Shown piece after piece: positions 1-64,000 of a DNA stretch of 64,000 nucleotides. Position 1 is the first letter of the stretch. The number at the start of each line of letters is the position of its first letter. Origin of the DNA: Actinotalea subterranea (GTDB taxonomy: Bacteria; Actinomycetota; Actinomycetes; Actinomycetales; Cellulomonadaceae). Under the pieces are notes generated by a model. It was given only the letters and a program-made list of their open reading frames with translations, was not told the DNA's origin and did not search any database. The stretch covers positions 581,594 through 645,593 of the forward strand of contig NZ_VTTP01000001.1 of assembly GCF_008364845.1 (NCBI RefSeq), read 5' to 3'. Both the position numbers and the translations under genes were made by a program.

Positions 1-800
1 GTCCGCGTGTCGTTCGCGCCGTGCGTGAAGATCTGCGGCAGGTCGTAGATGCGCAGCACGTCGAGCATGCGGAAGAGCACCGCGACCACGATCGCCGGGC
101 GGACCAGCGGGAGCGTGATGCTCACGAACCGGCGGACCGGGCCGGCGCCGTCGACCCGCGCCGCCTCGTAGATCTCCTGCGAGATCGTCTGGAGCCCGGC
201 GAGGACGAGAAGCGCGATGAACGGTGCCGTCTTCCACGTGTCCGCGAAGACGATCGCCCACTTCGCCGGCCACTCGGAGCCGGTCCACAGGACCTGCTGC
301 CCGATGAGGTGGTTGACGATGCCGTTGGCGTCGAACGTCCACCTCCACAGCACGGCGCAGACCGCCGTCGGGATCGCCCAGGGCACCAGGACGACCGCCC
401 GGACGATGGAGCGTCCGCGGAAGGCGCGGTTCATCACCAGGGCCATCGCCATGCCGATGACCAGCTCGAGGACCACCGTCGTGCCCGTGAAGAACATCGT
501 GGTGCTCAGCGCCGCCCAGAAGTCCTCCGCGCCGGACCCGACGACCGCCTCGGCGTAGTTGCCGAGACCGATGAACTCCGGCGTCCGGCCGACCGGGTCG
601 TCGTAGAGCGACCGGACGACGGCTCGCACCACCGGGTAGCCGATGACCCCGGCGAGGACGATCAGGGTGGGCAGGACGAGCCAGAACGCGAACCGTCCTT
701 CTCGTGAGCGGCCCGGCCGTCGACGCGCTCCCCCGGCGCGTGCCCCGTCCGGTGCGGCCTGCGTGCGCGTCCGTGGGTCAGGTGCTCCTTCGAGCGTCAT
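1..800 (-). CDS. Sugar ABC transporter permease, MalF-like (3' end outside window)
   Basis: Partial gene on the minus strand; the C-terminus lies beyond base 1. The 266 readable residues begin with a basic cytoplasmic stretch, then a membrane segment (around residues 36-55) and several further hydrophobic helices. A binding-protein-dependent transport EAA loop is visible near residues 205-230 (EIYEAARVDGAGPVRRF), which docks on the ATPase in CUT1 sugar importers. I chose the ATG at 800; a GTG at 815 is an alternative. It starts 56 bases after the stop of the sugar-binding lipoprotein gene and is almost certainly co-transcribed with it. The second permease should lie outside the window. Family assignment is firm; the sugar is unknown. 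Confidence 0.9.
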   Translation of the reverse strand, partial: MTLEGAPDPRTRTQAAPDGARAGGARRRPGRSREGRFAFWLVLPTLIVLAGVIGYPVVRAVVRSLYDDPVGRTPEFIGLGNYAEAVVGSGAEDFWAALSTTMFFTGTTVVLELVIGMAMALVMNRAFRGRSIVRAVVLVPWAIPTAVCAVLWRWTFDANGIVNHLIGQQVLWTGSEWPAKWAIVFADTWKTAPFIALLVLAGLQTISQEIYEAARVDGAGPVRRFVSITLPLVRPAIVVAVLFRMLDVLRIYDLPQIFTHGANDTR

Positions 801-856
801 GTCCGGGTGCCTCACCACGTCGTCGAGCACGGCTCGCCCTGCCTTCACCCTCGTCC

Positions 857-2122
857 TCACGATGCGTCGACGACGTCCTGGAGGTCCTCCTGCAGGCCGG
901 ACAGCGCCTCGTCGACGGTGACCGAACCCTGGAGAGCCTCGTAGACCTCGGTCGAGATCAGCGTGCTCAGCTCGCTGTAGGCGACCGCCTTCGGGCGGGC
1001 GACGGCGTTCTCGAGGGCGGACTTGAGGGTCGCCAGGTACGGCACGTCCGCCTGGAGCGCCGCGTCGTCGTACAGGGAGCTGCGCACCGGGGGCAACGAG
1101 AGCTCGGTCAGGAGCGTGCGCTGGACCTCCTCGGACTCGAGGTAGGTGATGAAGTCCTTGGCCGTCTGCTGGTTCTCCGACGCCTTCGAGATCGCCAGGT
1201 TGTAGCCGCCGAGGGTCGATGCGCCGAGACCGTCGGCGCCCGGGAGCGGGGCGATGCCGATCGTGTCCTGCACGACGGAGTCCGCACCCTCCTGGGTGGC
1301 GAGACCGTGCACGTAGGGCCAGTTGCGCAGGAACAGCAGGTTCCCCGCCTGGAACGCCCGGCGGCCCTCCTCCTCCTGGTAGGTGATGGCCTCCGCCGGG
1401 ATCGTTCCCGACTCGAAGCCGTCCACGAGGAACTGGAGGCCGGCCTTCGCCTCAGGCGTGTCGACCGTGACCTCGCCGTTCTCGTCGATCACGGAGCCGC
1501 CCGCGGAGTTCACGGCCTCGGAGAAGTTGACGGTGAGTCCCTCGTACTGCGCGAACTGCCCGGCGTAGCAGTCGATCTCGTTCGCGACGGCGATGTCGCA
1601 GGCGTCCTCGAGCTCGGCCCAGGTGGTGGGCGGGGTCTCGACCAGGTCCGTGCGGTAGTACAGGAAGCCGGCGTTCGTGTTGTACGGCGCGGCGTAGAGC
1701 GTGCCGTCGTAGGTGCCGGAGTCGACGGTCGACTCGAACAGCCCGGTCGTGTCGATGTCGTCGAGCGGGACCAGCCAGTCCCGCGCCGCGAACTCGGCTG
1801 TCCACACCACGTCGAGCCCTGCGACGTCGTAGGTCCCGGCACCGGCCTGGAAGTCCTGGACCAGGGCGGTGCGCTGCTCGTCCGCCGCCTCAGCCAGCTC
1901 GATGAACGTGACCTCCTCGTCGGGGTGGTCGGCGTTCCAGCCGTCGATGACGGTCTGGAGCTTGCCGGTGGTGTCCTTGCCCTGGGCGAAGGTGATCGGT
2001 CCGCGGCCCGACCCCTCCGACCCTTCGGCCGGCGCCTGCTCCGCGTCGCCGGAACAGCCGGCGACCATGCCGACGGCGGCTGCGAGAACCGCGCCGACGG
2101 CGAACTTCCGTGTGTGCTTCAC
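857..2122 (-). CDS. Extracellular sugar-binding lipoprotein of an ABC importer (CUT1 type)
   Basis: 421 residues from a GTG start at 2122 preceded by GGAG seven bases upstream; the reading frame stays open further upstream but has no better ribosome site. The N-terminus (VKHTRKFAVGAVLAAAVGMVAGC) is reported here only as a short basic region, a hydrophobic stretch and the lipobox VAGC, so the mature protein should be lipid-anchored outside the cell. The rest has the features of the extracellular solute-binding family 1 fold, with 'YNTNAGFLYYRTDL' and 'NWPYVHGLA' segments typical of trehalose/maltose-type binding proteins. It is the first gene of the operon with the permease and is divergent from a debranching-type glucosidase, so an alpha-glucan oligosaccharide is a reasonable but unproven ligand. 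Confidence 0.9.
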   Translation of the reverse strand: MKHTRKFAVGAVLAAAVGMVAGCSGDAEQAPAEGSEGSGRGPITFAQGKDTTGKLQTVIDGWNADHPDEEVTFIELAEAADEQRTALVQDFQAGAGTYDVAGLDVVWTAEFAARDWLVPLDDIDTTGLFESTVDSGTYDGTLYAAPYNTNAGFLYYRTDLVETPPTTWAELEDACDIAVANEIDCYAGQFAQYEGLTVNFSEAVNSAGGSVIDENGEVTVDTPEAKAGLQFLVDGFESGTIPAEAITYQEEEGRRAFQAGNLLFLRNWPYVHGLATQEGADSVVQDTIGIAPLPGADGLGASTLGGYNLAISKASENQQTAKDFITYLESEEVQRTLLTELSLPPVRSSLYDDAALQADVPYLATLKSALENAVARPKAVAYSELSTLISTEVYEALQGSVTVDEALSGLQEDLQDVVDAS

Positions 2123-2197
2123 GAAGACACTCCATTGGGTCCGAGGTGGGTCGCGGGCGGCCACCGCTCGTGGTGGACGACCGCCTGCTGCGGTGAC

Positions 2198-2261
2198 AGA
2201 TCTGAACCGTAGGGATTTGAGCGGTCAAACACAAGCCCTGGGCAACGTGGATTTGAGCGGT
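2198..2261. promoter_or_regulatory. Divergent promoter region with LacI-operator-like boxes
   Basis: The 13-base word GGATTTGAGCGGT occurs exactly at 2213-2225 and 2249-2261, with a degenerate copy at 2198-2210 (9 of 13). The first exact copy continues into TTTGAGCGGTCAAA (2216-2229), one mismatch from the palindrome TTTGAGCGCTCAAA with the central CG expected of LacI-family operators. On the minus strand TTGACC (2228-2223) lies 17 bases from TCAGAT (2205-2200), a possible promoter for the sugar-transport operon. The array sits between the transport operon and the glucosidase gene and probably controls both. The regulator is not identified; no LacI gene is adjacent. Confidence 0.5.
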
Positions 2262-2316
2262 AATATCGCGCCGACCGCCACGGGAGCCGTGGCCCGCCGA
2301 GAGCAAGGGTGTCCCG

Positions 2317-4395
2317 ATGCCAGAGTCGCCGTCCGCACCGGGCCGGCAGCCCCGCCTGTCCACCCTCGCCACACTCGTCAACGCACCCGGCACCGTGCTC
2401 TCCGACCAGGGAGGCGACGTCGGTGTCACGGCGATCGAGGGCTACTTCCTCGACGACCGCCGCGTCCTCTCGTCCGCGACGCTGACCGTGGGAGGGCAAC
2501 GACCCGAGCACCTCGCGACCGCGTACACGGGCCCCGGCTCGGCGGAGTTCACGTCGGTCGTCGCCGGGATCGCCACCTCCGCCGCCGACTTCGGTCTCGA
2601 CGGGGACCCCCAGCTCTCGGTGACCCGGAGGCGAACCCTCGACGCCGACGGGCTCCTCGAGCACATCGAGCTCCGCTCCGCCTCGACCACCCCCATGAGC
2701 ACGACCGTGGCCCTGACCCTCGGCAGCGACGGCACCACGGTGTCCACCGCCCGCTCCGGTGAGGCGGACGCCCGGATCACGCCCTCCGTCACCGAGCGCG
2801 GCGACGTCGTCTGGCCGCTCGAGGACGCGCAGGCGCGCACCTCGTTCGAGCCGGCACCTGCCGCGCTCACGGTTCGCTCCGACGGCCTCGTCGCGGCGGA
2901 CTGGGACGTCGAGCTCGCCCCCGGCTCGACCTGCGTGCTCACGGCCCGGACGGTTGCCGTCGGCGAGCTGGCGGCACCGGCATGCGTCGCGCCTCCGCAC
3001 GTGACGCTCGAGGCGGCGGAGCCGGTCACCCGGCTCTTCGCACGTTCGCTCGCCGACGCCTACGCGCTGGTCCGCACCGACGTCGGCCACCCGGAGGACC
3101 GCTACGTCTCCGCGGGGGCGCCGTGGTACCTGACCCTGTTCGGCCGCGACTCCCTCTGGTCCGCGCGGATGCTCCTGCCCTTCGACACCGGTCTCGCCCT
3201 GGGCACTCTCCGCGCCCTGGCCCGCCACCAAGGCACGCGGCACGACCCGGTGACCGCCGAGCAGCCCGGCAAGATCCTCCACGAGCTCCGCCGGGCGCGC
3301 GTCGCACGCCTGCTGCCCGAGAAGTACTTCGGCACCGCCGACGCGACGAGCCTGTGGATCGTCCTGCTCGCCGAGACCTGGCGCTGGGGGGCCGACGAGG
3401 CTGCGGTGAGGCAGCTGCTGCCCCACCTGCGCGCGGCCCTCGGCTGGCTCGAGGAGCACGCCGACTCGGATCACGACGGCTTCGTCGACTACCGGCCCGA
3501 CCCGGCCGGGCTCTCGAACCAGGGCTGGAAGGACTCACGCGACGCGATCCACGACGCAGCCGGGGATGAGCACCCGGGAACGGTGGCGCTGGCAGAGGTG
3601 CAGGCGTACGCCCACCAGGCGGCGCTCGGCGCAGCCGACCTGCTCGACGCGTTCGACCAGCCCGGCGCCGCGCAGTGGCGGCAGTGGGCGCAGGACCTCC
3701 GGCGCCGGTTCACGGCCCACTTCTGGACGCGCGGCGCCGGTGGCCCGTACCCGGCCGTTGCGATGGTCGACCGCACCCGGCGCGCGGACGCCGTGACCTC
3801 GAACATGGGTCACCTCCTCGGCACGGGCATCGTCGACGCGGACGAGTCCGCCGCCATCGCGGACCGGCTCGCGGGCAGCGACCTGGACTCCGGCTTCGGC
3901 CTGCGCACCCTGTCGGCGCACTCGCCTCGCTACAACCCGATCTCGTACCACAACGGCTCGGTCTGGCCGCACGACACGGCGATCGCCGTCAGCGGGCTCG
4001 CGTCCACCGGGCACAGCGCGGTCGCCGCCGCACTCGCCCACGGCCTCATCGCCGCCGGCGAGCACTTCGACTACCGCCTCCCCGAGCTCTGGAGCGGGGT
4101 CTCGACCACGTCGGGCCCGGGTGGCACGCTCGCCCGACCGCTCCCCTACCCGACGGCCTGCAGCCCGCAGGCGTGGTCCGCGGCGTCGGCGGTCGCCGTC
4201 GTCACTGCGGCGCTCGGCATCCGCGCCGACATCCCCGACGGGCGCGTGTGGATCGCCCCGCCGCGGCCCTCGATCCTGGGCCCGTTCACCCTGCGGGGGA
4301 TCCGCCTCCCGGGCGGGCCGCTCGACGTGAGCGTCGACGACGACGGCGCCGTGACGGTCCTGGCCGCCCCCGCAGGCGTCACCGTCGTGACCTAG
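2317..4395 (+). CDS. Glycogen-debranching-type amylo-alpha-1,6-glucosidase family protein
   Basis: 692 residues. The first ~230 residues look like the beta-rich N-terminal domain of bacterial glycogen debranching enzymes (GDE_N_bis type: 'AIEGYFLDDRRVLSS'), and residues ~245-640 an (alpha/alpha)6 glucoamylase-like barrel, with 'GAPWYLTLFGRDSLW' and 'YHNGSVWPHDTAIA' typical of this family. No signal peptide is seen, so it should act in the cytoplasm on imported or stored oligosaccharides. The ATG at 2317 follows an AAGGGTG ribosome site. It is divergent from the sugar ABC operon across LacI-like operators, supporting joint regulation. The stop codon shares the CTAG at 4392-4395 with the convergent antiporter gene. 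The precise substrate is uncertain. Confidence 0.82.
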   Translation: MPESPSAPGRQPRLSTLATLVNAPGTVLSDQGGDVGVTAIEGYFLDDRRVLSSATLTVGGQRPEHLATAYTGPGSAEFTSVVAGIATSAADFGLDGDPQLSVTRRRTLDADGLLEHIELRSASTTPMSTTVALTLGSDGTTVSTARSGEADARITPSVTERGDVVWPLEDAQARTSFEPAPAALTVRSDGLVAADWDVELAPGSTCVLTARTVAVGELAAPACVAPPHVTLEAAEPVTRLFARSLADAYALVRTDVGHPEDRYVSAGAPWYLTLFGRDSLWSARMLLPFDTGLALGTLRALARHQGTRHDPVTAEQPGKILHELRRARVARLLPEKYFGTADATSLWIVLLAETWRWGADEAAVRQLLPHLRAALGWLEEHADSDHDGFVDYRPDPAGLSNQGWKDSRDAIHDAAGDEHPGTVALAEVQAYAHQAALGAADLLDAFDQPGAAQWRQWAQDLRRRFTAHFWTRGAGGPYPAVAMVDRTRRADAVTSNMGHLLGTGIVDADESAAIADRLAGSDLDSGFGLRTLSAHSPRYNPISYHNGSVWPHDTAIAVSGLASTGHSAVAAALAHGLIAAGEHFDYRLPELWSGVSTTSGPGGTLARPLPYPTACSPQAWSAASAVAVVTAALGIRADIPDGRVWIAPPRPSILGPFTLRGIRLPGGPLDVSVDDDGAVTVLAAPAGVTVVT

Positions 4396-6431
4396 CGGGA
4401 CCCGGCGCCGTCGTCGCCCGCCGCAGGAACCGGCGGATCCGCCGGGTCGGCAGCCTGCGCCGGGCCCGCCTCCACCGGGCCGGACGTCTCCGCGGGGCCG
4501 GCCGTCTCCACCGGGCCGGCCGTCTCCGCGGGGCCGGACGTCTCCGCGAGCGCCCGGATCAGGGACTGCGCGTCGTAGGGCCCGGTGTGGCGCCGGCCGT
4601 TGACGAAGAGGGTCGGCACCACGGTGATGTCCATCGCCTCGGCGTCGAGCATGTCGTCGCGGACGCGCGCGGCGACCTCGGGCGACGTGAGGTCCCGCTC
4701 GAACCGGTCGACGTCGAGGCCCAGCTCCCGGGCGCGCCGGATGATGTCCGACGGGCGCTGGTTCTCCTGGTCGGCGAAGAGGCTGCGCTCCATCTCGAAG
4801 AACTTGCCCTGGAGCGCTGCCGCCTCGGACGCCTCCGCCGCCGCGAGGGCGTTGGGGTGGTACCTGGTCAGCGGCGCGTGCCGCCAGACGTAGCTGAGCT
4901 GGTCACCGAGCTCGCGGTGCACCTCCTGGATGGACCCCGAGGCCTTGAGGCAGAACTCGCACTGGAAGTCGCCGTACTCGACGATCGTGAACGGCGCGTC
5001 CACGGCACCGAAGAGGTGGTCGCGCTCCGGGTCGACGGGGCGGACGAGGGTCCGGGCTAGGCCCTGCGTGGGCCGGAGCCGCTCGGCCGCACGGAAGACG
5101 ACCGCGGCGAGCACGAACGCGAGGACGGACGCGGCGAGGACACCCACGCGGGCCTCGTTCTGCACGGCGGGGTCGTCGATCGCGAGGTCGACGATGAACA
5201 GCGAGATCGTGAACCCGATGCCGGACAGCGCGGCGCCGCCGGCGATCCGGTCGAGCGTCAGGCCGGGACCGAAGTCGCCGACCTTCGCGACGCGCATGAG
5301 CGCGGTCGAGCCGAGCACGCCGAGGACCTTGCCCGCCACGAGGCCGACGACGACGCCCCAGGTCACGGGTGAGCGGGCCGCCCCGGCCAGGATGTCCGGG
5401 CTGATCCGGACGCCCGCGTTGGCGAGCGCGAACAGCGGGAGCACGACGTAGGCGACGTAGGGCGCGTACGCGGACTGGAGCCGCTCGTTGATCGAGATGG
5501 ACTCCCGGAGGCTGTTCGCCGCGGCCCGCGCGTACTCGGTGGTGGGCGACTGGCGGAACGTGCGCGCGAGCTCGAGGGCGTGCTCGACATCGCGCCTGTT
5601 CGGCCGGTAGACGGGCACGAGGAGGGCGATCGCGACGCCGGCGAGCGTCGGGTGCACACCGGAGGCGAGGAACGCGAACCAGACGATGACCGCGAGGGTC
5701 CCGTACACGGGCCCGCGACCGCCGCGCAGGTACCGCGTCAGGTACACGCCGAGCAGCCCGACGGCAGCGACCAGGAGCGGCCCGGCGCTGAAGTTCTCCG
5801 TGTAGACGAGGGCGATGATGCTCAGCGCACCGATGTCGTCGACCACGGCCAGCGCCAGCAGGAACATGCGGAGCCTGCCGGGCGCACGCGGCCCGATCAG
5901 CGCGAGGGCGCCGACGAGGAACGCCGTGTCGGTCGAGATGACCACCCCCCAGGCACGCTCGTACCCGGACCCGGCGCTGACGAGCACGTACAGCAGGGCG
6001 GGGATCACGAGACCCGCGAGCGCGGCCACGACCGGAACCACGGCCCGCGACCGGCTCGTGAGCTCGCCGATCGCGAACTCCTTGCGGACCTCGAGCCCGA
6101 CCGTGAAGAAGAAGACGGCCATGAGCGCGTCGTTGACGAGGGCGTGGAGCGTGAACTCGAACCTGAGGTCCGCGAGACCGAACAGCAGGTGCGTCTCCCA
6201 GAACGACGCGTAGGTGCCGTGGGACACGTTGGCCCACAGGACCGCGACGAGGCTCGCGGCGGCGAGGAGGAGCGCACTGGTCCGGCTCCGGCCGAGCGAG
6301 GTCAGCCGCTCCGTGAGGGAGGGGTGGGCCGGGTCCGTCTCGTGGGTCTCGGGGTCCAGGGAGTGCTCGATCACTGTGAGGCCCGGCCGTGCGCGGTCGT
6401 CGGTGCGCCTGACGTCCTGGTCGATGGTCAT
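4392..6431 (-). CDS. nhaA: Na+/H+ antiporter NhaA fused to a DsbA-like thioredoxin domain
   Basis: 679 residues from an ATG with GGGAG six bases upstream. Residues ~45-450 are a complete NhaA antiporter: STDTA (Asp168) and VVDDIGALS (Asp198-Asp199) match the ion-binding aspartates of the family, and Lys368 lies in a late helix (AGKVLG). Residues ~470-630 form a DsbA-like thiol-oxidoreductase domain with the active-site motif CEFC (Cys491, Cys494) and a cis-proline-type 'VVPTLF'. This NhaA-DsbA fusion architecture is known in actinobacteria. The last ~45 residues are a low-complexity tail made of GPAET/GPVET units. The antiporter exports Na+ in exchange for protons; the role of the redox domain is unknown. 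The gene converges on, and overlaps by four bases, the glucosidase gene. Confidence 0.93.
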   Translation of the reverse strand: MTIDQDVRRTDDRARPGLTVIEHSLDPETHETDPAHPSLTERLTSLGRSRTSALLLAAASLVAVLWANVSHGTYASFWETHLLFGLADLRFEFTLHALVNDALMAVFFFTVGLEVRKEFAIGELTSRSRAVVPVVAALAGLVIPALLYVLVSAGSGYERAWGVVISTDTAFLVGALALIGPRAPGRLRMFLLALAVVDDIGALSIIALVYTENFSAGPLLVAAVGLLGVYLTRYLRGGRGPVYGTLAVIVWFAFLASGVHPTLAGVAIALLVPVYRPNRRDVEHALELARTFRQSPTTEYARAAANSLRESISINERLQSAYAPYVAYVVLPLFALANAGVRISPDILAGAARSPVTWGVVVGLVAGKVLGVLGSTALMRVAKVGDFGPGLTLDRIAGGAALSGIGFTISLFIVDLAIDDPAVQNEARVGVLAASVLAFVLAAVVFRAAERLRPTQGLARTLVRPVDPERDHLFGAVDAPFTIVEYGDFQCEFCLKASGSIQEVHRELGDQLSYVWRHAPLTRYHPNALAAAEASEAAALQGKFFEMERSLFADQENQRPSDIIRRARELGLDVDRFERDLTSPEVAARVRDDMLDAEAMDITVVPTLFVNGRRHTGPYDAQSLIRALAETSGPAETAGPVETAGPAETSGPVEAGPAQAADPADPPVPAAGDDGAGSR

Positions 6432-6593
6432 CGCGGCTCCCGTCCTGCGGCGGTGCCGGGACGCGGGTGTCCCTCGCGGGCGCCGTGGCGGCGCTCCGCA
6501 CACCGACGGTCGTTGTCGAGCCCGACGCGTGCGCCGGGCGGGCTCCATCATCACCCCGGTGGCGCCCGCTGACCAGGGTGTGTCGCTGCCCGT

Positions 6594-6621
6594 TCGCGGG
6601 CGGCGTATCCGCCGCCCGCGA
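6594..6621. other. Perfect 12-bp hairpin upstream of nhaA
   Basis: TCGCGGGCGGCG (6594-6605) is the exact inverse of 6610-6621 with loop TATC. It lies 163 bases upstream of the nhaA start and has no T-run on either strand. It could be a terminator-like or regulatory stem; nothing in the sequence decides. Confidence 0.35.
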
Positions 6622-6666
6622 CGCCCCGCACCCACGCCACCTCCCCGCGTGGGCGCCCAGCAGCGG

Positions 6667-6913
6667 CCGAGGTCGGCCCGTGGTGCCGAGGTCGGCCCGC
6701 GGACGGGGCGACCTCGGCAGGAGGGACCGACCTCGGCGCACACCCCGCCCCCCTCGGCGCCACCCCGCCGCCACCCCGCCCCCCTCGGCGTCACCCCGAC
6801 CGCCGAGGTCGGCCCGTGGCGCCGAGGTCGGCCCGTGGTGCCGAGGTCGGGCCGTGGCGCTGAGGTCGGCCCGCGGACGGGGCGACCTCGGCAGGAGGGA
6901 CCGACGTCGGCGC
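6667..6913. repeat. 19-bp GAGGTCG repeat array and 44-bp direct repeat (non-coding region 6432-6996)
   Basis: CCGAGGTCGGCCCGTGG occurs at 6667-6683, 6803-6819 and 6822-6838, with a one-base variant at 6841-6857; the last three are spaced exactly 19 bases. A 44-base segment is duplicated exactly at 6688-6731 and 6862-6905. Within it TGCCGAGGTCG (6684-6694) and CGACCTCGGCA (6709-6719) form an 11-bp inverted repeat. No convincing gene is present between nhaA and the small gene at 6997; open frames across the array are compositional. The GAGGTCG core recurs in three other intergenic regions of this window. Confidence 0.75.
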
Positions 6914-6996
6914 TTCGGGGACGTCGGCGCTCCGCGGGCGCGCGGCTGTCCACAGGTGGGCCGCGGGCCGCTCGCGGCGGCGCCAGGACGGGCAGG

Positions 6997-7386
6997 ATGA
7001 GCGGCATGAGCCGTCGAACCACGCTGGACATCACTCTGACGCCCCTCGAGCGGGACGTCCTCCGGGCGGGGCTGGGTGAGTGGGGAGGTGCGGCCGGGCC
7101 GACCGACCAGGTGGCGCAGCTCATCGGCTTCCACGACGTCGACGACCTCATGAACGGGTGCCTCGAGATCCGTGACCGCCTCGACCGGGGTGAGCCGCTC
7201 ACCCCCGCCGACTGGCGTCGCGCGCTGCGCTCGACCGAGCTGGCGTTCATCAGCGACGAGTGGGGCGCCGGCGTCGAGTGGTCGACCGTGACGGGTCTGA
7301 GCGACGAGGAGGCGATCACGGCGCTGCGCTCTCTCCAGTTCAGGCTCGTGACCGTCGGCACCGCCACCCTGCGCGCCGTGCCCTGA
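6997..7386 (+). CDS. Small conserved-looking cytoplasmic protein, function unknown
   Basis: 129 residues from ATG 6997, which follows AGGACGGGCAGG; an in-frame ATG at 7006 would give 126 residues. The protein is acidic, predicted mostly helical, and has no signal peptide, membrane segment or recognised motif. A hydrophobic pattern such as 'LTPLERDVLRAGLGEW' near the N-terminus and a more beta-like C-terminus suggest a folded domain. It is flanked on both sides by GAGGTCG repeat regions and has no same-strand partner. Codon usage matches its neighbours (third positions almost all G or C), which supports it being a real gene. I do not recognise a family. Confidence 0.6.
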   Translation: MSGMSRRTTLDITLTPLERDVLRAGLGEWGGAAGPTDQVAQLIGFHDVDDLMNGCLEIRDRLDRGEPLTPADWRRALRSTELAFISDEWGAGVEWSTVTGLSDEEAITALRSLQFRLVTVGTATLRAVP

Positions 7387-7495
7387 GCCCCGCGCCGGCA
7401 CGCCGCCCACCGACCGGCCACGTACCCACCGGACTGCCCGATCACCCGACCGCCCGGACCGCCCGACCGCCCGGATGCGGCCCCGGGACTCCGTC

Positions 7496-7529
7496 GAGGT
7501 CGACACGCCGTGCTGAGGTCGACACGCCG
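7496..7529. repeat. Second GAGGTCG repeat pair (non-coding region 7387-7699)
   Basis: GAGGTCGACACGCCG is present at 7496-7510 and 7515-7529, again with a 19-base period, followed by an inverted-looking segment (CACGACGTGTCGACGTCA, from 7544). The 313-base gap between the small gene and the SARP gene otherwise holds only GC-rich CCGACCGCCCGG-type runs; no RNA gene or promoter was recognised. Confidence 0.65.
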
Positions 7530-7699
7530 GACTGTCGGCCTAAGCACGACGTGTCGACGTCAGTGTCGCGGGGCGGGGCGGGGGCGCCACAGCCGGTGAG
7601 GCCGCGCCCTGAACGCGGTCGCGGTGGGGACAGGTGCCGCCGCGACGAGTGCTGATCACGCGGCTGCGAGGCGTGCGGCGTGGGCCCGCGCCGGGGTCC

Positions 7700-9865
7700 T
7701 CAATCCGAGGACGGCCCGGGCGGCGTCGCTGCCAGCGCGGCGCGGAGGTCCGACAAGAACCCCGACACCGGGCCGAGCGTCATCAGGCCGCTGCCGGCAC
7801 CTGCGAGCTCGCCCGAGGCGGGGGCGAGCGCCTCGAGCGCCCGGCGCATCACAGGGACCGATGTGCTGCCGCCGACGTCGATCGCGGCCCGCGCGGCGAG
7901 GCACCACAGGGCCTCGAGGAGATGGTCGTGCGGCGGGTCGGGCACGCCGCGGAGCGCGCCGGCCGCGGCATCGCGCTCGCCGCGGGCCAGGAGCACCAGG
8001 GGGCGCGCCCAGGGCTCGTACGGTCCCCAGTCGAGGTCGTCGAGCGGCGCGGGCAGGCCCCGCTCGACGCGGAGCGCGAGCTGCGCGAGGGCCGGCAGGC
8101 CACGGTCGAGGCCCGGCATCCCGGCCCCGCCCAAGGATGCCGACGCCGCACGGTAGGCGTCGGCCACCTCGTCGACCGGCCGCCGGTGGAGCGCGAGGCG
8201 CAGCGCGCCGTACCAGGCGGTGAAGACGCCGACGAGCGGCGACCCGTGCCGGGCGGCGAGCGCGTCGGCCGCAGCCGCGTGCCTGTCCGCACCGGCGACG
8301 TCCCCGAGCGCTGCGCACGCCTGCATGCGCACCAGGTGGCCGAGGATCTCGTGCGTCGCGAGCTCGTGGCGTGCAGCGACGTCGACCAGCTCGGCGCCGA
8401 GCACGTCCCGCTCGGCCGCGAGGCCGGCCCGGTGGAAGCTCTGGATGAGCACACCGTTGAGCGCGAAGGCGAGGAGCGCCGGGTCGTCGAGGTGTCGCGC
8501 GAGCCGCTCGGCCTCCCGCGCTGCGGCCATGGCGTCGGGGTCGGCCGTCCCCCGCGACTCGACGGCGACCGTCGCCAGCAGGCGGGCGCGCACACGGTCG
8601 CCCGCGTCGTCGGGCAGCCGATGGAGCGCGCGTCGCGCGGCAGCGACGACGAGCGCCGCCTGCTCGGGGTCGTCCGACCGCGTCCAGATCGCGGGCACGT
8701 CGTAGCCGCCGATGACGCGCGCCGCGAGCTCCGGGTCGGCGAGCTCACCCGCCGCCAGGACCGCGGCGAGCCGTTGGTCGCGCGCGGTCTCGAGCCCGCC
8801 ACCCCCGGTGACGGCCAGTGTGCGCAGCAGGTCGACGGACGAGCGCAGCCGCAGCCAGGAGCCGGGGCCGACGGCCTGGTCGTACCGGGCGGTGACCTGC
8901 GCCCACACGCGTCCGGCAGGGTCGTCCCCTGCCTCCGGTCCGCGCCCCGGGCCCCGCCCAGCACCCGGTGCCTCGTCCGGTCCCGGGCCCTGCACCGCAC
9001 CCGGCGCCTCGCGCGGTCCCGAGCCCTCCCGGGCACCCGGCGCCTCGTCCGGTCCCGAGCCCTCCCCGGCACCCGAGCCCTGCCCGGCACCCGGCGCGCC
9101 CGCCGCTGCGACGACGTCCAGGGACGGAGCCTGGCGCAGGATGTCCGTCTCGAGCGCCGTGAGTGCCCGGCCGGGGTCCAGGCCGAGCTCGTCGCGCAGC
9201 AGCGTCCGAGCACGCCGGAGCACGTCGAGCGCCTCACCCTGGCGGCCCGACCGGTAGAGCGCGAGCGCGAGCAGCCGCCACCCCTCCTCACGCCACGGGT
9301 GCGCGGCGACGTGGCCTGCGACCTCCGCAGCGACCTGCGGCGCACGCCCGAGCACGAGGAGGGCGCCGGCGCGCAGCTCGACGGCGTGCAGGCGCAGGTC
9401 GCTCAGCCGCGCCCGCTCGGACTCCGCCCACGGGTGCTCGCCGAGCTCGGCGTACGCCGGGCCGCGCCACAGCGCGAGCGCGTCGTCGAGCGCCGTGAGG
9501 CGTGCCGCCGGTGCGTGGGCGGGGCTGTCGAGCACCGCGCGCTCGAACCGCAGGGCGTCGACCGCCTCAGGGGTGACCCGCAGGGCGTACCCGGCGCCGT
9601 CGGTCACGAGCAGCCGTGGCGGTTGCCGCGGCGCCCGGTCGGGCTCGAGGGCTCGTCGCAGGTCGCCCACGAAGGTGCGGAGGGCACCGACGGCGCCAGG
9701 CGGCGGCTCGTCCCACAGGTCGTCGACGAGCGCCGCGACGGGGACGGTCCGGCCGCGTGCGACGACGAGCCGCGCCAGCACCGCCCGGTGGCGGGGGCCA
9801 CGCAGCGGGACCGCCGCACCGGTGGTGTCCCACGCCGCGACGGGGCCAAGCACACCGAGCTGCAC
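7700..9865 (-). CDS. SARP-type transcriptional regulator (OmpR-like HTH + BTAD)
   Basis: 721 residues. Residues ~1-95 are an OmpR/PhoB-like winged helix (LGPVAAWD at the start, DLWDEPPPGAVGALRTFV in the recognition region). Residues ~100-245 are the bacterial transcriptional activation domain (BTAD) typical of AfsR/SARP proteins, with 'HPWREEGWRLLALALYRSG'. A linker at ~255-320 consists of repeated Gly/Pro/Glu units (GSGPDEAPGAREG), encoded by repetitive DNA at about 8930-9110. The remaining ~390 residues form a helical, TPR-like region without an NB-ARC motif. SARPs activate promoters by binding direct repeats. No biosynthetic cluster is adjacent, so the target is unknown. Gene stands alone on its strand, divergent from the alpha/beta hydrolase. 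Confidence 0.88.
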   Translation of the reverse strand: MQLGVLGPVAAWDTTGAAVPLRGPRHRAVLARLVVARGRTVPVAALVDDLWDEPPPGAVGALRTFVGDLRRALEPDRAPRQPPRLLVTDGAGYALRVTPEAVDALRFERAVLDSPAHAPAARLTALDDALALWRGPAYAELGEHPWAESERARLSDLRLHAVELRAGALLVLGRAPQVAAEVAGHVAAHPWREEGWRLLALALYRSGRQGEALDVLRRARTLLRDELGLDPGRALTALETDILRQAPSLDVVAAAGAPGAGQGSGAGEGSGPDEAPGAREGSGPREAPGAVQGPGPDEAPGAGRGPGRGPEAGDDPAGRVWAQVTARYDQAVGPGSWLRLRSSVDLLRTLAVTGGGGLETARDQRLAAVLAAGELADPELAARVIGGYDVPAIWTRSDDPEQAALVVAAARRALHRLPDDAGDRVRARLLATVAVESRGTADPDAMAAAREAERLARHLDDPALLAFALNGVLIQSFHRAGLAAERDVLGAELVDVAARHELATHEILGHLVRMQACAALGDVAGADRHAAAADALAARHGSPLVGVFTAWYGALRLALHRRPVDEVADAYRAASASLGGAGMPGLDRGLPALAQLALRVERGLPAPLDDLDWGPYEPWARPLVLLARGERDAAAGALRGVPDPPHDHLLEALWCLAARAAIDVGGSTSVPVMRRALEALAPASGELAGAGSGLMTLGPVSGFLSDLRAALAATPPGPSSD

Positions 9866-10026
9866 CGTCCGGCCGTCCCCTCCCGAGAGTGTCGCGCCAG
9901 CCTACGGCGCGGGTCGGCGCCTGGCTCCGGCACCCGGCGCGGGTGCGCTCGGACGGGCCGGGCCTCCGCGGACGTCCGACGTCCAGGGCAGCCGGGCGGC
10001 CGGGGTACCCCGGGCACCCCGGCACC

Positions 10027-10098
10027 CGGGCAGCGCGGGCGGCCCGGGCAGCGCGGGCAGTGCGGGCAGCGCGGGCAGCGCGGGCAGCGCGGGCACTG
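10027..10098. repeat. Eight 9-bp tandem repeats (CGGGCAGCG) in a promoter gap
   Basis: Eight consecutive 9-base units run from 10027 to 10098; five are exactly CGGGCAGCG and the others differ by one to three bases. They occupy the 296-base gap between the divergent SARP and alpha/beta hydrolase genes, ending 63 bases before the hydrolase start. A 9-base unit makes the array length-variable through slippage and it could affect expression of the flanking genes. No other feature was recognised in 9866-10161. Confidence 0.8.
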
Positions 10099-10161
10099 AC
10101 CGGATGCTGATCGACCGCTGCGAGCCTGGTCGGACCACCCCGCACACAGGAGGACCTCCCG

Positions 10162-11049
10162 ATGACCCGCTCGACCCCCACGATCCCCGGCTTCGACCAC
10201 CGCATGGTGCAGGTGGCCGACGACGTCCGGCTCAACGTCGCAGTCGGCGGCTCTGGCCCCGCCGTCGTGCTGCTCCACGGCTTCCCCCAGACCCACCTGA
10301 TGTGGCGTCACGTCGCGGCCGCCCTGAGCACCGACCACACCGTCGTGTGCCCGGACCTGCGCGGGTACGGCGACAGCGACAAGCCCGCGGCGACGACGGA
10401 CGACGTGTACTCCAAGCGCACGATGGGCGACGACGTCGTCGCACTCGCCGCCGCGCTCGGTCACGAGACGTTCGCGCTCGTCGGGCACGACCGGGGCGCA
10501 CTGGTCGCGTTCCGGACGGCGATGGACCACCCCGGGACCGTGACGCACCTCGCGAGCCTGGACGTGCTGCCGACCCTGGACATGTGGGACGTGATGCACG
10601 GGACGTCCGCGGCGGTCGGCTTCCACCTGTACCTCATGGCACAGCCCCCGGGCCTGCCGGAGGCGATGATCGCGAGCAGCGCGGACGCGTTCTTCGGCCA
10701 CTTCCTCGACGCGTGGACCGCGTCACCGGACGCCATCCCGGCCGATCACCGGGACGCCTACCTGCGGGCCAGCGCCGCCGCCGTCCCGTCGATCGTGGCC
10801 GACTACCGCGCGTCCGCGGGCATCGACGTGGTGCACGACCAGGCGGACCTCGACGCGGGCCGACGCCTCCAGATGCCCGTGACCGTGGTCCAGCAGGACT
10901 GGGGCTCGGCACTCGGGTTCGACGCCGCGGCGATCTGGGGACGATGGGCACCGGACCTCACGCACCTGACGACGCGGGCAGGGCACTTCATGGCCGAGGA
11001 GGCCCCGGCGGAGATCACGTCCGCGATCCGCGACCTGCTGCGACGCTGA
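10162..11049 (+). CDS. Alpha/beta hydrolase, epoxide hydrolase/haloacetate dehalogenase-like
   Basis: 295 residues, ATG preceded by a perfect AGGAGG ribosome site. The HGFPQTHLMWRHV oxyanion segment (residues 39-51), nucleophile elbow GHDRGA (Asp110) and late His (near residue 275, AGHFMAEEAP) give a complete Asp-His catalytic pair of the soluble epoxide hydrolase/dehalogenase branch. Fluoroacetate dehalogenases have Arg at the positions one and four after the nucleophile; here the first Arg (111) is kept but the second is Leu114, so true fluoroacetate dehalogenase activity is doubtful. Cytoplasmic, single-gene unit. Substrate unknown. It converges on the sugar dehydrogenase gene with a 26-base gap. 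Confidence 0.88.
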   Translation: MTRSTPTIPGFDHRMVQVADDVRLNVAVGGSGPAVVLLHGFPQTHLMWRHVAAALSTDHTVVCPDLRGYGDSDKPAATTDDVYSKRTMGDDVVALAAALGHETFALVGHDRGALVAFRTAMDHPGTVTHLASLDVLPTLDMWDVMHGTSAAVGFHLYLMAQPPGLPEAMIASSADAFFGHFLDAWTASPDAIPADHRDAYLRASAAAVPSIVADYRASAGIDVVHDQADLDAGRRLQMPVTVVQQDWGSALGFDAAAIWGRWAPDLTHLTTRAGHFMAEEAPAEITSAIRDLLRR

Positions 11050-11075
11050 CCCGCCGCGCGGCCGCCCCGGAGGCG

Positions 11076-12233
11076 TCAGGGCTCGAGCGGCACCCGCAGC
11101 ACGCGGTCGTCGCCGGCCTTCGGGGCGGCACGCCCGTCAGTGTTCTGGGTGACGAACCAGAGCGTCCCGTCGGGTGCGAGGGTCACGTCCCGCAGGCGTC
11201 CGTAGCGGCCCGCGTACAGGTCCGTCGCGGTGCCGAGGTCGACCGTCGGCACGGCACGCAGCACCTGGCCGCGCAGGTTGGCGACGTAGACGGTGCCGCC
11301 GACGACGGCGATGCCGCTCGGGCTCGCCGAGGAGGGCGGCCACTGCTGGACGGGGTCGACGAAGCGCGCGTCGCCCGCCATCCCCTCGACGACGGGCCAC
11401 CCGTAGTTGCCGCCCGCGACGACGACGTTGAGCTCGTCCCAGGTGTCCTGCCCGAGCTCGCTCGCGAGCATCGTCCCGTCGTCCGCCCAGGCCAGGCCCT
11501 GGACGTTGCGGTGGCCCCAGCTGAAGACGAGCGACCCGGCCACGGGGTTGTCGGCGGGGACCTCGCCGTCCGGCGTCATGCGCAGGATCTTCCCGGCGAG
11601 CGACCCGACGTCCTGGGCGTCGCCGGGGACCCCCGCGTCGCCCGTGCCCGCGTAGAGCATGCCGTCGGGGCCGAACGCGATCCGGCCACCGTTGTGGTTC
11701 CCGGCGGACGGCAGCCCCTCGACGACCACCTCCGCGGCGCCGAGCGCCAGCGCCCCCGCGGATCCTGTGAGGTCGTGCCGCAGGATCCGGTTGCCGTCGG
11801 CGCCCGTGGAGTAGGAGAACAGCCGGCCCCGCTCGTCGACGGCCAGGCCGAGCAGACCGCCCTCGCCCCGCGCGACGACGCCGTCGACCACGCCCACCTC
11901 GCGCACCGTCCCGTCGTCGAGGACCTCGAGGACGCGTCCCGTGTCGCGCTCGCTGACGAGCGGCGTGCCATCGAGGAACGCGACCGACCAGGGCGTGGTG
12001 AGGCCCGTGGTGACGTCCACCGGCTCCCCCACGGGCAGCCGGGCGGGAGGTGCGCTCGTCGCGGGAGCCGGCTCGTCGGGCCCCGTCGCGCCCGAGCCGG
12101 TGGTCTGCGCCGAGGCGGAGGGGGCCGTCGGAGGGCCGGCGTCGGCGCAGGCGGCGAGCGTGAGGACGAGCAGCGCTGCGACGGCCGGGGCCCTGCCCGC
12201 TCGTCCTGCGCCCCTGGCGACGCGGCTGCTCAC
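11076..12233 (-). CDS. PQQ-dependent sugar dehydrogenase-like lipoprotein (soluble GDH family)
   Basis: 385 residues from GTG 12233, with GGAG just upstream; an in-frame GTG at 12266 is an alternative start. The N-terminus has arginines, a hydrophobic core and the lipobox LAAC, then a Ser/Ala/Pro/Thr-rich linker, so the protein should be anchored on the outer face of the membrane. The main domain is the six-bladed GSDH/Hedgehog-interacting-like propeller: 'TTPWSVAFLDG', 'GEGGLLGLAVD', 'NHNGGRIAFGPDGMLY', 'GHRNVQGLAW' and 'ELGQDTWDELN' are hallmark segments of PQQ sugar dehydrogenases and Yli-type aldose dehydrogenases. Such enzymes oxidise aldoses outside the cell; substrate here is unknown. 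Confidence 0.9.
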   Translation of the reverse strand: MSSRVARGAGRAGRAPAVAALLVLTLAACADAGPPTAPSASAQTTGSGATGPDEPAPATSAPPARLPVGEPVDVTTGLTTPWSVAFLDGTPLVSERDTGRVLEVLDDGTVREVGVVDGVVARGEGGLLGLAVDERGRLFSYSTGADGNRILRHDLTGSAGALALGAAEVVVEGLPSAGNHNGGRIAFGPDGMLYAGTGDAGVPGDAQDVGSLAGKILRMTPDGEVPADNPVAGSLVFSWGHRNVQGLAWADDGTMLASELGQDTWDELNVVVAGGNYGWPVVEGMAGDARFVDPVQQWPPSSASPSGIAVVGGTVYVANLRGQVLRAVPTVDLGTATDLYAGRYGRLRDVTLAPDGTLWFVTQNTDGRAAPKAGDDRVLRVPLEP

Positions 12234-12447
12234 ACGGCGCTCCGTCCCGTGCTGGTCGGGCTTGACGTGGTCCTGCCGACCGTACGCCCGGGTGGCTGTG
12301 ACCGCGCGGCCGACGGGCGTCCGGCGCACCCGAGCGTCAGGCGTCCCCCGTCCGGGTGAGCGCGCCGACGCGTGCCGCGTGTCGCCCGTCTCGTGCGCCC
12401 CGCGCGACTGCGGTGCCTGGGAGGGTCGGGGCGGACGAGAGGACACC

Positions 12448-13062
12448 GTGAGCGAGACGTACCCCAGCCCCGCAGGCACCGGACGACCCGCGGGGCCCGA
12501 AGGCCCGGCAGTCACGCACCGCCCGGCAGGCCCGCACGGCCCCGCAAGCCCGCACGGCCCCGCAAGCCCGCACGGCCCCGCAAGCCCGCCGTGGCCGTCG
12601 GCGTCTCCGGACCGCCCCGTCCGACGCGCGGCGTTCGAGGCGTTGATCGTCAACCTGCACTGCCTCTGGATGCTGACGTCGCTGGTCGTCCTCGCCTGGG
12701 GCGTCGCGTGGGTCACGCCCTACACGGCCGAGCCGAGCGTCGGCGTCCTGGTGTGGGCGGTGCACATGGCGGCACTCGTCGTCGTCGGGTACCCGCTCGG
12801 CGTGGGCATCTGCGTGGCGCTGCCGCCGCAGGTGTCGCGGACGACGGCGTCGCTCGTGTTCGCGGGCGTCGGTGCGGTCGCCGGGTTCCTCCTGGTCGTG
12901 GTGCTGCTCGGCGCAGCAGCCCTGATCTGGTTCGTCGCCGGCGGCGTCGTCGCAGGCTCCGCCCGCGCCCTGGCGCACGGCCAGATCCTCGCCTGGCGAT
13001 CGAGGCGCGTGCGGCCCGGCGCGCTCAGCGCCCCCGCGTTCGAGGTCCGCGCCAGGCCCTGA
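12448..13062 (+). CDS. Small membrane protein with a Pro/Gly/His repeat N-terminus
   Basis: 204 residues from GTG 12448 (GAGAGGA upstream). The first ~55 residues are a disordered Pro-Ala-Gly-His segment containing three copies of the hexapeptide PHGPAS. Four hydrophobic segments follow (around residues 72-95, 100-122, 135-158 and 160-180), and the C-terminus is basic. No enzymatic motif is visible. It is divergent from the PQQ dehydrogenase gene (gap 214 bases, with no clear promoter found) and converges with dps. I do not recognise a family; its function is unknown. Confidence 0.7.
   Translation: MSETYPSPAGTGRPAGPEGPAVTHRPAGPHGPASPHGPASPHGPASPPWPSASPDRPVRRAAFEALIVNLHCLWMLTSLVVLAWGVAWVTPYTAEPSVGVLVWAVHMAALVVVGYPLGVGICVALPPQVSRTTASLVFAGVGAVAGFLLVVVLLGAAALIWFVAGGVVAGSARALAHGQILAWRSRRVRPGALSAPAFEVRARP
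12531..12584. repeat. Three perfect 18-bp tandem repeats inside a coding region
   Basis: The 18-base unit CCCGCACGGCCCCGCAAG is repeated exactly at 12531-12548, 12549-12566 and 12567-12584, encoding PHGPAS three times. Base-perfect repetition in a coding sequence indicates recent expansion or ongoing homogenisation. Confidence 0.9.
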
Positions 13063-13104
13063 GGCGATGGCCTGCGCGAGGAGGCAGACGCGGGGCCAGG
13101 GCCG

Positions 13105-13575
13105 TCAGCGCTCGGCCTGGAACATCCAGAGGTGCTTCTCGAGGGCTGCGGTGATGCCGATGAGGAGGTCCTGGCTGATGACGTCGGTGTCCGCGGTCTC
13201 CGCGACCGCGTCGCGGAGCCGCCCGATCGCCGCGAGCAGCGCCTCGACGAAGTACGGCACGGTGTCGACGTCCTTGACGAGACCCGCCGGGTGCTCGGGC
13301 AGTGCCGAGTCGCGGGCGACCGTCGCGGCACGCCCGTCCGGGACGACGCCGATGGTCACGGCGCGCTCGGCGACGTCGTCGGCGAAGAGCCGGACGGCGT
13401 CGACGACCTCGTCGAGCTGCAGGTGCAGGCTGCGGAACCCGCGACCGACGAGGTTCCAGTGCGCCTGCTTCGCGACGAGGCTCAGGTCGACGAGGTCCGC
13501 GAGCACGCGGTTGAGGGCCGCGCCCGTGGCGGCCTTGGCGGCCTCGTCGAGCGGGCTCGTGGTGCCTGTGATCAT
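13105..13575 (-). CDS. dps: Dps-family ferritin-like DNA-protection protein
   Basis: 156 residues; ATG preceded by GGGAGGA. Dps proteins form dodecamers that oxidise and store iron and protect DNA in starvation or oxidative stress. The inter-subunit ferroxidase ligands are all present with family spacing: His39 (KQAHWN), His51 (SLHLQLDE), Asp66 and Glu70 (FADDVAE). Length fits the family, with no long N- or C-terminal DNA-binding tail. It is a single gene converging with the small membrane protein; the gap upstream (13576-13832) contains CCGACC-type short repeats and the terminator of the preceding glycosidase operon, and no clear promoter could be assigned. Confidence 0.95.
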   Translation of the reverse strand: MITGTTSPLDEAAKAATGAALNRVLADLVDLSLVAKQAHWNLVGRGFRSLHLQLDEVVDAVRLFADDVAERAVTIGVVPDGRAATVARDSALPEHPAGLVKDVDTVPYFVEALLAAIGRLRDAVAETADTDVISQDLLIGITAALEKHLWMFQAER

Positions 13576-13775
13576 GGTGGATCCTCCCGGTCTCCGGTCC
13601 CGCCACGTGGCGGCAGGTCCCACGCCGACCCTAGCCATCCTCGCGCAGGCGAGGCAGTGCTCCGCCGACCCGCCTGGCCGACCCGCGCCGCCTGGCCGAC
13701 CCACGCCGCACGACCGACCCACGCCACCCGTCCGGCACGCGGCCCGGCCTCACCGTCCACGGCGCTGCCCGGACG

Positions 13776-13815
13776 CGGCGGCGCCCGGTCCGGAGGAGCG
13801 GACCGGGCGCCGCCG
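13776..13815 (-). terminator. Strong hairpin terminator of the glycosidase operon
   Basis: A 17-bp perfect stem (13776-13792 with 13799-13815) and a 6-base loop GAGGAG lie 17 bases after the GH43 gene stop codon. There is no T-tract, as is usual for GC-rich actinobacterial terminators. Confidence 0.8.
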
Positions 13816-13832
13816 TCAGGCCGGCCGTCCCT

Positions 13833-16800
13833 TCAGTCGAACCACGACCCCACGTGGTCCCACCACGACCAGCTCTTCTTGGGCCGCACCTCGTCGGTCG
13901 GCTCGGAGGTCGCCGCCGCGGCGACGAGGCCGGGGCCGTACCCCGTGACCCGGACGGTGATCCGCGCCCCCTCGTGAGCGTCGGTCAGCTCGAGCTCGCG
14001 CCCGTCGGCACCGGCGAGCGGCACGCCGTCGGCGTACCAGGCGTACGCGTACCGCACGTCCTGCGGCGCCCAGCCGTCGGTCACGGCACGCAGGGTGCGC
14101 CCGACCTTCGCGGAGCCGGCGACGGTGACCTCACCGGGCACGACGGTGGTCGCCGGCGTGCAGTCGGTGGGGTCGGCGCGGAACGCCCAGGACACGGCCT
14201 GCGGCCCGTCGGCGAACGTGAACCCGTCGGCCGGGGTCGCGAGGAGCGTGACCGTCGCGCCGAGCGCGATCTCGACGGTGCCCTGGACGGCCTCGCCGTC
14301 GACCGTCCACGTCACGCCCTCGACGCCGGGCACGGCCACCAAGGCCGGGCCGGGCTCGCCGGCGACGCACGTGGGCGCGGTGAGCACCGGCGCGGTCGGG
14401 GTGACGGGCACGTCCACGGCGGGGCACTGCGGCGGCGTGAACGTCGTCGCCCACTCGATGGTCGCGGCGTCGTCGAGCACGTACCCATCCGCTGCCTCGG
14501 CCGTGACCGTGACGGTCGCGTCCGCCGCGACCTCGACGGTCCCGCTGACGACCCCGCCGTCGATCCGGTAGACGACGCCCAGAGTGGTCGGCACGATGAC
14601 GCGCGCCGGGTCGGGCTCGCCGTCAGTGCAGGTCAGCGCGGGCTCGAACACAGGCGCGGCGGGTGTGACGGCGTCGTCGGCCCCGCCTGCGGCCATGACC
14701 TGCCACTCGCGGATGCCGACCGAGCCCTGCCCGGCCTGCTCGCCCCAGGACTGCGCGACGACGCGCAGCGCCCTCGTCGTGACGGGCTCGAACGAGACGG
14801 GGGCGAACCCGTCGCTCGTGCGGCCGTACGTGCTGCCCTCGGTCAGCGTGACGTCGTGCCACGTCTCCCCGTCCGCGTCCAGGTGCTGGAGCACCCAGCT
14901 GCGCGGCGCGATGAGGCCCTCGTTCGCCGTGTCCTCGACGTTCTGGTACCACCAGACGCCCACCTGGTCCACGGTCACGTCGAAGTCCCAGGTGAGGCGC
15001 GCCCACTGCTCACCGACCCGGTCCCACGTGCCCCAGCTCGCGCCGTACTTGGACGCGTCGTCCTCGAGGACGCCGTTGGTGCCGTCGTTGAGGCCCGCGA
15101 CGGTCTCCCATCCGGACGTGAACGAGGCCGTCGGCGTCGCGTACGGCGCCACGTTGCCCGTGAGCTGTGCACCGTCGGCGAGCGGGACCTGGATGGTCGC
15201 CGTGGCGACGTTGCCGGCCAGGTCACGGGCCCGGATCGCGAGCTCGTGGGGCAGCGCGTCGGGCGCCTCGACCACGTCGCCGGGCTCGGCCGGCACCCAG
15301 GCGCCGACGCCGTCGAACCGGTGCTCGACGGCGGCGAGCCCGGACAGGGCGTCCGACGCCGACACCGTGACGCCGCGCGTCGCCGCGTCGAGAGCCCCTG
15401 CGACCTCGGGGGCCGTGGTGTCGACCTTCACGGTGCGCGCCACCTCGTCGGACGTGTTGCCCGCGGAGTCGGTCGCCCGGCCGGTCACTGTCGTCTCGCC
15501 CTCGCCGGTGACCGCGACGTCCACGTGCCGCACGGCCTCGGTTGCGGTCCAGGCGCCGTCGCCGACGCGCGTCTCGACGGTCGTGAGGTAGTCGGTCTCG
15601 TCGTCGGCCGCGACGCGTACGGTCACGGGTGAGGAGAACCAGCCGTCCGTGCCGGTGGTGCCCGACGCCGACGCGGTGACCACGGGTGCGGTCGTGTCCT
15701 CGCCGCCCGGGTCGACGGTGCCGCCGACCTCGACCGTCGCGGTCACGTACCCGCCTGCCTGGCCGGCGGCACGCCCCTCGACGGTGATCGTCCCGGCGGT
15801 GGCGACGTCCTCGGCCGCGACGTCACGCCAGGTCACGGGCACCCACTGCGTCGTCCCGCCGAAGGGCAGGCGCACGGCGGGCGGCAGGTCGGGGAGCTGC
15901 CCGACGGGTGTCGCGAGCGCGACCCCGGCGAGCTCGTCGGCCTGGACGCCGTGGACCTCCCACTCGGAGACGGACACCGAGTGCACGTACTGCCCGGCCT
16001 CCTCACCGTTCACGGTGAGCCGCAGGGCCGTGGTCGTGACCGGCTCGAACGCGACGTCGTGCCACGCGTCCGTCCCCGTGGGGTAGGTCGCCGCCTCGAC
16101 GGGCTGCCACTCACCGGCCGCGTCGCGGTACTCGACCTGCCACGACGCGGGCGGGCGGATCCAGTTCGCGTCGCGGTGGAACTGGATGCCGACGCCGTCG
16201 GTGCGCACGGGCACGTCCCACGCGTACATCAGCCAGTCGGACGCCACGGTGCTCGCGGTCCCGCGGTAGTTGCCCCACTGGTCGGGCGGCAGCAGCGCGG
16301 TCAGCGCACGGCCGTCGTTGAGGGCTCCCACGCGCATGGGCGGTGTCTCGGTGAACGACGCCGACACCTCGGCGTCGACCGCGAGGTTCTCGGTGAGCCG
16401 GTACGCGGGGTCGTCGGCGCGCGTCTGCCGGACGGGCAGGATGCGGTCGCCGTCCCACTCGACCCGGTCGATCGCGACCGACCGGCGGAAGTGGCCGCCG
16501 CCGACGGCGTCCTTCGTGTGGTACGTCAGGTACCAGGCGCCGTCGAGCTCGACGAGCGAGGGGTGCATGGTCGTCGCTGACGTCCCGCCGAGGATGATGC
16601 CCTGGTACTGCCACGGCCCCTTCGGGTTGTCGGCGGTCGCGTACGCGACGCACGCCTGGTAGTTGGACGGCGTGCAGTCGCTGCCGCCGCGCTTCCAGTC
16701 GTACGCGAGGTAGTAGGTGCCTTCACGCTCGAAGACCCACGGCGCCTCGTAGAAGTCGTCGAGGCCGCTCAGCGTCGTGATGTCGCCGCGCAGCGCCGTC

Positions 16801-17471
16801 ATGGTCGGCTCGAGCTCGACGACGCGCGCCACGCCCCACGAGCCCCAGTACAGGTACACGGTGCCGTCGACGTCGGTGAAGACGTGCGGGTCGATGACCT
16901 CCTGGCCCGAGGTGCTCGTGCCGAACACGTCGGTCCAGGTCAGCAGCGGCTCCCCGATCGCGTCCTGCCAGGGGCCGACGGGGCTGTCCGCCACGGCCAC
17001 GCCGATCGCCATCCGGTTGGGCACGTCCGTGCGCTCCCACTGCACGGGCGCGTACCAGTAGAACCGTCCGTCGGCGCCTGTCGTCACGTGGCCGGCGTAC
17101 GCGTTGTCGCCGGTCGCCCACGTGAACACCTCGTCCGGGACGAGGTTGCGCTCGTAGTGCTGCCACTCGCCCGAGGCGACGTCGGTCGTCGTGAGCACGC
17201 CGTAGTCGTGCATCTCGAACCCGGCCTGCTGCGGCTCGGCCTCGTCGTGCCCCGTGTAGACGTACAGGGTGTCGCCGACGACGAGCGGCGCGGCGTCGGC
17301 GGAGTAGTAGCTGCCGTCCCCGACGATCGGGTTGCCCTCGGTCGTGACGGTGCGGGTCGGCGCCGTCTCGGCCGACGCCGGGAGGGCGACGAGCAGGGTC
17401 GCGACGATCGCCCCCGCGAGCGCGCCGGCGGCGGTGCGGGTCCCGAGACGTGTCCTCGTACGAGCACTCAT
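13833..17471 (-). CDS. Secreted multi-domain GH43 glycosidase
   Basis: 1212 residues. The ATG at 17471 lies two bases after the TGA of the upstream gene, with GGTGGGA as ribosome site. A signal peptide ends near residue 35 (PASAETAP). Residues ~45-360 are a five-bladed GH43 propeller with the three expected acids: Asp59 (YSADAAP), Asp194 (EVIDPHVF) and Glu242 (FYEAPWVF). Then follow an F5/8-type (discoidin) domain (~380-515), a Big_4-like Ig domain, two OmpL47/Ig-like domains (~600-770), a second F5/8-like domain (~785-925) and terminal Ig-like repeats; the C-terminus ends in a tryptophan-rich tail. GH43 enzymes cleave arabinose- or xylose-containing (sometimes galactan) glycans. The operon partner is another giant glycosidase. 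Confidence 0.9.
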   Translation of the reverse strand: MSARTRTRLGTRTAAGALAGAIVATLLVALPASAETAPTRTVTTEGNPIVGDGSYYSADAAPLVVGDTLYVYTGHDEAEPQQAGFEMHDYGVLTTTDVASGEWQHYERNLVPDEVFTWATGDNAYAGHVTTGADGRFYWYAPVQWERTDVPNRMAIGVAVADSPVGPWQDAIGEPLLTWTDVFGTSTSGQEVIDPHVFTDVDGTVYLYWGSWGVARVVELEPTMTALRGDITTLSGLDDFYEAPWVFEREGTYYLAYDWKRGGSDCTPSNYQACVAYATADNPKGPWQYQGIILGGTSATTMHPSLVELDGAWYLTYHTKDAVGGGHFRRSVAIDRVEWDGDRILPVRQTRADDPAYRLTENLAVDAEVSASFTETPPMRVGALNDGRALTALLPPDQWGNYRGTASTVASDWLMYAWDVPVRTDGVGIQFHRDANWIRPPASWQVEYRDAAGEWQPVEAATYPTGTDAWHDVAFEPVTTTALRLTVNGEEAGQYVHSVSVSEWEVHGVQADELAGVALATPVGQLPDLPPAVRLPFGGTTQWVPVTWRDVAAEDVATAGTITVEGRAAGQAGGYVTATVEVGGTVDPGGEDTTAPVVTASASGTTGTDGWFSSPVTVRVAADDETDYLTTVETRVGDGAWTATEAVRHVDVAVTGEGETTVTGRATDSAGNTSDEVARTVKVDTTAPEVAGALDAATRGVTVSASDALSGLAAVEHRFDGVGAWVPAEPGDVVEAPDALPHELAIRARDLAGNVATATIQVPLADGAQLTGNVAPYATPTASFTSGWETVAGLNDGTNGVLEDDASKYGASWGTWDRVGEQWARLTWDFDVTVDQVGVWWYQNVEDTANEGLIAPRSWVLQHLDADGETWHDVTLTEGSTYGRTSDGFAPVSFEPVTTRALRVVAQSWGEQAGQGSVGIREWQVMAAGGADDAVTPAAPVFEPALTCTDGEPDPARVIVPTTLGVVYRIDGGVVSGTVEVAADATVTVTAEAADGYVLDDAATIEWATTFTPPQCPAVDVPVTPTAPVLTAPTCVAGEPGPALVAVPGVEGVTWTVDGEAVQGTVEIALGATVTLLATPADGFTFADGPQAVSWAFRADPTDCTPATTVVPGEVTVAGSAKVGRTLRAVTDGWAPQDVRYAYAWYADGVPLAGADGRELELTDAHEGARITVRVTGYGPGLVAAAATSEPTDEVRPKKSWSWWDHVGSWFD

Positions 17472-17473
17472 GA

Positions 17474-20400
17474 TCAACGTCCCACCTTCACGGCGTCGGA
17501 GGTGCGGGTGGCAGGTGCGTAGCCGTCACGGGTGCCGGTGACCTGGACGGTCAGCTCGGCGCCGCGGTCGGCGGTGCGCACCTGGTAGAACGGCGACGTC
17601 GCGCCGTCGATCGGCTCGCCGTCGGCGTACCACTGGTACGTCAGGCTCACCGGGAAGGGACCCCAGGGGTCGGTCCACGCGAGCAGGGGCCAGCGTGGTT
17701 GCGCCCGGCCCAGGATCCGCACGTCGTCCGCGTCGATCTGCCCGGGCTGGACGGTGACCGGCGGCGACGCGACCCAGGACGACGCGGTGTGCCCGGAGGC
17801 CTCACCGCGCACCTGCACCGCGAGCGCCTTGCCGACGTCCGACGGTCGCGGCGTGTAGGTCGCGCCGCGCCCGCCGCGCACCTCCTCGCCGTCGACCGTC
17901 CACCGGTAGCTCAGCCGCACGTCCTGGGCCCAGCCCGCGGCCGTGGCGTGCTGCCGGGACCCGACCCGGGCGTCGCCGCTGACGGCGACCGTCCCCGCCT
18001 GGACCGCCGGCAGCGCGACGGCCGCCGTGGGCTCGGACGTCGCCGAGGCACCCTCGTAACCCTCGAGGTACCCGGTGACCTCGACCGTCACGGTCTTGCC
18101 GAGGTCGCGCCGCACGGGCGTGTACTCGCTGCCCGTCGCGTCACGGACGGCGCGTCCGTCGACGAACCACTGGTAGGCGAGGGTGACGCCGTCCGGCGCC
18201 CAGCCCTCGGCGCGCGCGAGCAGCACCTGGCCGACGGTCGGCACGCCAGCCACCTCGACGGTGCCCGGCACGACGACGAGGTCCTCCGGGCCGGCCGTCA
18301 CGGTCAGGCCCGCCTCGACGACGGACTCGCCTGCGACGGCGCGCACCGTGTAGGCGCCCGCGTCCAGGCCTGCGGGCAGCGCCGCGGTGGTGAGCGCACC
18401 GGCGCCGGTCGCGTCGGTCGTGAGCGTCCCGAGCCCGGTGCCACCGGGCTCGAGGGTCACGGCGTACGACGCGCCGGGCTCGCCGCCCGTGAGCGTCGCG
18501 GTGAACGACTGACCTGCCGCGACCTCGGCGGGGACCTCGAGGACCATGGGTGCCCGTGGTGCGCTGAGGACCTCCCACTCGACGATGCCGACCCAGCCGG
18601 TGGCCGGCTTGGTGAGCGTCGCGCGCAGCGCCGTCGTCGTGACCGGTGCGTGCGTCACGGTGTCGAAGGCACCGGCGGTCGTGGTGAAGCCCGAGGGCTC
18701 CGGCACGGTCGCCCACGTGACACCGTCCTCGAGCAGGTACTCGAGCGTCCACGCGGACGGCACGCGCATCCCGCCGCCGTCGTCGAAGAACAGCAGCCGG
18801 CTCGTGCTCGTGGTGACCGGCTCGGGCCAGTCGAGCCGCGCCCACTGGGTGTCGCCGGCGATGTTCCAGGTGCCCCATGCGGCGGCCTGGGAGGTCACGG
18901 GGACCGTCGCGTTGCCGTCGACGATGCCCGCGGCGCGGTTCCAGGACGTCGACGCCGACACGGTGACGGCGGCGTTGGGCGCCACGTTCACGGGTGCGTC
19001 GGGGTCGGGTGCCGGGACGTCGAGGGACCCGATCTGGCTGACGTTCCCTGCACGGTCCGTCGCGCGGTGCTCGACCACCGCCTGCTGGGCGATCGTCGCG
19101 CCCGAGCCGTACGTGGTCCAGCTGCCGCCGTCGACGCGGTACTCGACCGAGGCGACGCCTGAGCCGGTCTCCGTGGTGGTCAGCGTGAGCCTGCGCGTGC
19201 CCTCGTCGAACGCGGCCTGGACGGCGGGGGCCGTCGTGTCGACGTCGACCGCGAGGGTCTGGACGGCGGACACCAGGCCGCCGGAGTCGGTCGCCCGGGC
19301 GCGGACCGCGTGCCTGCCGTCGGACGCGACCGTGACCGGTCCGTCGTAGGGCGTCCACGCGCCATCGTCCACGCGTACCTCGACCGCGGGGGCCGGGTCG
19401 GAGTCGTCAGTGGCGCTCACCGTGACCGCGACGGGTCCGGTGAACCAGCCGCTCGCCGGGACGGCGGGCTCGGTGGACAACGCGACGACGGGCGCCTGCG
19501 CGGCCCCCTCGGTGACCGTGACGACGGCCGTCGGCCGCTTGTCGGTCCCCGCGACCGTGCCCTGCACCGTGAGCTCACCGGGCTCGGCGTACCCGGCGGG
19601 GTCCACCGCGTCCCACGTGACGGGCAGCGACGCCTCGGAGCCGTCGTTGTACACGGCGACCACGCGGGCGGGCAGGGAGGGTGCAGTGCCGGCCACGGTG
19701 CTCACCGCGACCTGCGTGAACGTGTTGACCTGGACGGCGTCTGTCGGGCGCACCCAGACCGTGGCGCGGGCCAGGCCGGCGGTGCCCTCGACGAAGCCGG
19801 GGACGGTGACGCTGCCCTGCTCGGCGTAGGCCTCCGCGGGGACGTCCTGCCAGGTCACCGCGCGCTCGGCGCGACTGCCGTCGGCGTAGAGCACCTCGAC
19901 GGTCCCCGGCAGCACCGGGGCCACGCCCACGAGGGTGCGGACCGCGACCTTCTCGATCGCGACCGGCTCCTCGGCGAGCGCCTGCCACTCGACGATGCCC
20001 GGGTAGGACGCGCCCTGCCGGACGAGCGTCGCGCGCAGCGCCGTCGTCGTGACCGAGGCGTGCGTCACGGCGTTGAGCTCACCCCTGGCCGTCGGGTACT
20101 CGCTCGGCGACGGGACCGGCTGCCAGGTGCCTTCCGCGGTGCGGTACTCGAGGGACCACGACGAGGGCGTGAGGATGCCGCCCGGGTCGCCGTTGTCGTG
20201 GAAGAGGATCCGTGACTCGTCGACCCGCACGGGAGCGCCCCACGTGAGGGTTGCGGTCCACGTGCCGCCCGCGCCGGGGGTGGTGCCCCACGTGGCCCAG
20301 GCGTCGCTCTCGGCGGCGATGGGGAACGCGGCGTTGCCGTCGTTGATCGCGGCGACGCGGTTCCAGCTCGTCACGGCGGACGCGGTCGCGGAGGCGCCCG

Positions 20401-23400
20401 GTGCGACGTTCGTCTTGGCGGTGCCGCTGACCTCGACGTCGAGGACGACGTCACGCGATGTGCTCAGCTCGCCGTCGTCGGCCGTCAGGCGCAGCAGGTA
20501 CCGGCCCGACGTGTCGACGCGCACCACGGTGGTCGCGGAGCCGGGGCTCCCGATCACCGCGTCCGCGCCCTCGGGCGTCGAGACGACGGCCCAGCGGGAC
20601 GCGAGCGTGCCGGCGGGCAAGGCGTCGTCACGAACCGTGCCGACGAGCCGCACCTGGCCGGGCTGGTCGAACGCCAGGTCCCGGACGACCGACACGTCGG
20701 GTGCGGCGTTGGTCGCCGCGGGTGCGGGGACGCCCGTGGCGAACGCCTGGATCTCCTTGACGCCCGTGCGGAACCCGGAGGCGTGCGTCACGGTGACGCG
20801 CAGCCGGTCGGCCCGCACCTCGGGGAGCTGGACGCGGTTGTAGTTCGCCGTCGGGTAGACGGGGGTGCGCGCCTGGTCGGGTGCCGTGTGCCAGCCGTCG
20901 CCGTCGTGGTACTCGAGCGTGAACAGCTCGGGTGCGGCGTAGCCCTGGACGGTCGCCGTGGACGACGAGCGGTAGAAGTAGACGCGCACGTCGTCGACCG
21001 CCTGCATGCCGTCGAGCTCGACCTCGATGGAGTCCGTCGCGTTCGGCGAGGACAGGGTGCCCCAGAACGGCTCGTTGACGGTGGTGCCGTCGACGGCGCC
21101 CTCGGGTGCGCGGCCGCTGCTCGAGTAGGTCGCCGTGACCGGTCGCCCCTCGGCGAGGTTCACGGATCCCGTCGAGGCGGGTGCCACGTCGGTGCCGGCC
21201 TTGGCGAGCACGTCGACGACGCGGTCGTCCGCGGCGAACGTGACCTCCGCGGCCGACGCGAGCGGAGCCGTCGTGGCGGTGACGACCTCGGCGTCGCCCT
21301 CGACGACCTCGACCGTGCCCGTCGCCGGGTCGTACACGACGTGCGCGAGGTCGGAGACGGTGAACGCGAGCGCGCCGTCGAGGTACACGGAGTACCCGGC
21401 CGGGACGTCGGCGCCGTAGTGCTCGCCCGTCTCGTCCCACACGACGGTGAGGTCGCGGTCGTGGTAGCGGATGTTGTTGGCCGTGAAGTACGGCCAGTCG
21501 ATGTCGACGGGGTCGAGCTCGACCTTCGCGTCCGCGCGGCTGCGCAGACCCATCGCGTCCTCGATCATCGTGAAGTTCGTCGCGCCGAGGATCGTGTGGT
21601 GGATCCAGGAGCGGTAGCCGATCGAGCCGCCGTCCTGCGCCGAGCCGTTGGACCAGAACTCGTTCTGGTTGGGCAGGCGGTTGTCGCCGTCGCCCTGGTA
21701 GTGGGCCCATGCGTTCCAGTAGAGGAGCTGCTTGTACGTCTCGGGCGTCACGTAGTCCGACGGGTAGTCGCGCAGCACGCTCGAGAGCATCCGGAACAGC
21801 ACGGTGGAGTTGATGACGGAGAAGTTGTTGGAGCCCTCCTCCGGGGAGTCCGCCTTGTCGACCTGGTTGGCCGTGTAGAAGGGGAACACGGGGTACTGCT
21901 CGGCGTCCGCGAAGAGGCGCAGCGCCTCGACGTAGGCCGGGTCGTAGTCCGGGTCACCCTGCTTGGGCATGAGGCCCACGGTGAACGGGTAGTAGTTGTT
22001 GGTCTCCTTGTACGGGTTGAGCGTGCCGTCCTGTGTCATGCGGTGCTTGAGCAGGTTCCCGTACAGGCCCACCTGGTCGGGCGTCGCCTGCGCGGGCTCC
22101 CACAGGTTCTCGAGCACGGCCGTCTTGATGCGCTGCGCGAGGGCGTCCATGTGCGCGGCCTTCTCGTCCTCTCCCGCGACGCGGAAGAACTCCGCGGCGG
22201 CCAGCGAGTTCGAGTACAGGTACGCGCTCTCGGTGCGGTCCATGTTCGCGCCGTGGCCTGGCCAGTGGAAGGAGACGGCGTCGGCGTCGTTCCCGGTCAT
22301 CGCGCCCCAGCTGTACTCGATGAGGTCGTTGCCGTTGGAGTCGTACGCGTCGAGCAGGCCCTCGACGTCGTCCATGGCGTGCTGGCCGAGGAGGCCACCG
22401 ATCGCGCCGGGGCCGCCGTGCAGCTCGTACGCCCGCCACGCGGCCTCGGTGATGTACTGCGTGTAGGAGTTCGACCAGTTCGCGGGGTCGCCCGGGTTGT
22501 CGGTGAACTTGCCGCTCTCGGACGTCTCGCCGACGGAGATCGCGGTGCCGTACGCGTACGCGGGGTCGCGCACGTACTTCAGGTCGTCGAGGAACATCCC
22601 CACGGTGAGCACGATCGCGTTGTTGTACCCGAGCGCCCCCTCGACCGAGGTCGGGAACTGGAAGTCGTTGCCCGGGATGTCGGCGTCGAGGAAGTTGAAC
22701 CGCATGAGCCACCAGCGGTAGAAGAGCGTCTTGTCGATGTCATCCACCGGGGTGTCCAGGTACGGGATGTTCTCGACCCACCACCGGTTGTACGTGGTGA
22801 CGTGCGTGGTGAACGCCTCGGCCGGGCTCGCGGTGCGCACCGCGGCGTACTCGGCCTCGGAGCCGGGGAGCTCACGCGTGGTCATGCCGAGCTGGAGCTT
22901 GGTGGTGGCGCTGCCCGACGCCGGGACGGCCAGGTCGGTGACGAGCGTGGTGCCCTGCGCCGTGAACCCGTCGCCGGACAGGCGGGGGAAGACCGTGGTC
23001 AGCGCGTTGAAGGCCTGGACGGCGCCCGTGAGCTCGTCGCCCTCGGCCTGCTGGACCTGGGGTGACGTCGCCGTGAGACGGACGGTCCGGCCGGCCCCGG
23101 AGGTGTCGGTGACCTGGACGTTCGCGACCATGACGTTCTCGTGGGTGATGAACTTGGTCTGCGTGAGCGTGAGGCCGGCGCCCGTGAAGACGCTCGTGAA
23201 GTAGCTGGGCGTCTGGCGGCGCTGCGAGGCCTGCTCGGTGAGCGTGACCGGCGCGCCGTCGACCGAGACGGAGTACGTGAAGGCACCGCCGCCGCCGAGG
23301 GACTCCCAGTAGGCGACGTCGCCGGCCCAGCCGAGCTGGGTGGGCTGGTGGGTCTTCATGAACACCGCGCGGCCGCGCGTGAAGGCGACCAGGTTCTCCG

Positions 23401-23725
23401 TCGCGTCGAACATGGGCCCGCTGCGCGCGAGCATCCGGTCGACCCAGAAGTCCTGGCCGGGCGCCGAGCCCGCACCTGCCGCCAGGTCCTCCTCGAAGAC
23501 GGTCGCGAGGTACGACGACGCCGGGCTGTACGGCGCGGCGACCTCCGGGACCGGGGTGTCGGAGCCGTGGAACTCCGGGTACCCGAGCGTGCTCTGCGGC
23601 ACCTCGGCCCCGGGGACGGCATGGGCCGCGAGCGGCGTGACCATGCCCGCCGCGAGGAGGGAAAGTGCCGCGGTGGGGATCAAGATCCGCCGAAACCGCG
23701 CAGGAAACACGCCCAGGTGAGCCAC
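17474..23725 (-). CDS. Giant secreted alpha/alpha-barrel glycoside hydrolase (MGH1/GH63-like) with Ig and F5/8 modules
   Basis: 2083 residues from GTG 23725 (weak AGAGG upstream); the signal peptide ends near AHA at residue ~36. Residues ~40-320 look like a beta-sandwich domain. Residues ~320-790 form a long (alpha/alpha)6 barrel with 'YRWWLMRFNFLD', 'SWGAMTGND' and 'NEFWSNGSAQDGG', resembling mannosylglycerate-hydrolase-like (MGH1/GH63-related) domains. Downstream are at least three F5/8-type domains (~860-1010, ~1085-1230, ~1500-1640), two Big_4-like domains, OmpL47-like domains, and four tandem Ig-like repeats at the end of the form 'GWAPDGVTLAYQWFVDG'. The family exact number is not certain. 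It is translationally coupled to the GH43 gene, so the two probably attack the same branched polysaccharide. Confidence 0.82.
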   Translation of the reverse strand: MAHLGVFPARFRRILIPTAALSLLAAGMVTPLAAHAVPGAEVPQSTLGYPEFHGSDTPVPEVAAPYSPASSYLATVFEEDLAAGAGSAPGQDFWVDRMLARSGPMFDATENLVAFTRGRAVFMKTHQPTQLGWAGDVAYWESLGGGGAFTYSVSVDGAPVTLTEQASQRRQTPSYFTSVFTGAGLTLTQTKFITHENVMVANVQVTDTSGAGRTVRLTATSPQVQQAEGDELTGAVQAFNALTTVFPRLSGDGFTAQGTTLVTDLAVPASGSATTKLQLGMTTRELPGSEAEYAAVRTASPAEAFTTHVTTYNRWWVENIPYLDTPVDDIDKTLFYRWWLMRFNFLDADIPGNDFQFPTSVEGALGYNNAIVLTVGMFLDDLKYVRDPAYAYGTAISVGETSESGKFTDNPGDPANWSNSYTQYITEAAWRAYELHGGPGAIGGLLGQHAMDDVEGLLDAYDSNGNDLIEYSWGAMTGNDADAVSFHWPGHGANMDRTESAYLYSNSLAAAEFFRVAGEDEKAAHMDALAQRIKTAVLENLWEPAQATPDQVGLYGNLLKHRMTQDGTLNPYKETNNYYPFTVGLMPKQGDPDYDPAYVEALRLFADAEQYPVFPFYTANQVDKADSPEEGSNNFSVINSTVLFRMLSSVLRDYPSDYVTPETYKQLLYWNAWAHYQGDGDNRLPNQNEFWSNGSAQDGGSIGYRSWIHHTILGATNFTMIEDAMGLRSRADAKVELDPVDIDWPYFTANNIRYHDRDLTVVWDETGEHYGADVPAGYSVYLDGALAFTVSDLAHVVYDPATGTVEVVEGDAEVVTATTAPLASAAEVTFAADDRVVDVLAKAGTDVAPASTGSVNLAEGRPVTATYSSSGRAPEGAVDGTTVNEPFWGTLSSPNATDSIEVELDGMQAVDDVRVYFYRSSSTATVQGYAAPELFTLEYHDGDGWHTAPDQARTPVYPTANYNRVQLPEVRADRLRVTVTHASGFRTGVKEIQAFATGVPAPAATNAAPDVSVVRDLAFDQPGQVRLVGTVRDDALPAGTLASRWAVVSTPEGADAVIGSPGSATTVVRVDTSGRYLLRLTADDGELSTSRDVVLDVEVSGTAKTNVAPGASATASAVTSWNRVAAINDGNAAFPIAAESDAWATWGTTPGAGGTWTATLTWGAPVRVDESRILFHDNGDPGGILTPSSWSLEYRTAEGTWQPVPSPSEYPTARGELNAVTHASVTTTALRATLVRQGASYPGIVEWQALAEEPVAIEKVAVRTLVGVAPVLPGTVEVLYADGSRAERAVTWQDVPAEAYAEQGSVTVPGFVEGTAGLARATVWVRPTDAVQVNTFTQVAVSTVAGTAPSLPARVVAVYNDGSEASLPVTWDAVDPAGYAEPGELTVQGTVAGTDKRPTAVVTVTEGAAQAPVVALSTEPAVPASGWFTGPVAVTVSATDDSDPAPAVEVRVDDGAWTPYDGPVTVASDGRHAVRARATDSGGLVSAVQTLAVDVDTTAPAVQAAFDEGTRRLTLTTTETGSGVASVEYRVDGGSWTTYGSGATIAQQAVVEHRATDRAGNVSQIGSLDVPAPDPDAPVNVAPNAAVTVSASTSWNRAAGIVDGNATVPVTSQAAAWGTWNIAGDTQWARLDWPEPVTTSTSRLLFFDDGGGMRVPSAWTLEYLLEDGVTWATVPEPSGFTTTAGAFDTVTHAPVTTTALRATLTKPATGWVGIVEWEVLSAPRAPMVLEVPAEVAAGQSFTATLTGGEPGASYAVTLEPGGTGLGTLTTDATGAGALTTAALPAGLDAGAYTVRAVAGESVVEAGLTVTAGPEDLVVVPGTVEVAGVPTVGQVLLARAEGWAPDGVTLAYQWFVDGRAVRDATGSEYTPVRRDLGKTVTVEVTGYLEGYEGASATSEPTAAVALPAVQAGTVAVSGDARVGSRQHATAAGWAQDVRLSYRWTVDGEEVRGGRGATYTPRPSDVGKALAVQVRGEASGHTASSWVASPPVTVQPGQIDADDVRILGRAQPRWPLLAWTDPWGPFPVSLTYQWYADGEPIDGATSPFYQVRTADRGAELTVQVTGTRDGYAPATRTSDAVKVGR

Positions 23726-23801
23726 GTCAGCGGAGCCTCTCTACGGTGAGAATGCGGGGGCGAAGCCGACCTTGGCACGGCCCTGAGCGGGCCGCAAGGG
23801 G

Positions 23802-23841
23802 TTTCGGTGTTTTCGGTCCCGTCCGTATTCGGCGGGTTCGG
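23802..23841. promoter_or_regulatory. Paired TTCGG boxes upstream of the glycosidase operon
   Basis: TTCGG begins at 23803, 23812, 23828 and 23837, i.e. two pairs each spaced 9 bases and 16 bases between pairs. The first pair is TTTCGGT in both members. They lie 77-115 bases upstream of the operon's first start codon (minus strand). This resembles a regulator-binding array but no matching family was identified. Confidence 0.25.
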
Positions 23842-23949
23842 GCGGAGCGGTCCCAGACCCCTCGGAGAGGGGGACCGCATCGGCAGCTCAAGCCCGACCC
23901 ATCGACTGTCGATATGCATGCCATGACCCGTCCAGGACGAGGAGCGACC

Positions 23950-24666
23950 ATGCCGGCGATGCAGAGCGAGGCCCCACCCCGGCAGACCGTCGGTGCGGGC
24001 ATCGTGGTGGCCGTCGTCGCCCTCCTCGGTGTCGCCGCCGTGGCGCTCGGGCTGGTGTACGCGGCGCAGTCGGCGGTCGGCGTCTACCGGGCCCAGACCG
24101 TGCCCGTGCGGATGGCGGGCGAGGCGACATGGACGGAGCCGGGCGTGATCCCGGAGGTCGAGGGGTACGAGGACCCCACGGGGGCGATCTCCTCGGGCCA
24201 CGGCCTGTCGCCGTCCGAGTGGGTCGGCGGCACGCCGTTCCCCGTCCGGAACACGGGCAGCCTGGTCATGGAGGTCTTCGAGGCGGACGCGCTGACCTCG
24301 CTCGAGGCGGATGCGCCCTGGTGGGCCGGCCTGGTCGGGGCGGGAGCGATCCTGCTGACCCTCGTCCCTGTCGTCCGCTCCTACGCCGCCGCGGAGCCGT
24401 TCGCACCCGGCACCGCACGGCGCCTCGGCATCGCGGCGGCGATCGCGCTGGTCGCCTGGGTCTGCGCGTCGGTGCTGCCGTTCCACGCCGCGTCCGCGGT
24501 CCTCGCCGACCACCTCTACAGCGGGCCACCGGTCCCGGACGGCTGGGTCGCCCCGCACCTGCGTGCCGCCTGGTGGCCCGGGCTCATCGTGCTGCTGCTC
24601 GCGGGGCTGGCTGTTGCGAGCAGACGCGGGGAGCGCCTCGCGGCGGAGACCGACGGGCTCGTGTGA
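23950..24666 (+). CDS. Four-helix membrane protein of DUF2975-like context
   Basis: 238 residues from ATG 23950, chosen because GAGGAG precedes it by 7 bases; in-frame upstream ATGs lack a site. Hydrophobic segments lie near residues 16-40, 115-138, 150-175 and 205-225; a ~75-residue extracytoplasmic loop separates the first two. It overlaps by four bases (GTGA) a small XRE-type regulator. A multi-helix membrane protein followed by a YozG-like Cro/C1 regulator is the standard arrangement of DUF2975 loci, so this is likely a member or relative; the primary sequence alone does not prove it. Function in that family is not established. Confidence 0.65.
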   Translation: MPAMQSEAPPRQTVGAGIVVAVVALLGVAAVALGLVYAAQSAVGVYRAQTVPVRMAGEATWTEPGVIPEVEGYEDPTGAISSGHGLSPSEWVGGTPFPVRNTGSLVMEVFEADALTSLEADAPWWAGLVGAGAILLTLVPVVRSYAAAEPFAPGTARRLGIAAAIALVAWVCASVLPFHAASAVLADHLYSGPPVPDGWVAPHLRAAWWPGLIVLLLAGLAVASRRGERLAAETDGLV

Positions 24667-24890
24667 ACGCCGACGACGCCACCCACCGCGTGACGTGCGA
24701 CCTCGGGCGCCTGCTGGACGAGCGCGGCATGACGCTCGTCCAGCTCGCCGCGGCGACGGGCATCACGGTGGTGAACCTGAGCGTCCTGAAGAACGGGCGC
24801 GCCAAGGCGATCCGCTTCTCAACGCTCACGGCGATCTGCGACGCCCTCAGCTGTCAGCCGGGTGACCTGCTGGGTGTCGCGGCGGGCTGA
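24663..24890 (+). CDS. Small XRE/Cro-C1-type DNA-binding regulator (YozG-like)
   Basis: 75 residues; GTG start overlaps the stop of the membrane gene. Almost the whole protein is one Cro/C1 helix-turn-helix: 'LAAATGITVVNLSVLKNG' contains the two HTH helices and 'FSTLTAICDALSCQPGDLL' is the classical fourth and fifth helix of YozG/HipB-like proteins. It probably represses its own operon. The last 44 bases (24847-24890) overlap the 3' end of the opposite-strand aldose-epimerase-like gene, with no terminator between them. Confidence 0.85.
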   Translation: MNADDATHRVTCDLGRLLDERGMTLVQLAAATGITVVNLSVLKNGRAKAIRFSTLTAICDALSCQPGDLLGVAAG

Positions 24891-25989
24891 CCGTCCAGGT
24901 GATCCGCTGCTCGACGGACGTGCCCGGCTCGAGCGTGGTGAGCGGCGTGAGGGCCTCGAGCTCGACGAGGTGCGCGGTGGGGTGCAGGTCGCCGACACCG
25001 AGCGGCTCGGCCGTCGGGTACTGCATCCAGAGCTCGACACGGCAGCCGCCGTCGGGGTACTCGCCGTCGTCCATGGCGACACGCCACTCGATCCCCGCGC
25101 CGTCCGGCCGGCGCAGCGCCAGGGTGCCGTCGGCGTCCGTGAAGCCCACCTTCCCGACGACGTCCTCGACGACCACGGCCCGGCGCCCGGCGTGCGGCCG
25201 GCCCACGCGCAGGCGACCGAACTCCTCGACCAGGCCCACGGGCTCGGCAGCACCCGTCACCCCGACCCACAGGCCGGCGCCGTCGGGGCCCGCGTCGTCG
25301 GGGCCCGCGTCGTCGGGGCCCGCGCCGTCGGGCACGGCGTCCTGACCGCACGCCGCGAACGCGGACGTGTCCACCTGGGCCACCTCCCAGACGGACCATC
25401 GCACGGCCCGGTCGGTGACGTTCGTGAAGGTGGTGCGCTGACTGAACGTCGCGCCGCGCTCGGGGACGCTCAGCTCACGTGTCACACGCAGGCCGGTGCG
25501 GGCGTCGTCGCGGCCGGTCAGCGTCACGACGAGCTCCCGAGCGTCCTCGTCCCAGCGGGAGTCGACGGCGAACTCCCCCGCGTCGAGCACGGCGTCCGGC
25601 GGGCCGGGCCACTCGTGCGGACCGGACCAGCCCTGCGGGGCGGGCCACGTCTTGGCGCCGCCCACGTTCGCCCAGGAGGCCATCGTCCCGTCGAGCGGCG
25701 CCCACCCGGACCGGGGCCGCACCGTCCGCAGCGCGTCGTCGAGGTACTCGGGGTTGCGCCACAGCAGCTCTGCGCCGCCGCAGACCAGCGAGACGAGCCG
25801 CCCGCCGACGGTCGGCAGGAACGCGAGGCGGAGGTCGTCCGTCTCGACGACGTGCACGGGCAGCTCGTCCGGGCCGCGGTCGAGGGCGGTCAGCGTGAGC
25901 GGAGACCGGGACGGGGACGCGGGGGCCGGGGACGGGAGGACCGGGGAGTCGATGTCCGGGGACTCGAGGACCGGGGGCTGCGACGGCAC
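24847..25989 (-). CDS. Aldose-epimerase-fold / DUF4380-like protein
   Basis: 380 residues if GTG 25989 is used; no clear ribosome site is seen, and the start is uncertain (the frame is open further upstream). After a ~30-residue Pro/Ser-rich stretch, the sequence shows a galactose-mutarotase-like beta-sandwich: 'LAFLPTVGGRLVSLVCGGAELLWRNPEY' and 'GGAKTWPAPQGW' are typical of DUF4380 proteins. A short GPDDAG repeat (around residues 222-236), encoded by 15-base repeats near 25297-25340, interrupts the fold. No signal peptide. It may bind or epimerise a sugar; no experiment-based role is known to me. The 3' end overlaps the XRE gene by 44 bases. Confidence 0.7.
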   Translation of the reverse strand: MPSQPPVLESPDIDSPVLPSPAPASPSRSPLTLTALDRGPDELPVHVVETDDLRLAFLPTVGGRLVSLVCGGAELLWRNPEYLDDALRTVRPRSGWAPLDGTMASWANVGGAKTWPAPQGWSGPHEWPGPPDAVLDAGEFAVDSRWDEDARELVVTLTGRDDARTGLRVTRELSVPERGATFSQRTTFTNVTDRAVRWSVWEVAQVDTSAFAACGQDAVPDGAGPDDAGPDDAGPDGAGLWVGVTGAAEPVGLVEEFGRLRVGRPHAGRRAVVVEDVVGKVGFTDADGTLALRRPDGAGIEWRVAMDDGEYPDGGCRVELWMQYPTAEPLGVGDLHPTAHLVELEALTPLTTLEPGTSVEQRITWTVSPPRHPAGHPADS

Positions 25990-26125
25990 GCGGGCGACTG
26001 TAGACCGCGCCGACGCACCCCGAGGGTGCCCGAGGGCCCAGGTACCCGGCGAGTCGCACCTCCGCGCCCGCGCCGCTGACGGCGACGTCGTTGAGCGTCG
26101 CCCGCTCAGCGGGGAGGATCGCCCC

Positions 26126-26665
26126 ATGGCGGACGACCCCTCGACCATCGACCTCACCCTGCCCGAGCTGCGCGCCGTCGCGTCCTACGCGGTCGCCTGC
26201 GCCGAGCCCGCGCTCGCTCTCGTCGAGCGCGACCGGCCCGACGACGTCCGCCCCCGCGCCGCGGTCGAGGCCGCGCGCACGTTCGCGGCCGGCGGGGACC
26301 GGACCAAGGCGCTGCGGGACACGGCCTGGGCGGCTCAGCGCGCCGCCAGGGACGCGCTCGATGCCGGTCACGCCCCGGCTGCTGAGGCCGCGCGCGCAGC
26401 GCTCGCAGCCGCGGGCGCGGCGTTCTTGCACCCCCTGCCGAAGGCCACCCAGGTCAAGCACATCCTCGGCTCGGCGGCCCACGCCGCGCGGGCCCTCGAG
26501 CTCGACGCCGGCGGCGACCCCGCGGTCGGCGCCGAGCACCTCGCACGGTGCCGCGCCCTGGCCGGGCCGGGCGTGGTCGACGTCCTGCGTCGCTACCCAC
26601 GTGCGCCGGAGGGCGGTGGGCGCGTCGGCGAGCTCGTCCGACAGCTCGACGCAGCCGTGCGCTGA
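26126..26665 (+). CDS. Putative immunity protein, Imm5-like
   Basis: 179 residues; ATG with GGGGAGGA eight bases upstream. Alanine-rich, all-helical, cytoplasmic. The order of segments 'LTLPELRAVASYAVACAE', 'RPRAAVEAARTFA', 'KALRDTAWAAQRAAR' and 'HPLPKATQVKHILGSAAHA' matches actinobacterial proteins annotated as putative immunity protein (Imm5 type), a family associated with neutralising polymorphic toxins. No toxin gene, secretion gene or second immunity gene is next to it: it is divergent from the epimerase-like gene and converges with a MarR gene 23 bases away. The family call rests on memory of these motifs and should be treated as probable. Confidence 0.6.
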   Translation: MADDPSTIDLTLPELRAVASYAVACAEPALALVERDRPDDVRPRAAVEAARTFAAGGDRTKALRDTAWAAQRAARDALDAGHAPAAEAARAALAAAGAAFLHPLPKATQVKHILGSAAHAARALELDAGGDPAVGAEHLARCRALAGPGVVDVLRRYPRAPEGGGRVGELVRQLDAAVR

Positions 26666-26688
26666 CGTGCGCCGTCGGGCGCAGACCC

Positions 26689-27183
26689 TCAGCCCCCGTG
26701 CGCGCCGAGCCAGGTCACGAGCAGCCGCTCGAGGTCGCGCTGCTGCTGCGCGGTCAGCGGCTCGAGCAGCCGGTGCTCGTTGGCCATGTGGGCCGTCATG
26801 GCCCGGTCGATGAGGTCGAGGCCCTGCGGGGTGAGCGCGACCACGCGGCCCCGCCCGTCGACGTCGCTGCGCCGGCGGGTGACCAGGCCCGCCTCGACGA
26901 GCCGGTCCACGCGCTTGGTCATGGCGCCGGTCGTGACCATGGTGTGCTCGGCGAGCTCGCCGGGTGCCCGCTCGTAGGGCGCGCCCGCACGGCGCAGGGT
27001 CGCGAGGACGTCGAACTCCCCCTCGCCCAGGCCGTGCTCGCCGTAGACGACGAGCAGCTCGTCGCGCAGCACCGCCGCGAGCCGGTGGAGGCGGCCGATG
27101 ATGCCCTGCGGGGTCACGTCGAGGTCGGGCCTCTCGGTGGCCCACGCCTGCTGGATGCGTGCCACGTGGTCGTCGTACGGCAT
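26689..27183 (-). CDS. MarR-family transcriptional regulator
   Basis: 164 residues from ATG 27183. Winged-helix MarR fold: dimerisation helices at both ends, HTH at ~70-100 ('LAEHTMVTTGAMTKRVDRL') and the wing 'RRRSDVDGRGRVVALTPQG', whose DxDxR pattern is diagnostic. It is divergent from an EamA transporter with only 40 bases between start codons, and those bases contain three overlapping palindromes, so it very likely represses the exporter and itself. No Shine-Dalgarno is obvious; a TAGAGT box (27196-27191) seven bases before the ATG suggests a leaderless transcript. Confidence 0.93.
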   Translation of the reverse strand: MPYDDHVARIQQAWATERPDLDVTPQGIIGRLHRLAAVLRDELLVVYGEHGLGEGEFDVLATLRRAGAPYERAPGELAEHTMVTTGAMTKRVDRLVEAGLVTRRRSDVDGRGRVVALTPQGLDLIDRAMTAHMANEHRLLEPLTAQQQRDLERLLVTWLGAHGG

Positions 27184-27187
27184 GGCG

Positions 27188-27230
27188 TTGACTCTACCTT
27201 CCGCGGAAGATATCTTCTCTTCCATGGAAG
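27188..27230. promoter_or_regulatory. Promoter with consensus-like boxes covered by three 12-bp palindromes
   Basis: For the transporter, TTGACT (27188-27193), a 17-base spacer and TATCTT (27211-27216) form a near-consensus promoter, and the ATG at 27224 lies seven bases after the -10, so the mRNA should start at or next to the start codon. Three perfect palindromes cover it: CTTCCGCGGAAG (27198-27209), GAAGATATCTTC (27206-27217) and CTTCCATGGAAG (27219-27230), the last including the start codon. They share the CTTC/GAAG arms and are good candidate MarR operators. Confidence 0.8.
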
Positions 27231-28174
27231 GCAATCTTCGCTGGGCGCTCGTCACGGCCATCGCACCGCTCACGTGGGGCGCGAGCTACCTCGTGACCAG
27301 GCAGTTCCTCCCGGCCGACGACGCCCTGTGGGGAGCCGTGATCCGCGCACTGCCCGCCGGGCTGCTGCTCCTCGCGATCACGCGCACCTTGCCCACGGGA
27401 GCCTGGTGGTGGCGCGCACCACTGCTCGGAACCCTGAACATCGGCGCGTTCTTCGTGCTCGTCTACGTCGCCGCGCAGCTGCTGCCCTCGAGCATCGCGT
27501 CCATGCTCATGGCCTTCTCGCCCGCCGTGATGCTGCTGCTGGCCTGGCCGCTGCTCGCCGAGCGGCCACGTGTGCTCTCCGTGGCCGGTGCCGCACTCGG
27601 CTTCCTGGGCGTGTGCGCGATGCTGCTCACGGGCGCTCAGCGCACCGACCCGTGGGGCGTCCTCGCGTCCGTGACCGCGATGGTCATGTCCTCGCTCGGC
27701 TTCGTCCTGTCCAAGCGGTGGGCGGGCGAGGTGGGACCCCTGCCGCTCGCGTCGTGGCAGCTCGTGTCCGGCGGCCTCGTCGTGCTCCCCGTCGCCCTCG
27801 TCCTCGAGGGCGCGCCACCGCGACTGGACGCGACCCAGCTCGGGGCGTTCGCGTTCCTGTCCCTCGTCGCGACGGCGCTCGCCTACTGGGCGTGGTTCTC
27901 CGGGCTCGCGCACCTGGACGCCGGCGCCGTCGGCCTCATCGGCCTCCTCAACCCGGTGACCGGCGTGCTCCTCGGCACCCTCGTCGCCGCCGAGCGGCTC
28001 AGCGTCCTCCAGGCCGGCGGCATGGCCCTCGTGCTCGTCGGCATCGTGCTCGGCCAGCCGCAGGCGGCGCGCTGGTTCCGTGGCCGGTCGGCCGCCCCCG
28101 CCCTGATCCCCGACAGCCTGCCGCCGATGATCGACACGACGCCCCCGGTCGAGATCCGCGTGCCCGCACGCTGA
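27224..28174 (+). CDS. EamA/DMT-family transporter
   Basis: 316 residues. Ten hydrophobic segments in two EamA halves (residues ~5-135 and ~148-285); 'PLTWGASYLVTRQFLP' opens the first and 'NPVTGVLLGTLVAAERLS' closes the second, both typical of drug/metabolite transporters. The C-terminal ~35 residues are a Pro-rich cytoplasmic tail. The ATG sits inside a perfect palindrome and seven bases after a -10 box, so translation is probably leaderless. Paired with the divergent MarR regulator it is likely an inducible exporter of a small toxic or amphipathic compound; the substrate is not visible from sequence. Confidence 0.92.
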   Translation: MEGNLRWALVTAIAPLTWGASYLVTRQFLPADDALWGAVIRALPAGLLLLAITRTLPTGAWWWRAPLLGTLNIGAFFVLVYVAAQLLPSSIASMLMAFSPAVMLLLAWPLLAERPRVLSVAGAALGFLGVCAMLLTGAQRTDPWGVLASVTAMVMSSLGFVLSKRWAGEVGPLPLASWQLVSGGLVVLPVALVLEGAPPRLDATQLGAFAFLSLVATALAYWAWFSGLAHLDAGAVGLIGLLNPVTGVLLGTLVAAERLSVLQAGGMALVLVGIVLGQPQAARWFRGRSAAPALIPDSLPPMIDTTPPVEIRVPAR

Positions 28175-28238
28175 CCACCGCAACTACGCGCGCCGTGCCC
28201 GACGGCGTGCTGCCGCATCGCCCGGAGCGGCGCCCGGG

Positions 28239-28490
28239 TCAGGAGCGCCTGTCGCGCAGCACCGCCCCGGCGCCACCCGCGAGGCCCAGCGCGAGCAGGC
28301 CGACGGCGGCGTTCTGCCGGTCAGCACGGAGGCTCGCACACGCCACCTCGACCTCGATCGTCTGGTCGAGGGGAGCTTGGACGTCGAACGCCGGCCGACA
28401 GCCGAAGTCCGCGAGGGGCGCAGGCATCGCGCCCAGCACCAGACCTCCCAGCACGAGCACTCCGCCAGCTGCGGCGACACCACGGTTCAC
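28239..28490 (-). CDS. Small exported or membrane protein, unknown
   Basis: 83 residues from GTG 28490, preceded by GAGGAGG with ideal spacing. A hydrophobic N-terminus (residues ~4-24), a ~28-residue extracytoplasmic loop with two cysteines (FGCRPAFDV and VEVACASL) that could form a disulfide, and a second hydrophobic segment (~60-75) followed by an arginine-rich end. Likely a two-helix membrane protein with an outside loop. I do not recognise a family. It is followed by the EamA gene on the other strand and preceded by the isochorismatase-like gene. Confidence 0.6.
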   Translation of the reverse strand: MNRGVAAAGGVLVLGGLVLGAMPAPLADFGCRPAFDVQAPLDQTIEVEVACASLRADRQNAAVGLLALGLAGGAGAVLRDRRS

Positions 28491-28555
28491 ACCAGACCTC
28501 CTCGACCGGATCGGTGTGAGAACCCTTCCACATCCGGTGCCGCGACAGGGCTCCT

Positions 28556-29116
28556 TCAGACGACCGGCGCGAGCTCCACGTCGGCGGTCTTCACCGTCCC
28601 CGCCGTCCGACCGGGCGCCTTCTGGAACGACCAGTACAGGTTGGTGTGCGCGACCACCTGGTCCGGCGGCGGCGCGCCCCACTCCGTCAGGTCCTCCGTC
28701 GTGTGCGCGTCGCTCACGAGGGTCGTGTCGTAGCCACGCACGAGGGCCCCGTGCAGCGTGGAGCGGATGCACGCGTCCGTCTGCGCACCGACCACGAGGA
28801 GCCGGCCGACGCCGAGGCCCGCGAGCACGCTCTCGAGGTCCGTCGCCTCGAAGGAGTCCCCGTACGTCTTCTTCACGAGGGGCTCGTCCTCACGGGGGTC
28901 GAGCTCAGGCACGATGCGCCACTCCTCGCTGCCGAGGGCGAGGTCCTCGTCGGAGTGCTGGACCCACACCACGGGGACGTCCTCGGTCCGGGCCCGTTCC
29001 ACGAGGCTCGCGATGTTCGCCACGACCTCGTCACGGGCGTGCGCGCCGGCGACGACCCCGTTCTGGACGTCGATGACGAGCAGTGCGGTCGCTGGCCGGT
29101 TCTCCAGGGTGGTCAT
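28556..29116 (-). CDS. Isochorismatase-family cysteine hydrolase
   Basis: 186 residues; ATG preceded by AAGGAGA. The catalytic triad of the cysteine hydrolase (isochorismatase-like) superfamily is complete: Asp16 (LLVIDVQNG), Lys in KKTYGDSF (residue 82-83) and Cys116 (QTDACIRSTL), with the cis-peptide region 'GAQTDAC'. These enzymes hydrolyse amides such as nicotinamide, N-carbamoylsarcosine or other ureido compounds, or isochorismate; the substrate is not predictable here. Cytoplasmic. An inverted repeat 67-91 bases upstream may be its operator. Single-gene unit. Confidence 0.92.
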   Translation of the reverse strand: MTTLENRPATALLVIDVQNGVVAGAHARDEVVANIASLVERARTEDVPVVWVQHSDEDLALGSEEWRIVPELDPREDEPLVKKTYGDSFEATDLESVLAGLGVGRLLVVGAQTDACIRSTLHGALVRGYDTTLVSDAHTTEDLTEWGAPPPDQVVAHTNLYWSFQKAPGRTAGTVKTADVELAPVV

Positions 29117-29182
29117 GGTTCTCCTTCGTCGCTGGTCGGCGGGCGCGCCGCGCCGGGCGCTGCATCGCCGACCGTAGCGGCG

Positions 29183-29207
29183 GTTCCGGACACTCCACTT
29201 CCGGAAC
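29183..29207. promoter_or_regulatory. Inverted repeat upstream of the isochorismatase-like gene
   Basis: GTTCCGGA (29183-29190) and TCCGGAAC (29200-29207) are exact inverted arms separated by 9 bases, about 67-91 bases upstream of the gene at 29116 on the minus strand. TACGGT (29176-29171) just downstream could be a -10 box. Candidate operator for an unidentified regulator; the rest of 29117-29373 shows nothing recognisable. Confidence 0.4.
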
Positions 29208-29373
29208 ATGGGCGAGCGCACCGGCCCCCACGGGATGCCCGAACACCCCCGAACGCCCTCGGACGCCCAGGCGCGCCGGCCGCGCCCTGCCCCGTCACTA
29301 GCCTGGCCGTCTCGTGTTGCCGCGCCCCCGCCCGGCGCCCGACCCACTCCCCTCGACCACGCCGGAGGCACGC

Positions 29374-30270
29374 ATGCACGCGCGGGCACGGGACGTCCGG
29401 CCGGGCCCGACGAGCCAGGCCCTCCGCCCTGCACGGACGAGCGGCACGGCGAGGCCGCTCGTCGCGCGGGTCGGAGCCGCAGCGGCAGCGATCGCGATCC
29501 TCGCGTCCGGGTGCGCGTCAGGCGCAGACGAGGGCACGTCACCCAAGGAGGACAGGGCAGCGTCGGGCACGACGTCCACGGCACCCTCGGGGACGGAGAC
29601 GGGCACGGACGCAGGGTCGGACGCCGGGGCCGCCGGCGGGGACGCCGCCACGACCGCGACGGGCATGCTGCGCTGGTACGAGAACGAGGACATCGAGCTG
29701 ACCGTGACGGTCATCCCCTTCGACCCTGCGGCGGCGGTGCAGATGGAGACCGCGGAGGAGTTCCCCACCGACGTCACCCTCGCGTTCACGAACACGGGGA
29801 GCGAGCCCGTCTTCACGCACTACGACTACACCCAGGACCTGACGGTCAAGCTCTTCTACGAGGGCGGCTCGGAGCTCTGCTGGACCATCTCGCACTCGTT
29901 CACGGGCCAGGCGCCCGAGGACCCCTACTGCTACCTCGAGACGTCGGTCATCGACGTGTCGCAGGCCTTCGAGGACGTCTCGGCGGAGGTCGCCGGCGAG
30001 ACGATCGAGATGCGTCGGCTGCCCCAGATCGCGCCCGGCGACACGCTGACGATCGACACCTACCTCAGCTACTACCTCGAGACGGGCGACGGCTGGCCCG
30101 AGGAGTACGACGCCGCGAACCCGGACCGCACGCCGTACGTGCAGTCCTACCGGGAGAACATCGGCGACTTCGCGGGCTTCACGGTGACGTCGATCGCGGA
30201 CAGCGACCTGTGCCCCGCGCTCGACACGCACGCTGTGGTCGTGAGCAGCACCCTGACCGCCTCCTGCTAG
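29374..30270 (+). CDS. Secreted lipoprotein, unknown function
   Basis: 298 residues from ATG 29374 (GGAGG upstream). A long basic N-region (~45 residues) precedes a hydrophobic segment and an ASGC lipobox, followed by a ~50-residue Thr/Ser/Gly/Asp-rich spacer (GTETGTDAGSDAG) that places the folded part away from the membrane. The C-terminal ~190 residues are acidic and beta-rich with aromatic residues, and contain cysteines that could pair (LCWTIS, PYCYLE, DLCPAL, TASC). No enzymatic motif is recognised. It is 80 bases upstream of the LacI regulator on the same strand; shared function is not evident. Confidence 0.72.
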   Translation: MHARARDVRPGPTSQALRPARTSGTARPLVARVGAAAAAIAILASGCASGADEGTSPKEDRAASGTTSTAPSGTETGTDAGSDAGAAGGDAATTATGMLRWYENEDIELTVTVIPFDPAAAVQMETAEEFPTDVTLAFTNTGSEPVFTHYDYTQDLTVKLFYEGGSELCWTISHSFTGQAPEDPYCYLETSVIDVSQAFEDVSAEVAGETIEMRRLPQIAPGDTLTIDTYLSYYLETGDGWPEEYDAANPDRTPYVQSYRENIGDFAGFTVTSIADSDLCPALDTHAVVVSSTLTASC

Positions 30271-30350
30271 CGCCCCGGGGGCGTCGCACGGGCTCCCTCG
30301 ACCCGCGCGGGTAGCGTGCACGTGACCGCCCCCGAGGTCGAGGAGGAGCC

Positions 30351-31334
30351 GTGCCGAGCGTGACGAGTGCCGACGTCGCCCGCGCGAGCGGCGTCTCCCG
30401 CACGACCGTCAGCTACGTGCTCAACGGGACCGCGGGCGCCAAGATCTCCGAGGCGACCCGCGAGCGCGTGCGCGAGGCCGCCCGGAGCCTCGGCTACTCC
30501 CCCTCGGCCGCGGCCCGCACGCTACGTCGCGGCCGCAACGACATCGTCCTGTGCGTGCTGCCCGACTGGCCCGTGGGTCCCATCATCGACACCCTCCTCG
30601 ACGACCTGGCCACCGCGCTCGCCGGCCGCGGGCTGACGATCCTGGTCCACCACGACCGCGGCCCGGAGCCCCTCGCGGAGCTGTGGCGGCAGGTCACCCC
30701 GCTCGCCGTCGTGGGGCTGAGCCGGTTCGACGACGACGACGTTCGCGCCATGGTGCAGGCCGGGATCAAGGTGGTCGGCACCACGCTCGACGAGGACGCC
30801 GACCGTGGGGTCTTCGCCGTCCCGCAGACGCAGATCGGCCGGCTCCAGGTCACGCACCTCGCCGACCGCGGGCACACGCACCTGGCCTACGCCGCTCCCG
30901 ACGACCCGCGCCTCGCGGCCTTCACGGACCGGCGCGTCGCAGGCGCCCGGCTCGAGTGCGCCGAGCGTGGCCTGCCCGAGCCACAGGTGGCAACCGTGCC
31001 GCTGGACGTCGACGCGGCCGTCGCGGCCCTGCGCGCGTGGCGCACCGGCCCCCACCCGGTGACCGCGGTCGCCGCGTACAACGACGACGTCGCGATCGCC
31101 GTCCTCGCCGCGGCCCGGGCCGAGGGTCTGCGCGTGCCCGACGACGTCGCGGTCCTCGGCGTCGACGACACGCCTGCCGCGCGCCTTGCCGCACCCCCGC
31201 TGTCCACGGTGTGGCAGGCGGTCGACGCGCAGGCCGCCCACCTCGCGGCGAGCGTCGTCGCGACCCTCGACGGCACCGCCCTCCCCGCCCGGCCCGACGA
31301 CCTCTTCCACGTGGTCACGCGCGCATCGACCTGA
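30351..31334 (+). CDS. LacI-family transcriptional regulator
   Basis: 327 residues from GTG 30351 with GAGGAGGAGCC as ribosome site. Residues 1-60 are a LacI HTH plus hinge helix: 'TSADVARASGVSRTTVSYVLNG' region (residues 4-25) and 'SPSAAARTLRRGR' hinge. The rest is a periplasmic-binding-protein-like effector domain ending with 'RVPDDVAVLGVDDTPAARLAAPPLSTV', the standard LacI/PurR closing segment. It converges on the GH81 glucanase gene across a perfect palindrome, and local control of glycan genes is plausible. LacI-type boxes at 2.2 kb are another possible target. The effector sugar is unknown. Confidence 0.93.
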   Translation: MPSVTSADVARASGVSRTTVSYVLNGTAGAKISEATRERVREAARSLGYSPSAAARTLRRGRNDIVLCVLPDWPVGPIIDTLLDDLATALAGRGLTILVHHDRGPEPLAELWRQVTPLAVVGLSRFDDDDVRAMVQAGIKVVGTTLDEDADRGVFAVPQTQIGRLQVTHLADRGHTHLAYAAPDDPRLAAFTDRRVAGARLECAERGLPEPQVATVPLDVDAAVAALRAWRTGPHPVTAVAAYNDDVAIAVLAAARAEGLRVPDDVAVLGVDDTPAARLAAPPLSTVWQAVDAQAAHLAASVVATLDGTALPARPDDLFHVVTRAST

Positions 31335-31384
31335 CCCGACCTGACCTGCGCCGGCGCACGGCCCGGTCCCGGCGCCGGACAGCA

Positions 31385-31420
31385 CCCGGCCCGTGCGCTC
31401 CGCGGAGCGCACGGGCCGGG
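31385..31420. terminator. 36-bp perfect palindrome, bidirectional terminator
   Basis: Positions 31385-31420 are a perfect palindrome with 18-base arms centred at 31402/31403, between the convergent LacI and GH81 genes. Transcribed from either side it gives the same long GC-rich hairpin, so it should stop both transcripts; there is no T-tract. Confidence 0.8.
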
Positions 31421-31463
31421 GATCACCTCGCCTGCGGCACGGCCGGGGGCCGGCCGGTCGAGG

Positions 31464-34400
31464 TCAGCGGCTGAACGTCAGCCAGTTGAGGTTGACGAAG
31501 TCCGCCGGCTGGCCGGAGTCGAACGTCACGTACACGTCGTGCACGCCCGTCGTCCCGGCGATCGCCGCGGGGACGGAGCGCCACGCCTGCCAGCCGCCGG
31601 TGCTCGCGATCGCGAAGCTCCCGATCGACGGACCGGTCCGTGAGTCGAGCCGCACGTTCACGAGGCCGCTCACACCACCGGCCGCGCCCGAGGCGACCCG
31701 CCCCGTGAACGTCGTCAGCGGCGTGGACCCGAAGTCGACGTCCTCGAACGCGATCCAGTCACCGTTCGCGAGGGCGCCGAGGTTCTCGCCGCCGCCCGTG
31801 TCCGACGTCGCCTCCTTCATGACGCCCGACGCCGACGCGTACGCCTCGGCCTGGATCGTCGAGGTCGCGAGGACCGGGGCGGGCGTCGACGGGTCGCTCG
31901 GGTCCGTCGGCGTCGGGTCGGTCGGCGTCGTCGAGCCCGACGGGCCGAACGTCAGCCAGTTGAGGTTGACGAAGTCCGCCGGCTGGCCGGAGTCGAACGT
32001 CACGTAGACGTCGTGGACGCCTGTCGTCGCCGCGATGTCCGCGGGGACGCTGCGCCAGGACTGCCACCCGCCGGTGCTGCCGATCGCGAAGCTGCCGATC
32101 GACGGGCCCGTGCGCGAGTCGAGCCGGACGTTGACGAGCCCGCTGACCCCGCCTGCGGCGCCCGAGGCGACCCGGGAGAGCCACGTGGTCTTCGGCGTCG
32201 TGCCGAAGTCGACGTCGTCGAACCGCACGAAGTCACCGTTCGCGAGCGCGCCCAGGTTCTTCCCGCCGTCGACGTCCGACGTCGGCTCCACGAAGACGCC
32301 CGACGCCGCCGAGAACGACTCCGCCTCGATGCGCGACGTCGCCGGGATCGCGCCCGGATCGGTCGGGTCCGTCGGGTCCGTCGGATCGGTCGGGTCCGTC
32401 GGGTCCGTCGGATCCGTCGGATCCGTCGGATCCGTGGGGTCCGTCGGGTCGCCGCCGGTCGAGCTCGCGACCGAGCGTGCCGGGACGGTCAGGCGCACGC
32501 CGTCGGAGAACGTCACGGTCTGTGCCTGCTGCCCCATGTTCGCCGCCTGGTAGGTGCGCACACCGTCCTTGAGGAACACGGCGTGCAGCGGCGTGTCGGC
32601 CGTGACCGACCGGTCCACGTGACCGAGCCCCGCGAGCGAGGCCAGCCAGTAGAACGTGTGCGCCCGCGACTCGCCCTCCTCGACGGTGTACGAGCCGGCC
32701 TGCGACCGGAAGTCGGCGAGCGCCGCAGGTCCGTCCGCGAGCGCCTCGAACTCCCAGATGATGTCCTGCCACACGGTCGCCGGCCCGCCGTTGTTGCGCT
32801 CGAGCTCGGCGACGTTGCGGCGCACGTACGCCGGGTCGTACCCGAGGTAGAGGTGCCCCGCGGTGCTGGGCAGCAGGTTGATGCCCTGGATCATCTCGGG
32901 CTCCGCGCTGAACCACGTCGAGTACGCCCCGCCGTCGCCCCACACCATGCCCACGGTCGAGTGCCCGAACGCGGCCGGGAAGGCCTCGTCGTCGGTGTCG
33001 AACCAGTAGTTCTCGATGGCCGACGCCTGCGTCGTGTAGAGGTAGATGCCCAGGTCGCGCATCTGCGTGTCGCCCGTGGCCTCGCCCCACTGGATGAGCC
33101 CGCTGGCGAAGTTCATGCCCTCGGAGGACGACTCCTGGTTGTTGCCCGCGCCGAACGCCCCGTGGCCCGCGGCCCAGTCGTGGCCGGCGTAGATGTCGAA
33201 GTCACGCAGGAACGGGAAGCGGGAGTCGCCGCGGTCCCAGTTGGCGGCGTCCTTGACGACCGTCTGGACCATGCCCGCGTACCGCTGCGCCCACGAGGGG
33301 TCGTGCTGCGCGACGGTCGCCGCGCCCACGACGTAGTACCCGTAGTGGAAGTGGTGGTCGTTGAGGTCGACGTCCGACCCGTAGGACGCCGGGTAGCCGA
33401 TGAGGGTGCCCCAGGCCTGGTTGTACCAGAACGCCCGGCCCGTCTCCCCGGGCGACGCCGTGAACCAGTCGGTCAGCCGGGTGCGCATCGCGGCGACCAG
33501 CCGGTCGCGTGCCGTCGCGTTGCCGGTGAGGTCGGCGATGTTCGCGACCTGCGCGGCGCGGCCCAGCGCCTTGCCCGTCCAGTAGGTGTCCTCCCCGAAA
33601 CCGGCGAAGGGGTCCTGCCCCGCGACGTCGTTCACGTAGCCGGCGAGCTGCGCGGCGTCGGCCGAGCCGGCCTGGAACGCGGTGTTCGCGAGCTGCGGCA
33701 TCACGCCGTTGAACTCGGTCTGCGTGCGGAACTGGGACGCGCCGACGACGACGCTCATCGGACCGCGTGGCGAGTGGTAGCTGTACGCGCTCGGGGTGAC
33801 GCCCGTGAGCATGTCCCGCTGGTGCGGGTAGAGCGCGAACACCGTGCCGGTGCCGTTGCCCTGGCGGGCCGTCGTCTCGAACGCGTAGGTCGCGGTCATG
33901 TTCGCCGACGCCTCGTCGTACGCCCAGGAGACCGTCGTCCCGGTCACGTGGTTGTGCGCGTAGGGCGCGTACGCCGCGAGGGCCGCGGCGCGCTGCGCGT
34001 CGGTGGACTGCGCCGTCGTCGGCAGCACCGCGACGGAGAAGTAGGAGCCGCCCGCGAGCGAGGAGCGGACGGTCGTTCCCGAGACGCTCCATGACGCGCC
34101 CGTCGGCGCGAACGCCGCGTAGTCGTGCCCGTTGGCGGTGAAGCCGAGGGTGCCGCCCGACGACGACCACACGCGCGGGGTGCCCGTCGTCGTGAGCGTC
34201 GCGTCGGCCGAGCCCGTGCGCGTGGCGTACACGAACGGCAGGCCGTGGCCGAAGGTCGTGCGCAGGCTCGTGGAGCCGTTCTGCCACAGGGTGCTCACGG
34301 TCCAGTCGGAGTAGTCGTCGACCTTGCCGTCGGCGTCGAGGCCCGCGAGCCCGATGCGCAGGTCCTCCGAGTAGGGGTAGTGGTACTCGCCCACGCCCGT

Positions 34401-34826
34401 CGCGGTGCCGGAGATCTGCACTGTCGTCGGGTAGCTGACGCCGAGGCCGTTGGTGAAGGCGTGGAGGGCGAGCGGGTGCGCCATGAGGTTCTCGGAGACC
34501 GCGTCGCAGTTGAACTTGCGCCACAGCAGCGACGTCCACCAGTCGTTGGTCGGGCTCGCGCCGGCCGGGAAGTTCGCGGTCGTGTGCGCCCGCGGGTTCG
34601 TCACCGGGGTGTTGTTGCACTCGGTCGGGACGCCGCCGCCGGGGGGCGTGCCCTCGGCATAGCTGCCGTCGCCGACCGGGACGGCCGCGGCCGCCTCGGG
34701 CGCCAGCACGGTGGCCTGGGTGAGCCCCACGGCGAGCGTCGCGGCGACGGTGAGGCCGGCGAGCAGCCTCCGGTCGAGCCGGGCTCGTGGTGCTCGGGAT
34801 CTCGAGATACCTACGTGCGCATGCAT
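31464..34826 (-). CDS. Secreted GH81 endo-beta-1,3-glucanase with two CBM6-like domains
   Basis: 1120 residues; ATG preceded by GGAG. The signal peptide ends near residue 50. Residues ~60-760 are a GH81 catalytic domain: 'DLNDHHFHYGYY', 'AGHDWAAGHG' and 'NNQESSSEGMNF' are the family's active-site segments, the last carrying the catalytic Glu. Then come a linker of about ten DPT tripeptides (32356-32450), a CBM6-like domain, a second Thr/Pro linker and a second CBM6-like domain nearly identical to the first. GH81 enzymes hydrolyse internal beta-1,3-glucan linkages in fungal or plant walls; the CBM6 modules should hold the enzyme on glucan. Next to a convergent LacI gene. Confidence 0.95.
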   Translation of the reverse strand: MHAHVGISRSRAPRARLDRRLLAGLTVAATLAVGLTQATVLAPEAAAAVPVGDGSYAEGTPPGGGVPTECNNTPVTNPRAHTTANFPAGASPTNDWWTSLLWRKFNCDAVSENLMAHPLALHAFTNGLGVSYPTTVQISGTATGVGEYHYPYSEDLRIGLAGLDADGKVDDYSDWTVSTLWQNGSTSLRTTFGHGLPFVYATRTGSADATLTTTGTPRVWSSSGGTLGFTANGHDYAAFAPTGASWSVSGTTVRSSLAGGSYFSVAVLPTTAQSTDAQRAAALAAYAPYAHNHVTGTTVSWAYDEASANMTATYAFETTARQGNGTGTVFALYPHQRDMLTGVTPSAYSYHSPRGPMSVVVGASQFRTQTEFNGVMPQLANTAFQAGSADAAQLAGYVNDVAGQDPFAGFGEDTYWTGKALGRAAQVANIADLTGNATARDRLVAAMRTRLTDWFTASPGETGRAFWYNQAWGTLIGYPASYGSDVDLNDHHFHYGYYVVGAATVAQHDPSWAQRYAGMVQTVVKDAANWDRGDSRFPFLRDFDIYAGHDWAAGHGAFGAGNNQESSSEGMNFASGLIQWGEATGDTQMRDLGIYLYTTQASAIENYWFDTDDEAFPAAFGHSTVGMVWGDGGAYSTWFSAEPEMIQGINLLPSTAGHLYLGYDPAYVRRNVAELERNNGGPATVWQDIIWEFEALADGPAALADFRSQAGSYTVEEGESRAHTFYWLASLAGLGHVDRSVTADTPLHAVFLKDGVRTYQAANMGQQAQTVTFSDGVRLTVPARSVASSTGGDPTDPTDPTDPTDPTDPTDPTDPTDPTDPTDPGAIPATSRIEAESFSAASGVFVEPTSDVDGGKNLGALANGDFVRFDDVDFGTTPKTTWLSRVASGAAGGVSGLVNVRLDSRTGPSIGSFAIGSTGGWQSWRSVPADIAATTGVHDVYVTFDSGQPADFVNLNWLTFGPSGSTTPTDPTPTDPSDPSTPAPVLATSTIQAEAYASASGVMKEATSDTGGGENLGALANGDWIAFEDVDFGSTPLTTFTGRVASGAAGGVSGLVNVRLDSRTGPSIGSFAIASTGGWQAWRSVPAAIAGTTGVHDVYVTFDSGQPADFVNLNWLTFSR
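31473..32006. repeat. Duplicated CBM6-coding segment with a 60-bp identical stretch
   Basis: The two CBM6-like domains are tandem duplicates at the DNA level. Bases 31473-31532 and 31947-32006 are identical over 60 positions, and similarity continues for about 250 bases. The identity of the 3' parts suggests recent duplication or gene conversion. Confidence 0.85.
32356..32450. repeat. 9-bp tandem repeat encoding a DPT linker
   Basis: Ten 9-base units of the type GGRTCSGTC run from 32356 to 32445 plus a partial unit; on the coding strand each encodes Asp-Pro-Thr. The array forms the flexible linker of the GH81 protein and can change length by slippage. Confidence 0.9.
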
Positions 34827-34935
34827 CCGCACTCCAAGGATTGAGGGGACCGACGGGTCGGTGCTGGTGGTGACGGCGCGAGGTGTCCGGGTGCCTCCTC
34901 CACGTCGAGGGGTGAGCGGCCTGGCTGTCACAGGC

Positions 34936-34957
34936 GCAGGTGACTCGTGTCACCTGC
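34936..34957. promoter_or_regulatory. Inverted repeat upstream of the GH81 gene
   Basis: GCAGGTGAC (34936-34944) and GTCACCTGC (34949-34957) are exact 9-base inverted arms around TCGT, about 110-130 bases upstream of the GH81 start. A second overlapping inverted pair, GTGACTCG/CGAGTCAC, extends to about 34965. Candidate operator; the remaining part of 34827-35043 shows nothing recognisable. Confidence 0.45.
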
Positions 34958-35043
34958 CGAGTCACACCTTGGCGCGTGAGGCGTGCCGCGTCAAGGCCGG
35001 GGCCGTCGAGCCCGCGGCCCCGGCGTTCCTCGCTCGGGCGCCG

Positions 35044-35709
35044 TCAGGCCTCGTGCGCGTGGACGGCGATGAGCGCAGCCTCGACACGGTTGCGCGCCGC
35101 GGTGCGACGCAGGATCGAGGAGACGTGCGTCTTCACGGTGCCCTGGGCGAGGAAGAGGTCGGCCGCGATCTCGGCGTTCGAGAGCCCCCGCCCGACCAGC
35201 CGCAGGATGTCCTGCTCCCGCGGGCTGAGCGAGGCGAAGGCCTGCTTCGCGTCGAGGGTGCGCGAGGTGCTGGCGCCGAGGTGCCGGGGCAGGATGCGTC
35301 GCGCGATCGCCGGGGAGAAGAATGCGCCGCCACCGACGACCGCGCGGACGCCGAAGATGAGCTCACGCGGGTCACCGGACTTCAGGACGAATCCGTCGGC
35401 GTCGACGTCGAGCGCCTCGGCGACGTACGCGTCCTCGCCGAAGGTCGTGAGGAACAGGCACGGTGTCTCGCACCGCTCGCTGCGCAGCGTCCGGAGCACG
35501 TCCAGCCCGGACATGCCGGGCATGCGGATGTCGAGGACGAGCGCGTCGAGCCGGGTCGTGCGGGCGATCGTGAGGGCGTCCGCACCGTTGCCCGCCTCGG
35601 CGGCGACCTCGATGTCCGGGTCCGCACCGAGGATGGCGGCGATCCCGGCGCGCACCAGGGCCTCGTCGTCCGCGATCAGGACCCTGATCGTCGAGACCGC
35701 CGCCGTCAC
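35044..35709 (-). CDS. NarL/FixJ-family response regulator
   Basis: 221 residues from GTG 35709, overlapping the kinase stop by four bases (GTGA). Receiver domain residues ~8-125 with acidic pair Asp14-Asp15, phospho-acceptor Asp60 (LVLDIRMPG) and Lys in 'FVLKSGDP'; LuxR-type HTH at ~155-215 ('LSPREQDILRLVGRGLSNAEIA', 'GTVKTHVSSILRR'). It forms a two-component system with the upstream histidine kinase. Target genes are not evident; the nearest downstream gene on that strand is the GH81 glucanase, separated by about 215 bases that include an inverted repeat. Confidence 0.95.
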   Translation of the reverse strand: MTAAVSTIRVLIADDEALVRAGIAAILGADPDIEVAAEAGNGADALTIARTTRLDALVLDIRMPGMSGLDVLRTLRSERCETPCLFLTTFGEDAYVAEALDVDADGFVLKSGDPRELIFGVRAVVGGGAFFSPAIARRILPRHLGASTSRTLDAKQAFASLSPREQDILRLVGRGLSNAEIAADLFLAQGTVKTHVSSILRRTAARNRVEAALIAVHAHEA

Positions 35710-36947
35710 CACGGCCCCTTCGTCGAGAGCTCGACGACGGCGAGGGCCACGACGATGACGAGGGCGGCGCCCGCAAGCACGAGCGCGCCCTTGCGGTGCG
35801 CCGCCGTCGCGATCGCGAACGCCGCGGGCGTCTCGCGCGAGGCCTCCAGGCACGACGCGGCCACGCGCTCACGACCGTTCACCGGGACCCGCGCGGCGAG
35901 GACGAACTCCCCCGCGGTGGTGTGCCAGGAGAGCTGCCCGCCGGCCACCCGCAGGCTCCATCCGAGCGCGGCGAGGCCCGTGCCACCCGCACGGCCGGGC
36001 GCCCCGGTGCGCTCGCCGTCGCGCGGCGTCGGGTTCCGGACGACGACGTGCAGGGCATCCGCCGCCTCGACGAGCTCGACCCGGACGTCCGCGCCCGGGG
36101 CGTGCTTCGCCGCGTTGGTCAGCGCCTCCTGCAGGACGCGCGGAAGGAGCTCACCGTCGAGCCCACGGCCCGGGGCCGCCCCTTCATGGCCGGTGACCCG
36201 CACCCGCATCCCGGAACGTCGCGCGCGGGCGACGACCTCCGCCGGGTCGAGGGCCGGCGGCTGTCGGTCTCGGGCCGGCAACGCCCCGTCGGGGGTCGAC
36301 GCCCGGTCGTCGGCGCCTGCGCGCAGCGCCGCGACCGAGGCGCCGAGCCGTTCGACGGCGGCCGCGAGCTCCTCCCGCGCCCGGGTGATCCGCGCGTGGA
36401 CGTCCGGCGCGAGGTCGCGCCGCACCTCGAGCGCCCCGAGGTTCAGCGCGACGAGGCTCAGGGCGTGGCCGAGGTCGTCGTGCAGGCCCTCCGCGAGCAC
36501 CAGCCTCTCCGTGGCCCGCTCGTTGTCCGCGACGACCTCGTCCCTGAGCCTGCTCTGCGCGGCCAGGTCACGTGCGTCCCGCTGGATCTGCCGACGCTGG
36601 TACCAGGCGACCGCGACCAGCCAGGGAACCCCGGCCCGCATGAGCGCGAACGGGAGCTCGCCGGTCGGCGCCTCATGCCCGGTCACGGTCGCGGCCAGGG
36701 GCATGCCGACATGGATCGCGAGCATCGCCGCACCCACGAGCGCGCCCCGGAGCAGGCCGCGCCGACCCCAGCCGACGCCCAGGGCTAGTACGAGGATCGC
36801 GCCGGGGACGCCGACGCCCGGCCGCGGGAGCATCGCGAGCACAGCCAGGGCGAGCGAGGCGACGCCGTCGCCGACGGCGCGCAGCCCGCGCCGCTCCGGC
36901 GGCCCCGGAGGCGCCTCGTCCGCCTCGGACAGCCGCACGCCGCTCAT
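35706..36947 (-). CDS. DesK/NarX-type sensor histidine kinase with an extra C-terminal helix
   Basis: 413 residues from ATG 36947 (weak ribosome site). Three to four membrane segments (residues ~27-115), a short coiled linker, then HisKA_3 with phospho-acceptor His156 in GLHDDLGH and an HATPase_c domain (N-box 'LLPRVLQEALTNAAKHA', late 'GGTGLAALGWSLRVAGGQ'). After the ATPase domain there is an unusual hydrophobic segment near residues 387-407 (GALVLAGAALVIVVALAVV) that would re-anchor the C-terminus in the membrane. It senses an unknown signal and phosphorylates the response regulator encoded next. The gene is divergent from the PAP2 phosphatase gene. Confidence 0.9.
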   Translation of the reverse strand: MSGVRLSEADEAPPGPPERRGLRAVGDGVASLALAVLAMLPRPGVGVPGAILVLALGVGWGRRGLLRGALVGAAMLAIHVGMPLAATVTGHEAPTGELPFALMRAGVPWLVAVAWYQRRQIQRDARDLAAQSRLRDEVVADNERATERLVLAEGLHDDLGHALSLVALNLGALEVRRDLAPDVHARITRAREELAAAVERLGASVAALRAGADDRASTPDGALPARDRQPPALDPAEVVARARRSGMRVRVTGHEGAAPGRGLDGELLPRVLQEALTNAAKHAPGADVRVELVEAADALHVVVRNPTPRDGERTGAPGRAGGTGLAALGWSLRVAGGQLSWHTTAGEFVLAARVPVNGRERVAASCLEASRETPAAFAIATAAHRKGALVLAGAALVIVVALAVVELSTKGPW

Positions 36948-37089
36948 GCCCCGACTGTGGCGTCCCTCGACCCGGTGGCACATCCGACCAGGGGCCCACG
37001 CCCGGTCGTCCTCACTCTGCCCAGAGAGGTAGGTGCTGCTGACCGCAGCGGGAGGTGCCGGACGGCCCGCCGGGGCGAGCGTGGAGGCC

Positions 37090-37791
37090 ATGAGCACCCT
37101 CACCCACCCGTCCCGCGTGGACACCACCCGGCGGCACTCCCGCGTCGCCGTCATCGTCGGCTCGGCCCTCACCGTCATCGCGGCGGCCGGCGTCCCCATC
37201 CGGGAGCCGCTCTTCCTCGCGGTCGCGGGTGCGGCCGAGGGGTCAGCACTCGCCCCGGCCGTGTCGCTCGTCGCGAAGGCCGGCCTGCTCGTCCTCGTGG
37301 CGATGACCGCGTCGATCGCGGCCTGGAGCATCCGTGGCGATCGGGGCGCCTTCCGAACCCTCCTCGTCGCGGGCGTCGGCGTGGTCGCCGCCTACACGCT
37401 GAGCGAGGGCATCAAGCTCCTCGTCACCGAGGAGCGTCCGTGCCGCGGCCTCGACATCGCCACGCTCCTGGCGTGCCCGGAGAGCGGCGACTGGTCGTGG
37501 CCCTCGAACCACGCCACGCTGGCTGCGGCCTTCGCGACGGCGTGCGCCCTCGCGCTGCCACGATCCCTCTGGCTCGGAGCCCCTGCGGCGCTCCTGGTCG
37601 CGTCCTCCCGCGTCGGCGCTGGGGTGCACTACGTCCACGACGTCGTCGCGGGTCTCGCGCTCGGGACCCTGACCGTCGCCGTCGCGGTCCTCGCCGCGAG
37701 CGCCGTCCTGCACCGGAGGGCCGGTGCCGCGACGGCTGCCGGCTCGACGCCCGGCGACGCGTCGACCTCCTCGCGGCACGGTGCACCGTGA
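37090..37791 (+). CDS. PAP2-family membrane phosphatase
   Basis: 233 residues from ATG 37090 (GGAGG upstream). All three PAP2 motifs are visible: KLLVTEERPCR (C1), WPSNHA (C2, with Asn instead of the usual Gly) and SRVGAGVHYVHDVVAG (C3, with the nucleophile His and the Asp). About five membrane helices, with the catalytic motifs facing outwards. Such enzymes dephosphorylate lipid phosphates, for example undecaprenyl pyrophosphate or phosphatidic acid. Cysteines near the active loop (RPCRG, LLACPES) may form a disulfide. Single gene, no visible operon partner. Confidence 0.9.
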   Translation: MSTLTHPSRVDTTRRHSRVAVIVGSALTVIAAAGVPIREPLFLAVAGAAEGSALAPAVSLVAKAGLLVLVAMTASIAAWSIRGDRGAFRTLLVAGVGVVAAYTLSEGIKLLVTEERPCRGLDIATLLACPESGDWSWPSNHATLAAAFATACALALPRSLWLGAPAALLVASSRVGAGVHYVHDVVAGLALGTLTVAVAVLAASAVLHRRAGAATAAGSTPGDASTSSRHGAP

Positions 37792-37835
37792 CGCCGGTCA
37801 GCACGCGGGCGACGACGTCCAGGCGCAACGACAGA

Positions 37836-37865
37836 GCGGTACGCGACGCGCCCCGCCGACTCAGT
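37836..37865. repeat. 30-bp dispersed repeat, copy 1 (at a gene's 3' end)
   Basis: Bases 37836-37865 match 40233-40262 at 28 of 30 positions. Both copies begin at the stop codon of a minus-strand gene (stops at 37863-37861 and 40260-40258) and extend downstream, so they share 3'-untranslated sequence. Candidate terminator or RNA-processing element. Confidence 0.7.
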
Positions 37866-38163
37866 CGCCGATGACGTCCGGGCCCTGCGTGTCCGGCCGC
37901 GGCTGCTGCGGGGCGGGTGCCTGCGGGGCGGGCGTCTGGGGGCCCGGTGCCGGCGGGCCGCCCGGCACGCCAGCCTGGGGAGCCGCCGTCGGCCAGCCCG
38001 GCTGCTGCGGCGCGAGGACCCTGCCCTCGGCCTGCCGAGCGTCCACGATGCCGTCCCTGACCGCGCGCCGCACCACCCAGTACAGGGCGAAGGCGCCGAC
38101 CGCGACCAGCACGAGGGGGACGAAGAGGGTCAGCATCCACATGACGTCGTACGTCGCAGGCAT
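37861..38163 (-). CDS. Single-helix membrane protein with a Pro/Gln-rich tail
   Basis: 100 residues if ATG 38163 is used (GGGGG five bases upstream); the adjacent ATG 38166 or GTG 38169 are alternatives. One membrane helix near residues 8-30, a charged amphipathic stretch (RRAVRDGIVDARQAEG) and a disordered Pro/Gln/Ala tail with three PQ-type repeats. No enzymatic motif. Function unknown; perhaps a small envelope or scaffold protein. Its stop codon is inside the 30-bp dispersed repeat. Confidence 0.6.
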   Translation of the reverse strand: MPATYDVMWMLTLFVPLVLVAVGAFALYWVVRRAVRDGIVDARQAEGRVLAPQQPGWPTAAPQAGVPGGPPAPGPQTPAPQAPAPQQPRPDTQGPDVIGD

Positions 38164-38236
38164 CATCACCCCCGGACCGTAGCGCGGCGCCAGACGCCGA
38201 ACCAGAGCCGCACGAGCGTTCCGGTGAGGTCGCCGT

Positions 38237-38578
38237 TCAGCCCCGGAGCACCTTCTCCATGGCCTTCCCCCGCGCGAGCTCGTCGACGAGCTTGTCGAGG
38301 TAGCGGATCTTCTGCATCAGGGGGTCGGCGACCTCCTCGACCCGCACCCCGCAGACGACGCCCGTGATCAGGGCGGCATCCGGGTTGAGCCGGGCGTCTG
38401 CGAAGAAGTCCTCGAACGTCGTGCCCGCCGCGAGGTGGGCCGCCAGTGCGGTCTCGTCGAAGCCCGTGAGCCACTCGATGACCTGGTCGAGCTCCGCCTT
38501 CGTGCGGCCCTTGCGCTCGACCTTCGTCACGTAGAGGGGGTAGACCGAGCTGAAGGCGGTGGCGAAGATCCGGCTCAT
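38237..38578 (-). CDS. DUF2200 family protein
   Basis: 113 residues, cytoplasmic, no membrane segment. The full length matches small proteins of the DUF2200 family, recognisable from '[26 protein letters not shown]' (split here as [15 protein letters not shown] and [12 protein letters not shown]) and '[17 protein letters not shown]'. The family has no established role. A ribosome site is not clear (CTGGCGG). Divergent from the GNAT gene with 54 bases between starts. Confidence 0.82.
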
Positions 38579-38632
38579 GCCGCCAGGGTAGGACTCGACC
38601 GGTCACCGAGCCGGCACGGCAGGGAGGGGCAC

Positions 38633-39100
38633 GTGGACGCCGTCGACGTCGTCGCCGCCACGAGGGAGCACGCCGCAGTGCTGGGCCGGCTCCTGCTCGA
38701 CTTCAACCGGGAGTTCGACACCGAGTCACCGGATGCCGACGCCCTGGGCCGCGGGTTCGCGCGCCTGCTCGGCCGGGAGGACGTGATCGTCCTGCTCACG
38801 GGCCCGGCGGACGACCCGACGGGCTTCGCGTTCCTCACGCTGCGACCGACGCCGTACCACGACGGCCCGCTCGCCCAGCTCGAGGAGCTCTACGTGCGCC
38901 CGCACCTGCGGGACCGGGGGCTCGGCACGGCGCTGCTGCTCGCGGCCGTCGACGCGGTCCGGGCCCGCGGCAGCGCCGAGATGCACATCGGGGTCGACGA
39001 GGTCGACGTCGACACGCGCCGGTTCTACGAGCGCCACGGGTTCACGAACGTCGAGCCGGGTCAGGACTACCGCATGCTGCTGTACCTGCGGGGGCTGTGA
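38633..39100 (+). CDS. GNAT-family N-acetyltransferase
   Basis: 155 residues from GTG 38633 preceded by GGGAGG. The acetyl-CoA-binding motif A is visible as 'LEELYVRPHLRDRGLGTALL' (around residues 83-102: V-x-P-x-x-R-x-x-G-x-G), followed by 'RRFYERHGFTNVE' (motif B). Typical single-domain GNAT length. The substrate cannot be told. Single gene; it converges on ridA with a short 6-bp-stem hairpin in between (39139-39158). Confidence 0.9.
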   Translation: MDAVDVVAATREHAAVLGRLLLDFNREFDTESPDADALGRGFARLLGREDVIVLLTGPADDPTGFAFLTLRPTPYHDGPLAQLEELYVRPHLRDRGLGTALLLAAVDAVRARGSAEMHIGVDEVDVDTRRFYERHGFTNVEPGQDYRMLLYLRGL

Positions 39101-39162
39101 GCCCGCGCCTCGAGGCGTGCCGGGACACACCCCCACCGGGACGCTGAGCTGCGCGTCCGTCG

Positions 39163-39564
39163 TCAGCGCAGCACGGCCGCCACGGCGTCGATCTCGAGGA
39201 CCGCCCCGGGCGGGCCCACGTCGAGCACGGTGACCACGGTGATGACCGGCGGGGCGGCGTCGTGCGGCCAGAACTCGGCGAAGGCCGCGACGGCCTCCTG
39301 CACGTCCGCGCCGTCGGTGTGGAAGATCGTCCACTTCACGACGTCGGCGACCTGGGCGCCGGCCGCCTCGAGGCACGTGCGGAGGTTGGCGAGCGCCTGA
39401 CGGAACTGCTCCGCCGTGCCGGGCCCGACCACGGCGCCGTCGGGCCCCACCCCGTTCATGCCGCCGACGTAGACGGTGTCGGCGCCGGCGGGCACCCGCA
39501 CCGTCCAGGTGAAGGCGGGGCTCGAGTGCAGGCTCGGCGGGTTGATGTGCGTGATGGATGTCAT
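39163..39564 (-). CDS. ridA: RidA/YjgF-family deaminase-like protein
   Basis: 133 residues. Trimeric RidA fold features: 'GMNGVGPDGAVVGPGT', 'ANLRTCLEAAGAQVADVVKW' and 'PPVITVVTVLDVGPPGAVLEIDAVA' match the family; the Arg and Glu of canonical RidA near the end (RVEIDA type) are replaced by 'VLEIDAVA', with Glu kept. Canonical members hydrolyse reactive enamine/imine intermediates; non-Arg subfamilies have other or unknown roles. It is divergent from a CGNR regulator across an inverted repeat, so it may be the regulator's target. Confidence 0.88.
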   Translation of the reverse strand: MTSITHINPPSLHSSPAFTWTVRVPAGADTVYVGGMNGVGPDGAVVGPGTAEQFRQALANLRTCLEAAGAQVADVVKWTIFHTDGADVQEAVAAFAEFWPHDAAPPVITVVTVLDVGPPGAVLEIDAVAAVLR

Positions 39565-39572
39565 GCGACGAG

Positions 39573-39597
39573 ATGTAACCAGTTAAGGTGGTTACAT
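39573..39597. promoter_or_regulatory. Operator-like inverted repeat between ridA and a CGNR gene
   Basis: ATGTAACCA (39573-39581) and TGGTTACAT (39589-39597) are perfect 9-base arms around GTTAAGG. TAAGGT (39584-39589) in the centre fits a -10 box and lies six bases before the ATG at 39596, suggesting a leaderless CGNR transcript. The arrangement fits autoregulation of the divergent pair by the CGNR protein. Confidence 0.6.
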
Positions 39598-40171
39598 GCA
39601 ACAGAGCTCCGAGCCGGACCTGCGCCGCCGCTTCCGGACGGGCCGCCCCTGCCTCGACCTGGCACACACGGGCGGCGAGGACGAGCTCGCGCGGTGGGAG
39701 ATCGTGCACGGCCCGGACGACGTCGGCCGTCTGCTCGCCCGCCTCCTCGACATCCCGGCGCCGCCCGCGGACGAGCGCGACCTCGCGGCTCTGCGCGTGC
39801 TGCGCGGCGCGGTGACCCGCATCGCGTACGGCCTCGCCGAGGGCACGCCGCCGGTCACGGTCGAGCGCCCGCGGCCGGGCGACGTCGCGGCGATCAACGC
39901 AGCGGCAGCCCTCCCGCCCCTCACGCCCGCGCTGCTGCCCGACGGCGTAGCCACCGTCGTCGCGCCGACCGCGACCGCGGCCCTGTCCACGCTCGCGCGC
40001 GACGCCATCGACCTCTTCGGCAGCCCCCTGGCGCAGCGCATCCGTGTGTGCGCGGCCGAGAACTGCGGGCTCCTGCTGGTCGACACCAGCCGGGCGAACC
40101 AACGGCGCTGGTGCTCGATGGAGGTCTGCGGCAACCGCGCCAAGGTCAGGGCGCACCGCGCGGACGCCTAG
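39596..40171 (+). CDS. CGNR zinc-finger transcriptional regulator (ABATE domain)
   Basis: 191 residues. N-terminal ABATE (putative stress-responsive) domain with 'RTGRPCLDLAHTGGEDELARW' beginning near residue 14, and C-terminal CGNR zinc finger: 'RIRVCAAENCGLLLVDTSRANQRRWCSMEVCGNRAKVRAHR' contains the four Cys (CAAENC and CSMEVC) and the CGNR signature. No Shine-Dalgarno is present upstream of the ATG. Members are probable repressors of neighbouring genes, here ridA, through the inverted repeat in the shared promoter. Confidence 0.9.
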   Translation: MQQSSEPDLRRRFRTGRPCLDLAHTGGEDELARWEIVHGPDDVGRLLARLLDIPAPPADERDLAALRVLRGAVTRIAYGLAEGTPPVTVERPRPGDVAAINAAAALPPLTPALLPDGVATVVAPTATAALSTLARDAIDLFGSPLAQRIRVCAAENCGLLLVDTSRANQRRWCSMEVCGNRAKVRAHRADA

Positions 40172-40232
40172 CTGTACCAGCCAGGAGCGACGGGGCGGGT
40201 CTCGGCGCTGCGATCGCGGGGCCGCGACCACT

Positions 40233-40262
40233 GCGGCACGCGACGCGCCCCGCCGGCTCAGT
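40233..40262. repeat. 30-bp dispersed repeat, copy 2
   Basis: Second copy of the element at 37836-37865 (28 of 30 identical), lying at the stop codon of the FAD monooxygenase gene. The preceding bases (from about 40185) contain a partly inverse copy of the same sequence, so a weak hairpin could form between the convergent genes. Confidence 0.7.
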
Positions 40263-41499
40263 ACCGGTAGACCGTCTCCGCCCGGTGCACGCCGCGGGGA
40301 CCGTACGGCGCCTTCTCGAGCCACGCCGACGCCTCGGCGTCCTGCGGCGCACGGGCGGCGGCGGCACGTACGGCCGCCGCCGTCTCGGGCCCCGGGCGCA
40401 GGTGCGCCAGGGCCTCGCCCGCGGCGTCGCGGTTGAACAGCGCGGCCGACCTGCGCGCGAGGGCGAACGCCTCCACGGGTGTGCGCGCGGCGGCGCGGTT
40501 GGTCGCCCGGAGCGCCGCCGCGATCGCGACGGCCGCGGCCTCAGCGTCGGGCACCCCCGAGTTCAGCCCCCGCGCCCCGAACGGCGCGAACAGGTGCGCC
40601 GCCTCGCCCACCAGCAGTACGCGCCGGCTCGGGTCCGCGAAGTCGTGCGCCACGAGCTGGAGGAACTGGTACGTCGACACCCAGGACGTGCGGTCCGCGT
40701 AGCCGGGTGGGAGCACCGCGTCCAGCCACGCACGCACGCCGTCCGGCGAGGCGAGCCCCTCCGGGTCGTCGCCGTCCACGAGCTGGAGGTCCACGCGGTA
40801 CCCGCCCGCGAAGGGGACCACGAGGACGTTGCGCCCGTCGACCGCGGGGTGCGCGTAGTGGAAGTGCCGCTCGCGGGGCAGCGTGGGCTGCTCGATCTCG
40901 TCGACGTCGACGACGACGTACCAGCCGTCGTCCTTGCCACCCTCCATCCGGGCCCCGACCTGCTTGCGCACGACCGAGCGGGAGCCGTCGGCCCCGACGA
41001 CGTACTCGGCCGTCCACCGCCGCCCGGACGACGTCGTGAGCGTCACGCCGGCGTCGTCCGCGCTCACGCCGGCGATCTCCTGGTCCCACACGAGCTCGAC
41101 GCCGGCGACCACGGCGCGCGCCTGGAGGTACGCCTCGATGCGGACCTGCGGCAGGCTCGTGAAGTGCGGGTACACGCCCTCGGGCGGCGACGGGTACGTC
41201 TTCGCGTACACCTCGCGGCCCTCGTAGAAGGTGCGCTGGGTGTTCCAGTACACCCCGTGGCGGGAGAGCTCCGCACCGAGCCCGGGGCTGATCCGGTCGA
41301 GGATCTGCAGCGTCTGGCTGTGCGTGAAGATGGCCCGGCTGCCGGGCCGTTGCCGGCCCTCGGGCCCGGCCTCGAGCACGGTCACCGGGACGCCGTAGGC
41401 ACGCAGCGCGAGGGCGGCCGTGAGGCCGACCGGCCCCGCCCCGACCACGATCACCCCGCGGGCCGTGCCGTCCGGGCTCTGTGCGCTCACGCTGGACAT
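40258..41499 (-). CDS. FAD-dependent aromatic monooxygenase (PHBH superfamily)
   Basis: 413 residues, ATG with GAGAGGAGA upstream. Class A flavoprotein hydroxylase: FAD Rossmann motif GAGPVG (residues 20-25), the DG motif 'YVVGADGSRSVVRK', and 'LLVGEAAHLFAPFGARGLNSG' (~300-320) which replaces the usual GDAAH by GEAAH. These enzymes hydroxylate phenolic acids with NAD(P)H and O2. As gentisate-cleaving genes are encoded nearby, hydroxylation of 3-hydroxybenzoate or a salicylate-type compound to gentisate is the most attractive role, but other substrates are possible. Last gene of a three-gene operon; it overlaps the acyl-CoA synthetase gene by 13 bases. Confidence 0.88.
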   Translation of the reverse strand: MSSVSAQSPDGTARGVIVVGAGPVGLTAALALRAYGVPVTVLEAGPEGRQRPGSRAIFTHSQTLQILDRISPGLGAELSRHGVYWNTQRTFYEGREVYAKTYPSPPEGVYPHFTSLPQVRIEAYLQARAVVAGVELVWDQEIAGVSADDAGVTLTTSSGRRWTAEYVVGADGSRSVVRKQVGARMEGGKDDGWYVVVDVDEIEQPTLPRERHFHYAHPAVDGRNVLVVPFAGGYRVDLQLVDGDDPEGLASPDGVRAWLDAVLPPGYADRTSWVSTYQFLQLVAHDFADPSRRVLLVGEAAHLFAPFGARGLNSGVPDAEAAAVAIAAALRATNRAAARTPVEAFALARRSAALFNRDAAGEALAHLRPGPETAAAVRAAAARAPQDAEASAWLEKAPYGPRGVHRAETVYRY

Positions 41500-43628
41500 G
41501 GTTCTCCTCTCGGGGGTGCCGCCACGACCAGGGCGTCGAGGGCGACGGGGCCATCGGCCGTGAGCCGGACCGGGTTCAGGTCGACCTCGGCGATGTCGTG
41601 GTGCTCACTGATCAGGTCGCCCACCGCGCGCAGCACGTGGGCCAGGGCCGCGACGTCGACCCCGGGCCCGCCCCGGAAGCCGTCGAGCACGGCCCGGGGC
41701 AGCGCGCGGACCATCTCCTGTGCGCGCGCCGGGGACAGCGGGGCGAGCCTCAGCACCGGGTCGCGGCCGAGCTCCGCGGCGACGCCGCCCAGCCCGAGGA
41801 GCACGACGGGGCCGAAGACGCGGTCACGCACGGCACCCACGATGAGGTCCGTCCCGGGCTCGGCCATCACCTCGACGAGGTACCGCCGGGTGGCGGCGCG
41901 CGGGCTGTCGGCCGACGCGTGGGACGCCTCGTGCTCGATCGCGTCGATCGCGTCGAGCGCCCGGTCGAGCGCGGCCCGGTCGGTCAGGCCGACGTGCACC
42001 CCGCCGACGTCGGACTTGTGGAGCACGTCCGCGTCGAGGACCTTGACGACGACGGGCCGCCCGGGCCGCGCGAGGTCGTCGAACGCCGCGTGGGCCTGCG
42101 ACCGGTCGGCCGCCGGGCGGCGTACCGGCGCACGCACGCCGTAGGACTCGAGGAGCGTCTTGCCCTCGTGCTCGTCGAGCGTGCGCCCGACGCCGCGCGT
42201 GGGCGTCACCGGCTCGGCGTCCCGGACGCCGCGCAGGCGGGCATCGGTGACGACCGCCGTCAGGGCAGTCGCGAGCTCCCCCGGCCCGGCGAGCATCGGC
42301 ACGCCCGCGAGGTCCAGCTCCCGACGGCGCTCGACCATCGCAGCCTCGGGTCCCCCGCTCGCGAAGAGCACGCGGCCCGCGACGGGCCGCAGGGCGGTGA
42401 CGGGGTCGAGCGCTCCGGGCTCGTCGAGCGCGAACACGCCGACGACGTCGACGGCGGGGTCGGCGACGACCGCCGCGACGACGTCGCCGAAGCCCGCGGC
42501 CGGCCGGCCGGTGTCCACGGGGTTGCGCTGGAACGTGAGGGGCGGGAGCAGCTCGGCGATGCGCCGCTGGGTCGCGCCGCCGAGGGCCGGGAGGTCGATG
42601 CCGCGTGCGCCGAGCGCGTCGGCGACGACCAGGCCCGGCCCTGCCTGCCCCGTGACGAGCCCGACGCCGGCCCGCGAGCCCGCCGTGAGCCTGAGCACGC
42701 GCAGCGCCGCGAGCGAGGAGACCATCTCCTCGAGGCTCCCGACGACGACGGCGCCGGCCTGCTGAAGCGCGGCACGGGTCAGCGCGTACGAGCCCGTCAT
42801 CGCACCGGTGTGCGACCGCGCGAAGTCCGACACGTCCGAGCGTCCCACCACGAACGCGACCACGGGCTTACGCGCGGTGACCCGGCGCAGCGCCGCGACG
42901 AGCGCCCGGCCGTCGGCGACACCCTCGATGTGCAGGCCGACGGCGGTCGTCGCGTCGTCCTGCGCGAGGAAGTCCAGGAGCTCCGGGAAGTCGACGTCGA
43001 CCGCGTTGCCGAGCCCGGCACCGAGCCGCAGGCCCACGCCCGCACGCGCCAGCATGAACGCGATGGTCAGGTTCACGCCGCCCGACTGCGCGACGACGCT
43101 CACCGAGCCCGCCGCGAGCTCGGCCACGGCCGGCATGAAGTTTGCCGTCGTGGCGTCGACCGGGTTCATGAACCCGGACGTGTTGGGCCCGAGGAGGCGG
43201 ATGCCCGCGTCCTGCGCCGTGCGCGCGACCCGCTGCTGGAGGCGCGCGCCCTCGGGGCCGCTCTCGGCGAAGCCGCCGGCGCACACGACGGCGGCGCGGA
43301 CGCCTGCCGCGCCGGCGTCCTCGAGCGCTCCGGGGACGGCCTCGGGCGGGACCACGAGGACCGCAAGGTCCACGCCGGTGCACTCCCGGAGGCTGCCGAT
43401 CACCGGCCGCCCGAGCACCTCCCCGCCGCGCGGGTTGACAGGGTGCAGGGCGCCGGGGAAGTGCCGCAGCGCCTGCACCATCGCGTGGCCGGCCTTCCCG
43501 GGCTGCGCGGACGCGCCGACGACCGCGACGGCGGCGGGGCGGAACATCGGCTCGAGCGGGTGCTGACCGGCGTACGACGGGCCGCGCGCCGCGTCCACCT
43601 GCTCGGTGGTCGGGCGGACGGCTGTCAC
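41487..43628 (-). CDS. ADP-forming acyl-CoA synthetase (fused alpha and beta subunits)
   Basis: 713 residues; the GTG start overlaps the upstream stop (GTGA). Order of domains: CoA-binding Rossmann domain (~25-145, 'VAVVGASAQPGKAGHAMVQAL'), succinyl-CoA-synthetase-like flavodoxin domains (~150-470) with the phospho-histidine His273 in ARSHTGAMTGS, and an ATP-grasp domain (~490-700: 'VVKVLDADVLHKSDVGGV', 'EVDLNPVRL'). Such enzymes interconvert acyl-CoA plus ADP and phosphate with acid plus ATP. In this operon, between an FAH hydrolase and an aromatic hydroxylase, it may activate an aromatic acid or recover energy from an acyl-CoA. Direction unknown. Confidence 0.92.
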   Translation of the reverse strand: MTAVRPTTEQVDAARGPSYAGQHPLEPMFRPAAVAVVGASAQPGKAGHAMVQALRHFPGALHPVNPRGGEVLGRPVIGSLRECTGVDLAVLVVPPEAVPGALEDAGAAGVRAAVVCAGGFAESGPEGARLQQRVARTAQDAGIRLLGPNTSGFMNPVDATTANFMPAVAELAAGSVSVVAQSGGVNLTIAFMLARAGVGLRLGAGLGNAVDVDFPELLDFLAQDDATTAVGLHIEGVADGRALVAALRRVTARKPVVAFVVGRSDVSDFARSHTGAMTGSYALTRAALQQAGAVVVGSLEEMVSSLAALRVLRLTAGSRAGVGLVTGQAGPGLVVADALGARGIDLPALGGATQRRIAELLPPLTFQRNPVDTGRPAAGFGDVVAAVVADPAVDVVGVFALDEPGALDPVTALRPVAGRVLFASGGPEAAMVERRRELDLAGVPMLAGPGELATALTAVVTDARLRGVRDAEPVTPTRGVGRTLDEHEGKTLLESYGVRAPVRRPAADRSQAHAAFDDLARPGRPVVVKVLDADVLHKSDVGGVHVGLTDRAALDRALDAIDAIEHEASHASADSPRAATRRYLVEVMAEPGTDLIVGAVRDRVFGPVVLLGLGGVAAELGRDPVLRLAPLSPARAQEMVRALPRAVLDGFRGGPGVDVAALAHVLRAVGDLISEHHDIAEVDLNPVRLTADGPVALDALVVAAPPRGEPCPA

Positions 43629-44482
43629 CGCTGCCCCGGGCGGGTGGCGTACGCGATCGCGCGCTCGTCGCTCACGCCGACCTCGAGCCGTCCGAGGCCC
43701 TCGATCTCGACGGCGACCTGGTCGCCGGCCGCGACGGGTCCCACGCCGGCGGGCGTGCCGGTGGCGATGACGTCCCCGGGGTGGAGGGTCATCACGTGGC
43801 TCGTGTAGGCGATGAGCTCGGCGACGCCGTAGATGAGGTCGGCGGTCGAGGCGCGCTGACGCAGCTCTGCCCCGACCCAGCACCTCAGCTCGAGCGAGCC
43901 CGGGTCGGGCACCTCGTCGGCCGTGGTCACCCAGGGTCCGATCGGCGTGAACGTGTCGAAGGACTTGCGGGTCGAGCGGTCCTCGCCGGACCGCACCGTG
44001 ATGTCCAGGAGCGGCACGTACCCGAAGACGTGCTCGAGGGCCCGTTCCGCGGGTACGCGGCTCGCCTCGCGGCCGATGACCACGCCGAGCTCTCCCTCGT
44101 GGTCGGTGCGCACGTCGGTGTACGGGAGCCGGATCAGCCCGCCGTGGCCGATGACCGACGAGCTCGCCTTGAGGAAGACGCCGTAGTCGGCGATGGTCCG
44201 CTGCTCGCCCATCTCGGCCTTGTGGTCGAGGTAGTTCACGGGTGCACCGACCACCTTGCCGGGACGCGCGAGGGGGGCCGCGAGCCGCAGCGCGCCGGCA
44301 GCGCGGGCCGGCAGCGTGTCGAGGTCGAGCGACCGGAGCTCGTCGAGCGTGCCGCCCCGCTCGAGGAACGACAGGAGCGGGCCGCCGGCGCCCGGCACGA
44401 GGTCGAGGGCGTCGGTGAGATCGACGGCCCGGTCGCCCAGGAGGGCGTGCAGGCGCGCGTCGAGGGTGCTGGCTAACCTCAT
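43625..44482 (-). CDS. Fumarylacetoacetate hydrolase-family protein (copy 1)
   Basis: 285 residues from ATG 44482 (GGGAG ten bases upstream). FAH catalytic domain from ~75 to the end: 'VNYLDHKAEMGEQ', metal-binding 'TDHEGELGVVIGREA', 'FGYVPLLDITVRS' and 'GDVIATGTPAGVGP'. The protein resembles ureidoglycolate lyase/acylpyruvase-type and 2-hydroxyhepta-diene-dioate isomerase members, so it could hydrolyse a C-C bond of a ring-cleavage product such as fumarylpyruvate or maleylpyruvate. A second FAH gene is in the gentisate operon. First gene of the operon, divergent from the PaaX gene, with a strong-looking promoter. Confidence 0.9.
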   Translation of the reverse strand: MRLASTLDARLHALLGDRAVDLTDALDLVPGAGGPLLSFLERGGTLDELRSLDLDTLPARAAGALRLAAPLARPGKVVGAPVNYLDHKAEMGEQRTIADYGVFLKASSSVIGHGGLIRLPYTDVRTDHEGELGVVIGREASRVPAERALEHVFGYVPLLDITVRSGEDRSTRKSFDTFTPIGPWVTTADEVPDPGSLELRCWVGAELRQRASTADLIYGVAELIAYTSHVMTLHPGDVIATGTPAGVGPVAAGDQVAVEIEGLGRLEVGVSDERAIAYATRPGQR

Positions 44483-44511
44483 CGTCAGTGGCTCCCGGAC
44501 TGGCTGGAATG

Positions 44512-44548
44512 TGACATGACTATCGGCGAGCGGCGTAGGATATGTCAA
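44512..44548. promoter_or_regulatory. Divergent promoter with TGACAT/ATGTCA boxes (PaaX 1 / catabolic operon A)
   Basis: On the minus strand TTGACA (44548-44543) and GATAGT (44524-44519) with an 18-base spacer form a promoter for the FAH-led operon. On the plus strand TAGGAT (44536-44541) with TGACAT (44512-44517) 18 bases upstream fits the regulator gene. The boxes TGACAT (44512-44517) and ATGTCA (44542-44547) are inverted copies and lie in both promoters. The same TTGACAT word recurs next to the second PaaX gene, so it is a candidate PaaX operator. Confidence 0.6.
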
Positions 44549-44589
44549 GCATCGCTCGGGCTGCGGGCGACAGGACGAGAGGGGCTGCC

Positions 44590-45558
44590 GTGGCACACGT
44601 GAGCCGGACCGACGCGGACGGGCCACGCGCACCGCGCACCCGCCAGGGCTCCCCGCCGAGCCTGCTCCTGACCCTGCTGGGCGACTACTGGTGGGGGCAG
44701 GAGGAGCCGCTGCCGTCGGCCGCGCTCGTCGACCTGCTCGCGGACTTCGGCGTCAGCGACGTCGCCGCGCGCGCGGCGCTCAGCCGCATGGTCAAGCACG
44801 GGCTGCTCGTCTCGACGCGCAACGGGCGCAACACGTTCTACGCGATGACCCCGCGCGCGCAGGCGGTCATGCGCGAGGGCGCCGTCCGGATCGTCGCCTT
44901 CGGCAGGGGCGACGGCGCCGAGTGGGACGGCCGGTGGAGCCTCGTGGCGTTCTCGGTGCCGGAGGCCAACCGCTCCGCCCGCGAGGCCCTGCGGACCCGG
45001 CTGCGCTGGCTGGGGTTCGCCCCGCTCTACGACGCCCTGTGGATCTCCCCGCACCCGCGCCACGACCAGGCGCTCGCCGAGCTCGGCGACCTCGGGGTGA
45101 CCAGCGCGACCGCGTTCGTCGCGACGTCGCCCGAGCTGCCGGCGACGACGCTGGCCCCCCAGAGCGCATGGGACCTCGAGGGGCTCGCCGACCTGTACCG
45201 GGCGTTCGTCGCGGAGTGGAAGCCCACGCACTCGGCCCTCGGCAAGGGGACCATCTCCCCGGTCGACGCCCTCACCCGCAGGACCGAGCTCATGGACGCC
45301 TGGCGCGCGTTCCCGGGCCTGGACCCCGACCTGCCGCGGCGGCTGCTGCCCGTCGACTGGCCGCGGGACGCCGCGCGCGACCTGTTCCTCGACACGTACG
45401 AGAAGCTCGGCGCCCCCGCGTCGGTCCGCGTGCGCCAGGTGATCGGCGCCTACGCCCCCGAGCTCGCGACGCGCGTCGTCCAGTTCTCCGTCGCCGCGGA
45501 CCACCCGGGCCCCCGGGCCCCTGACGTCGCGCTCAGCCCGGCGGCGTCGGCTCGCTGA
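44590..45558 (+). CDS. PaaX-family transcriptional regulator (copy 1)
   Basis: 322 residues from GTG 44590, selected because GAGAGGGG precedes it; an ATG at 44542 lies inside the promoter boxes and is unlikely. N-terminal winged helix ('FGVSDVAARAALSRMVKHGLL' splits into FGVSDVAARAALSRM and VKHGLLVSTRNG), PaaX-like dimerisation core with 'EWDGRWSLVAFSVPEANRSA', 'LRWLGFAPLYDALWISPHP', and the PaaX C-terminal domain ('DAWRAFPGLDPDLPRRLLP'). PaaX represses phenylacetate catabolism with phenylacetyl-CoA as inducer; here an aromatic or acyl-CoA effector is likely. Its 3' end overlaps the convergent thioesterase gene by 26 bases. Confidence 0.93.
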   Translation: MAHVSRTDADGPRAPRTRQGSPPSLLLTLLGDYWWGQEEPLPSAALVDLLADFGVSDVAARAALSRMVKHGLLVSTRNGRNTFYAMTPRAQAVMREGAVRIVAFGRGDGAEWDGRWSLVAFSVPEANRSAREALRTRLRWLGFAPLYDALWISPHPRHDQALAELGDLGVTSATAFVATSPELPATTLAPQSAWDLEGLADLYRAFVAEWKPTHSALGKGTISPVDALTRRTELMDAWRAFPGLDPDLPRRLLPVDWPRDAARDLFLDTYEKLGAPASVRVRQVIGAYAPELATRVVQFSVAADHPGPRAPDVALSPAASAR

Positions 45559-45934
45559 CCACGGCCCCGAGGCCCGCGCGCAGCGCCGGCGGGAGCTCGG
45601 CCGGCTGGTCGTGCGCGTCGACGTGGACGCAGGTCGTCGAGCCCTGCACGCACACCGCGCCGTCCCGCACGACCCGCCAGCCGTAGGTGATCGACGTGCG
45701 CCCGAGGTTGGTGGCCCGCACCTCGACCTGCACCTCGTCCCCGAACCTCAGGGGCGCGAGGAAGTCCACGACCACGTGCCGGCGCGGGTAGCTCGTGAGG
45801 TCGACCGCGCCCGCCGCGCGCAGCAGCTGGTGCTCGGCCCGCTCGGCCCAGCGCAGCGCGGCCGTGTGGTGGATCCGGCCGCCCGCGTCGGTGTCCACGA
45901 ACTCCACGCGCACGGGTTCGCTGTGCGTGCGCAC
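45533..45934 (-). CDS. 4-hydroxybenzoyl-CoA-type (4HBT) hotdog thioesterase
   Basis: 133 residues; GTG directly follows the TGA of the SDR gene (TGAGTG), with GGGGGA in front. Hotdog fold with 'RVEFVDTDAGGRIHHTAALRWAE' (residues 9-31), the D-x-G-x-x-x-x motif containing the catalytic Asp of 4HBT/YbgC thioesterases, then 'VVVDFLAPLRFGDEVQVEV'. It releases CoA from a short or aromatic acyl-CoA. As last gene in the CoA ligase-thiolase-MaoC-SDR operon it is a good candidate for freeing a hydroxybenzoate or gentisate from its CoA ester. Confidence 0.9.
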   Translation of the reverse strand: MRTHSEPVRVEFVDTDAGGRIHHTAALRWAERAEHQLLRAAGAVDLTSYPRRHVVVDFLAPLRFGDEVQVEVRATNLGRTSITYGWRVVRDGAVCVQGSTTCVHVDAHDQPAELPPALRAGLGAVVSEPTPPG

Positions 45935-46852
45935 TCAGTCCCCCAGGTCCAGCGGCGGCAGGGTGATCCCGCTCGGCTGCGCGTGCGCCGCGAACGTCGT
46001 CGGCCACTGCGCGGCGATCGCGTCGGCGGTCCAGCCGCCCTCGCGGTAGGTGACGGCGAGCTCCTGCGGCACCGAGTACACCGAGAGCTTGTCCCCGCCG
46101 ATGCCGATCGCCTGGCCGGTCACCCCGGCGGACGCGTCGGACGCGAGCCACACGACCAGTGGCGCGACGTCCTCGGGCCCGCCGAGCGCGTGGTCGCGCC
46201 GCACGACGCGCGGCAGCGGCTCGCCACGGTCGTACGCGGCGGCGACGTCGGCGTACACGGGGATCGTCGCCGTCATGGCGGTGATCGCCGTCGGCACGAT
46301 CGCGTTGACCATGACCCCTGCGCGCGCGAGCTCGAGGGACCACGTCCGGGCCATCGCGACGACGCCCGCCTTCGCGGCCGCGTAGCTCGTCTGGCCGATG
46401 TTGCCGTGCTGCCCCGCGGGCGAGCCGACGAGCACGATCCGGCCACCCTCGCCCCGATCCCGCATGTGCACGGCCGCCGCCCGGGCGGTCGTGAACGCCC
46501 CACGCAGGTGCGTCTGGACGACGAGGTCGAAGTCCTCGTCGGTCGTCTTCCACAGCATGCGGTCCCGCAGCACGCCCGCGTTCGCCACGAGCACGTCGAG
46601 CCCGCCGAACGCCTCGACCGCGGCGGCCACGAGGAGGTCGGCCGTCTCGGTCGGCCCGACGGGTGCGACGACGGCGACCGCGGACCCGCCGTCGGCCGTG
46701 ATCGCGTCGACCGTCTGCTGCGCGGAGCCCGCGTCGACGTCGTTGACCACGACGCTGGCGCCGGCCGCCGCCAATGCGCGGGCGTAGGCCCTGCCGAGGC
46801 CCTGACCGCTGCCCGTGACGACGGCCGCCTTGCCCGTGAGGTCCGTGCTCAT
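45935..46852 (-). CDS. SDR-family 3-hydroxyacyl-CoA dehydrogenase-like oxidoreductase
   Basis: 305 residues; ATG overlaps the MaoC stop (ATGA). Cofactor motif TGSGQGLG (residues 13-20), Asp40 selecting NAD(H), NAG at 91-93, and catalytic Ser144, Tyr157, Lys161 (YAAAK). Length and 'LTGKAAVVTGSGQGLGRAYA' beginning resemble the hydroxyacyl-CoA dehydrogenase part of multifunctional peroxisomal enzyme-type SDRs. Together with the MaoC hydratase and thiolase it would complete the oxidation of a beta-hydroxyacyl-CoA. The C-terminal extension (~230-305) is typical of that subgroup. Confidence 0.92.
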   Translation of the reverse strand: MSTDLTGKAAVVTGSGQGLGRAYARALAAAGASVVVNDVDAGSAQQTVDAITADGGSAVAVVAPVGPTETADLLVAAAVEAFGGLDVLVANAGVLRDRMLWKTTDEDFDLVVQTHLRGAFTTARAAAVHMRDRGEGGRIVLVGSPAGQHGNIGQTSYAAAKAGVVAMARTWSLELARAGVMVNAIVPTAITAMTATIPVYADVAAAYDRGEPLPRVVRRDHALGGPEDVAPLVVWLASDASAGVTGQAIGIGGDKLSVYSVPQELAVTYREGGWTADAIAAQWPTTFAAHAQPSGITLPPLDLGD

Positions 46853-47346
46853 GCGTAGTACCTCACGATCATCACGGCGACGGCGGCGGGCTTGGCCTGC
46901 CCCTCGACCTCGAAGGTGTTCTCGAAGACGGCCTGGTAGCCGCCCGGCACCTCGGTGACCTCCGTGAGCGTCGACGTCACACGGATGCGTGAGCCGACCC
47001 GCACGGGTGCGGGGAAGCGGAGCCGGTCGAGCCCGTAGTTGACGCCCGTGGCGACGCCGGTGACGTCCACGAGCTCGGCCATGAGCGGGACGACGAGGGC
47101 CAGGGTGAAGTAGCCGTGGACGATCGTGCCGCCGAACGGCGTGCGGGCCGCGTACTCCTGGTCCAGGTGGATCGGGTTGTGGTCGCCCGTGAGGTCGGCG
47201 AACCGGTCGACCTCGTCCTGCGTCACGGTGCGCCAGGACGAGGGGCCGAACGTGCGGCCGACGGCGGCGGGCAGGTCGGCGAGGGGAACTGCGGCGGGGC
47301 CGGCCGGTGCGGCCGTGGCCCCGGGGGCTGCGTGCTCTGCGGTCAT
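46849..47346 (-). CDS. MaoC-like enoyl-CoA hydratase
   Basis: 165 residues. After an Ala/Pro-rich start, a single hotdog domain with the (R)-hydratase signature 'ADLTGDHNPIHLDQEYAA' (catalytic Asp and His within GDHNPIH) and 'GGTIVHGYFTLALVVPL'. It should hydrate a trans-2-enoyl-CoA. Located between thiolase and SDR genes of the same strand, 67 bases after the thiolase stop. The best-supported role is the hydration step of a side-chain beta-oxidation. Ribosome site GAGAGCGAG is weak. Confidence 0.92.
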   Translation of the reverse strand: MTAEHAAPGATAAPAGPAAVPLADLPAAVGRTFGPSSWRTVTQDEVDRFADLTGDHNPIHLDQEYAARTPFGGTIVHGYFTLALVVPLMAELVDVTGVATGVNYGLDRLRFPAPVRVGSRIRVTSTLTEVTEVPGGYQAVFENTFEVEGQAKPAAVAVMIVRYYA

Positions 47347-47413
47347 GGTGCGCTCGCTCTCGTGGTGGTCGGCGGGTCGGGCAGGGCTTCGGTCAGGGGG
47401 GCGGCGGTCCGGT

Positions 47414-48604
47414 TCACCCGTCGACGCGGACGACGACGGCGCCCGCCGAGTCGCCCGCCGCGCAGCCCGTGAAGAGGCCCAGCCCGCCGCCGCGGGCGTG
47501 CAGGGCGTGCACGAGCTCGGTCACGGCCCGCGCGCCCGTCGGGCCCTGGGGGTGGCCGTACACGAGCGAGGACCCGTACGGGTTCATGCGCTCGAGCGGG
47601 TACCCCGTCTGCTCGGAGAACCACAGGTCGTTGACCGCGAACGGGTTGTGCGTGGTGACCACGTCCAGGTCCGCCACCTCGACGCCTGCGTCGGCGAGCG
47701 CGCGCAGCGCGGCGGGCACGGGCGCCTTGGGCATGTAGGCGGGGGCGGCGCGGCTGAACCCGGTCGCCAGGATCTGTGCGGTGACGCCGCCCCGTCCTAG
47801 CTCGCGGGCCCGCGCGGCGGACGCGACGACGACGCCCGCGCACCCGTCCGCGGGGTGCGTCTGCGCACCGAACGTCACGACGCCGTCGGGCGCCACGGGT
47901 CGGAGCGCCGCGAGGCCCTCCGCTGTCGTCGGGAACACCCCGTGGTCCGCCTCGAGCCAGCCCTCGCCGCGGCGCCGCGGGATCCGCACGGGCACCATGT
48001 ACTCGCGCTGCACGGCCCTGTCGTCCGCGAGCGCCGTCAGGTACTGCTCGTAGCGCATGAGCGCGACCTCGTCGAGCTGCTCGCGCGTGTAGCCGGCGTC
48101 CCGCGCCGTGTTCTCGGCCGTGTCGTTCATGCTCTGGCCGGTCGTGGGGTCGAGCTTCATGGGGTCCAGCACCCAGTGCTCGCTCACGGGGGCGCCGCCC
48201 GCCGCCTGGGCGCTGCTCCACAGCATGAGCGGGCCGTTGCTGGTCCGGTCGGTCACGACACCGATCGTGGTCGAGTGCGCCCCGAGCTCGACCTGCGTCG
48301 CGAGGTGCTCGATGACGGCGGCCGACGTCGCGCAGGCCCGGGCGATCCACGGCCCGCCGTGGTCACCGGCGCCGAGGCGCCGCGAGATGCCCGTGACGCC
48401 GTAGAACGCGTGCTGCTGCGGGACGGTGCAGCCCAGGGTCCACTCGGTGATCTCCTCGGGCGGCAGGCCGCGGTCGGCGAGGGCACGGCCCGTCACGTCG
48501 ACGGCCATGTCGAGGCTGTTGAGCTCGGCGAGCGGGCCCTGCCACTTGGCGAAGGGGGAGGTCCAGCTCATCCCGAACGGGATGTGGGCATCGGAGAACT
48601 TCAT
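47414..48604 (-). CDS. Thiolase (acetyl-CoA acyltransferase-like)
   Basis: 396 residues; ATG overlaps the CoA ligase stop (ATGA). Nucleophile Cys91 in ARACATSAAV, catalytic His351 (YGHPQGPTGAR) and second Cys381 (FTGCAAGDSAG) are all in place, with His319 (THNPFAVND). This is a biosynthetic/degradative thiolase of usual length that would cleave a 3-ketoacyl-CoA to release acetyl-CoA. Following the AMP-forming ligase, it supports a two-carbon side-chain shortening pathway encoded by this operon. Confidence 0.93.
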   Translation of the reverse strand: MKFSDAHIPFGMSWTSPFAKWQGPLAELNSLDMAVDVTGRALADRGLPPEEITEWTLGCTVPQQHAFYGVTGISRRLGAGDHGGPWIARACATSAAVIEHLATQVELGAHSTTIGVVTDRTSNGPLMLWSSAQAAGGAPVSEHWVLDPMKLDPTTGQSMNDTAENTARDAGYTREQLDEVALMRYEQYLTALADDRAVQREYMVPVRIPRRRGEGWLEADHGVFPTTAEGLAALRPVAPDGVVTFGAQTHPADGCAGVVVASAARARELGRGGVTAQILATGFSRAAPAYMPKAPVPAALRALADAGVEVADLDVVTTHNPFAVNDLWFSEQTGYPLERMNPYGSSLVYGHPQGPTGARAVTELVHALHARGGGLGLFTGCAAGDSAGAVVVRVDG

Positions 48605-50427
48605 CGGTTCCTCTCACCGGGGTCGGGGGCGACGATCGGGTCGACGAGGGCGGGGCGTTCGCCCAGCTCGGTCACGCGACGGCGCAGAGCGCGCATGTCG
48701 ACCTTGCCGCTCGGGCTTCGCTCGAGCTCGTCCACCAGGTACAACCTGCGGGGCTTCTTGTAGCCGGCGAGCCGCTCGCCGACCGCGTCCTGGATCTGCT
48801 GCGCGGTGATCGGGGAGCCCGGCGCGGTGACGACCATGGCCGTGACGACCTCGCCCCAGCGCGGGTCCGGGAGGCCGAAGACGACGGCGTCGACGACGTC
48901 CGGGACGGCCAGGAGGGCCTCCTCGACCTCACCGGGGTACACCTTCTCCCCGCCCGTGTTGACGACGGCCGAGCCGCGGCCGAGCATCTCGACGTACCCG
49001 TCGCCGAGCACCTGGACGTAGTCGCCGGGCATGACGTACCGCACGCCGTCGATCACGGGGTACGTCTGGGCGGTGCGCTCGGGGTCGTCGTGGTAGCCCA
49101 GGGGCATCGCGCCCCGGTACGCGAGCGTGCCGATCGCACCGACGACGTCCTGGACCTCGGTGCGCTCCGGCGAGAGCACGACGGCCCCCGGTGCGAGGCG
49201 CGGGCGGCACGGCAGGTCCTGCGGCCCGCGCACGACCCCGTAGGCGAAGGGGCCGCCCTCGCTCGAGCCGATGATGTCGATGAGGGTCGCGCCCGGCGCG
49301 TGCGCGATCAGCCGTCGCTTGAGCTCGTCGGACCAGACCATGCCGGAGCTGAGGACCGTGCCGAGGCTCGAGATGTCCGCGACGGGACCGTCGGCGGCGT
49401 CCAGGACGTCCACGAGCGGCCCGACGACGGCGTTGCCCGCGACGATCAGGCGCGTCACGCCGTGCTCCTCGATGGCGCGCAGGGCCGCGCGCGGGTCGAA
49501 CCGCGCCGTGGGCAGGAACACCACGGTCCCGCCCAGCACCATCGCGTTCATGACGTTGAACAGGGCCGTCGCGTGCATCATCGGCGGCAGCGGGAGGCAC
49601 ACGGTGCGGGGCAGGTCCGCGCGCGCCGCGATCCGTGTGACGTCGTCGAGCGTCGTCGGCGGCTCGACGGGCAGGGACGCGTAGATCGAGAACTGCTGGC
49701 TGTCGAAGAGGTTGCCGTGGGTCCACACGACGGCCTTGGGCCGGCCGGTCGTGCCACCGGTGAACATGAAGATCTTGTGCTCGGGGCCGAGCGGCCGGGG
49801 TGCGAGCGGTGGGCGTCCGAGCGCGGAGGCGAACGGGACGCCGGGGACGGGTTCGGGGGCGTCGTCGGGCACCGGCCCGCGGCCGCCGGGACCTGCGGGC
49901 GCGTCGCCGTCGGGCACGTGCAGGACGAGCCCGGGCAGCCCGACCCGGTCGGCGGCGTCCCGGACGGCCTCCGCGAGGCTCGTGGGGAAGACGAGGGCTG
50001 CGGGCCGCGCGACCTCGAGCAGGTAGGCGAGCTCACCGCCGTGGTAGCGGAAGTTGATGTTGACCGGGATCGCGCCGATCTTGTACGCCGCGTAGAGGGT
50101 CGTGAGGTACTCGGCGCGGTTGTACATGAAGATCGCGACGGTCGAGTCGACCCCCAGGCCGTGCTCGACGAAGGTCGCCGCGAGGCGGGCGGCGGTCTCC
50201 TCGAACTCGGCGTAGGTCACCGTCCGCCCGCCGGCGACGACCGCCGGCCGGTCGGGGACGGCGCGTGCCACGGCGTCCCAGATGGTGGCGTAGTTGGCGC
50301 GGTCGAGGCCGACCGGTGCCGGCGCGCCGTCGGGGACGGGGCCGGGGTTCACGTCGGGGACCCCGCCGGGCGCCCGGTCCTCGGGTGGCGTCGCGGCGGG
50401 TCGGGGCGGGCTGGGGTGCGGGGTCAC
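48601..50427 (-). CDS. AMP-forming acyl-CoA ligase
   Basis: 608 residues from GTG 50427 (AGAGGCAGAC upstream). ANL superfamily: P-loop-like 'FMFTGGTTGRPKAVVWTHGN' (about residues 215-234), adenine motif 'GSSEGGPFAYG', 'GDYVQVLGDGYVEMLGR' and C-terminal 'GGEKVYPGEVEE' with the Lys of 'SPSGKVDMRAL'. An N-terminal Pro/Ala-rich extension of ~40 residues and a Gly/Pro/Asp-rich insert near 175-195 are unusual. It activates a carboxylic acid with ATP and CoA; in this operon most likely an aromatic or aryl-alkanoic acid. First gene of operon B. Confidence 0.93.
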   Translation of the reverse strand: MTPHPSPPRPAATPPEDRAPGGVPDVNPGPVPDGAPAPVGLDRANYATIWDAVARAVPDRPAVVAGGRTVTYAEFEETAARLAATFVEHGLGVDSTVAIFMYNRAEYLTTLYAAYKIGAIPVNINFRYHGGELAYLLEVARPAALVFPTSLAEAVRDAADRVGLPGLVLHVPDGDAPAGPGGRGPVPDDAPEPVPGVPFASALGRPPLAPRPLGPEHKIFMFTGGTTGRPKAVVWTHGNLFDSQQFSIYASLPVEPPTTLDDVTRIAARADLPRTVCLPLPPMMHATALFNVMNAMVLGGTVVFLPTARFDPRAALRAIEEHGVTRLIVAGNAVVGPLVDVLDAADGPVADISSLGTVLSSGMVWSDELKRRLIAHAPGATLIDIIGSSEGGPFAYGVVRGPQDLPCRPRLAPGAVVLSPERTEVQDVVGAIGTLAYRGAMPLGYHDDPERTAQTYPVIDGVRYVMPGDYVQVLGDGYVEMLGRGSAVVNTGGEKVYPGEVEEALLAVPDVVDAVVFGLPDPRWGEVVTAMVVTAPGSPITAQQIQDAVGERLAGYKKPRRLYLVDELERSPSGKVDMRALRRRVTELGERPALVDPIVAPDPGERNR

Positions 50428-50531
50428 GTCTGCCTCTGCTCACATCCTCGTGGGCGACACCGCGTCGGGGACGCGGCGGGTGCTGACGTGCCGATGCTGC
50501 CTGCTCGCAGCCCGAAACGTCAAGCACTCTC

Positions 50532-50545
50532 GTGACGATCGTCAC
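50532..50545. promoter_or_regulatory. 14-bp perfect palindrome upstream of operon B
   Basis: GTGACGATCGTCAC at 50532-50545 lies about 105 bases before the CoA ligase start (minus strand) and just after the PaaX gene 2 stop. The only obvious structured element in 50428-50575; candidate operator of operon B. Confidence 0.5.
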
Positions 50546-50575
50546 CAAGACGTCGAATGACGAGGCCCTGCGCCG

Positions 50576-51463
50576 TCAGCCGAGCCTGCGCTCGAGCTCC
50601 CCCCGCGCCGGCTCGACGAGCGCGGCGTGCAGGCCTCGGAACGTCGCGACCGAGAGCGCTGCCGGCCAGTCGTCCGCGAGGTGCTCGGCCGGCAGGCGCG
50701 GCACGGCCCGCAGCAGGTCGAGCCAATCGGCGACCAGCGCCGTCAGGTCCGCCAGCGCGGCCGGCCCGCCGCCGGGCGCCCGGCCGGCCCACCGGCGCCG
50801 GAACTCCTCGTGCCGCACCCGCATCTCGTCGAGCCGCCAGGCCGTGCGCACGCTGCGGGCGGCCGAGAACCCGGGGACCTCGTGCGCGCGGAACGCCACG
50901 AGCTCCATCGCGTCGGCGGGGCCGCCGTCGAGCGCTCCCCCACCGGGCGCGTCGTCGTCGGGACGCCCGTCGTGCACGCCGCCGAGCGCCTCGGCGACGT
51001 CCACCTCGCCGGGCGCGATCCACAGGCCGTCGCGCAGCAGGCCGAAGCCGGCCCACGCGAGCTGGGCACGCACCCGGTGCCGCATGTCCCGCCGGCTCTC
51101 GGGCACGGAGAAGGTCACCAGGGTCCAGCCCGTCCCGAGCGGCGCGAAGGGGTCGTCGGCGAACACGCGCCCCTTGGCCTCGCGCAGCACCCGCTCGCTC
51201 TCAGGAGTGAGCACGTGCGAGACGGTGCGCCCGACGCGGATCGGGGCGAGCAGGCCCCGCGCGGCCATCCGGTTGAGGGTCGCGCGCGTCGCCGCCTCCC
51301 CGACGCCGAGCTCGGCCAGCAGGGCGATGAGCTCGGCGGTGGGCAGCGGGCCGACGTCGCGATCCACGACGAGCTCGCCCATGAACGCCAGCAGCAGCTG
51401 CTCGGGGCGGCGCCTGACCGCCTCCGGACCCGGACCGGCGAGGTCCGCGGAGGGCTTCGGCAT
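50576..51463 (-). CDS. PaaX-family transcriptional regulator (copy 2)
   Basis: 295 residues from ATG 51463. No Shine-Dalgarno is visible, but CATACT lies seven bases in front, so the mRNA may be leaderless. Winged-helix domain ('LGVGEAATRATLNRMAARGLL' as LGVGEAATRATLNRMAARG then LLAP), central 'GTGWTLVTFSVPESRRDMRHRV', 'WAGFGLLRDGLWIAPGEVDVAEAL', and the PaaX C-terminal 'LRAVPRLPAEHLADDWPA'. An insertion of Asp/Gly-rich residues near 185-200 is unlike most relatives. It lies upstream of operon B on the same strand and divergent from the NitT-type transporter, and may control both. Confidence 0.9.
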   Translation of the reverse strand: MPKPSADLAGPGPEAVRRRPEQLLLAFMGELVVDRDVGPLPTAELIALLAELGVGEAATRATLNRMAARGLLAPIRVGRTVSHVLTPESERVLREAKGRVFADDPFAPLGTGWTLVTFSVPESRRDMRHRVRAQLAWAGFGLLRDGLWIAPGEVDVAEALGGVHDGRPDDDAPGGGALDGGPADAMELVAFRAHEVPGFSAARSVRTAWRLDEMRVRHEEFRRRWAGRAPGGGPAALADLTALVADWLDLLRAVPRLPAEHLADDWPAALSVATFRGLHAALVEPARGELERRLG

Positions 51464-51520
51464 GCGCGGGAGTATGGCACGCCCGCCCGGCCACGGGCCG
51501 CGACCGATGCCGCAAGACGA

Positions 51521-51576
51521 TTGACATGCGTGACATCCAGTTGCACGATGGCCGCACAAGTGTCATGCATCACACG
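51521..51576. promoter_or_regulatory. Promoter of the NitT/TauT operon with repeated TGACAT boxes
   Basis: TTGACA (51521-51526) and CACGAT (51544-51549) with a 17-base spacer fit a promoter for the transporter. TTGACATGCGTGACAT (51521-51536) contains two direct TGACAT copies, and a near-palindrome with ATGCAT in the middle (GTGTCATGCATCACAC) follows from about 51560. The same TTGACAT word forms the -35 region next to PaaX gene 1, suggesting a shared operator. Confidence 0.55.
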
Positions 51577-51643
51577 TCAGCGTCGACGGCGCACGGCACT
51601 CCCCCGCTCGACACCCGAGATTCAACGGAGAATTGAGGCCCCC

Positions 51644-52630
51644 ATGAACCGACGTCCCGCCCTCCTGGCGGCACTCGTCGCGTCGTTGTCGCTGGGACTT
51701 GCCGCGTGCTCGTCCGGCGAGACCACGCCCGAGGAGCCGGGCACCTCCGCCGCGGTCGGGGCCGAGTCCCCGCGGGCCATCACGATCGGCGCGCTGAGCA
51801 TCAGCGAGACCGCGCCCCTGTGGGCGGCGGTCGAGGCCGGCGTCTTCGCCGAGCACGGGCTCGACGTCACGGTCCAGCCGATCCAGGGCGGCGCGCAGGC
51901 CATGCCGGCCCTCCTCAACGGCGACGTCGACTTCTCGATCGGCCAGCCGTTCGGCGCCATGCGCGCGAGCCTCCAGGGCCTCGACGTGCGGGTGATCTCG
52001 AACTACGCGGAGAGCTACACCGAGGGCGACGACATCAACTCGGTCGTGACCGGCGCCGACAGCGGGATCAGCCGACCGGCCGACCTCGCGGGCAAGCGCG
52101 TCTCGGTCAACTCCCTGGGCGCCGCGGGCGACCTGACGATCATGGCGGCGGTCGAGGCGGACGGCGGCGACCCGAGCACCATCGAGTTCGTCGAGGTCGC
52201 CTTCCCGGATGCCCAGGCCCAGCTCGAGTCGGGCAACATCGACGCCGCGTGGGTGCCCGAGCCGTTCGTCTCGATGATCGTCGGCGCGGGTGGCTCACGC
52301 GTCGTCGACCCCTACCAGGCGGTGCTGCCCGGCCTGCCGACGCTCGTCGTGCAGACCACGGGCGCGACGGTCACCGACGACCCGGAGCTCGTCCAGGCCG
52401 TGCGCGACGCGTTCGCGGACGCGTTCACGTGGGCGCAGGAGAACGACGAGGCGCTGCGCCAGTCACTCGTCGACGAGATGTCGCTGCCCGAGGCCGCCGC
52501 GCAGTCGCTGCCGCTCCCGCACTTCACCACGCCGATCGACCGCGACGTGCTCCAGAGCCTGGCCGACCTCGCGGTCGAGCACGAGTTCTTCGAGCAGGCC
52601 CCCGACCTCGACACCCTCATCTCCGAGTGA
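51644..52630 (+). CDS. NitT/TauT-type ABC importer substrate-binding lipoprotein
   Basis: 328 residues; signal sequence with lipobox LAAC (residues ~19-22). The mature part is the NMT1/SsuA-like fold: 'ISETAPLWAAVEAGVFAEHGLDV', 'MPALLNGDVDFSIGQPFG', 'VSVNSLGAAGD', 'LESGNIDAAWVPEPF'. These binding proteins deliver sulfonates, pyrimidine precursors, nitrate or aromatic acids. In this island an aromatic acid such as a phthalate- or hydroxybenzoate-like compound is likely. The first gene of operon C, with a 140-base leader that carries candidate PaaX boxes. Confidence 0.92.
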   Translation: MNRRPALLAALVASLSLGLAACSSGETTPEEPGTSAAVGAESPRAITIGALSISETAPLWAAVEAGVFAEHGLDVTVQPIQGGAQAMPALLNGDVDFSIGQPFGAMRASLQGLDVRVISNYAESYTEGDDINSVVTGADSGISRPADLAGKRVSVNSLGAAGDLTIMAAVEADGGDPSTIEFVEVAFPDAQAQLESGNIDAAWVPEPFVSMIVGAGGSRVVDPYQAVLPGLPTLVVQTTGATVTDDPELVQAVRDAFADAFTWAQENDEALRQSLVDEMSLPEAAAQSLPLPHFTTPIDRDVLQSLADLAVEHEFFEQAPDLDTLISE

Positions 52631-53619
52631 CCCAGCAGACCGACATGGTGAACGGCTCGCGTCCTGGCGGCGGCAGCCCCGGGACGCGGGCCGTCCCCGT
52701 CGGGCCGGGCGCGGGCCGCCCCGACGCACCGGCCGGCGCGGCACCCGGCGCACCGGCCGACGTCACCCCCCGTGCCCCGCGCCCCGGTGGGCGCAGCGCC
52801 GGCCCGGCCGCTGGCCGTCGTCGCACCGGCCGTCCGGGGCCGGCCCGGGCCGGCGGGTCCGCGGCGCTGGGCGCCCTCGGCGTCGTCGGCTGCGTCCTGA
52901 CCTGGGAGGTCGTCGCCCTCGCAGAGGTGGTCAACCCCGCGTACCTGCCGCGCTTCACGACGACGGCGGCGCGCCTGGTCACCGAGCTCGGCACGCCCCG
53001 GTTCTGGTCCGCCCTGGGCGACACCGTCGTCACGTGGGCGCTCGGCCTCGCGATCGCCGTCGTGGCCGCCCTCGTCGCCGGGACCGTCATCGGCCTCGTC
53101 CCGTTCCTGCGGCGGGCCACCCGCTCCACGGTCGAGTTCCTGCGGCCGATCCCGTCGGTCGCGATCATCCCGCTCGCCGTGCTGATCGCCGGCCTCTCGC
53201 GCGAGGCGGCGCTCGTCGTCGTCGTCTACGCGCCGTTCTGGCAGGTGCTCATCCAGGTGCTCTACGGCGTCGCGGACGTCGACACGGTGGCACAGGACAC
53301 GGCCCGCAGCTTCGGGCTCGGCTGGCTGCGCAGGCTGCATCACGTGGTGCTCCCGACCGCCCTGCCCTACGTCATCACCGGTTTCCGCCTCGCCGCCTCG
53401 ATCGCCCTCGTGCTGACCATCACCGCCGAGCTCGTGATCGGCAACCCCGGGATCGGCCGGCAGATCGACGTGTACCGGTCCGCCCCCGACGCGCCCGGCC
53501 TCTACGCCCTGGTGCTCGTGACCGGCGCCCTCGGGCTCCTCGTCAACCTCGGCACCCGGGCCGTCGAGCGACGGGTCCTGCACTGGCACCCGTCGGTCCG
53601 CAAGGAGGGTGCCGCGTGA
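52627..53619 (+). CDS. ABC importer permease (NitT/TauT type) 1
   Basis: 330 residues from GTG 52627, overlapping the binding-protein stop by four bases; ATG 52645 is an alternative. About 75 N-terminal residues are Gly/Pro/Arg-rich and disordered, unusually long for this family. Six membrane segments follow (~80-310), with the EAA loop 'VAQDTARSFGLGWLRRLHHVVLP' near 225-245. It forms the channel with the second permease. The extension may be a recent addition through repeat expansion, as its composition differs from the membrane domain. Confidence 0.9.
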   Translation: MTQQTDMVNGSRPGGGSPGTRAVPVGPGAGRPDAPAGAAPGAPADVTPRAPRPGGRSAGPAAGRRRTGRPGPARAGGSAALGALGVVGCVLTWEVVALAEVVNPAYLPRFTTTAARLVTELGTPRFWSALGDTVVTWALGLAIAVVAALVAGTVIGLVPFLRRATRSTVEFLRPIPSVAIIPLAVLIAGLSREAALVVVVYAPFWQVLIQVLYGVADVDTVAQDTARSFGLGWLRRLHHVVLPTALPYVITGFRLAASIALVLTITAELVIGNPGIGRQIDVYRSAPDAPGLYALVLVTGALGLLVNLGTRAVERRVLHWHPSVRKEGAA

Positions 53620-54404
53620 GGACCACCGCCCGCCGCGCGCTCGTCTCCGTCGGCTTCGCCGCCGGCCTGCCCGCGCTCCTCGTGGCCGCGTGGGCGCTGG
53701 CCACCCAGGGCACGACGAGCCTCTACTTCCCCTCGCCCGCACGGGTCGCGCAGGCCTTCACGCGCACGTGGCTCGCCCCGGAGACGATCACGGGCGACGT
53801 CCTGCCCAGCCTCGCCCGCTTCGGCATCGGCGTGCTCCTGTCCATCGTCATCGGCGTGGTCGCGGGGACGGCCATCGGCGCGACGCCGTGGCTCCGGGCC
53901 CTGCTCGAGCCCATGCTCGAGTTCTTCCGGGCCATCCCACCCGTGGTCCTGGTGCCCGTCCTCATGCTCCTGCTCGGCATCGACGACACGATGAAGCTCG
54001 CCGTGATCGTCTCGGGCAGCGTCTGGCCCGTCCTGCTCAACACGATCGAGGGCGTCCGGGCGATGGATCCCGTGCTCACGGACACGTCCCGGTCCTACCG
54101 GGTCCGTGGGGCGCTGGCCTACCGCTACTTCGTGCTGCCGGCCGCGAGCCCGCAGATCATGGCCGGCATCAGGCTCTGCCTGTCCATCGGCCTGATCCTC
54201 ATGGTGATCTCGGAGATGTTCGCCTCGTCGTCGGGGCTGGGCTACCAGATCGTCTACTTCCAGCGGCAGTACATGGTCGCCGAGATGTGGAGCGGCATCC
54301 TGCTGCTCGGTCTCGTCGGCGTGGTCGTGGCCGCGGTCTTCCAGCTCGTCGAACGACGGGTCCTGCACTGGTACCACGGCTCGAGAGAGGTCGCACGTGG
54401 CTGA
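53616..54404 (+). CDS. ABC importer permease (NitT/TauT type) 2
   Basis: 262 residues; GTG 53616 overlaps the previous stop and has AAGGAGG eight bases upstream. Six membrane helices typical of SsuC/TauC permeases; the EAA loop 'LTDTSRSYRVRGALAYRYFVLP' lies near residues 160-185. It pairs with permease 1 to give a heteromeric channel. The 3' end overlaps the ATPase gene by eight bases. Confidence 0.93.
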   Translation: MRTTARRALVSVGFAAGLPALLVAAWALATQGTTSLYFPSPARVAQAFTRTWLAPETITGDVLPSLARFGIGVLLSIVIGVVAGTAIGATPWLRALLEPMLEFFRAIPPVVLVPVLMLLLGIDDTMKLAVIVSGSVWPVLLNTIEGVRAMDPVLTDTSRSYRVRGALAYRYFVLPAASPQIMAGIRLCLSIGLILMVISEMFASSSGLGYQIVYFQRQYMVAEMWSGILLLGLVGVVVAAVFQLVERRVLHWYHGSREVARG

Positions 54405-55203
54405 GAACACCCCCCTGCTGTCCGTCCGGGAGCTGAGCAAGACGTACCCGGGCGCGAACGGGCCGGTCGAGGCGATCGGCTCGATCAGCTTCGACGTGCA
54501 CCCCGGTGAGCTGGTGTGCATCGTCGGGCCGTCGGGCTGCGGCAAGACGACGCTCCTCAAGTGCCTCGCGGGCCTGCTGCCCCCGACGTCGGGCTCGGTC
54601 ATGCTCGACGGCGCGGAGGTGAGCGCACCACCGAAGAAGATGGCGCTCGTCTTCCAGGAGTACGGCCGGAGCCTGTACCCGTGGCTCACGGTGCGGGACA
54701 ACGTGGCGCTGCCCCTCAAGGCCCGCGGCGTCCCCCGCGCGGAGCGGCTGGCCGCGGTCGAGCGGGCCGTCGAGGAGGTCGGCCTCGCCCACGCGCTGGA
54801 CACCTACCCGTGGCAGCTGTCCGGCGGCATGCAGCAGCGCGTGGCGATCGCGCGGGCCGTGGCCTACCAGCCGGAGGTGCTCGTCATGGACGAGCCGTTC
54901 GCGGCGGTCGACGCGCAGACCCGGGCAGACCTCGAGGACCTCGTCCGCCGCGTCTGGAAGGACCTCGGGGTGACCGTGCTCTTCGTGACGCACGACATCG
55001 ACGAGTCCGTCTACCTCGGGGGCCGGGTGCTCGTGCTCTCGAGCTCGCCGACCGTGGTGCAGGAGGACCTCGCGATCGACCTGCCGGCCGAGCGGGACCA
55101 GCTCACCACGCGCGCGCTCCCCCGGTTCACCGAGCTGCGGACCCACGTGTACGGGCAGATCCAGCGCGCCAAGCGCGGGGAGGCCGTGCCTGCCGTCAGG
55201 TGA
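54397..55203 (+). CDS. ABC importer ATPase (NitT/TauT type)
   Basis: 268 residues, GTG start with GAGAGAGG upstream. Complete nucleotide-binding domain: Walker A GPSGCGKTT (~residues 43-51), Q-loop 'LVFQEYGRSLYPWLTV', signature LSGGMQQRVAIARA, Walker B VLVMDEPFAAVD and H-loop 'LFVTHDIDES'. This is the SsuB/TauB-like energy subunit of operon C. Its last eight bases overlap the convergent MarR gene, and no terminator lies between them. Confidence 0.95.
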   Translation: MAENTPLLSVRELSKTYPGANGPVEAIGSISFDVHPGELVCIVGPSGCGKTTLLKCLAGLLPPTSGSVMLDGAEVSAPPKKMALVFQEYGRSLYPWLTVRDNVALPLKARGVPRAERLAAVERAVEEVGLAHALDTYPWQLSGGMQQRVAIARAVAYQPEVLVMDEPFAAVDAQTRADLEDLVRRVWKDLGVTVLFVTHDIDESVYLGGRVLVLSSSPTVVQEDLAIDLPAERDQLTTRALPRFTELRTHVYGQIQRAKRGEAVPAVR

Positions 55204-55765
55204 GCGGGGCCGGGTCGCCGTCGGCGGGGGCCGCGCCGTCGGCGCCGTGCACGCCGCGCAGGACCGTGGTCAGGAGCCGCTGGAGGACGTCCCGCTCCTC
55301 GCGCGTGAGCGCGGAGGTCAGGACGGCGTCGACCCGCGACGCCGACGGCGCGACGTCGCGCAGCACCTCCCGGCCCGCCCGGGTGAGGCGCACGACGTTG
55401 CGGCGCCGGTCCGCATCGGCGCGTGCGCGGGCGACGAGGCCACGCGCCTCGAGGCGGCCGACGAGGCCGGCGACGGTCGAGCGGTCGAGGTCCAGGGCGT
55501 CGCAGAGCTCCCGTTGGCTCGCCTCGCCGAGGCGGTGGAGCACGTTGAGCACACCGAACTGGACGTTCGTGAGCCTGGCGCCCACCTGCTGCGCCCACGC
55601 GACCAGGTGGGCCTGCTGCGCACGGCGCAGGAGGAACCCGGTGTGGTGCGCGAGGTCGAGGGGCAGGTCGTCGGGCACGTCGTCCGGCACGCCGTCGGGC
55701 ACCGCGCCGTCCCGCACCGCGCCGTCCCGCACCGCGCCGTCGTGCGTCAGGTTCCCGTCGGTCAC
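55196..55765 (-). CDS. MarR-family regulator of the gentisate operon
   Basis: 189 residues from GTG 55765. The first ~35 residues contain imperfect repeats of DGAV (DGAVRDGAVRDGAVPDG) and are probably disordered. MarR winged-helix domain at ~40-165: 'QRELCDALDLDRSTVAGLVGRL' recognition region and 'RADADRRRNVVRLTRAGREVL' wing. Last gene of the gentisate operon, 40 bases after the isomerase gene, so it is likely autoregulated and may bind the palindrome at 58559-58576. Ligand likely gentisate or a precursor (inference). Confidence 0.9.
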   Translation of the reverse strand: MTDGNLTHDGAVRDGAVRDGAVPDGVPDDVPDDLPLDLAHHTGFLLRRAQQAHLVAWAQQVGARLTNVQFGVLNVLHRLGEASQRELCDALDLDRSTVAGLVGRLEARGLVARARADADRRRNVVRLTRAGREVLRDVAPSASRVDAVLTSALTREERDVLQRLLTTVLRGVHGADGAAPADGDPAPLT

Positions 55766-55805
55766 CGGGCCATCATCCTCGGGCGCGGCCGCTTCCCGGC
55801 GGACG

Positions 55806-56567
55806 TCACAGCCAGCGCGGCGGCTCCGGGACGGGTGAGCCGTCCGCCGTCGTGAGCAGGTGAGCTCCGCCGCGCCCGGTCGCCCAGCGCGCCAGGTCGG
55901 CCGCGCGGCCGCGCACGGTCACGGGACCACCCGGCGCGGGGACCCGGTCGAGTGCCCGGAGCCCCGCCCCGCCCGCCGCGCCGAGCGCCGTCCGGGCCTC
56001 GGGCGGGGCGTCCTGCCTGCTGCCCCACACGCGGACCACGTCTGCGAGCAGCAGGTCGACGAGCTCGGGCGGGAAGTGCCGGAACGACGCGCCGTGGTCG
56101 AGGTCGACCGCGTGGATCCACACCTCGCGCGTGCGCATCCAGACGGTCTCGCTCGCGGGCACGACGCGGCCCTGCGCGGTCCGGACCTGGGCGTGCCAGG
56201 CGTCGTCGGCCAGGTCACGCCACTCGACGTCGAGGTGGACCGCGGCGTGCGCGGACAGGTTGCGCAGGGCCCGCGCGGGCAGGGTCGCGCCGAGCTCGAT
56301 CTCGGCGTCCCGCTCCTCGGGCGAGGCGTACATCGGGGTCTCGACCCCGGTGGCGGCCCACTGGGTGAGGCGCGTGAGGGCGCGCGCGTTGAGCCCGACG
56401 TGCGCGACCACGTGGCGGCGCAGCCAGCCCGGCACGAGGGACGGGGCGCCCAGCTCGCTGGTGCGGAGCTCGTTGAGCGCGCGCGAGAAGTACGCCTGCC
56501 CGCGCCGGGCGAGCAGCAGCGCGGCGAGCAGCTCGGGGTCGGTGGTCCGGTCGGTCCGGGCGGGCAT
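55806..56567 (-). CDS. Mycothiol-dependent maleylpyruvate isomerase-family protein
   Basis: 253 residues; ATG one base after the FAH stop, with GGAGG in front. N-terminal DinB-like four-helix domain: 'LVPGWLRRHVVAHVGLNARALTRL' with the metal-ligand His of HVVAHV, and 'VWMRTREVWIHAVDLDHG' carrying the Glu-x-x-x-His ligand pattern; small C-terminal MDMPI domain (~170-250). This family isomerises maleylpyruvate to fumarylpyruvate using mycothiol in actinobacteria. Its place between gentisate dioxygenase/FAH and the regulator gives a complete gentisate ring-fission route. Confidence 0.93.
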   Translation of the reverse strand: MPARTDRTTDPELLAALLLARRGQAYFSRALNELRTSELGAPSLVPGWLRRHVVAHVGLNARALTRLTQWAATGVETPMYASPEERDAEIELGATLPARALRNLSAHAAVHLDVEWRDLADDAWHAQVRTAQGRVVPASETVWMRTREVWIHAVDLDHGASFRHFPPELVDLLLADVVRVWGSRQDAPPEARTALGAAGGAGLRALDRVPAPGGPVTVRGRAADLARWATGRGGAHLLTTADGSPVPEPPRWL

Positions 56568-56568
56568 G

Positions 56569-57441
56569 TCAGGCCTCCGCCACGATCGCGTTGCGCAGCT
56601 CGCCGAGCCCGCTGACGGTCGTGGTCAGCGTCTGCCCGGGGGCCAGGTAACGCGGGGGCGTCCGCGCGTGGCCGACGCCGCCGGGGGTGCCCGTCGCGAT
56701 GACGTCGCCGGGCCGCAGGGTCAGGATCTGCGACACGTAGGCGACGAGCGCGGCGGGGCCGAAGACCATGTCGTCCACCGCGGTGTGCTGCACCCGCTCG
56801 CCGTCGACCGACGTGGCGAGCTCGCCCGTGAGCACGTGGGAGCCGCCGTCCTCGACCGTGATCCACGGGCCGAACGGCGTGGTCGCCTCGAAGGTCTTGC
56901 CCTGGAGCCACTGGGGGGTGCGGTACTGGTGGTCCCGCATCGTGACGTCGTTGAGCACGGCGTAGCCCGCGATGGTCGCCTGGGCCGCCGCCTCGTCGAG
57001 CCGCCGTGCGGTTGCACCGACGACGACGGCGACCTCGCCCTCCCAGTCCACGGCGTCGGCGGCGTGCGCGGGGAGCACGATCGGGTCGTAGGGGCCGATC
57101 AACGCCTCCGGGTACTTCGCGAACAGCGTGGGGTGGGTGGGCAGCTCGCGTCCCATCTCGAGGATGTGCGCGCGGTAGTTGAGGCCGACGCACACGATCT
57201 TCGAGGGGCGCAGCACGGGCGGCGCCCACGCGGTCGGCCCGATCTCGGCGAGCGCGTGGCGCGTACCGTCGGCTGTCGCGGCCCGCTCGCGCCAGTCGCC
57301 GGTGCCGAGCAGTGCGCCGACGTCGGCGAACCCCGGGATCTCGACCGCCGCGTCGTCGTCCACCCGGACCGCCACCGTCGCGTCCGGCGACGCGCCGTCG
57401 TCCGCAGCGCCTCCGCGCAGCCGCAGGGTGCCGAGCCTCAT
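56569..57441 (-). CDS. Fumarylacetoacetate hydrolase-family protein, likely fumarylpyruvate hydrolase
   Basis: 290 residues; ATG overlaps the dioxygenase stop (ATGA). FAH fold from ~75: 'KIVCVGLNYRAHILEMGRE', 'DWEGEVAVVVGATAR' with the metal-binding Glu pair, 'NDVTMRDHQYRTPQWLQGKTFE' (split as NDVTMRDHQYRTPQWLQG and KTFE) and 'GDVIATGTPGGVG'. The sequence agrees with fumarylpyruvate/acylpyruvate hydrolases, which split fumarylpyruvate to fumarate and pyruvate. Second gene of the gentisate operon and paralogous to the FAH gene at 43.6-44.5 kb. Confidence 0.93.
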   Translation of the reverse strand: MRLGTLRLRGGAADDGASPDATVAVRVDDDAAVEIPGFADVGALLGTGDWRERAATADGTRHALAEIGPTAWAPPVLRPSKIVCVGLNYRAHILEMGRELPTHPTLFAKYPEALIGPYDPIVLPAHAADAVDWEGEVAVVVGATARRLDEAAAQATIAGYAVLNDVTMRDHQYRTPQWLQGKTFEATTPFGPWITVEDGGSHVLTGELATSVDGERVQHTAVDDMVFGPAALVAYVSQILTLRPGDVIATGTPGGVGHARTPPRYLAPGQTLTTTVSGLGELRNAIVAEA

Positions 57442-58529
57442 GCGAGGTCCTCGTTGCGCTGGCCGGGCACGTAGGTGCGCGTGAAGTGGAGGCGGTCGAT
57501 GATCGGCCCGTCGGTGAACCGGAAGAGGTCGAGCTGCGTGTCGGCGTGCAGCGACCACGGCACCCAGCTCGGGACGGCGAACAGGTCGCCGGTCTCGAGG
57601 CGGTGCTCGGTCCCGCCGAGGACGACGGTGCCCTCGCCCTCGAACACCTGCCACACCGAGGAGCCGACCTCGTGGCGGGGCGCCGTCTCGGCGCCGCTGC
57701 GCAGCCGGTGGAACTCGCACCGCAGGGTGGGCATCACGTCCCCGCCGGTCGTGGGGTTGACGTACCGGATCGCGGCGTGGCCCTGCTCGACCGTGGCGGG
57801 ATGGCCGGCGTCCTCGAGCGCGAGCTGCTCGCGCAGCGCACGGTCGGTGTGCTCCCAGCGGTAGGCCGCGAGCGGCGAGCTGGGCTGGTCCTCGAGGGCG
57901 GACAGGGGGCGCAGGCCGGGGTGGGCCCAGAGCCGCTCGGAGCGCGACACGTCCGGCGACGCCTCGTCGGTCACGCGCTCCGAGCCGAACTCGAAGAACC
58001 CGACGTCGGTGTAGTGCGAGAACGGCACGTCCAGGCCGTCGATCCAGGCCATCGGCTGGTCGGTGTCGTTGTGGTGGCCGTGGAAGTTCCAGCCCGGCGT
58101 GAGCAGCAGGTCGCCGCGGCGCATCGCGACGGGGTCGCCGTTGACGACGGTCCAGACGCCCTCGCCCTCGACGACGAAGCGGAAGGCGTTCTGGCTGTGC
58201 CGGTGCTCCGGGGCGGTCTCGTGGCCGCCGAGGTACTGGATGGCGCACCAGAGGGTCGGGGTCGCGTAGGCGGTTCCCGGCAGGCCGGGGTTGGCCAGGC
58301 CGAGGGCGCGACGCTCGCCGCCGCGGCCGACGGGGACGAGCTCGCCGGAGCGTTCCGCGAGCCCGTAGAGGGTCGACCACTTCCACACGTGCGGCAGCGC
58401 CTTGGGCGCGGGCGCGAAGGGCATGAGGTCGTCGCGCTGGGTCCAGAGGGGAGAGAGGTTCTGGGCCGCGAAGTCGGTGTAGAGCTGCTGGAGCTCGGGG
58501 GTGTCGGCGTGGCCGTCCATCTGCTGCAC
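57438..58529 (-). CDS. Gentisate 1,2-dioxygenase
   Basis: 363 residues from GTG 58529 with AGGAGGACACC upstream; the frame is open further but has no better site. Bicupin protein: iron ligands His109, His111 (PEHRHSQNAFRFV) and His150 (GWNFHGH) in the first cupin; 'GTEHRLETGDLFAVPSWVPW' in the second cupin. The enzyme opens gentisate with O2 to maleylpyruvate. First gene of operon D, followed by the hydrolase, isomerase and MarR genes. 'HETAPEHRHSQNAFRF' is diagnostic, separating it from 1-hydroxy-2-naphthoate dioxygenase only moderately, but the operon supports gentisate. Confidence 0.95.
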   Translation of the reverse strand: MQQMDGHADTPELQQLYTDFAAQNLSPLWTQRDDLMPFAPAPKALPHVWKWSTLYGLAERSGELVPVGRGGERRALGLANPGLPGTAYATPTLWCAIQYLGGHETAPEHRHSQNAFRFVVEGEGVWTVVNGDPVAMRRGDLLLTPGWNFHGHHNDTDQPMAWIDGLDVPFSHYTDVGFFEFGSERVTDEASPDVSRSERLWAHPGLRPLSALEDQPSSPLAAYRWEHTDRALREQLALEDAGHPATVEQGHAAIRYVNPTTGGDVMPTLRCEFHRLRSGAETAPRHEVGSSVWQVFEGEGTVVLGGTEHRLETGDLFAVPSWVPWSLHADTQLDLFRFTDGPIIDRLHFTRTYVPGQRNEDLA

Positions 58530-58558
58530 GGTGTCCTCCTCGATGGCGTCGTCGCCAG

Positions 58559-58576
58559 TCGTTGGTACACCAACGA
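58559..58576. promoter_or_regulatory. Operator palindrome upstream of the gentisate operon
   Basis: TCGTTGGTACACCAACGA at 58559-58576 has 8-base perfect arms around AC, 30 bases upstream of the gentisate dioxygenase start. It lies where the promoter should be and is a strong candidate site for the MarR encoded by the same operon. Confidence 0.65.
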
Positions 58577-58645
58577 TATGTGTCCGCGCCTCTCCTGGGA
58601 AGAGGCCCGATCGCCGAGACCGCACTTCTGCGCCGAACCCGCACT

Positions 58646-58683
58646 CGCGCATGTGCGACCTCGGTGCGGACGTGCGATCTCGG
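58646..58683. repeat. Two tandem 19-bp GAGGTCG-type units
   Basis: On the minus strand CCGAGATCGCACGTCCGCA (58683-58665) is directly followed by CCGAGGTCGCACATGCGCG (58664-58646), two contiguous 19-base units that share the CCGAGnTCGCAC start. They lie in the gap between the gentisate operon and the divergent kinase gene and belong to the same family as the arrays at 6.7, 7.5 and 64 kb. Confidence 0.7.
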
Positions 58684-58781
58684 CACGGCGCGGGGGCGGA
58701 TGGGGGGTGGGTGTGGGGGGGCTCCGCAGCCCAGACCTCAGGTCCCAGCCGGTGCCCGAGGCGCAGACCTACGATCACGCC

Positions 58782-59969
58782 ATGGCACCCGCCGGGTCCT
58801 ACCTCGCCGAGCTCGTCCGGATCAACGACACCCTGATCTGGTCCCACGACCGGACGGACTCGCTCATCGCAGCCGTCGCTGTCGTCCGCGACCTCATGGG
58901 CGCGCGGCTCGCACCCACCTACCTGCTCGACGAGGCGGGGAACCTGCTCGTCCTCGTCACAGACGACGAGCAGCGCGCCGTCCTCGGCGAGGGCTTCGCG
59001 ACCATGCCTGCGCACGAGCACGTGCGCGAGCCGTGGATCAACCCGCAGGAGTGGCCCGTCTCCGCGGCCGACCACCTGGACCATGAGGCGTGGACGAGCC
59101 TTCCGGCCGACTTCCGGGCCTGGTTCGGCGAGTCCGGCGTCGTCGTCTCCATCCACGCCGACGGACGCCACCTCGGCGCGGTGCTGCTGTGCTTCGACGG
59201 ACCGTTCACGCTCACCCAGGAGCGCAAGGAGTTCCTCGCCGCCGCCGGCCGCATCCTCGGCAACGCCGTGTACCGCTGGCAGGTCGGCAGCCGCGAGCGC
59301 GAGCTCGGTGCGCTCGAGGAGCGCCGCCGGCTGAGCGACGAGCTCCACGTGGACCTGTCCCAGCAGGTCGCGGCCGTGGGGCTGCACGCCGGGGTGATGC
59401 GGCTCGACGCGGTCGCGGGTGACACCGCCCGCCTCGCGCAGGACCTGGACCGGCTCGACGAGCTCGTCGGCGTCCTCGGCCGCAGCCTGCGTCACCAGAT
59501 GCTCGGCCTGCGCGCCGACGGGGAGATGGTCGGCGGCACGTTCGTCGACCAGGTGCGCGTGCACGTCGAGAACTTCCGGCGCCAGATCGGCATCCCCGTG
59601 ACGGTCGAGTGCCCGGGCGGCTGCACCGGTGACGAGGTGCCGCTGCCCGTCGCCGCCCAGCTCATCCGCGTGCTCCAGGAGGCGCTCGCGAACGTGCACC
59701 TGCACGCCCGGGCGGCGACCGTCACGGTGCGGGTGCTGCCGTCGCACACCCGGATCCGCCTCGAGGTCGAGGACGACGGCAACGGGTTCGACCCCACGAG
59801 CGTCCCCGACTCCCGCCTCGGCGTGGCCATCATGACCGAGCGCATGCAGCAGGTGGACGGCGTCGTGCACTTCGGACGGGGCGCGGCGGGCGGCACGCTC
59901 GTCACGGCCGAGGCCCCGCTGCACCCGGCCCGTCACGGGCGCGCGATCCCCGCAGGGACGGGTGCCTGA
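58782..59969 (+). CDS. Soluble GAF-type sensor histidine kinase (HisKA_3)
   Basis: 395 residues from ATG 58782. No ribosome site; TACGAT (58770-58775) lies six bases before the ATG, fitting a leaderless mRNA. No membrane helix; residues ~20-165 resemble a GAF-like sensor ('GARLAPTYLLDEAGNLLVL'). HisKA_3 phospho-acceptor His189 in 'LSDELHVDLSQQV' is followed by Val, where the family almost always has Asp or Glu. HATPase_c with N-box 'LIRVLQEALANVHLHA' and 'DDGNGFDP'. It probably reads an intracellular aromatic or redox signal and controls the neighbouring catabolic genes through the regulator encoded next. Confidence 0.9.
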   Translation: MAPAGSYLAELVRINDTLIWSHDRTDSLIAAVAVVRDLMGARLAPTYLLDEAGNLLVLVTDDEQRAVLGEGFATMPAHEHVREPWINPQEWPVSAADHLDHEAWTSLPADFRAWFGESGVVVSIHADGRHLGAVLLCFDGPFTLTQERKEFLAAAGRILGNAVYRWQVGSRERELGALEERRRLSDELHVDLSQQVAAVGLHAGVMRLDAVAGDTARLAQDLDRLDELVGVLGRSLRHQMLGLRADGEMVGGTFVDQVRVHVENFRRQIGIPVTVECPGGCTGDEVPLPVAAQLIRVLQEALANVHLHARAATVTVRVLPSHTRIRLEVEDDGNGFDPTSVPDSRLGVAIMTERMQQVDGVVHFGRGAAGGTLVTAEAPLHPARHGRAIPAGTGA

Positions 59970-60633
59970 CGTGGGCACCGGTCCGACGACCGTCCTCGTG
60001 GTCGACGACCACGCGCTGTTCCGCGACGGCCTCATGGCGCTGATCAGCCGCTGGGACGACTTCACGGTCATCGGCAGCGCCGCCGACGGCGCGGAGGCGG
60101 TCCGGCTCGCCGCGACCCTGCGGCCGCAGCTGATCCTCATGGACGTGCGCATGGCGGGCGTCGGGGGCGTCGAGGCCACGCGGCAGATCACGGCCGCCGA
60201 CCCGGACGTGCGCGTCGCGATGCTCACCATGTCGAGCCTCGGCGAGGACGTGTTCCAGGCGCTGCGCAACGGCGCGCACGGCTACCTCAGCAAGGACGAG
60301 CCCTCCGAGCGGCTGCACGCCGCCCTCGCCGGCCTGATGCGCGGCGAGACCGCGCTGTCGTCGACGATCGCGGCGATGGTGCTCGCCGAGTTCGGCCGGC
60401 CGGGCCAGGCGACCCACCACCTCGTCCCGCCCGCGCGTGAGCGGCTCTCCCAGCGCGAGCGTGACGTGCTGCGCCTGCTCGTCGACGGGCTGTCGAACGA
60501 GCAGATCGGCCAGGAGCTCTTCCTCAGCGAGGCCACGGTCAAGAAGCACCTCGGCAGCATCATGACCAAGCTCCACGTGCGTAACCGTGTCCAGGTCGCG
60601 GTGCTCGGCGTGCGCGAGGGGATCGTCGGCTGA
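59962..60633 (+). CDS. NarL/FixJ-family response regulator
   Basis: 223 residues from GTG 59962, overlapping the kinase stop by eight bases; GTG 59971 is an alternative. Receiver with Asp15-Asp16, phospho-acceptor Asp61 (LILMDVRMAG) and Lys in YLSKDEP; LuxR-type HTH at ~165-215 ('LSQRERDVLRLLVDGLSNEQ', 'EATVKKHLGSIMTKL'). It forms a pair with the kinase. An 18-bp perfect palindrome directly after its stop codon precedes the ETF operon and could be its target. Confidence 0.94.
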   Translation: MPDVGTGPTTVLVVDDHALFRDGLMALISRWDDFTVIGSAADGAEAVRLAATLRPQLILMDVRMAGVGGVEATRQITAADPDVRVAMLTMSSLGEDVFQALRNGAHGYLSKDEPSERLHAALAGLMRGETALSSTIAAMVLAEFGRPGQATHHLVPPARERLSQRERDVLRLLVDGLSNEQIGQELFLSEATVKKHLGSIMTKLHVRNRVQVAVLGVREGIVG

Positions 60634-60635
60634 GA

Positions 60636-60653
60636 GGTAGCCGATCGGCTACC
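60636..60653. promoter_or_regulatory. 18-bp perfect palindrome between regulator and ETF operon
   Basis: GGTAGCCGATCGGCTACC at 60636-60653 begins two bases after the response regulator stop. It is either a compact operator for the flavoprotein operon (starting at 60767) or a short terminator. A TTGACT at 60698-60703 might be a -35 box, but no matching -10 was seen. Confidence 0.5.
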
Positions 60654-60766
60654 CCGGTGTACCCGAAGGGGGCTGGCCCGGCAGCGGCCCGCGCGGCTTG
60701 ACTCGAAGGAGACGGGGCTGCGCCACGGCGCAGGCGCCCGTACGGGTCGCAGCGAAGGGTCGCCGG

Positions 60767-61498
60767 ATGAGGGCAGTGGTCGCCTACACGTGGGCACGGG
60801 ACGTCGCGGACGCCGCGGTCCGTCAGGACGGGACCGTCGAGTGGCGCAAGGACAAGATGTCGCCGGGCGAGGACGACCACGCGGCGCTCGCGGCAGGGCT
60901 CGCCCTCACCACCGACGGCGGCACCCTCGTAGGCCTGACCTGCGGCAACGGCGACGCGAGCTGGGCGCTGGCCCGCGGCGTCGAGCAGGCCGTGCACGTC
61001 ACCGACGCGACACCGCACGACGACGACGCGGCGACGGCGGCCGTCCTCGCCGCGGGCGTGCGGTCGATCGGGGCGGTCGACGTCGTGCTCGTCGGCGACA
61101 GCGAGGAGCACCCCGGTGTACCCGTGGCCCTGGCCGCGCACCTGGGCTGGCCTGCCGTGGTCGGTGTGACGACCGCCGCCGCGCGGGACGGGCGCGTCGA
61201 GGTGGTCCGCACCGTCGGAGACCTCGAGGAGACGCTCTCGCTCGCGCCGCCCGTGGTGGTCGCCGTGGCCGCGAGGTCCGCCGAGACCCGCGTCCCGGGC
61301 ATGAAGGAGCTGCTCGCCGCGCGCAAGCGCCCGGTGACGCGCACGACCCTCGCCGAGCTCGGCGTCGACGTCCCTGACACCCTCGTGGCCCGCGGCACGC
61401 GCCTACCGGCGACGGCCCCCACCCGGGTGTTCGACGGCGAGCCCGGCGAGGCCACCCGGCAGCTGGTCGCGGCACTGCGCAACGAGGGAGTCCTGTGA
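60767..61498 (+). CDS. etfB: Electron transfer flavoprotein beta subunit
   Basis: 243 residues from ATG 60767 (AAGG upstream). Adenine nucleotide alpha-hydrolase-like fold of ETF beta/FixA. Family segments visible are 'VVAYTWARDVADAAVRQDG' at the start, 'VDVVLVGDSEEHPGVPVALAAHLGWP' (usually DLVLVGKQAIDGD...) and 'VAVAARSAETRVPGMKELLAARKRPV'. It carries AMP and forms a heterodimer with the alpha subunit that shuttles electrons between flavoenzymes. The sequence is divergent at 'GEDDHAALAAGLAL', where housekeeping ETFs have NPFDEIAVEEAL, so it is likely a specialised paralogue serving the flavoprotein encoded downstream. Confidence 0.9.
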   Translation: MRAVVAYTWARDVADAAVRQDGTVEWRKDKMSPGEDDHAALAAGLALTTDGGTLVGLTCGNGDASWALARGVEQAVHVTDATPHDDDAATAAVLAAGVRSIGAVDVVLVGDSEEHPGVPVALAAHLGWPAVVGVTTAAARDGRVEVVRTVGDLEETLSLAPPVVVAVAARSAETRVPGMKELLAARKRPVTRTTLAELGVDVPDTLVARGTRLPATAPTRVFDGEPGEATRQLVAALRNEGVL

Positions 61499-62427
61499 TG
61501 AGCGCTACCGCAACCGGCGCGTGGGTGATCGCGACGGAGGAGAAGCGGCTCGCGGCGATGGTGCGCGCGGCCCGCGCGCTCGGTGGCACCGTCACCGTCG
61601 TGGCCGTCGGCCCGCGCGCGCTCGCGGACGCGGCGTCGGCGGCCGGCCCCGACGGCGTGCTGTGGCTCGAGCCCGCGGGCGCAGAGCCGGTCGAGGCCCA
61701 CGCCGCCCACGTGGCCGCCGCGGCCGCGGACGCCGCGCCCCGGACGCTCCTCGCGACCGTCGAGCCCGGTGCGCGCGCGCTGCTCGGCGCCGCCGCCGTC
61801 CGCCTGGGCGCCGCAGTCGTGCCGGGCGTGCTGAGCCTGCGCACCGAGGGCGAGGGCGTCGTCGTCGAGTGCTCCGCCGCCGGCGGCGCCGCCATCGCGA
61901 CGCTCGCCTGCCCCGGCCCGCTCGCCGCCCTGTTCGCGGGCGACGACGACGTCACCGCTGCGGCGGCGCCCTCGGCGCCCGTCCGGGTGCTCGACGACGG
62001 GACGGCCCCCGCCGACCTGCGCGTCGTCGGGCGCGCCGCGAGCGGGCGGTCCGCCGGTGTGCGGGACGCGGAGCGCGTGGTGTCGGTGGGCCGCGGCCTG
62101 AAGGCGAAGGCGGACCTGGCGCTCGTCGAGAGCCTCGCGTCGACGCTCGGGGCGGAGGTCGCGTGCTCGATGCCCGTGGCCGAGGACCTCGGCTGGGTCG
62201 CCAAGGAGAGGTACGTGGGCCGGTCCGGCCAGCACATCTCCCCGCGCCTCTACGTGGCCCTCGGCATCTCCGGGACGCCGCAGCACATGGAGGGCGTGCG
62301 CGAGGCCAAGGTCGTCGTCGCCGTGAACAACGACCCCGCGGCGGCGATCTTCCGGACGGCGGACTACGGGATCGTCGGCGACCTGTACGACGTCGTCCCC
62401 GCGCTCGTCGCGGCACTGAGCTCGTGA
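61498..62427 (+). CDS. etfA: Electron transfer flavoprotein alpha subunit
   Basis: 309 residues from ATG 61498, which shares its A with the stop codon of the beta gene; GGGAG lies upstream. C-terminal FAD-binding domain (~195-305) with 'VVSVGRGLKAKADLALVESLA', 'WVAKERYVGRSGQHISPRLY', 'ALGISGTPQHMEGV' and 'NNDPAAAIFRTADYGIVGDLYDVVP', matching ETF alpha/FixB very well. The canonical SGQTG is SGQHI here. It binds the FAD that accepts or donates electrons. Same operon as the fumarate-reductase-like flavoprotein. Confidence 0.94.
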   Translation: MSATATGAWVIATEEKRLAAMVRAARALGGTVTVVAVGPRALADAASAAGPDGVLWLEPAGAEPVEAHAAHVAAAAADAAPRTLLATVEPGARALLGAAAVRLGAAVVPGVLSLRTEGEGVVVECSAAGGAAIATLACPGPLAALFAGDDDVTAAAAPSAPVRVLDDGTAPADLRVVGRAASGRSAGVRDAERVVSVGRGLKAKADLALVESLASTLGAEVACSMPVAEDLGWVAKERYVGRSGQHISPRLYVALGISGTPQHMEGVREAKVVVAVNNDPAAAIFRTADYGIVGDLYDVVPALVAALSS

Positions 62428-62461
62428 CGCAGGGGTCACGCAACACGAAGGAGTGAGACAG

Positions 62462-63919
62462 ATGTCAGAACAGTTCGACGTCGAGTACGACCTGGTCGTC
62501 GTCGGGGGTGGCGGGTCAGGGCTGTCGTGCGCCGTGCAGGCCGCCCAGAACGGGCTCAGCGTGGCCGTGCTCGAGAAGATGCCGCAGCTCGGCGGCAGCT
62601 CGGCGTTCGCGGAGGGCCACGCGGCCTTCGAGTCCGACGAGCAGGTCAAGCGCGGGATCGACGTGTCCAAGGACGAGGCGTTCCGCGCTTACATGGACTA
62701 CAGCCACTGGCACGCGGACTCGACGATCGTCTCCCGGTTCGTGGAGAACGCGGCCACGACCATCGTGAAGATGCGTGACCTGGGTGCGGTCTACGAGGAG
62801 GTCATCGTGACCGCGGAGGACCAGCCCGGCGAGCTCGTGACCTGGCACATCCCGCAGGGTGAGGTCGCCCGGGTGCTCGAGCTCATGGAGGCCAGGGCAC
62901 GCGAGCTGGGCGTCGAGATCTACCTGTCGACCCCCGCCAAGGAGATCCTCAAGGCCGACGGGCGCGTGGCCGGGGTGGTCGCGACCGACTCCGACGGCGA
63001 GGACGTGCGCATCGGCGCCAAGGCCGTCGTGGTCGGCACCGGCGGGTTCGCGAAGAACCCGGAGATGCTCAACAAGTTCTCCGCGTGGGACTGCGGCGCC
63101 CAGATGATCAACGTGGGCGGCGAGGGCAACGAGGGCGACGGCCTGCAGATGATGTTCGACGTCGGCGCCAAGGAGTGGTCGTCGATCGGCACGCTCCTGC
63201 TCTTCCCGTTCATGCGCGGCAAGACCGTCATGTCCCACACCAACACGGCGGGCTTCCAGCCCTACCTGTGGGTGGACCGCGACGGGCGCCGCTGCACCAA
63301 CGAGATCTGCGGCCTCAACTTCGGCAACGCGGGCGACGTCGTCGCCAACCTGCCGGGCAGCTTCTACTGGGCGGTCATCGACCAGGCCCAGGTGGACCAC
63401 CTGGTGCAGGACGGCTGCGAGGTCGGGCTCGGCGTGTACGTCCGCACGGGCGAGAAGCTCACGAACCTCCCGATGGAGCTCGCCGCGGACGTCGAGGCAG
63501 GCACCGTGTTCCGGGGCGAGACGCTCGCGGAGCTCGCCGCGGGCATCGGGGTGTCGCCGGAGGTGCTCGAGGCCGAGGTCGCCGAGTACAACCGCATGTG
63601 CCACGACGGCAAGGACACCCGGTTCCACAAGGAGAAGTACCTCGTCCCCGTCGAGACGGGCCCGTACTTCGCCATCAAGATGGAGCCCGGGATCATGGTC
63701 ACGATGGGCGGCATCAAGATCGACGACCAGATGCGCGTCATCGACCAGGCCGGTGCGCCCATCCCCGGCCTGTACTCCGTGGGCTGCGACGCCGGCGGCC
63801 TGTTCGGCGACTCGTACATCCTCACGGTCCCCGGCTCGGCCAACGGGTTCGCCCTGACGTCGGGCTGGCTCGCAGCAGACCACGCCACCCAGATGATCAA
63901 GGAGTTGGCGACCGTCTGA
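62462..63919 (+). CDS. Fumarate reductase/urocanate reductase-like FAD flavoprotein
   Basis: 485 residues from ATG 62462 (GGAG upstream), 34 bases after the ETF alpha stop. N-terminal FAD motif GGGGSGLSCA (residues ~18-27) with LEKMPQLGGSS; C-terminal 'IPGLYSVGCDAGGLFGDSYI' FAD-binding segment as in the FrdA/urocanate reductase/3-ketosteroid dehydrogenase group. No FMN or heme domain, no signal peptide: a soluble cytoplasmic enzyme whose electrons probably pass through the ETF pair. It should interconvert a C-C single bond and double bond next to a carbonyl or carboxyl, for instance in an aryl side chain. Which substrate and direction is not known. Confidence 0.88.
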   Translation: MSEQFDVEYDLVVVGGGGSGLSCAVQAAQNGLSVAVLEKMPQLGGSSAFAEGHAAFESDEQVKRGIDVSKDEAFRAYMDYSHWHADSTIVSRFVENAATTIVKMRDLGAVYEEVIVTAEDQPGELVTWHIPQGEVARVLELMEARARELGVEIYLSTPAKEILKADGRVAGVVATDSDGEDVRIGAKAVVVGTGGFAKNPEMLNKFSAWDCGAQMINVGGEGNEGDGLQMMFDVGAKEWSSIGTLLLFPFMRGKTVMSHTNTAGFQPYLWVDRDGRRCTNEICGLNFGNAGDVVANLPGSFYWAVIDQAQVDHLVQDGCEVGLGVYVRTGEKLTNLPMELAADVEAGTVFRGETLAELAAGIGVSPEVLEAEVAEYNRMCHDGKDTRFHKEKYLVPVETGPYFAIKMEPGIMVTMGGIKIDDQMRVIDQAGAPIPGLYSVGCDAGGLFGDSYILTVPGSANGFALTSGWLAADHATQMIKELATV

Positions 63920-63924
63920 CCGCC

Positions 63925-63968
63925 GCGCGGGGGCGGAGGCGGCGGGCCCCTGGCCTCCACCCCCGCGC
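63925..63968 (+). terminator. Hairpin terminator of the flavoprotein operon
   Basis: Bases 63925-63940 pair with 63953-63968 over 16 positions with one mismatch, leaving a 12-base loop; the stem starts six bases after the flavoprotein stop codon. Confidence 0.75.
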
Positions 63969-63974
63969 CAACCG

Positions 63975-64000
63975 CCGAGGTCGCACATCCGCACCCAAGT
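63975..64000. repeat. Start of another 19-bp GAGGTCG-type array, cut by window edge
   Basis: CCGAGGTCGCACATCCGCA at 63975-63993 is one unit of the same 19-base family found at 58646-58683 and begins just past the terminator; the following CCCAAGT resembles the start of a second unit. The array probably continues outside the window. Confidence 0.65.

Follow-up and report, generated by a model that had tools for sequence, protein, structure and literature searches.

Gene content and layout of the locus

Does a run of genes for the handling of an aromatic acid in Actinotalea subterranea form a single route, and if so, for which acid? The preliminary description of the window (the whole stretch of 64,000 nucleotides that was analysed) had proposed a single route in which an aromatic side-chain acid is shortened as its CoA ester and turned into gentisate, then into pyruvate and fumarate. 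The conservation of the gene set supports this proposal for the block 40258-58529. We see about an even chance that this block is one route by which a hydroxycinnamic-type acid (p-coumarate being the most likely) is converted via 4-hydroxybenzoyl-CoA and, by an NIH shift, gentisyl-CoA to gentisate. We infer every substrate and reaction of it, including the NIH shift. p-Coumarate is a common phenolic of grass cell walls.

The block comprises genes for a hydroxylase, an ADP-forming acyl-CoA synthetase (ACD), FAH, an AMP-forming ligase, thiolase, MaoC, SDR, a thioesterase (TE) and an importer, the gentisate operon and three regulators (Table 1). All gene types listed earlier were found, with the strands and operon layout as first described; additional to that list are two PaaX-type regulators, a MarR regulator and a two-component system ahead of the ETF genes. 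Three operons lie on the minus strand. The first (50427 to 45533) encodes the AMP-forming ligase, thiolase, MaoC, SDR and 4HBT thioesterase; by enzyme class, it holds a beta-oxidative deacetylation set of CoA ligase, hydratase, dehydrogenase and C-C cleaving enzyme. The second (44482 to 40258) encodes a FAH, the ADP-forming CoA ligase and a FAD_binding_3 hydroxylase. The third (58529 to 55196) unites a gentisate ring-cleavage set, that is, a dioxygenase-type cupin, a fumarylpyruvate hydrolase-type FAH and a mycothiol-type maleylpyruvate isomerase, with a MarR regulator. Since many NCBIfam matches are below the curated cut-offs (e.g. gentisate_1_2 with 255.7 bits against 442.1), the gene names stand for families and not for proven functions. 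The two histidine motifs of ACD we take to be the catalytic (phospho-His) ones.

Table 1. Genes and putative operators of the locus, with the evidence or proposed role of each
Feature	Position	Strand	Evidence or proposed role
FADOH, class A flavin hydroxylase	40258..41499	-	PF01494, family alignment, tree, haloarchaeal context
ACD, ADP-forming acyl-CoA synthetase	41487..43628	-	His motifs SHTGA and HKSD present
FAH1, FAH-family hydrolase	43625..44482	-	closest PDB relative maleylpyruvate hydrolase
TGACA-N26-TGTCA long-spaced inverted repeat	44512..44547	.	FAH1/PaaX1 divergent promoter; proposed PaaX1 operator
PaaX1 regulator	44605..45558	+	start uncertain, 44542-44605
TE, 4HBT hot-dog thioesterase	45533..45934	-	family match; proposed gentisyl-CoA (aryl-CoA) thioesterase
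SDR	45935..46852	-	family match; proposed 3-hydroxyacyl-CoA dehydrogenase
MaoC	46849..47346	-	D.NP.H motif present; proposed (R)-type enoyl-CoA hydratase
Thiolase	47414..48604	-	Cys91, His351, Cys381; proposed aryl-3-oxopropanoyl-CoA thiolase
AMP-forming acyl-CoA ligase	48601..50427	-	family match; proposed cinnamate-type CoA ligase
TGACG-N2-CGTCA palindrome	50533..50544	.	upstream of ligase; proposed PaaX2 operator
PaaX2 regulator	50576..51463	-	family match
TGACA-N25-TGTCA, second long-spaced inverted repeat	51531..51565	.	importer/PaaX2 divergent promoter
ABC importer	51644..55203	+	proposed aromatic-acid uptake; kept in relatives, though it can be missing
Importer binding protein	51644-52630	+	family match
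Importer permeases	52627-53619 and 53616-54404	+	family match
Importer ATPase	54397-55203	+	from reading of its sequence
MarR regulator of gentisate operon	55196..55765	-	family match
Mycothiol-type maleylpyruvate isomerase	55806..56567	-	TIGR03083 above cut-off, PF11716
FAH2, FAH-family	56569..57441	-	proposed fumarylpyruvate hydrolase
Gentisate 1,2-dioxygenase-type cupin	57438..58529	-	best model TIGR02272 (below cut-off); PF07883
TCGTTGG-N4-CCAACGA palindrome	58559..58576	.	upstream of gentisate operon; proposed MarR operator
Two-component system, ETF beta, ETF alpha, FAD_binding_2 flavoprotein	58779..63919	+	kinase start approximate

The hydroxylase and its relatives

We asked which ring hydroxylation FADOH is likely to perform. 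The assignment as 3-hydroxybenzoate 6-hydroxylase (3HB6H) was rejected, as FADOH reaches 28 bits with the model NF006021, which needs 459; no protein over this cut-off was found in its own genome, where the best score is 44.2 bits. Weaker matches of FADOH are to models of 3-(3-hydroxyphenyl)propionate/3-hydroxycinnamate hydroxylases, all far below cut-off. The best 25 of its 80 NCBIfam matches include no model of the salicylyl-CoA 5-hydroxylase, the SdgC-type hydroxylase of the salicylyl-CoA route. Members of the family from Actinomycetota and from haloarchaea can be aligned from end to end, and in the tree the 18 thiolase-linked FADOH proteins (including one near-duplicate pair) form one clade with support 1.0; that of locus L118 is thiolase-linked, yet falls outside the main clade. 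We propose that FADOH is a hydroxybenzoyl-CoA hydroxylase, namely a 4-hydroxybenzoyl-CoA 1-hydroxylase that acts with an NIH shift.

Some relatives of FADOH have no dioxygenase or thiolase homologue in their neighbourhood: those of 11 further actinobacterial genomes (12 loci, L151-L162), one from a Streptomyces plasmid and one from a Bacillota genome. The family therefore extends beyond gentisate routes. Among 400 genomes of one phylum (that of the Bacillota MAG G513), sampled for an orthologue of the hydroxylase PhgB (see below), seven have FADOH matches at 1e-40, one of them near full length (G745, 59%); the 20 kb around it hold no homologue of the window except transport ATPases, and no gentisate context. 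Of the 38 plasmid records with matches 12 were read, and the other 26 include two from Variovorax.

Relatives of FADOH also occur on haloarchaeal plasmids, mostly near genes for an ADP-forming CoA ligase, a thioesterase, a dioxygenase-type cupin and a FAH. Within 12-15 kb, 11 haloarchaeal records have an ACD-alpha-type gene in ten cases, a thioesterase in eight, and a cupin and a FAH in seven each; L149 has no partner genes and L173 an ACD-like gene only. In five of the 11 (L146, L147, L150, L171 and L177) the genes for ligase and thioesterase lie together next to that for the cupin. The clusters of L146, L150, L171 and L172 combine the same enzymes as here: the hydroxylase is homologous to FADOH (46-52%), the FAH is of the FAH1 type (in L146 and L150 it is closer to FAH1 than to FAH2), the cupin is shared and the thioesterase belongs to the same Pfam class. 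The alpha/beta pairs of L146, L147 and L150 are 42-45% like ACD, and for L146 tblastn gave 51% for FADOH, 44-45% for ACD, 44% for FAH1 and 30% for the dioxygenase, with the thioesterase matched by Pfam class only. Unlike here, the haloarchaeal ACD is split into alpha and beta, transporters and regulators are others, and the thiolase of L171 is of another type, with an OB-fold partner.

Haloarcula sp. D1 is described as converting 4-hydroxybenzoate to gentisate by an NIH shift (PMC10815724, PMC6592069, PMC3572157), and according to PMC3572157 no gene sequence information on the haloarchaeal 4-hydroxybenzoate 1-hydroxylase was available as of 2013. The haloarchaeal genes need not serve 4-hydroxybenzoate, since Haloferax sp. 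D1227 is described as degrading benzoate, 3-hydroxybenzoate, phenylpropionate and cinnamate via gentisate (PMC4005966).

The substrate may instead be 3-hydroxycinnamate or 3-(3-hydroxyphenyl)propionate, in which case 3-hydroxybenzoyl-CoA would receive its second hydroxyl group at C6, either still as the thioester or after its hydrolysis, without an NIH shift. Besides the weak model matches mentioned above, this is suggested by a betaproteobacterial thiolase relative (L117, 49%), which is joined to a true 3-hydroxybenzoate 6-monooxygenase (622.7 bits with NF006021), a dioxygenase-like gene, a FAH and a MarR regulator, so that a 3-hydroxy route, too, makes use of related thiolases. However, FADOH is outside the 3HB6H family that L117 uses, and ACD, present at 16 of 17 loci, would have no obvious role for free 3-hydroxybenzoate. 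We consider such a substrate unlikely.

With o-coumarate or melilotate, the thiolase product would be salicyl-CoA, FADOH would be a salicyl-CoA 5-hydroxylase and the thioesterase would yield gentisate. Conversion of salicylyl-CoA to gentisyl-CoA and gentisate is established logic. Yet the corresponding model is missing among the best 25 of the 80 matches of FADOH, and the haloarchaeal NIH-shift literature names 4-hydroxybenzoate, although halophiles are also reported to use salicylate (PMC4005966). We regard the salicyl-CoA route as rather improbable.

Release from CoA

It had been suggested that the shortened acid is released as free hydroxybenzoate ahead of hydroxylation. This is doubtful: 8 of the 17 loci that could be judged have no thioesterase, FADOH is not the free-acid 3HB6H, and the haloarchaeal relatives lie mostly near CoA ligase and thioesterase genes. 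The aromatic acid probably stays on CoA during ring hydroxylation. For ACD we propose either activation of the aryl acid or ATP-forming release of the aryl-CoA.

Both ACD and TE are found in the window, G001, G027, G033, G048, G087, L061 and L062; ACD without TE in G014, L053-L056, L069, L072 and L074; and TE without ACD in L067 alone. TE was absent at E 10 in L053-L056, L069 and L072, at E 1e-8 in L074 and at E 1e-10 in G014, a locus that is also without MaoC and SDR, relatives of which occur elsewhere in G014. The count omits loci that end first (L057, L064, L068, L118 and G026). L057 and L064 have TE, with ACD out of reach, and L068, where the left end was reached, has a TE-like gene. No locus is without both genes (0 of 17), which is a weak point because independence predicts only 0.5; the idea that the two genes complement each other was dropped as statistically not meaningful.

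A stronger reading is that the acid would stay on CoA until ready for ring cleavage and ACD would free gentisate while making ATP, with the thioesterase as a mere bypass. It draws on the conservation of both histidine motifs, on the frequency of ACD compared with TE (9 of 17), on the fact that no locus lacks both, and on the adjacent ligase, thioesterase and cupin genes in the five haloarchaeal records. We regard it as unlikely.

Conservation and regulation of the block

The block 40258-58529 recurs, sporadically but as a conserved unit, in Cellulomonas, Isoptericola, Promicromonospora, Antribacter and Actinotalea, and 7 of 120 other genomes of the family carry it. The order from hydroxylase to dioxygenase is kept across genera, which is beyond chance. 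Also in favour of the route, the flanks of the thiolase relatives hold a hydantoinase A-type gene in 11 of 80 loci (one representative was identified), and one relative is clustered with an aromatic amino acid ammonia-lyase.

Three different palindromes are conserved in the cluster promoters. The 17 sequences compared were the window, G001, G014, G027, G033, G048, G087, L053-L057, L061, L062, L064, L067 and L069; the set omits L058-L060, L063 and L065 (copies of G087, G048, G027, G001 and G033), the distant loci and the G026 fragment. One common operator for all operons was rejected. The three palindromes presumably pair with PaaX1, PaaX2 and MarR, so induction is probably stepwise, and a single substrate that induces all operons together, as first expected, is probably too simple a picture.

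The different palindromes and regulators would also fit a chance neighbourhood of at least two independent aromatic operons with different substrates, as would the separate absence, in some relatives, of the importer, the thioesterase, PaaX1, FAH2 and (in L067) ACD. On the other hand, nine core genes are together in all six long relative loci, the set is rearranged yet contiguous in L067 (a metagenome genome), and the importer and the hydroxylase operon have the same palindrome type. Chance neighbourhood thus appears highly improbable.

The synteny of the whole gene set, as first envisaged, holds for this block and fails for the ETF part (58779-63919). The six long relative loci, scanned 8-13 kb beyond the dioxygenase, lack the ETF/flavoprotein operon. 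The flavoprotein (E 1e-100) occurs in 4 of the 120 other family genomes, where it adjoins ETF genes or a kinase/regulator pair, and in none of the seven cluster carriers; its best NCBIfam model is vinylphenol reductase, below cut-off. The region was rejected as part of the pathway and is a neighbour only. That the ETF/flavoprotein pair is the missing acyl-CoA dehydrogenase of a saturated aryl-propionate route, as its adjacency in this one genome and the flavoprotein's place beside ETF genes had suggested, is hardly credible in view of these absences and of that model. With a cinnamate as substrate an acyl-CoA dehydrogenase is unneeded, as its side chain carries the double bond from the start.

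Proposed route and known systems

In the p-coumarate route that we favour, the importer would take up the acid and the AMP-forming ligase would convert it to the enoyl-CoA, which MaoC would hydrate and SDR then oxidise. The thiolase would remove acetyl-CoA and leave 4-hydroxybenzoyl-CoA. On this ester, FADOH would hydroxylate C1 while the thioester side chain migrates (the NIH shift), giving gentisyl-CoA, from which gentisate would be freed by the thioesterase or by ACD in reverse; free 4-hydroxybenzoate may also enter through ACD. The dioxygenase would open gentisate to maleylpyruvate, to be processed by the mycothiol-type isomerase and FAH2, or by FAH1 directly. The operons would be turned on in steps by three repressor/operator pairs.

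The same ring chemistry has been described for PhgABC, a route by which 4-hydroxybenzoate becomes gentisate through CoA thioesters (Zhao 2018, cited after PMC7862547). Its three genes account for formation of the CoA thioester, a hydroxylation that involves a 1,2-shift, and hydrolysis of the thioester. When phgABC was expressed in the work of PMC7862547 itself, no gentisate was seen. A PhgABC-type set (CoA ligase, flavin hydroxylase and thioesterase, linked to a gentisate operon) is present here, likened by enzyme class and not by kinship; the account of PhgABC in that source includes no side-chain shortening, and one of the CoA ligases of our cluster is ADP-forming.

Side-chain shortening resembles the cou genes of Rhodococcus jostii RHA1, with CoA-dependent beta-oxidative deacetylation of p-hydroxycinnamates and a MarR regulator that senses the CoA ester (PMC4737184). 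There, the amidohydrolase CouO gives the free acid and the route continues to protocatechuate, whereas here we find a thiolase and gentisate genes; no amidohydrolase was found among the genes of the operon, and neither a PF00775 intradiol nor a LigB dioxygenase in the genome. The phd cluster of Corynebacterium glutamicum, likened by description, is another CoA-dependent beta-oxidative phenylpropanoid system of an actinobacterium, for which PMC12125101, as far as drawn on here, tells of no link to a hydroxylase/gentisate module. For Comamonas serinivorans SP-35, conversion of coumaroyl-CoA to 4-hydroxybenzoyl-CoA has been proposed as here, by enzymes 'still not clear', but with hydrolysis to free 4-hydroxybenzoate (PMC6307125). 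The classical gentisate pathway shares the dioxygenase, maleylpyruvate isomerase and fumarylpyruvate hydrolase, while its 3-hydroxybenzoate 6-hydroxylase is of another family than FADOH. Among the matches listed in open-access titles and abstract openings we found no route from p-coumarate to gentisate via 4-hydroxybenzoyl-CoA, which is not proof of absence.

If the proposal is true, hydroxycinnamate beta-oxidation and CoA-level hydroxylation with an NIH shift, both known, would be joined in one cluster of actinobacteria such as Cellulomonas. With FADOH, the 4-hydroxybenzoate 1-hydroxylase of haloarchaea would gain a candidate gene open to direct test, and the actinobacteria would have a route for grass phenolics that avoids both protocatechuate and free hydroxybenzoate.

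Gene content and conservation of the cluster

Genes were called from frame composition and translation and then subjected to family searches, which bore out the gene list of the preliminary description. The region, part of a genome of 4.03 Mb (28 contigs), comprises five transcription blocks. Note that many NCBIfam scores are under the curated cut-offs, so the family names are leads. Elsewhere in the window, 13833-23725 holds two long minus-strand frames (1214 and 2083 codons) whose composition resembles that of coding sequence.

Transcription blocks and regulators of the region
Block	Genes	Position	Strand	Remark
A	AMP-forming ligase, thiolase, MaoC, SDR, 4HBT thioesterase (TE)	50427 to 45533	minus	
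B	FAH1, ADP-forming CoA ligase (ACD), flavin hydroxylase (FADOH)	44482 to 40258	minus	
C	gentisate dioxygenase-type cupin, FAH2, mycothiol-type maleylpyruvate isomerase, MarR	58529 to 55196	minus	
D	ABC importer	51644-55203	plus	
E	histidine kinase, response regulator, ETF beta, ETF alpha, FAD_binding_2 flavoprotein	58779-63919	plus	kinase start approximate
	two PaaX-type regulators (PaaX1, PaaX2)	about 44.6-45.6 kb; 50576-51463		

With the thiolase as a query we searched 121 genomes of the family, including our own. Orthologues (81-86%) occur in seven of the 120 others (G001, G014, G026, G027, G033, G048, G087), the G026 match being partial, on a 3.8 kb contig; the remaining matches, among those listed, reach at most 40%. 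All six long loci share the relative order FADOH, ACD, FAH1, thiolase, AMP ligase, PaaX2, MarR, isomerase, dioxygenase. FAH2 is absent from G087 (present in 5/6), and PaaX1, TE, SDR and MaoC from G014 (5/6); the importer is found in three (G001, G033, G087). G014, whose cluster is without SDR and MaoC, has a second, diverged importer (45-75%) adjoining SDR (57%) and MaoC (49%) relatives (L218, 4375-9818).

A thiolase scan of public genomes gave at least 483 confirmed relatives, and 14 of the best 80 loci (L053-L065, L069) repeat the block up to the point where the locus ends, with the gaps given below. The synteny check proposed in the preliminary description finds the genes from hydroxylase to dioxygenase kept together across genera. 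The hosts are Cellulomonas, Isoptericola, Promicromonospora, Antribacter, Actinotalea and metagenome genomes; the family loci of G001, G027, G033, G048 and G087 account for five of the 14. TE is missing from L053-L056 and L069, the importer from L057, L059 and L060, and FAH2 from L058; in L057 additional ATPase-type genes adjoin TE. The nearest named thiolase relative, among the matches listed, is that of Cellulomonas gelida (91%).

Another public locus, L067, has the dioxygenase, FAH2, isomerase, PaaX1, importer, thiolase, ligase, MaoC, SDR, TE, FAH1 and FADOH genes in a changed order; ACD, PaaX2 and MarR were not found at the locus. That the set is rearranged yet together argues for one pathway, importer included. 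More distant loci retain a smaller core: PaaX, ACD, FADOH, a ligase-like gene and thiolase, with SDR and MaoC farther on, in Kibdelosporangium (L072); ACD, FADOH and thiolase in Nonomuraea (L074); and FADOH, TE-like, ligase-like and SDR-like genes and thiolase in Micromonospora (L068).

Among 17 loci in which both TE and ACD could be judged, eight have both, eight ACD without TE, one TE without ACD, and none lacks both. The locus can thus do without TE, and it almost always keeps ACD; a missing function may be supplied from elsewhere in the genome.

Thiolase and lower pathway

The thiolase residues Cys91, His351 and Cys381 are invariant in eight sequences. A hydantoinase A-type gene, identified from one representative and belonging to the family of acetophenone-type carboxylases, lies within the flanks of 11 of the best 80 thiolase-relative loci. 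On the Pseudonocardia plasmid pLS2-2 (L052, 14986-16176), a thiolase relative (47%) shares a polyketide-type cluster with an aromatic amino acid ammonia-lyase. We infer that both settings would suit an aryl-3-oxopropanoyl-CoA thiolase.

In the PDB, FAH1 has its nearest relative in a maleylpyruvate hydrolase (E 7e-56 over residues 1-270 of 285) and FAH2 in 6j57 (E 8e-82), a fumarylpyruvate hydrolase. Judged by these relatives, the cluster may be equipped with both routes for maleylpyruvate, and in G087, whose locus lacks FAH2, FAH1 may serve instead.

Predicted regulation

Promoter alignments of up to 17 sequences yielded three palindromes. The first, TGACA-N24-27-TGTCA, occurs twice in the window against 0.06 expected, both times in divergent promoters (FAH1/PaaX1 and importer/PaaX2), and is found upstream of FAH1 in 14/16 and of the importer in 12/12 sequences. 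The second, TGACG-N2-CGTCA, precedes the AMP ligase in 15/16, its single window copy being not unusual alone; the third, TCGTTGG-N4-CCAACGA, precedes the dioxygenase in 12/13, with one exact window copy (0.19 expected when as many as two mismatches are allowed). G014 lacks both motif one and PaaX1 (next-best matches 35-36%), and L067 lacks motifs two and three and, at the locus, PaaX2 and MarR. These co-losses, each a single case, make motifs one, two and three the probable targets of PaaX1, PaaX2 and MarR, respectively. Since the importer and the hydroxylase operon have one palindrome type in common and the side-chain and gentisate operons each carry a different one, the distribution suggests induction stepwise by successive intermediates rather than by one common inducer.

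The ETF operon

The flavoprotein/ETF pair had been put forward as a possible acyl-CoA dehydrogenase, a role that our comparison does not sustain. The six long loci extend 8-13 kb beyond the dioxygenase and show no two-component, ETF or flavoprotein match next to the block; most public loci stop near or before the dioxygenase and have no bearing on this linkage. At E 1e-100 or better, four of the 120 other family genomes encode the flavoprotein: G013, G047, G053 and G107. None of them carries the cluster, and the flavoprotein gene is accompanied by ETF genes or, for a second G013 copy, the kinase/regulator pair. The flavoprotein and thiolase searches had equal sample sizes, and their genome handles match where both list them. 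The operon is a neighbour of the route, not a component, and a cinnamate-type substrate undergoes beta-oxidation without an acyl-CoA dehydrogenase. Among NCBIfam models, the flavoprotein matches that of vinylphenol reductase VprA best (359 bits, cut-off 600); this rare set may be an enoate or phenol reductase under signal control.

The hydroxylase and its relatives

FADOH is matched best by a broad FAD-oxidoreductase subfamily model (228 bits, cut-off 416), and its nearest PDB relatives are rifampin monooxygenase and PnpA (E 1e-23 to 6e-23). We rejected 3-hydroxybenzoate 6-hydroxylase as its identity, our genome having no NF006021 match above cut-off. The betaproteobacterial locus L117 (396-4943) is a parallel side-chain-to-gentisate route with a different hydroxylase: there a thiolase relative adjoins MarR, a true 3-hydroxybenzoate 6-monooxygenase (622.7 bits), a gentisate dioxygenase-like gene and FAH.

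Among 72,556 plasmids, 38 records match FADOH with E 1e-30 or better, and haloarchaeal genera account for at least 22 of these; gene context was examined for 12 (11 haloarchaeal, one Streptomyces). Within 12-15 kb of the haloarchaeal genes we find a CoA-binding (ACD-alpha-type) gene in 10/11, with an adjacent partner subunit in six, a thioesterase in 8/11, and a cupin and FAH in 7/11 each; L149 has none of these four. The two cupins scanned, of L146 and L172, match the gentisate dioxygenase model at 203 and 206 bits (cut-off 442). Compared with L146, the window proteins show 51% (FADOH), 44-45% (ACD), 44% (FAH1) and 30% (dioxygenase). Beside the module, L171 has an AMP ligase, an OB-fold protein, a different type of thiolase and 3-hydroxyacyl-CoA dehydrogenase/enoyl-CoA hydratase, and L172 a thiolase and dehydrogenase/hydratase. 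In a second domain of life, too, side-chain degradation seems to be linked to this hydroxylase module. Phenylacetyl-CoA epoxidase-like genes near haloarchaeal FADOH (L175, 14725-16805; L177, 6166-9570) perhaps oxygenate the ring of unhydroxylated aryl-CoA.

In the FADOH tree, 18 thiolase-linked sequences (one near-duplicate pair) and 11 haloarchaeal ones form separate clades, each with support 1.0; L118, whose locus also includes a thiolase relative, is placed outside the former. A search of the class (393 other genomes) finds relatives at 1e-60 in 11 genomes, and their 12 loci hold no dioxygenase, thiolase or ACD homologues, so the family has other uses. An apparently biosynthetic cluster on a Streptomyces goshikiensis plasmid (L148, 1-25197) includes two relatives along with pabB, a class IV aminotransferase, AMP ligases, several desaturases and a carrier protein. 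A lone Bacillota relative (59%; genome G745, L195, 9668-10939) has an MmgE/PrpD gene and a P450 in its neighbourhood, with no gentisate genes found within 20 kb.

Discussion

Class A flavin hydroxylases require a phenolic substrate. Our genome lacks PF00775 intradiol and LigB dioxygenases, the two types searched, which fits gentisate as the outlet. Passages of three papers (PMC10815724, PMC6592069, PMC3572157) cite conversion of 4-hydroxybenzoate to gentisate with an NIH shift for Haloarcula sp. D1 and, giving no mechanism there, for some Bacillus; the 2013 paper among them (PMC3572157) states in its passage that gene sequence information was lacking. PhgABC is described as performing the conversion via CoA thioesters, and the paper that describes this reports gentisate undetectable in its own expression of phgABC in Pseudomonas (PMC7862547).

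The simplest reading uniting this literature with the window is that the thiolase would yield 4-hydroxybenzoyl-CoA, that 1-hydroxylation with a shift at the CoA level would give gentisyl-CoA, and that release would deliver gentisate for ring cleavage. The 3-hydroxy or 2-hydroxy isomers are possible substrates in place of the 4-hydroxy compound. We lean towards hydroxylation on the CoA ester, and consider the chances evenly balanced that it proceeds through 4-hydroxybenzoyl-CoA with an NIH shift. We hold it very likely that the conserved genes form a real route, spread over several operons, by which a side-chain aromatic acid is converted to gentisate; the cluster varies kinds of system already known rather than being a new kind.
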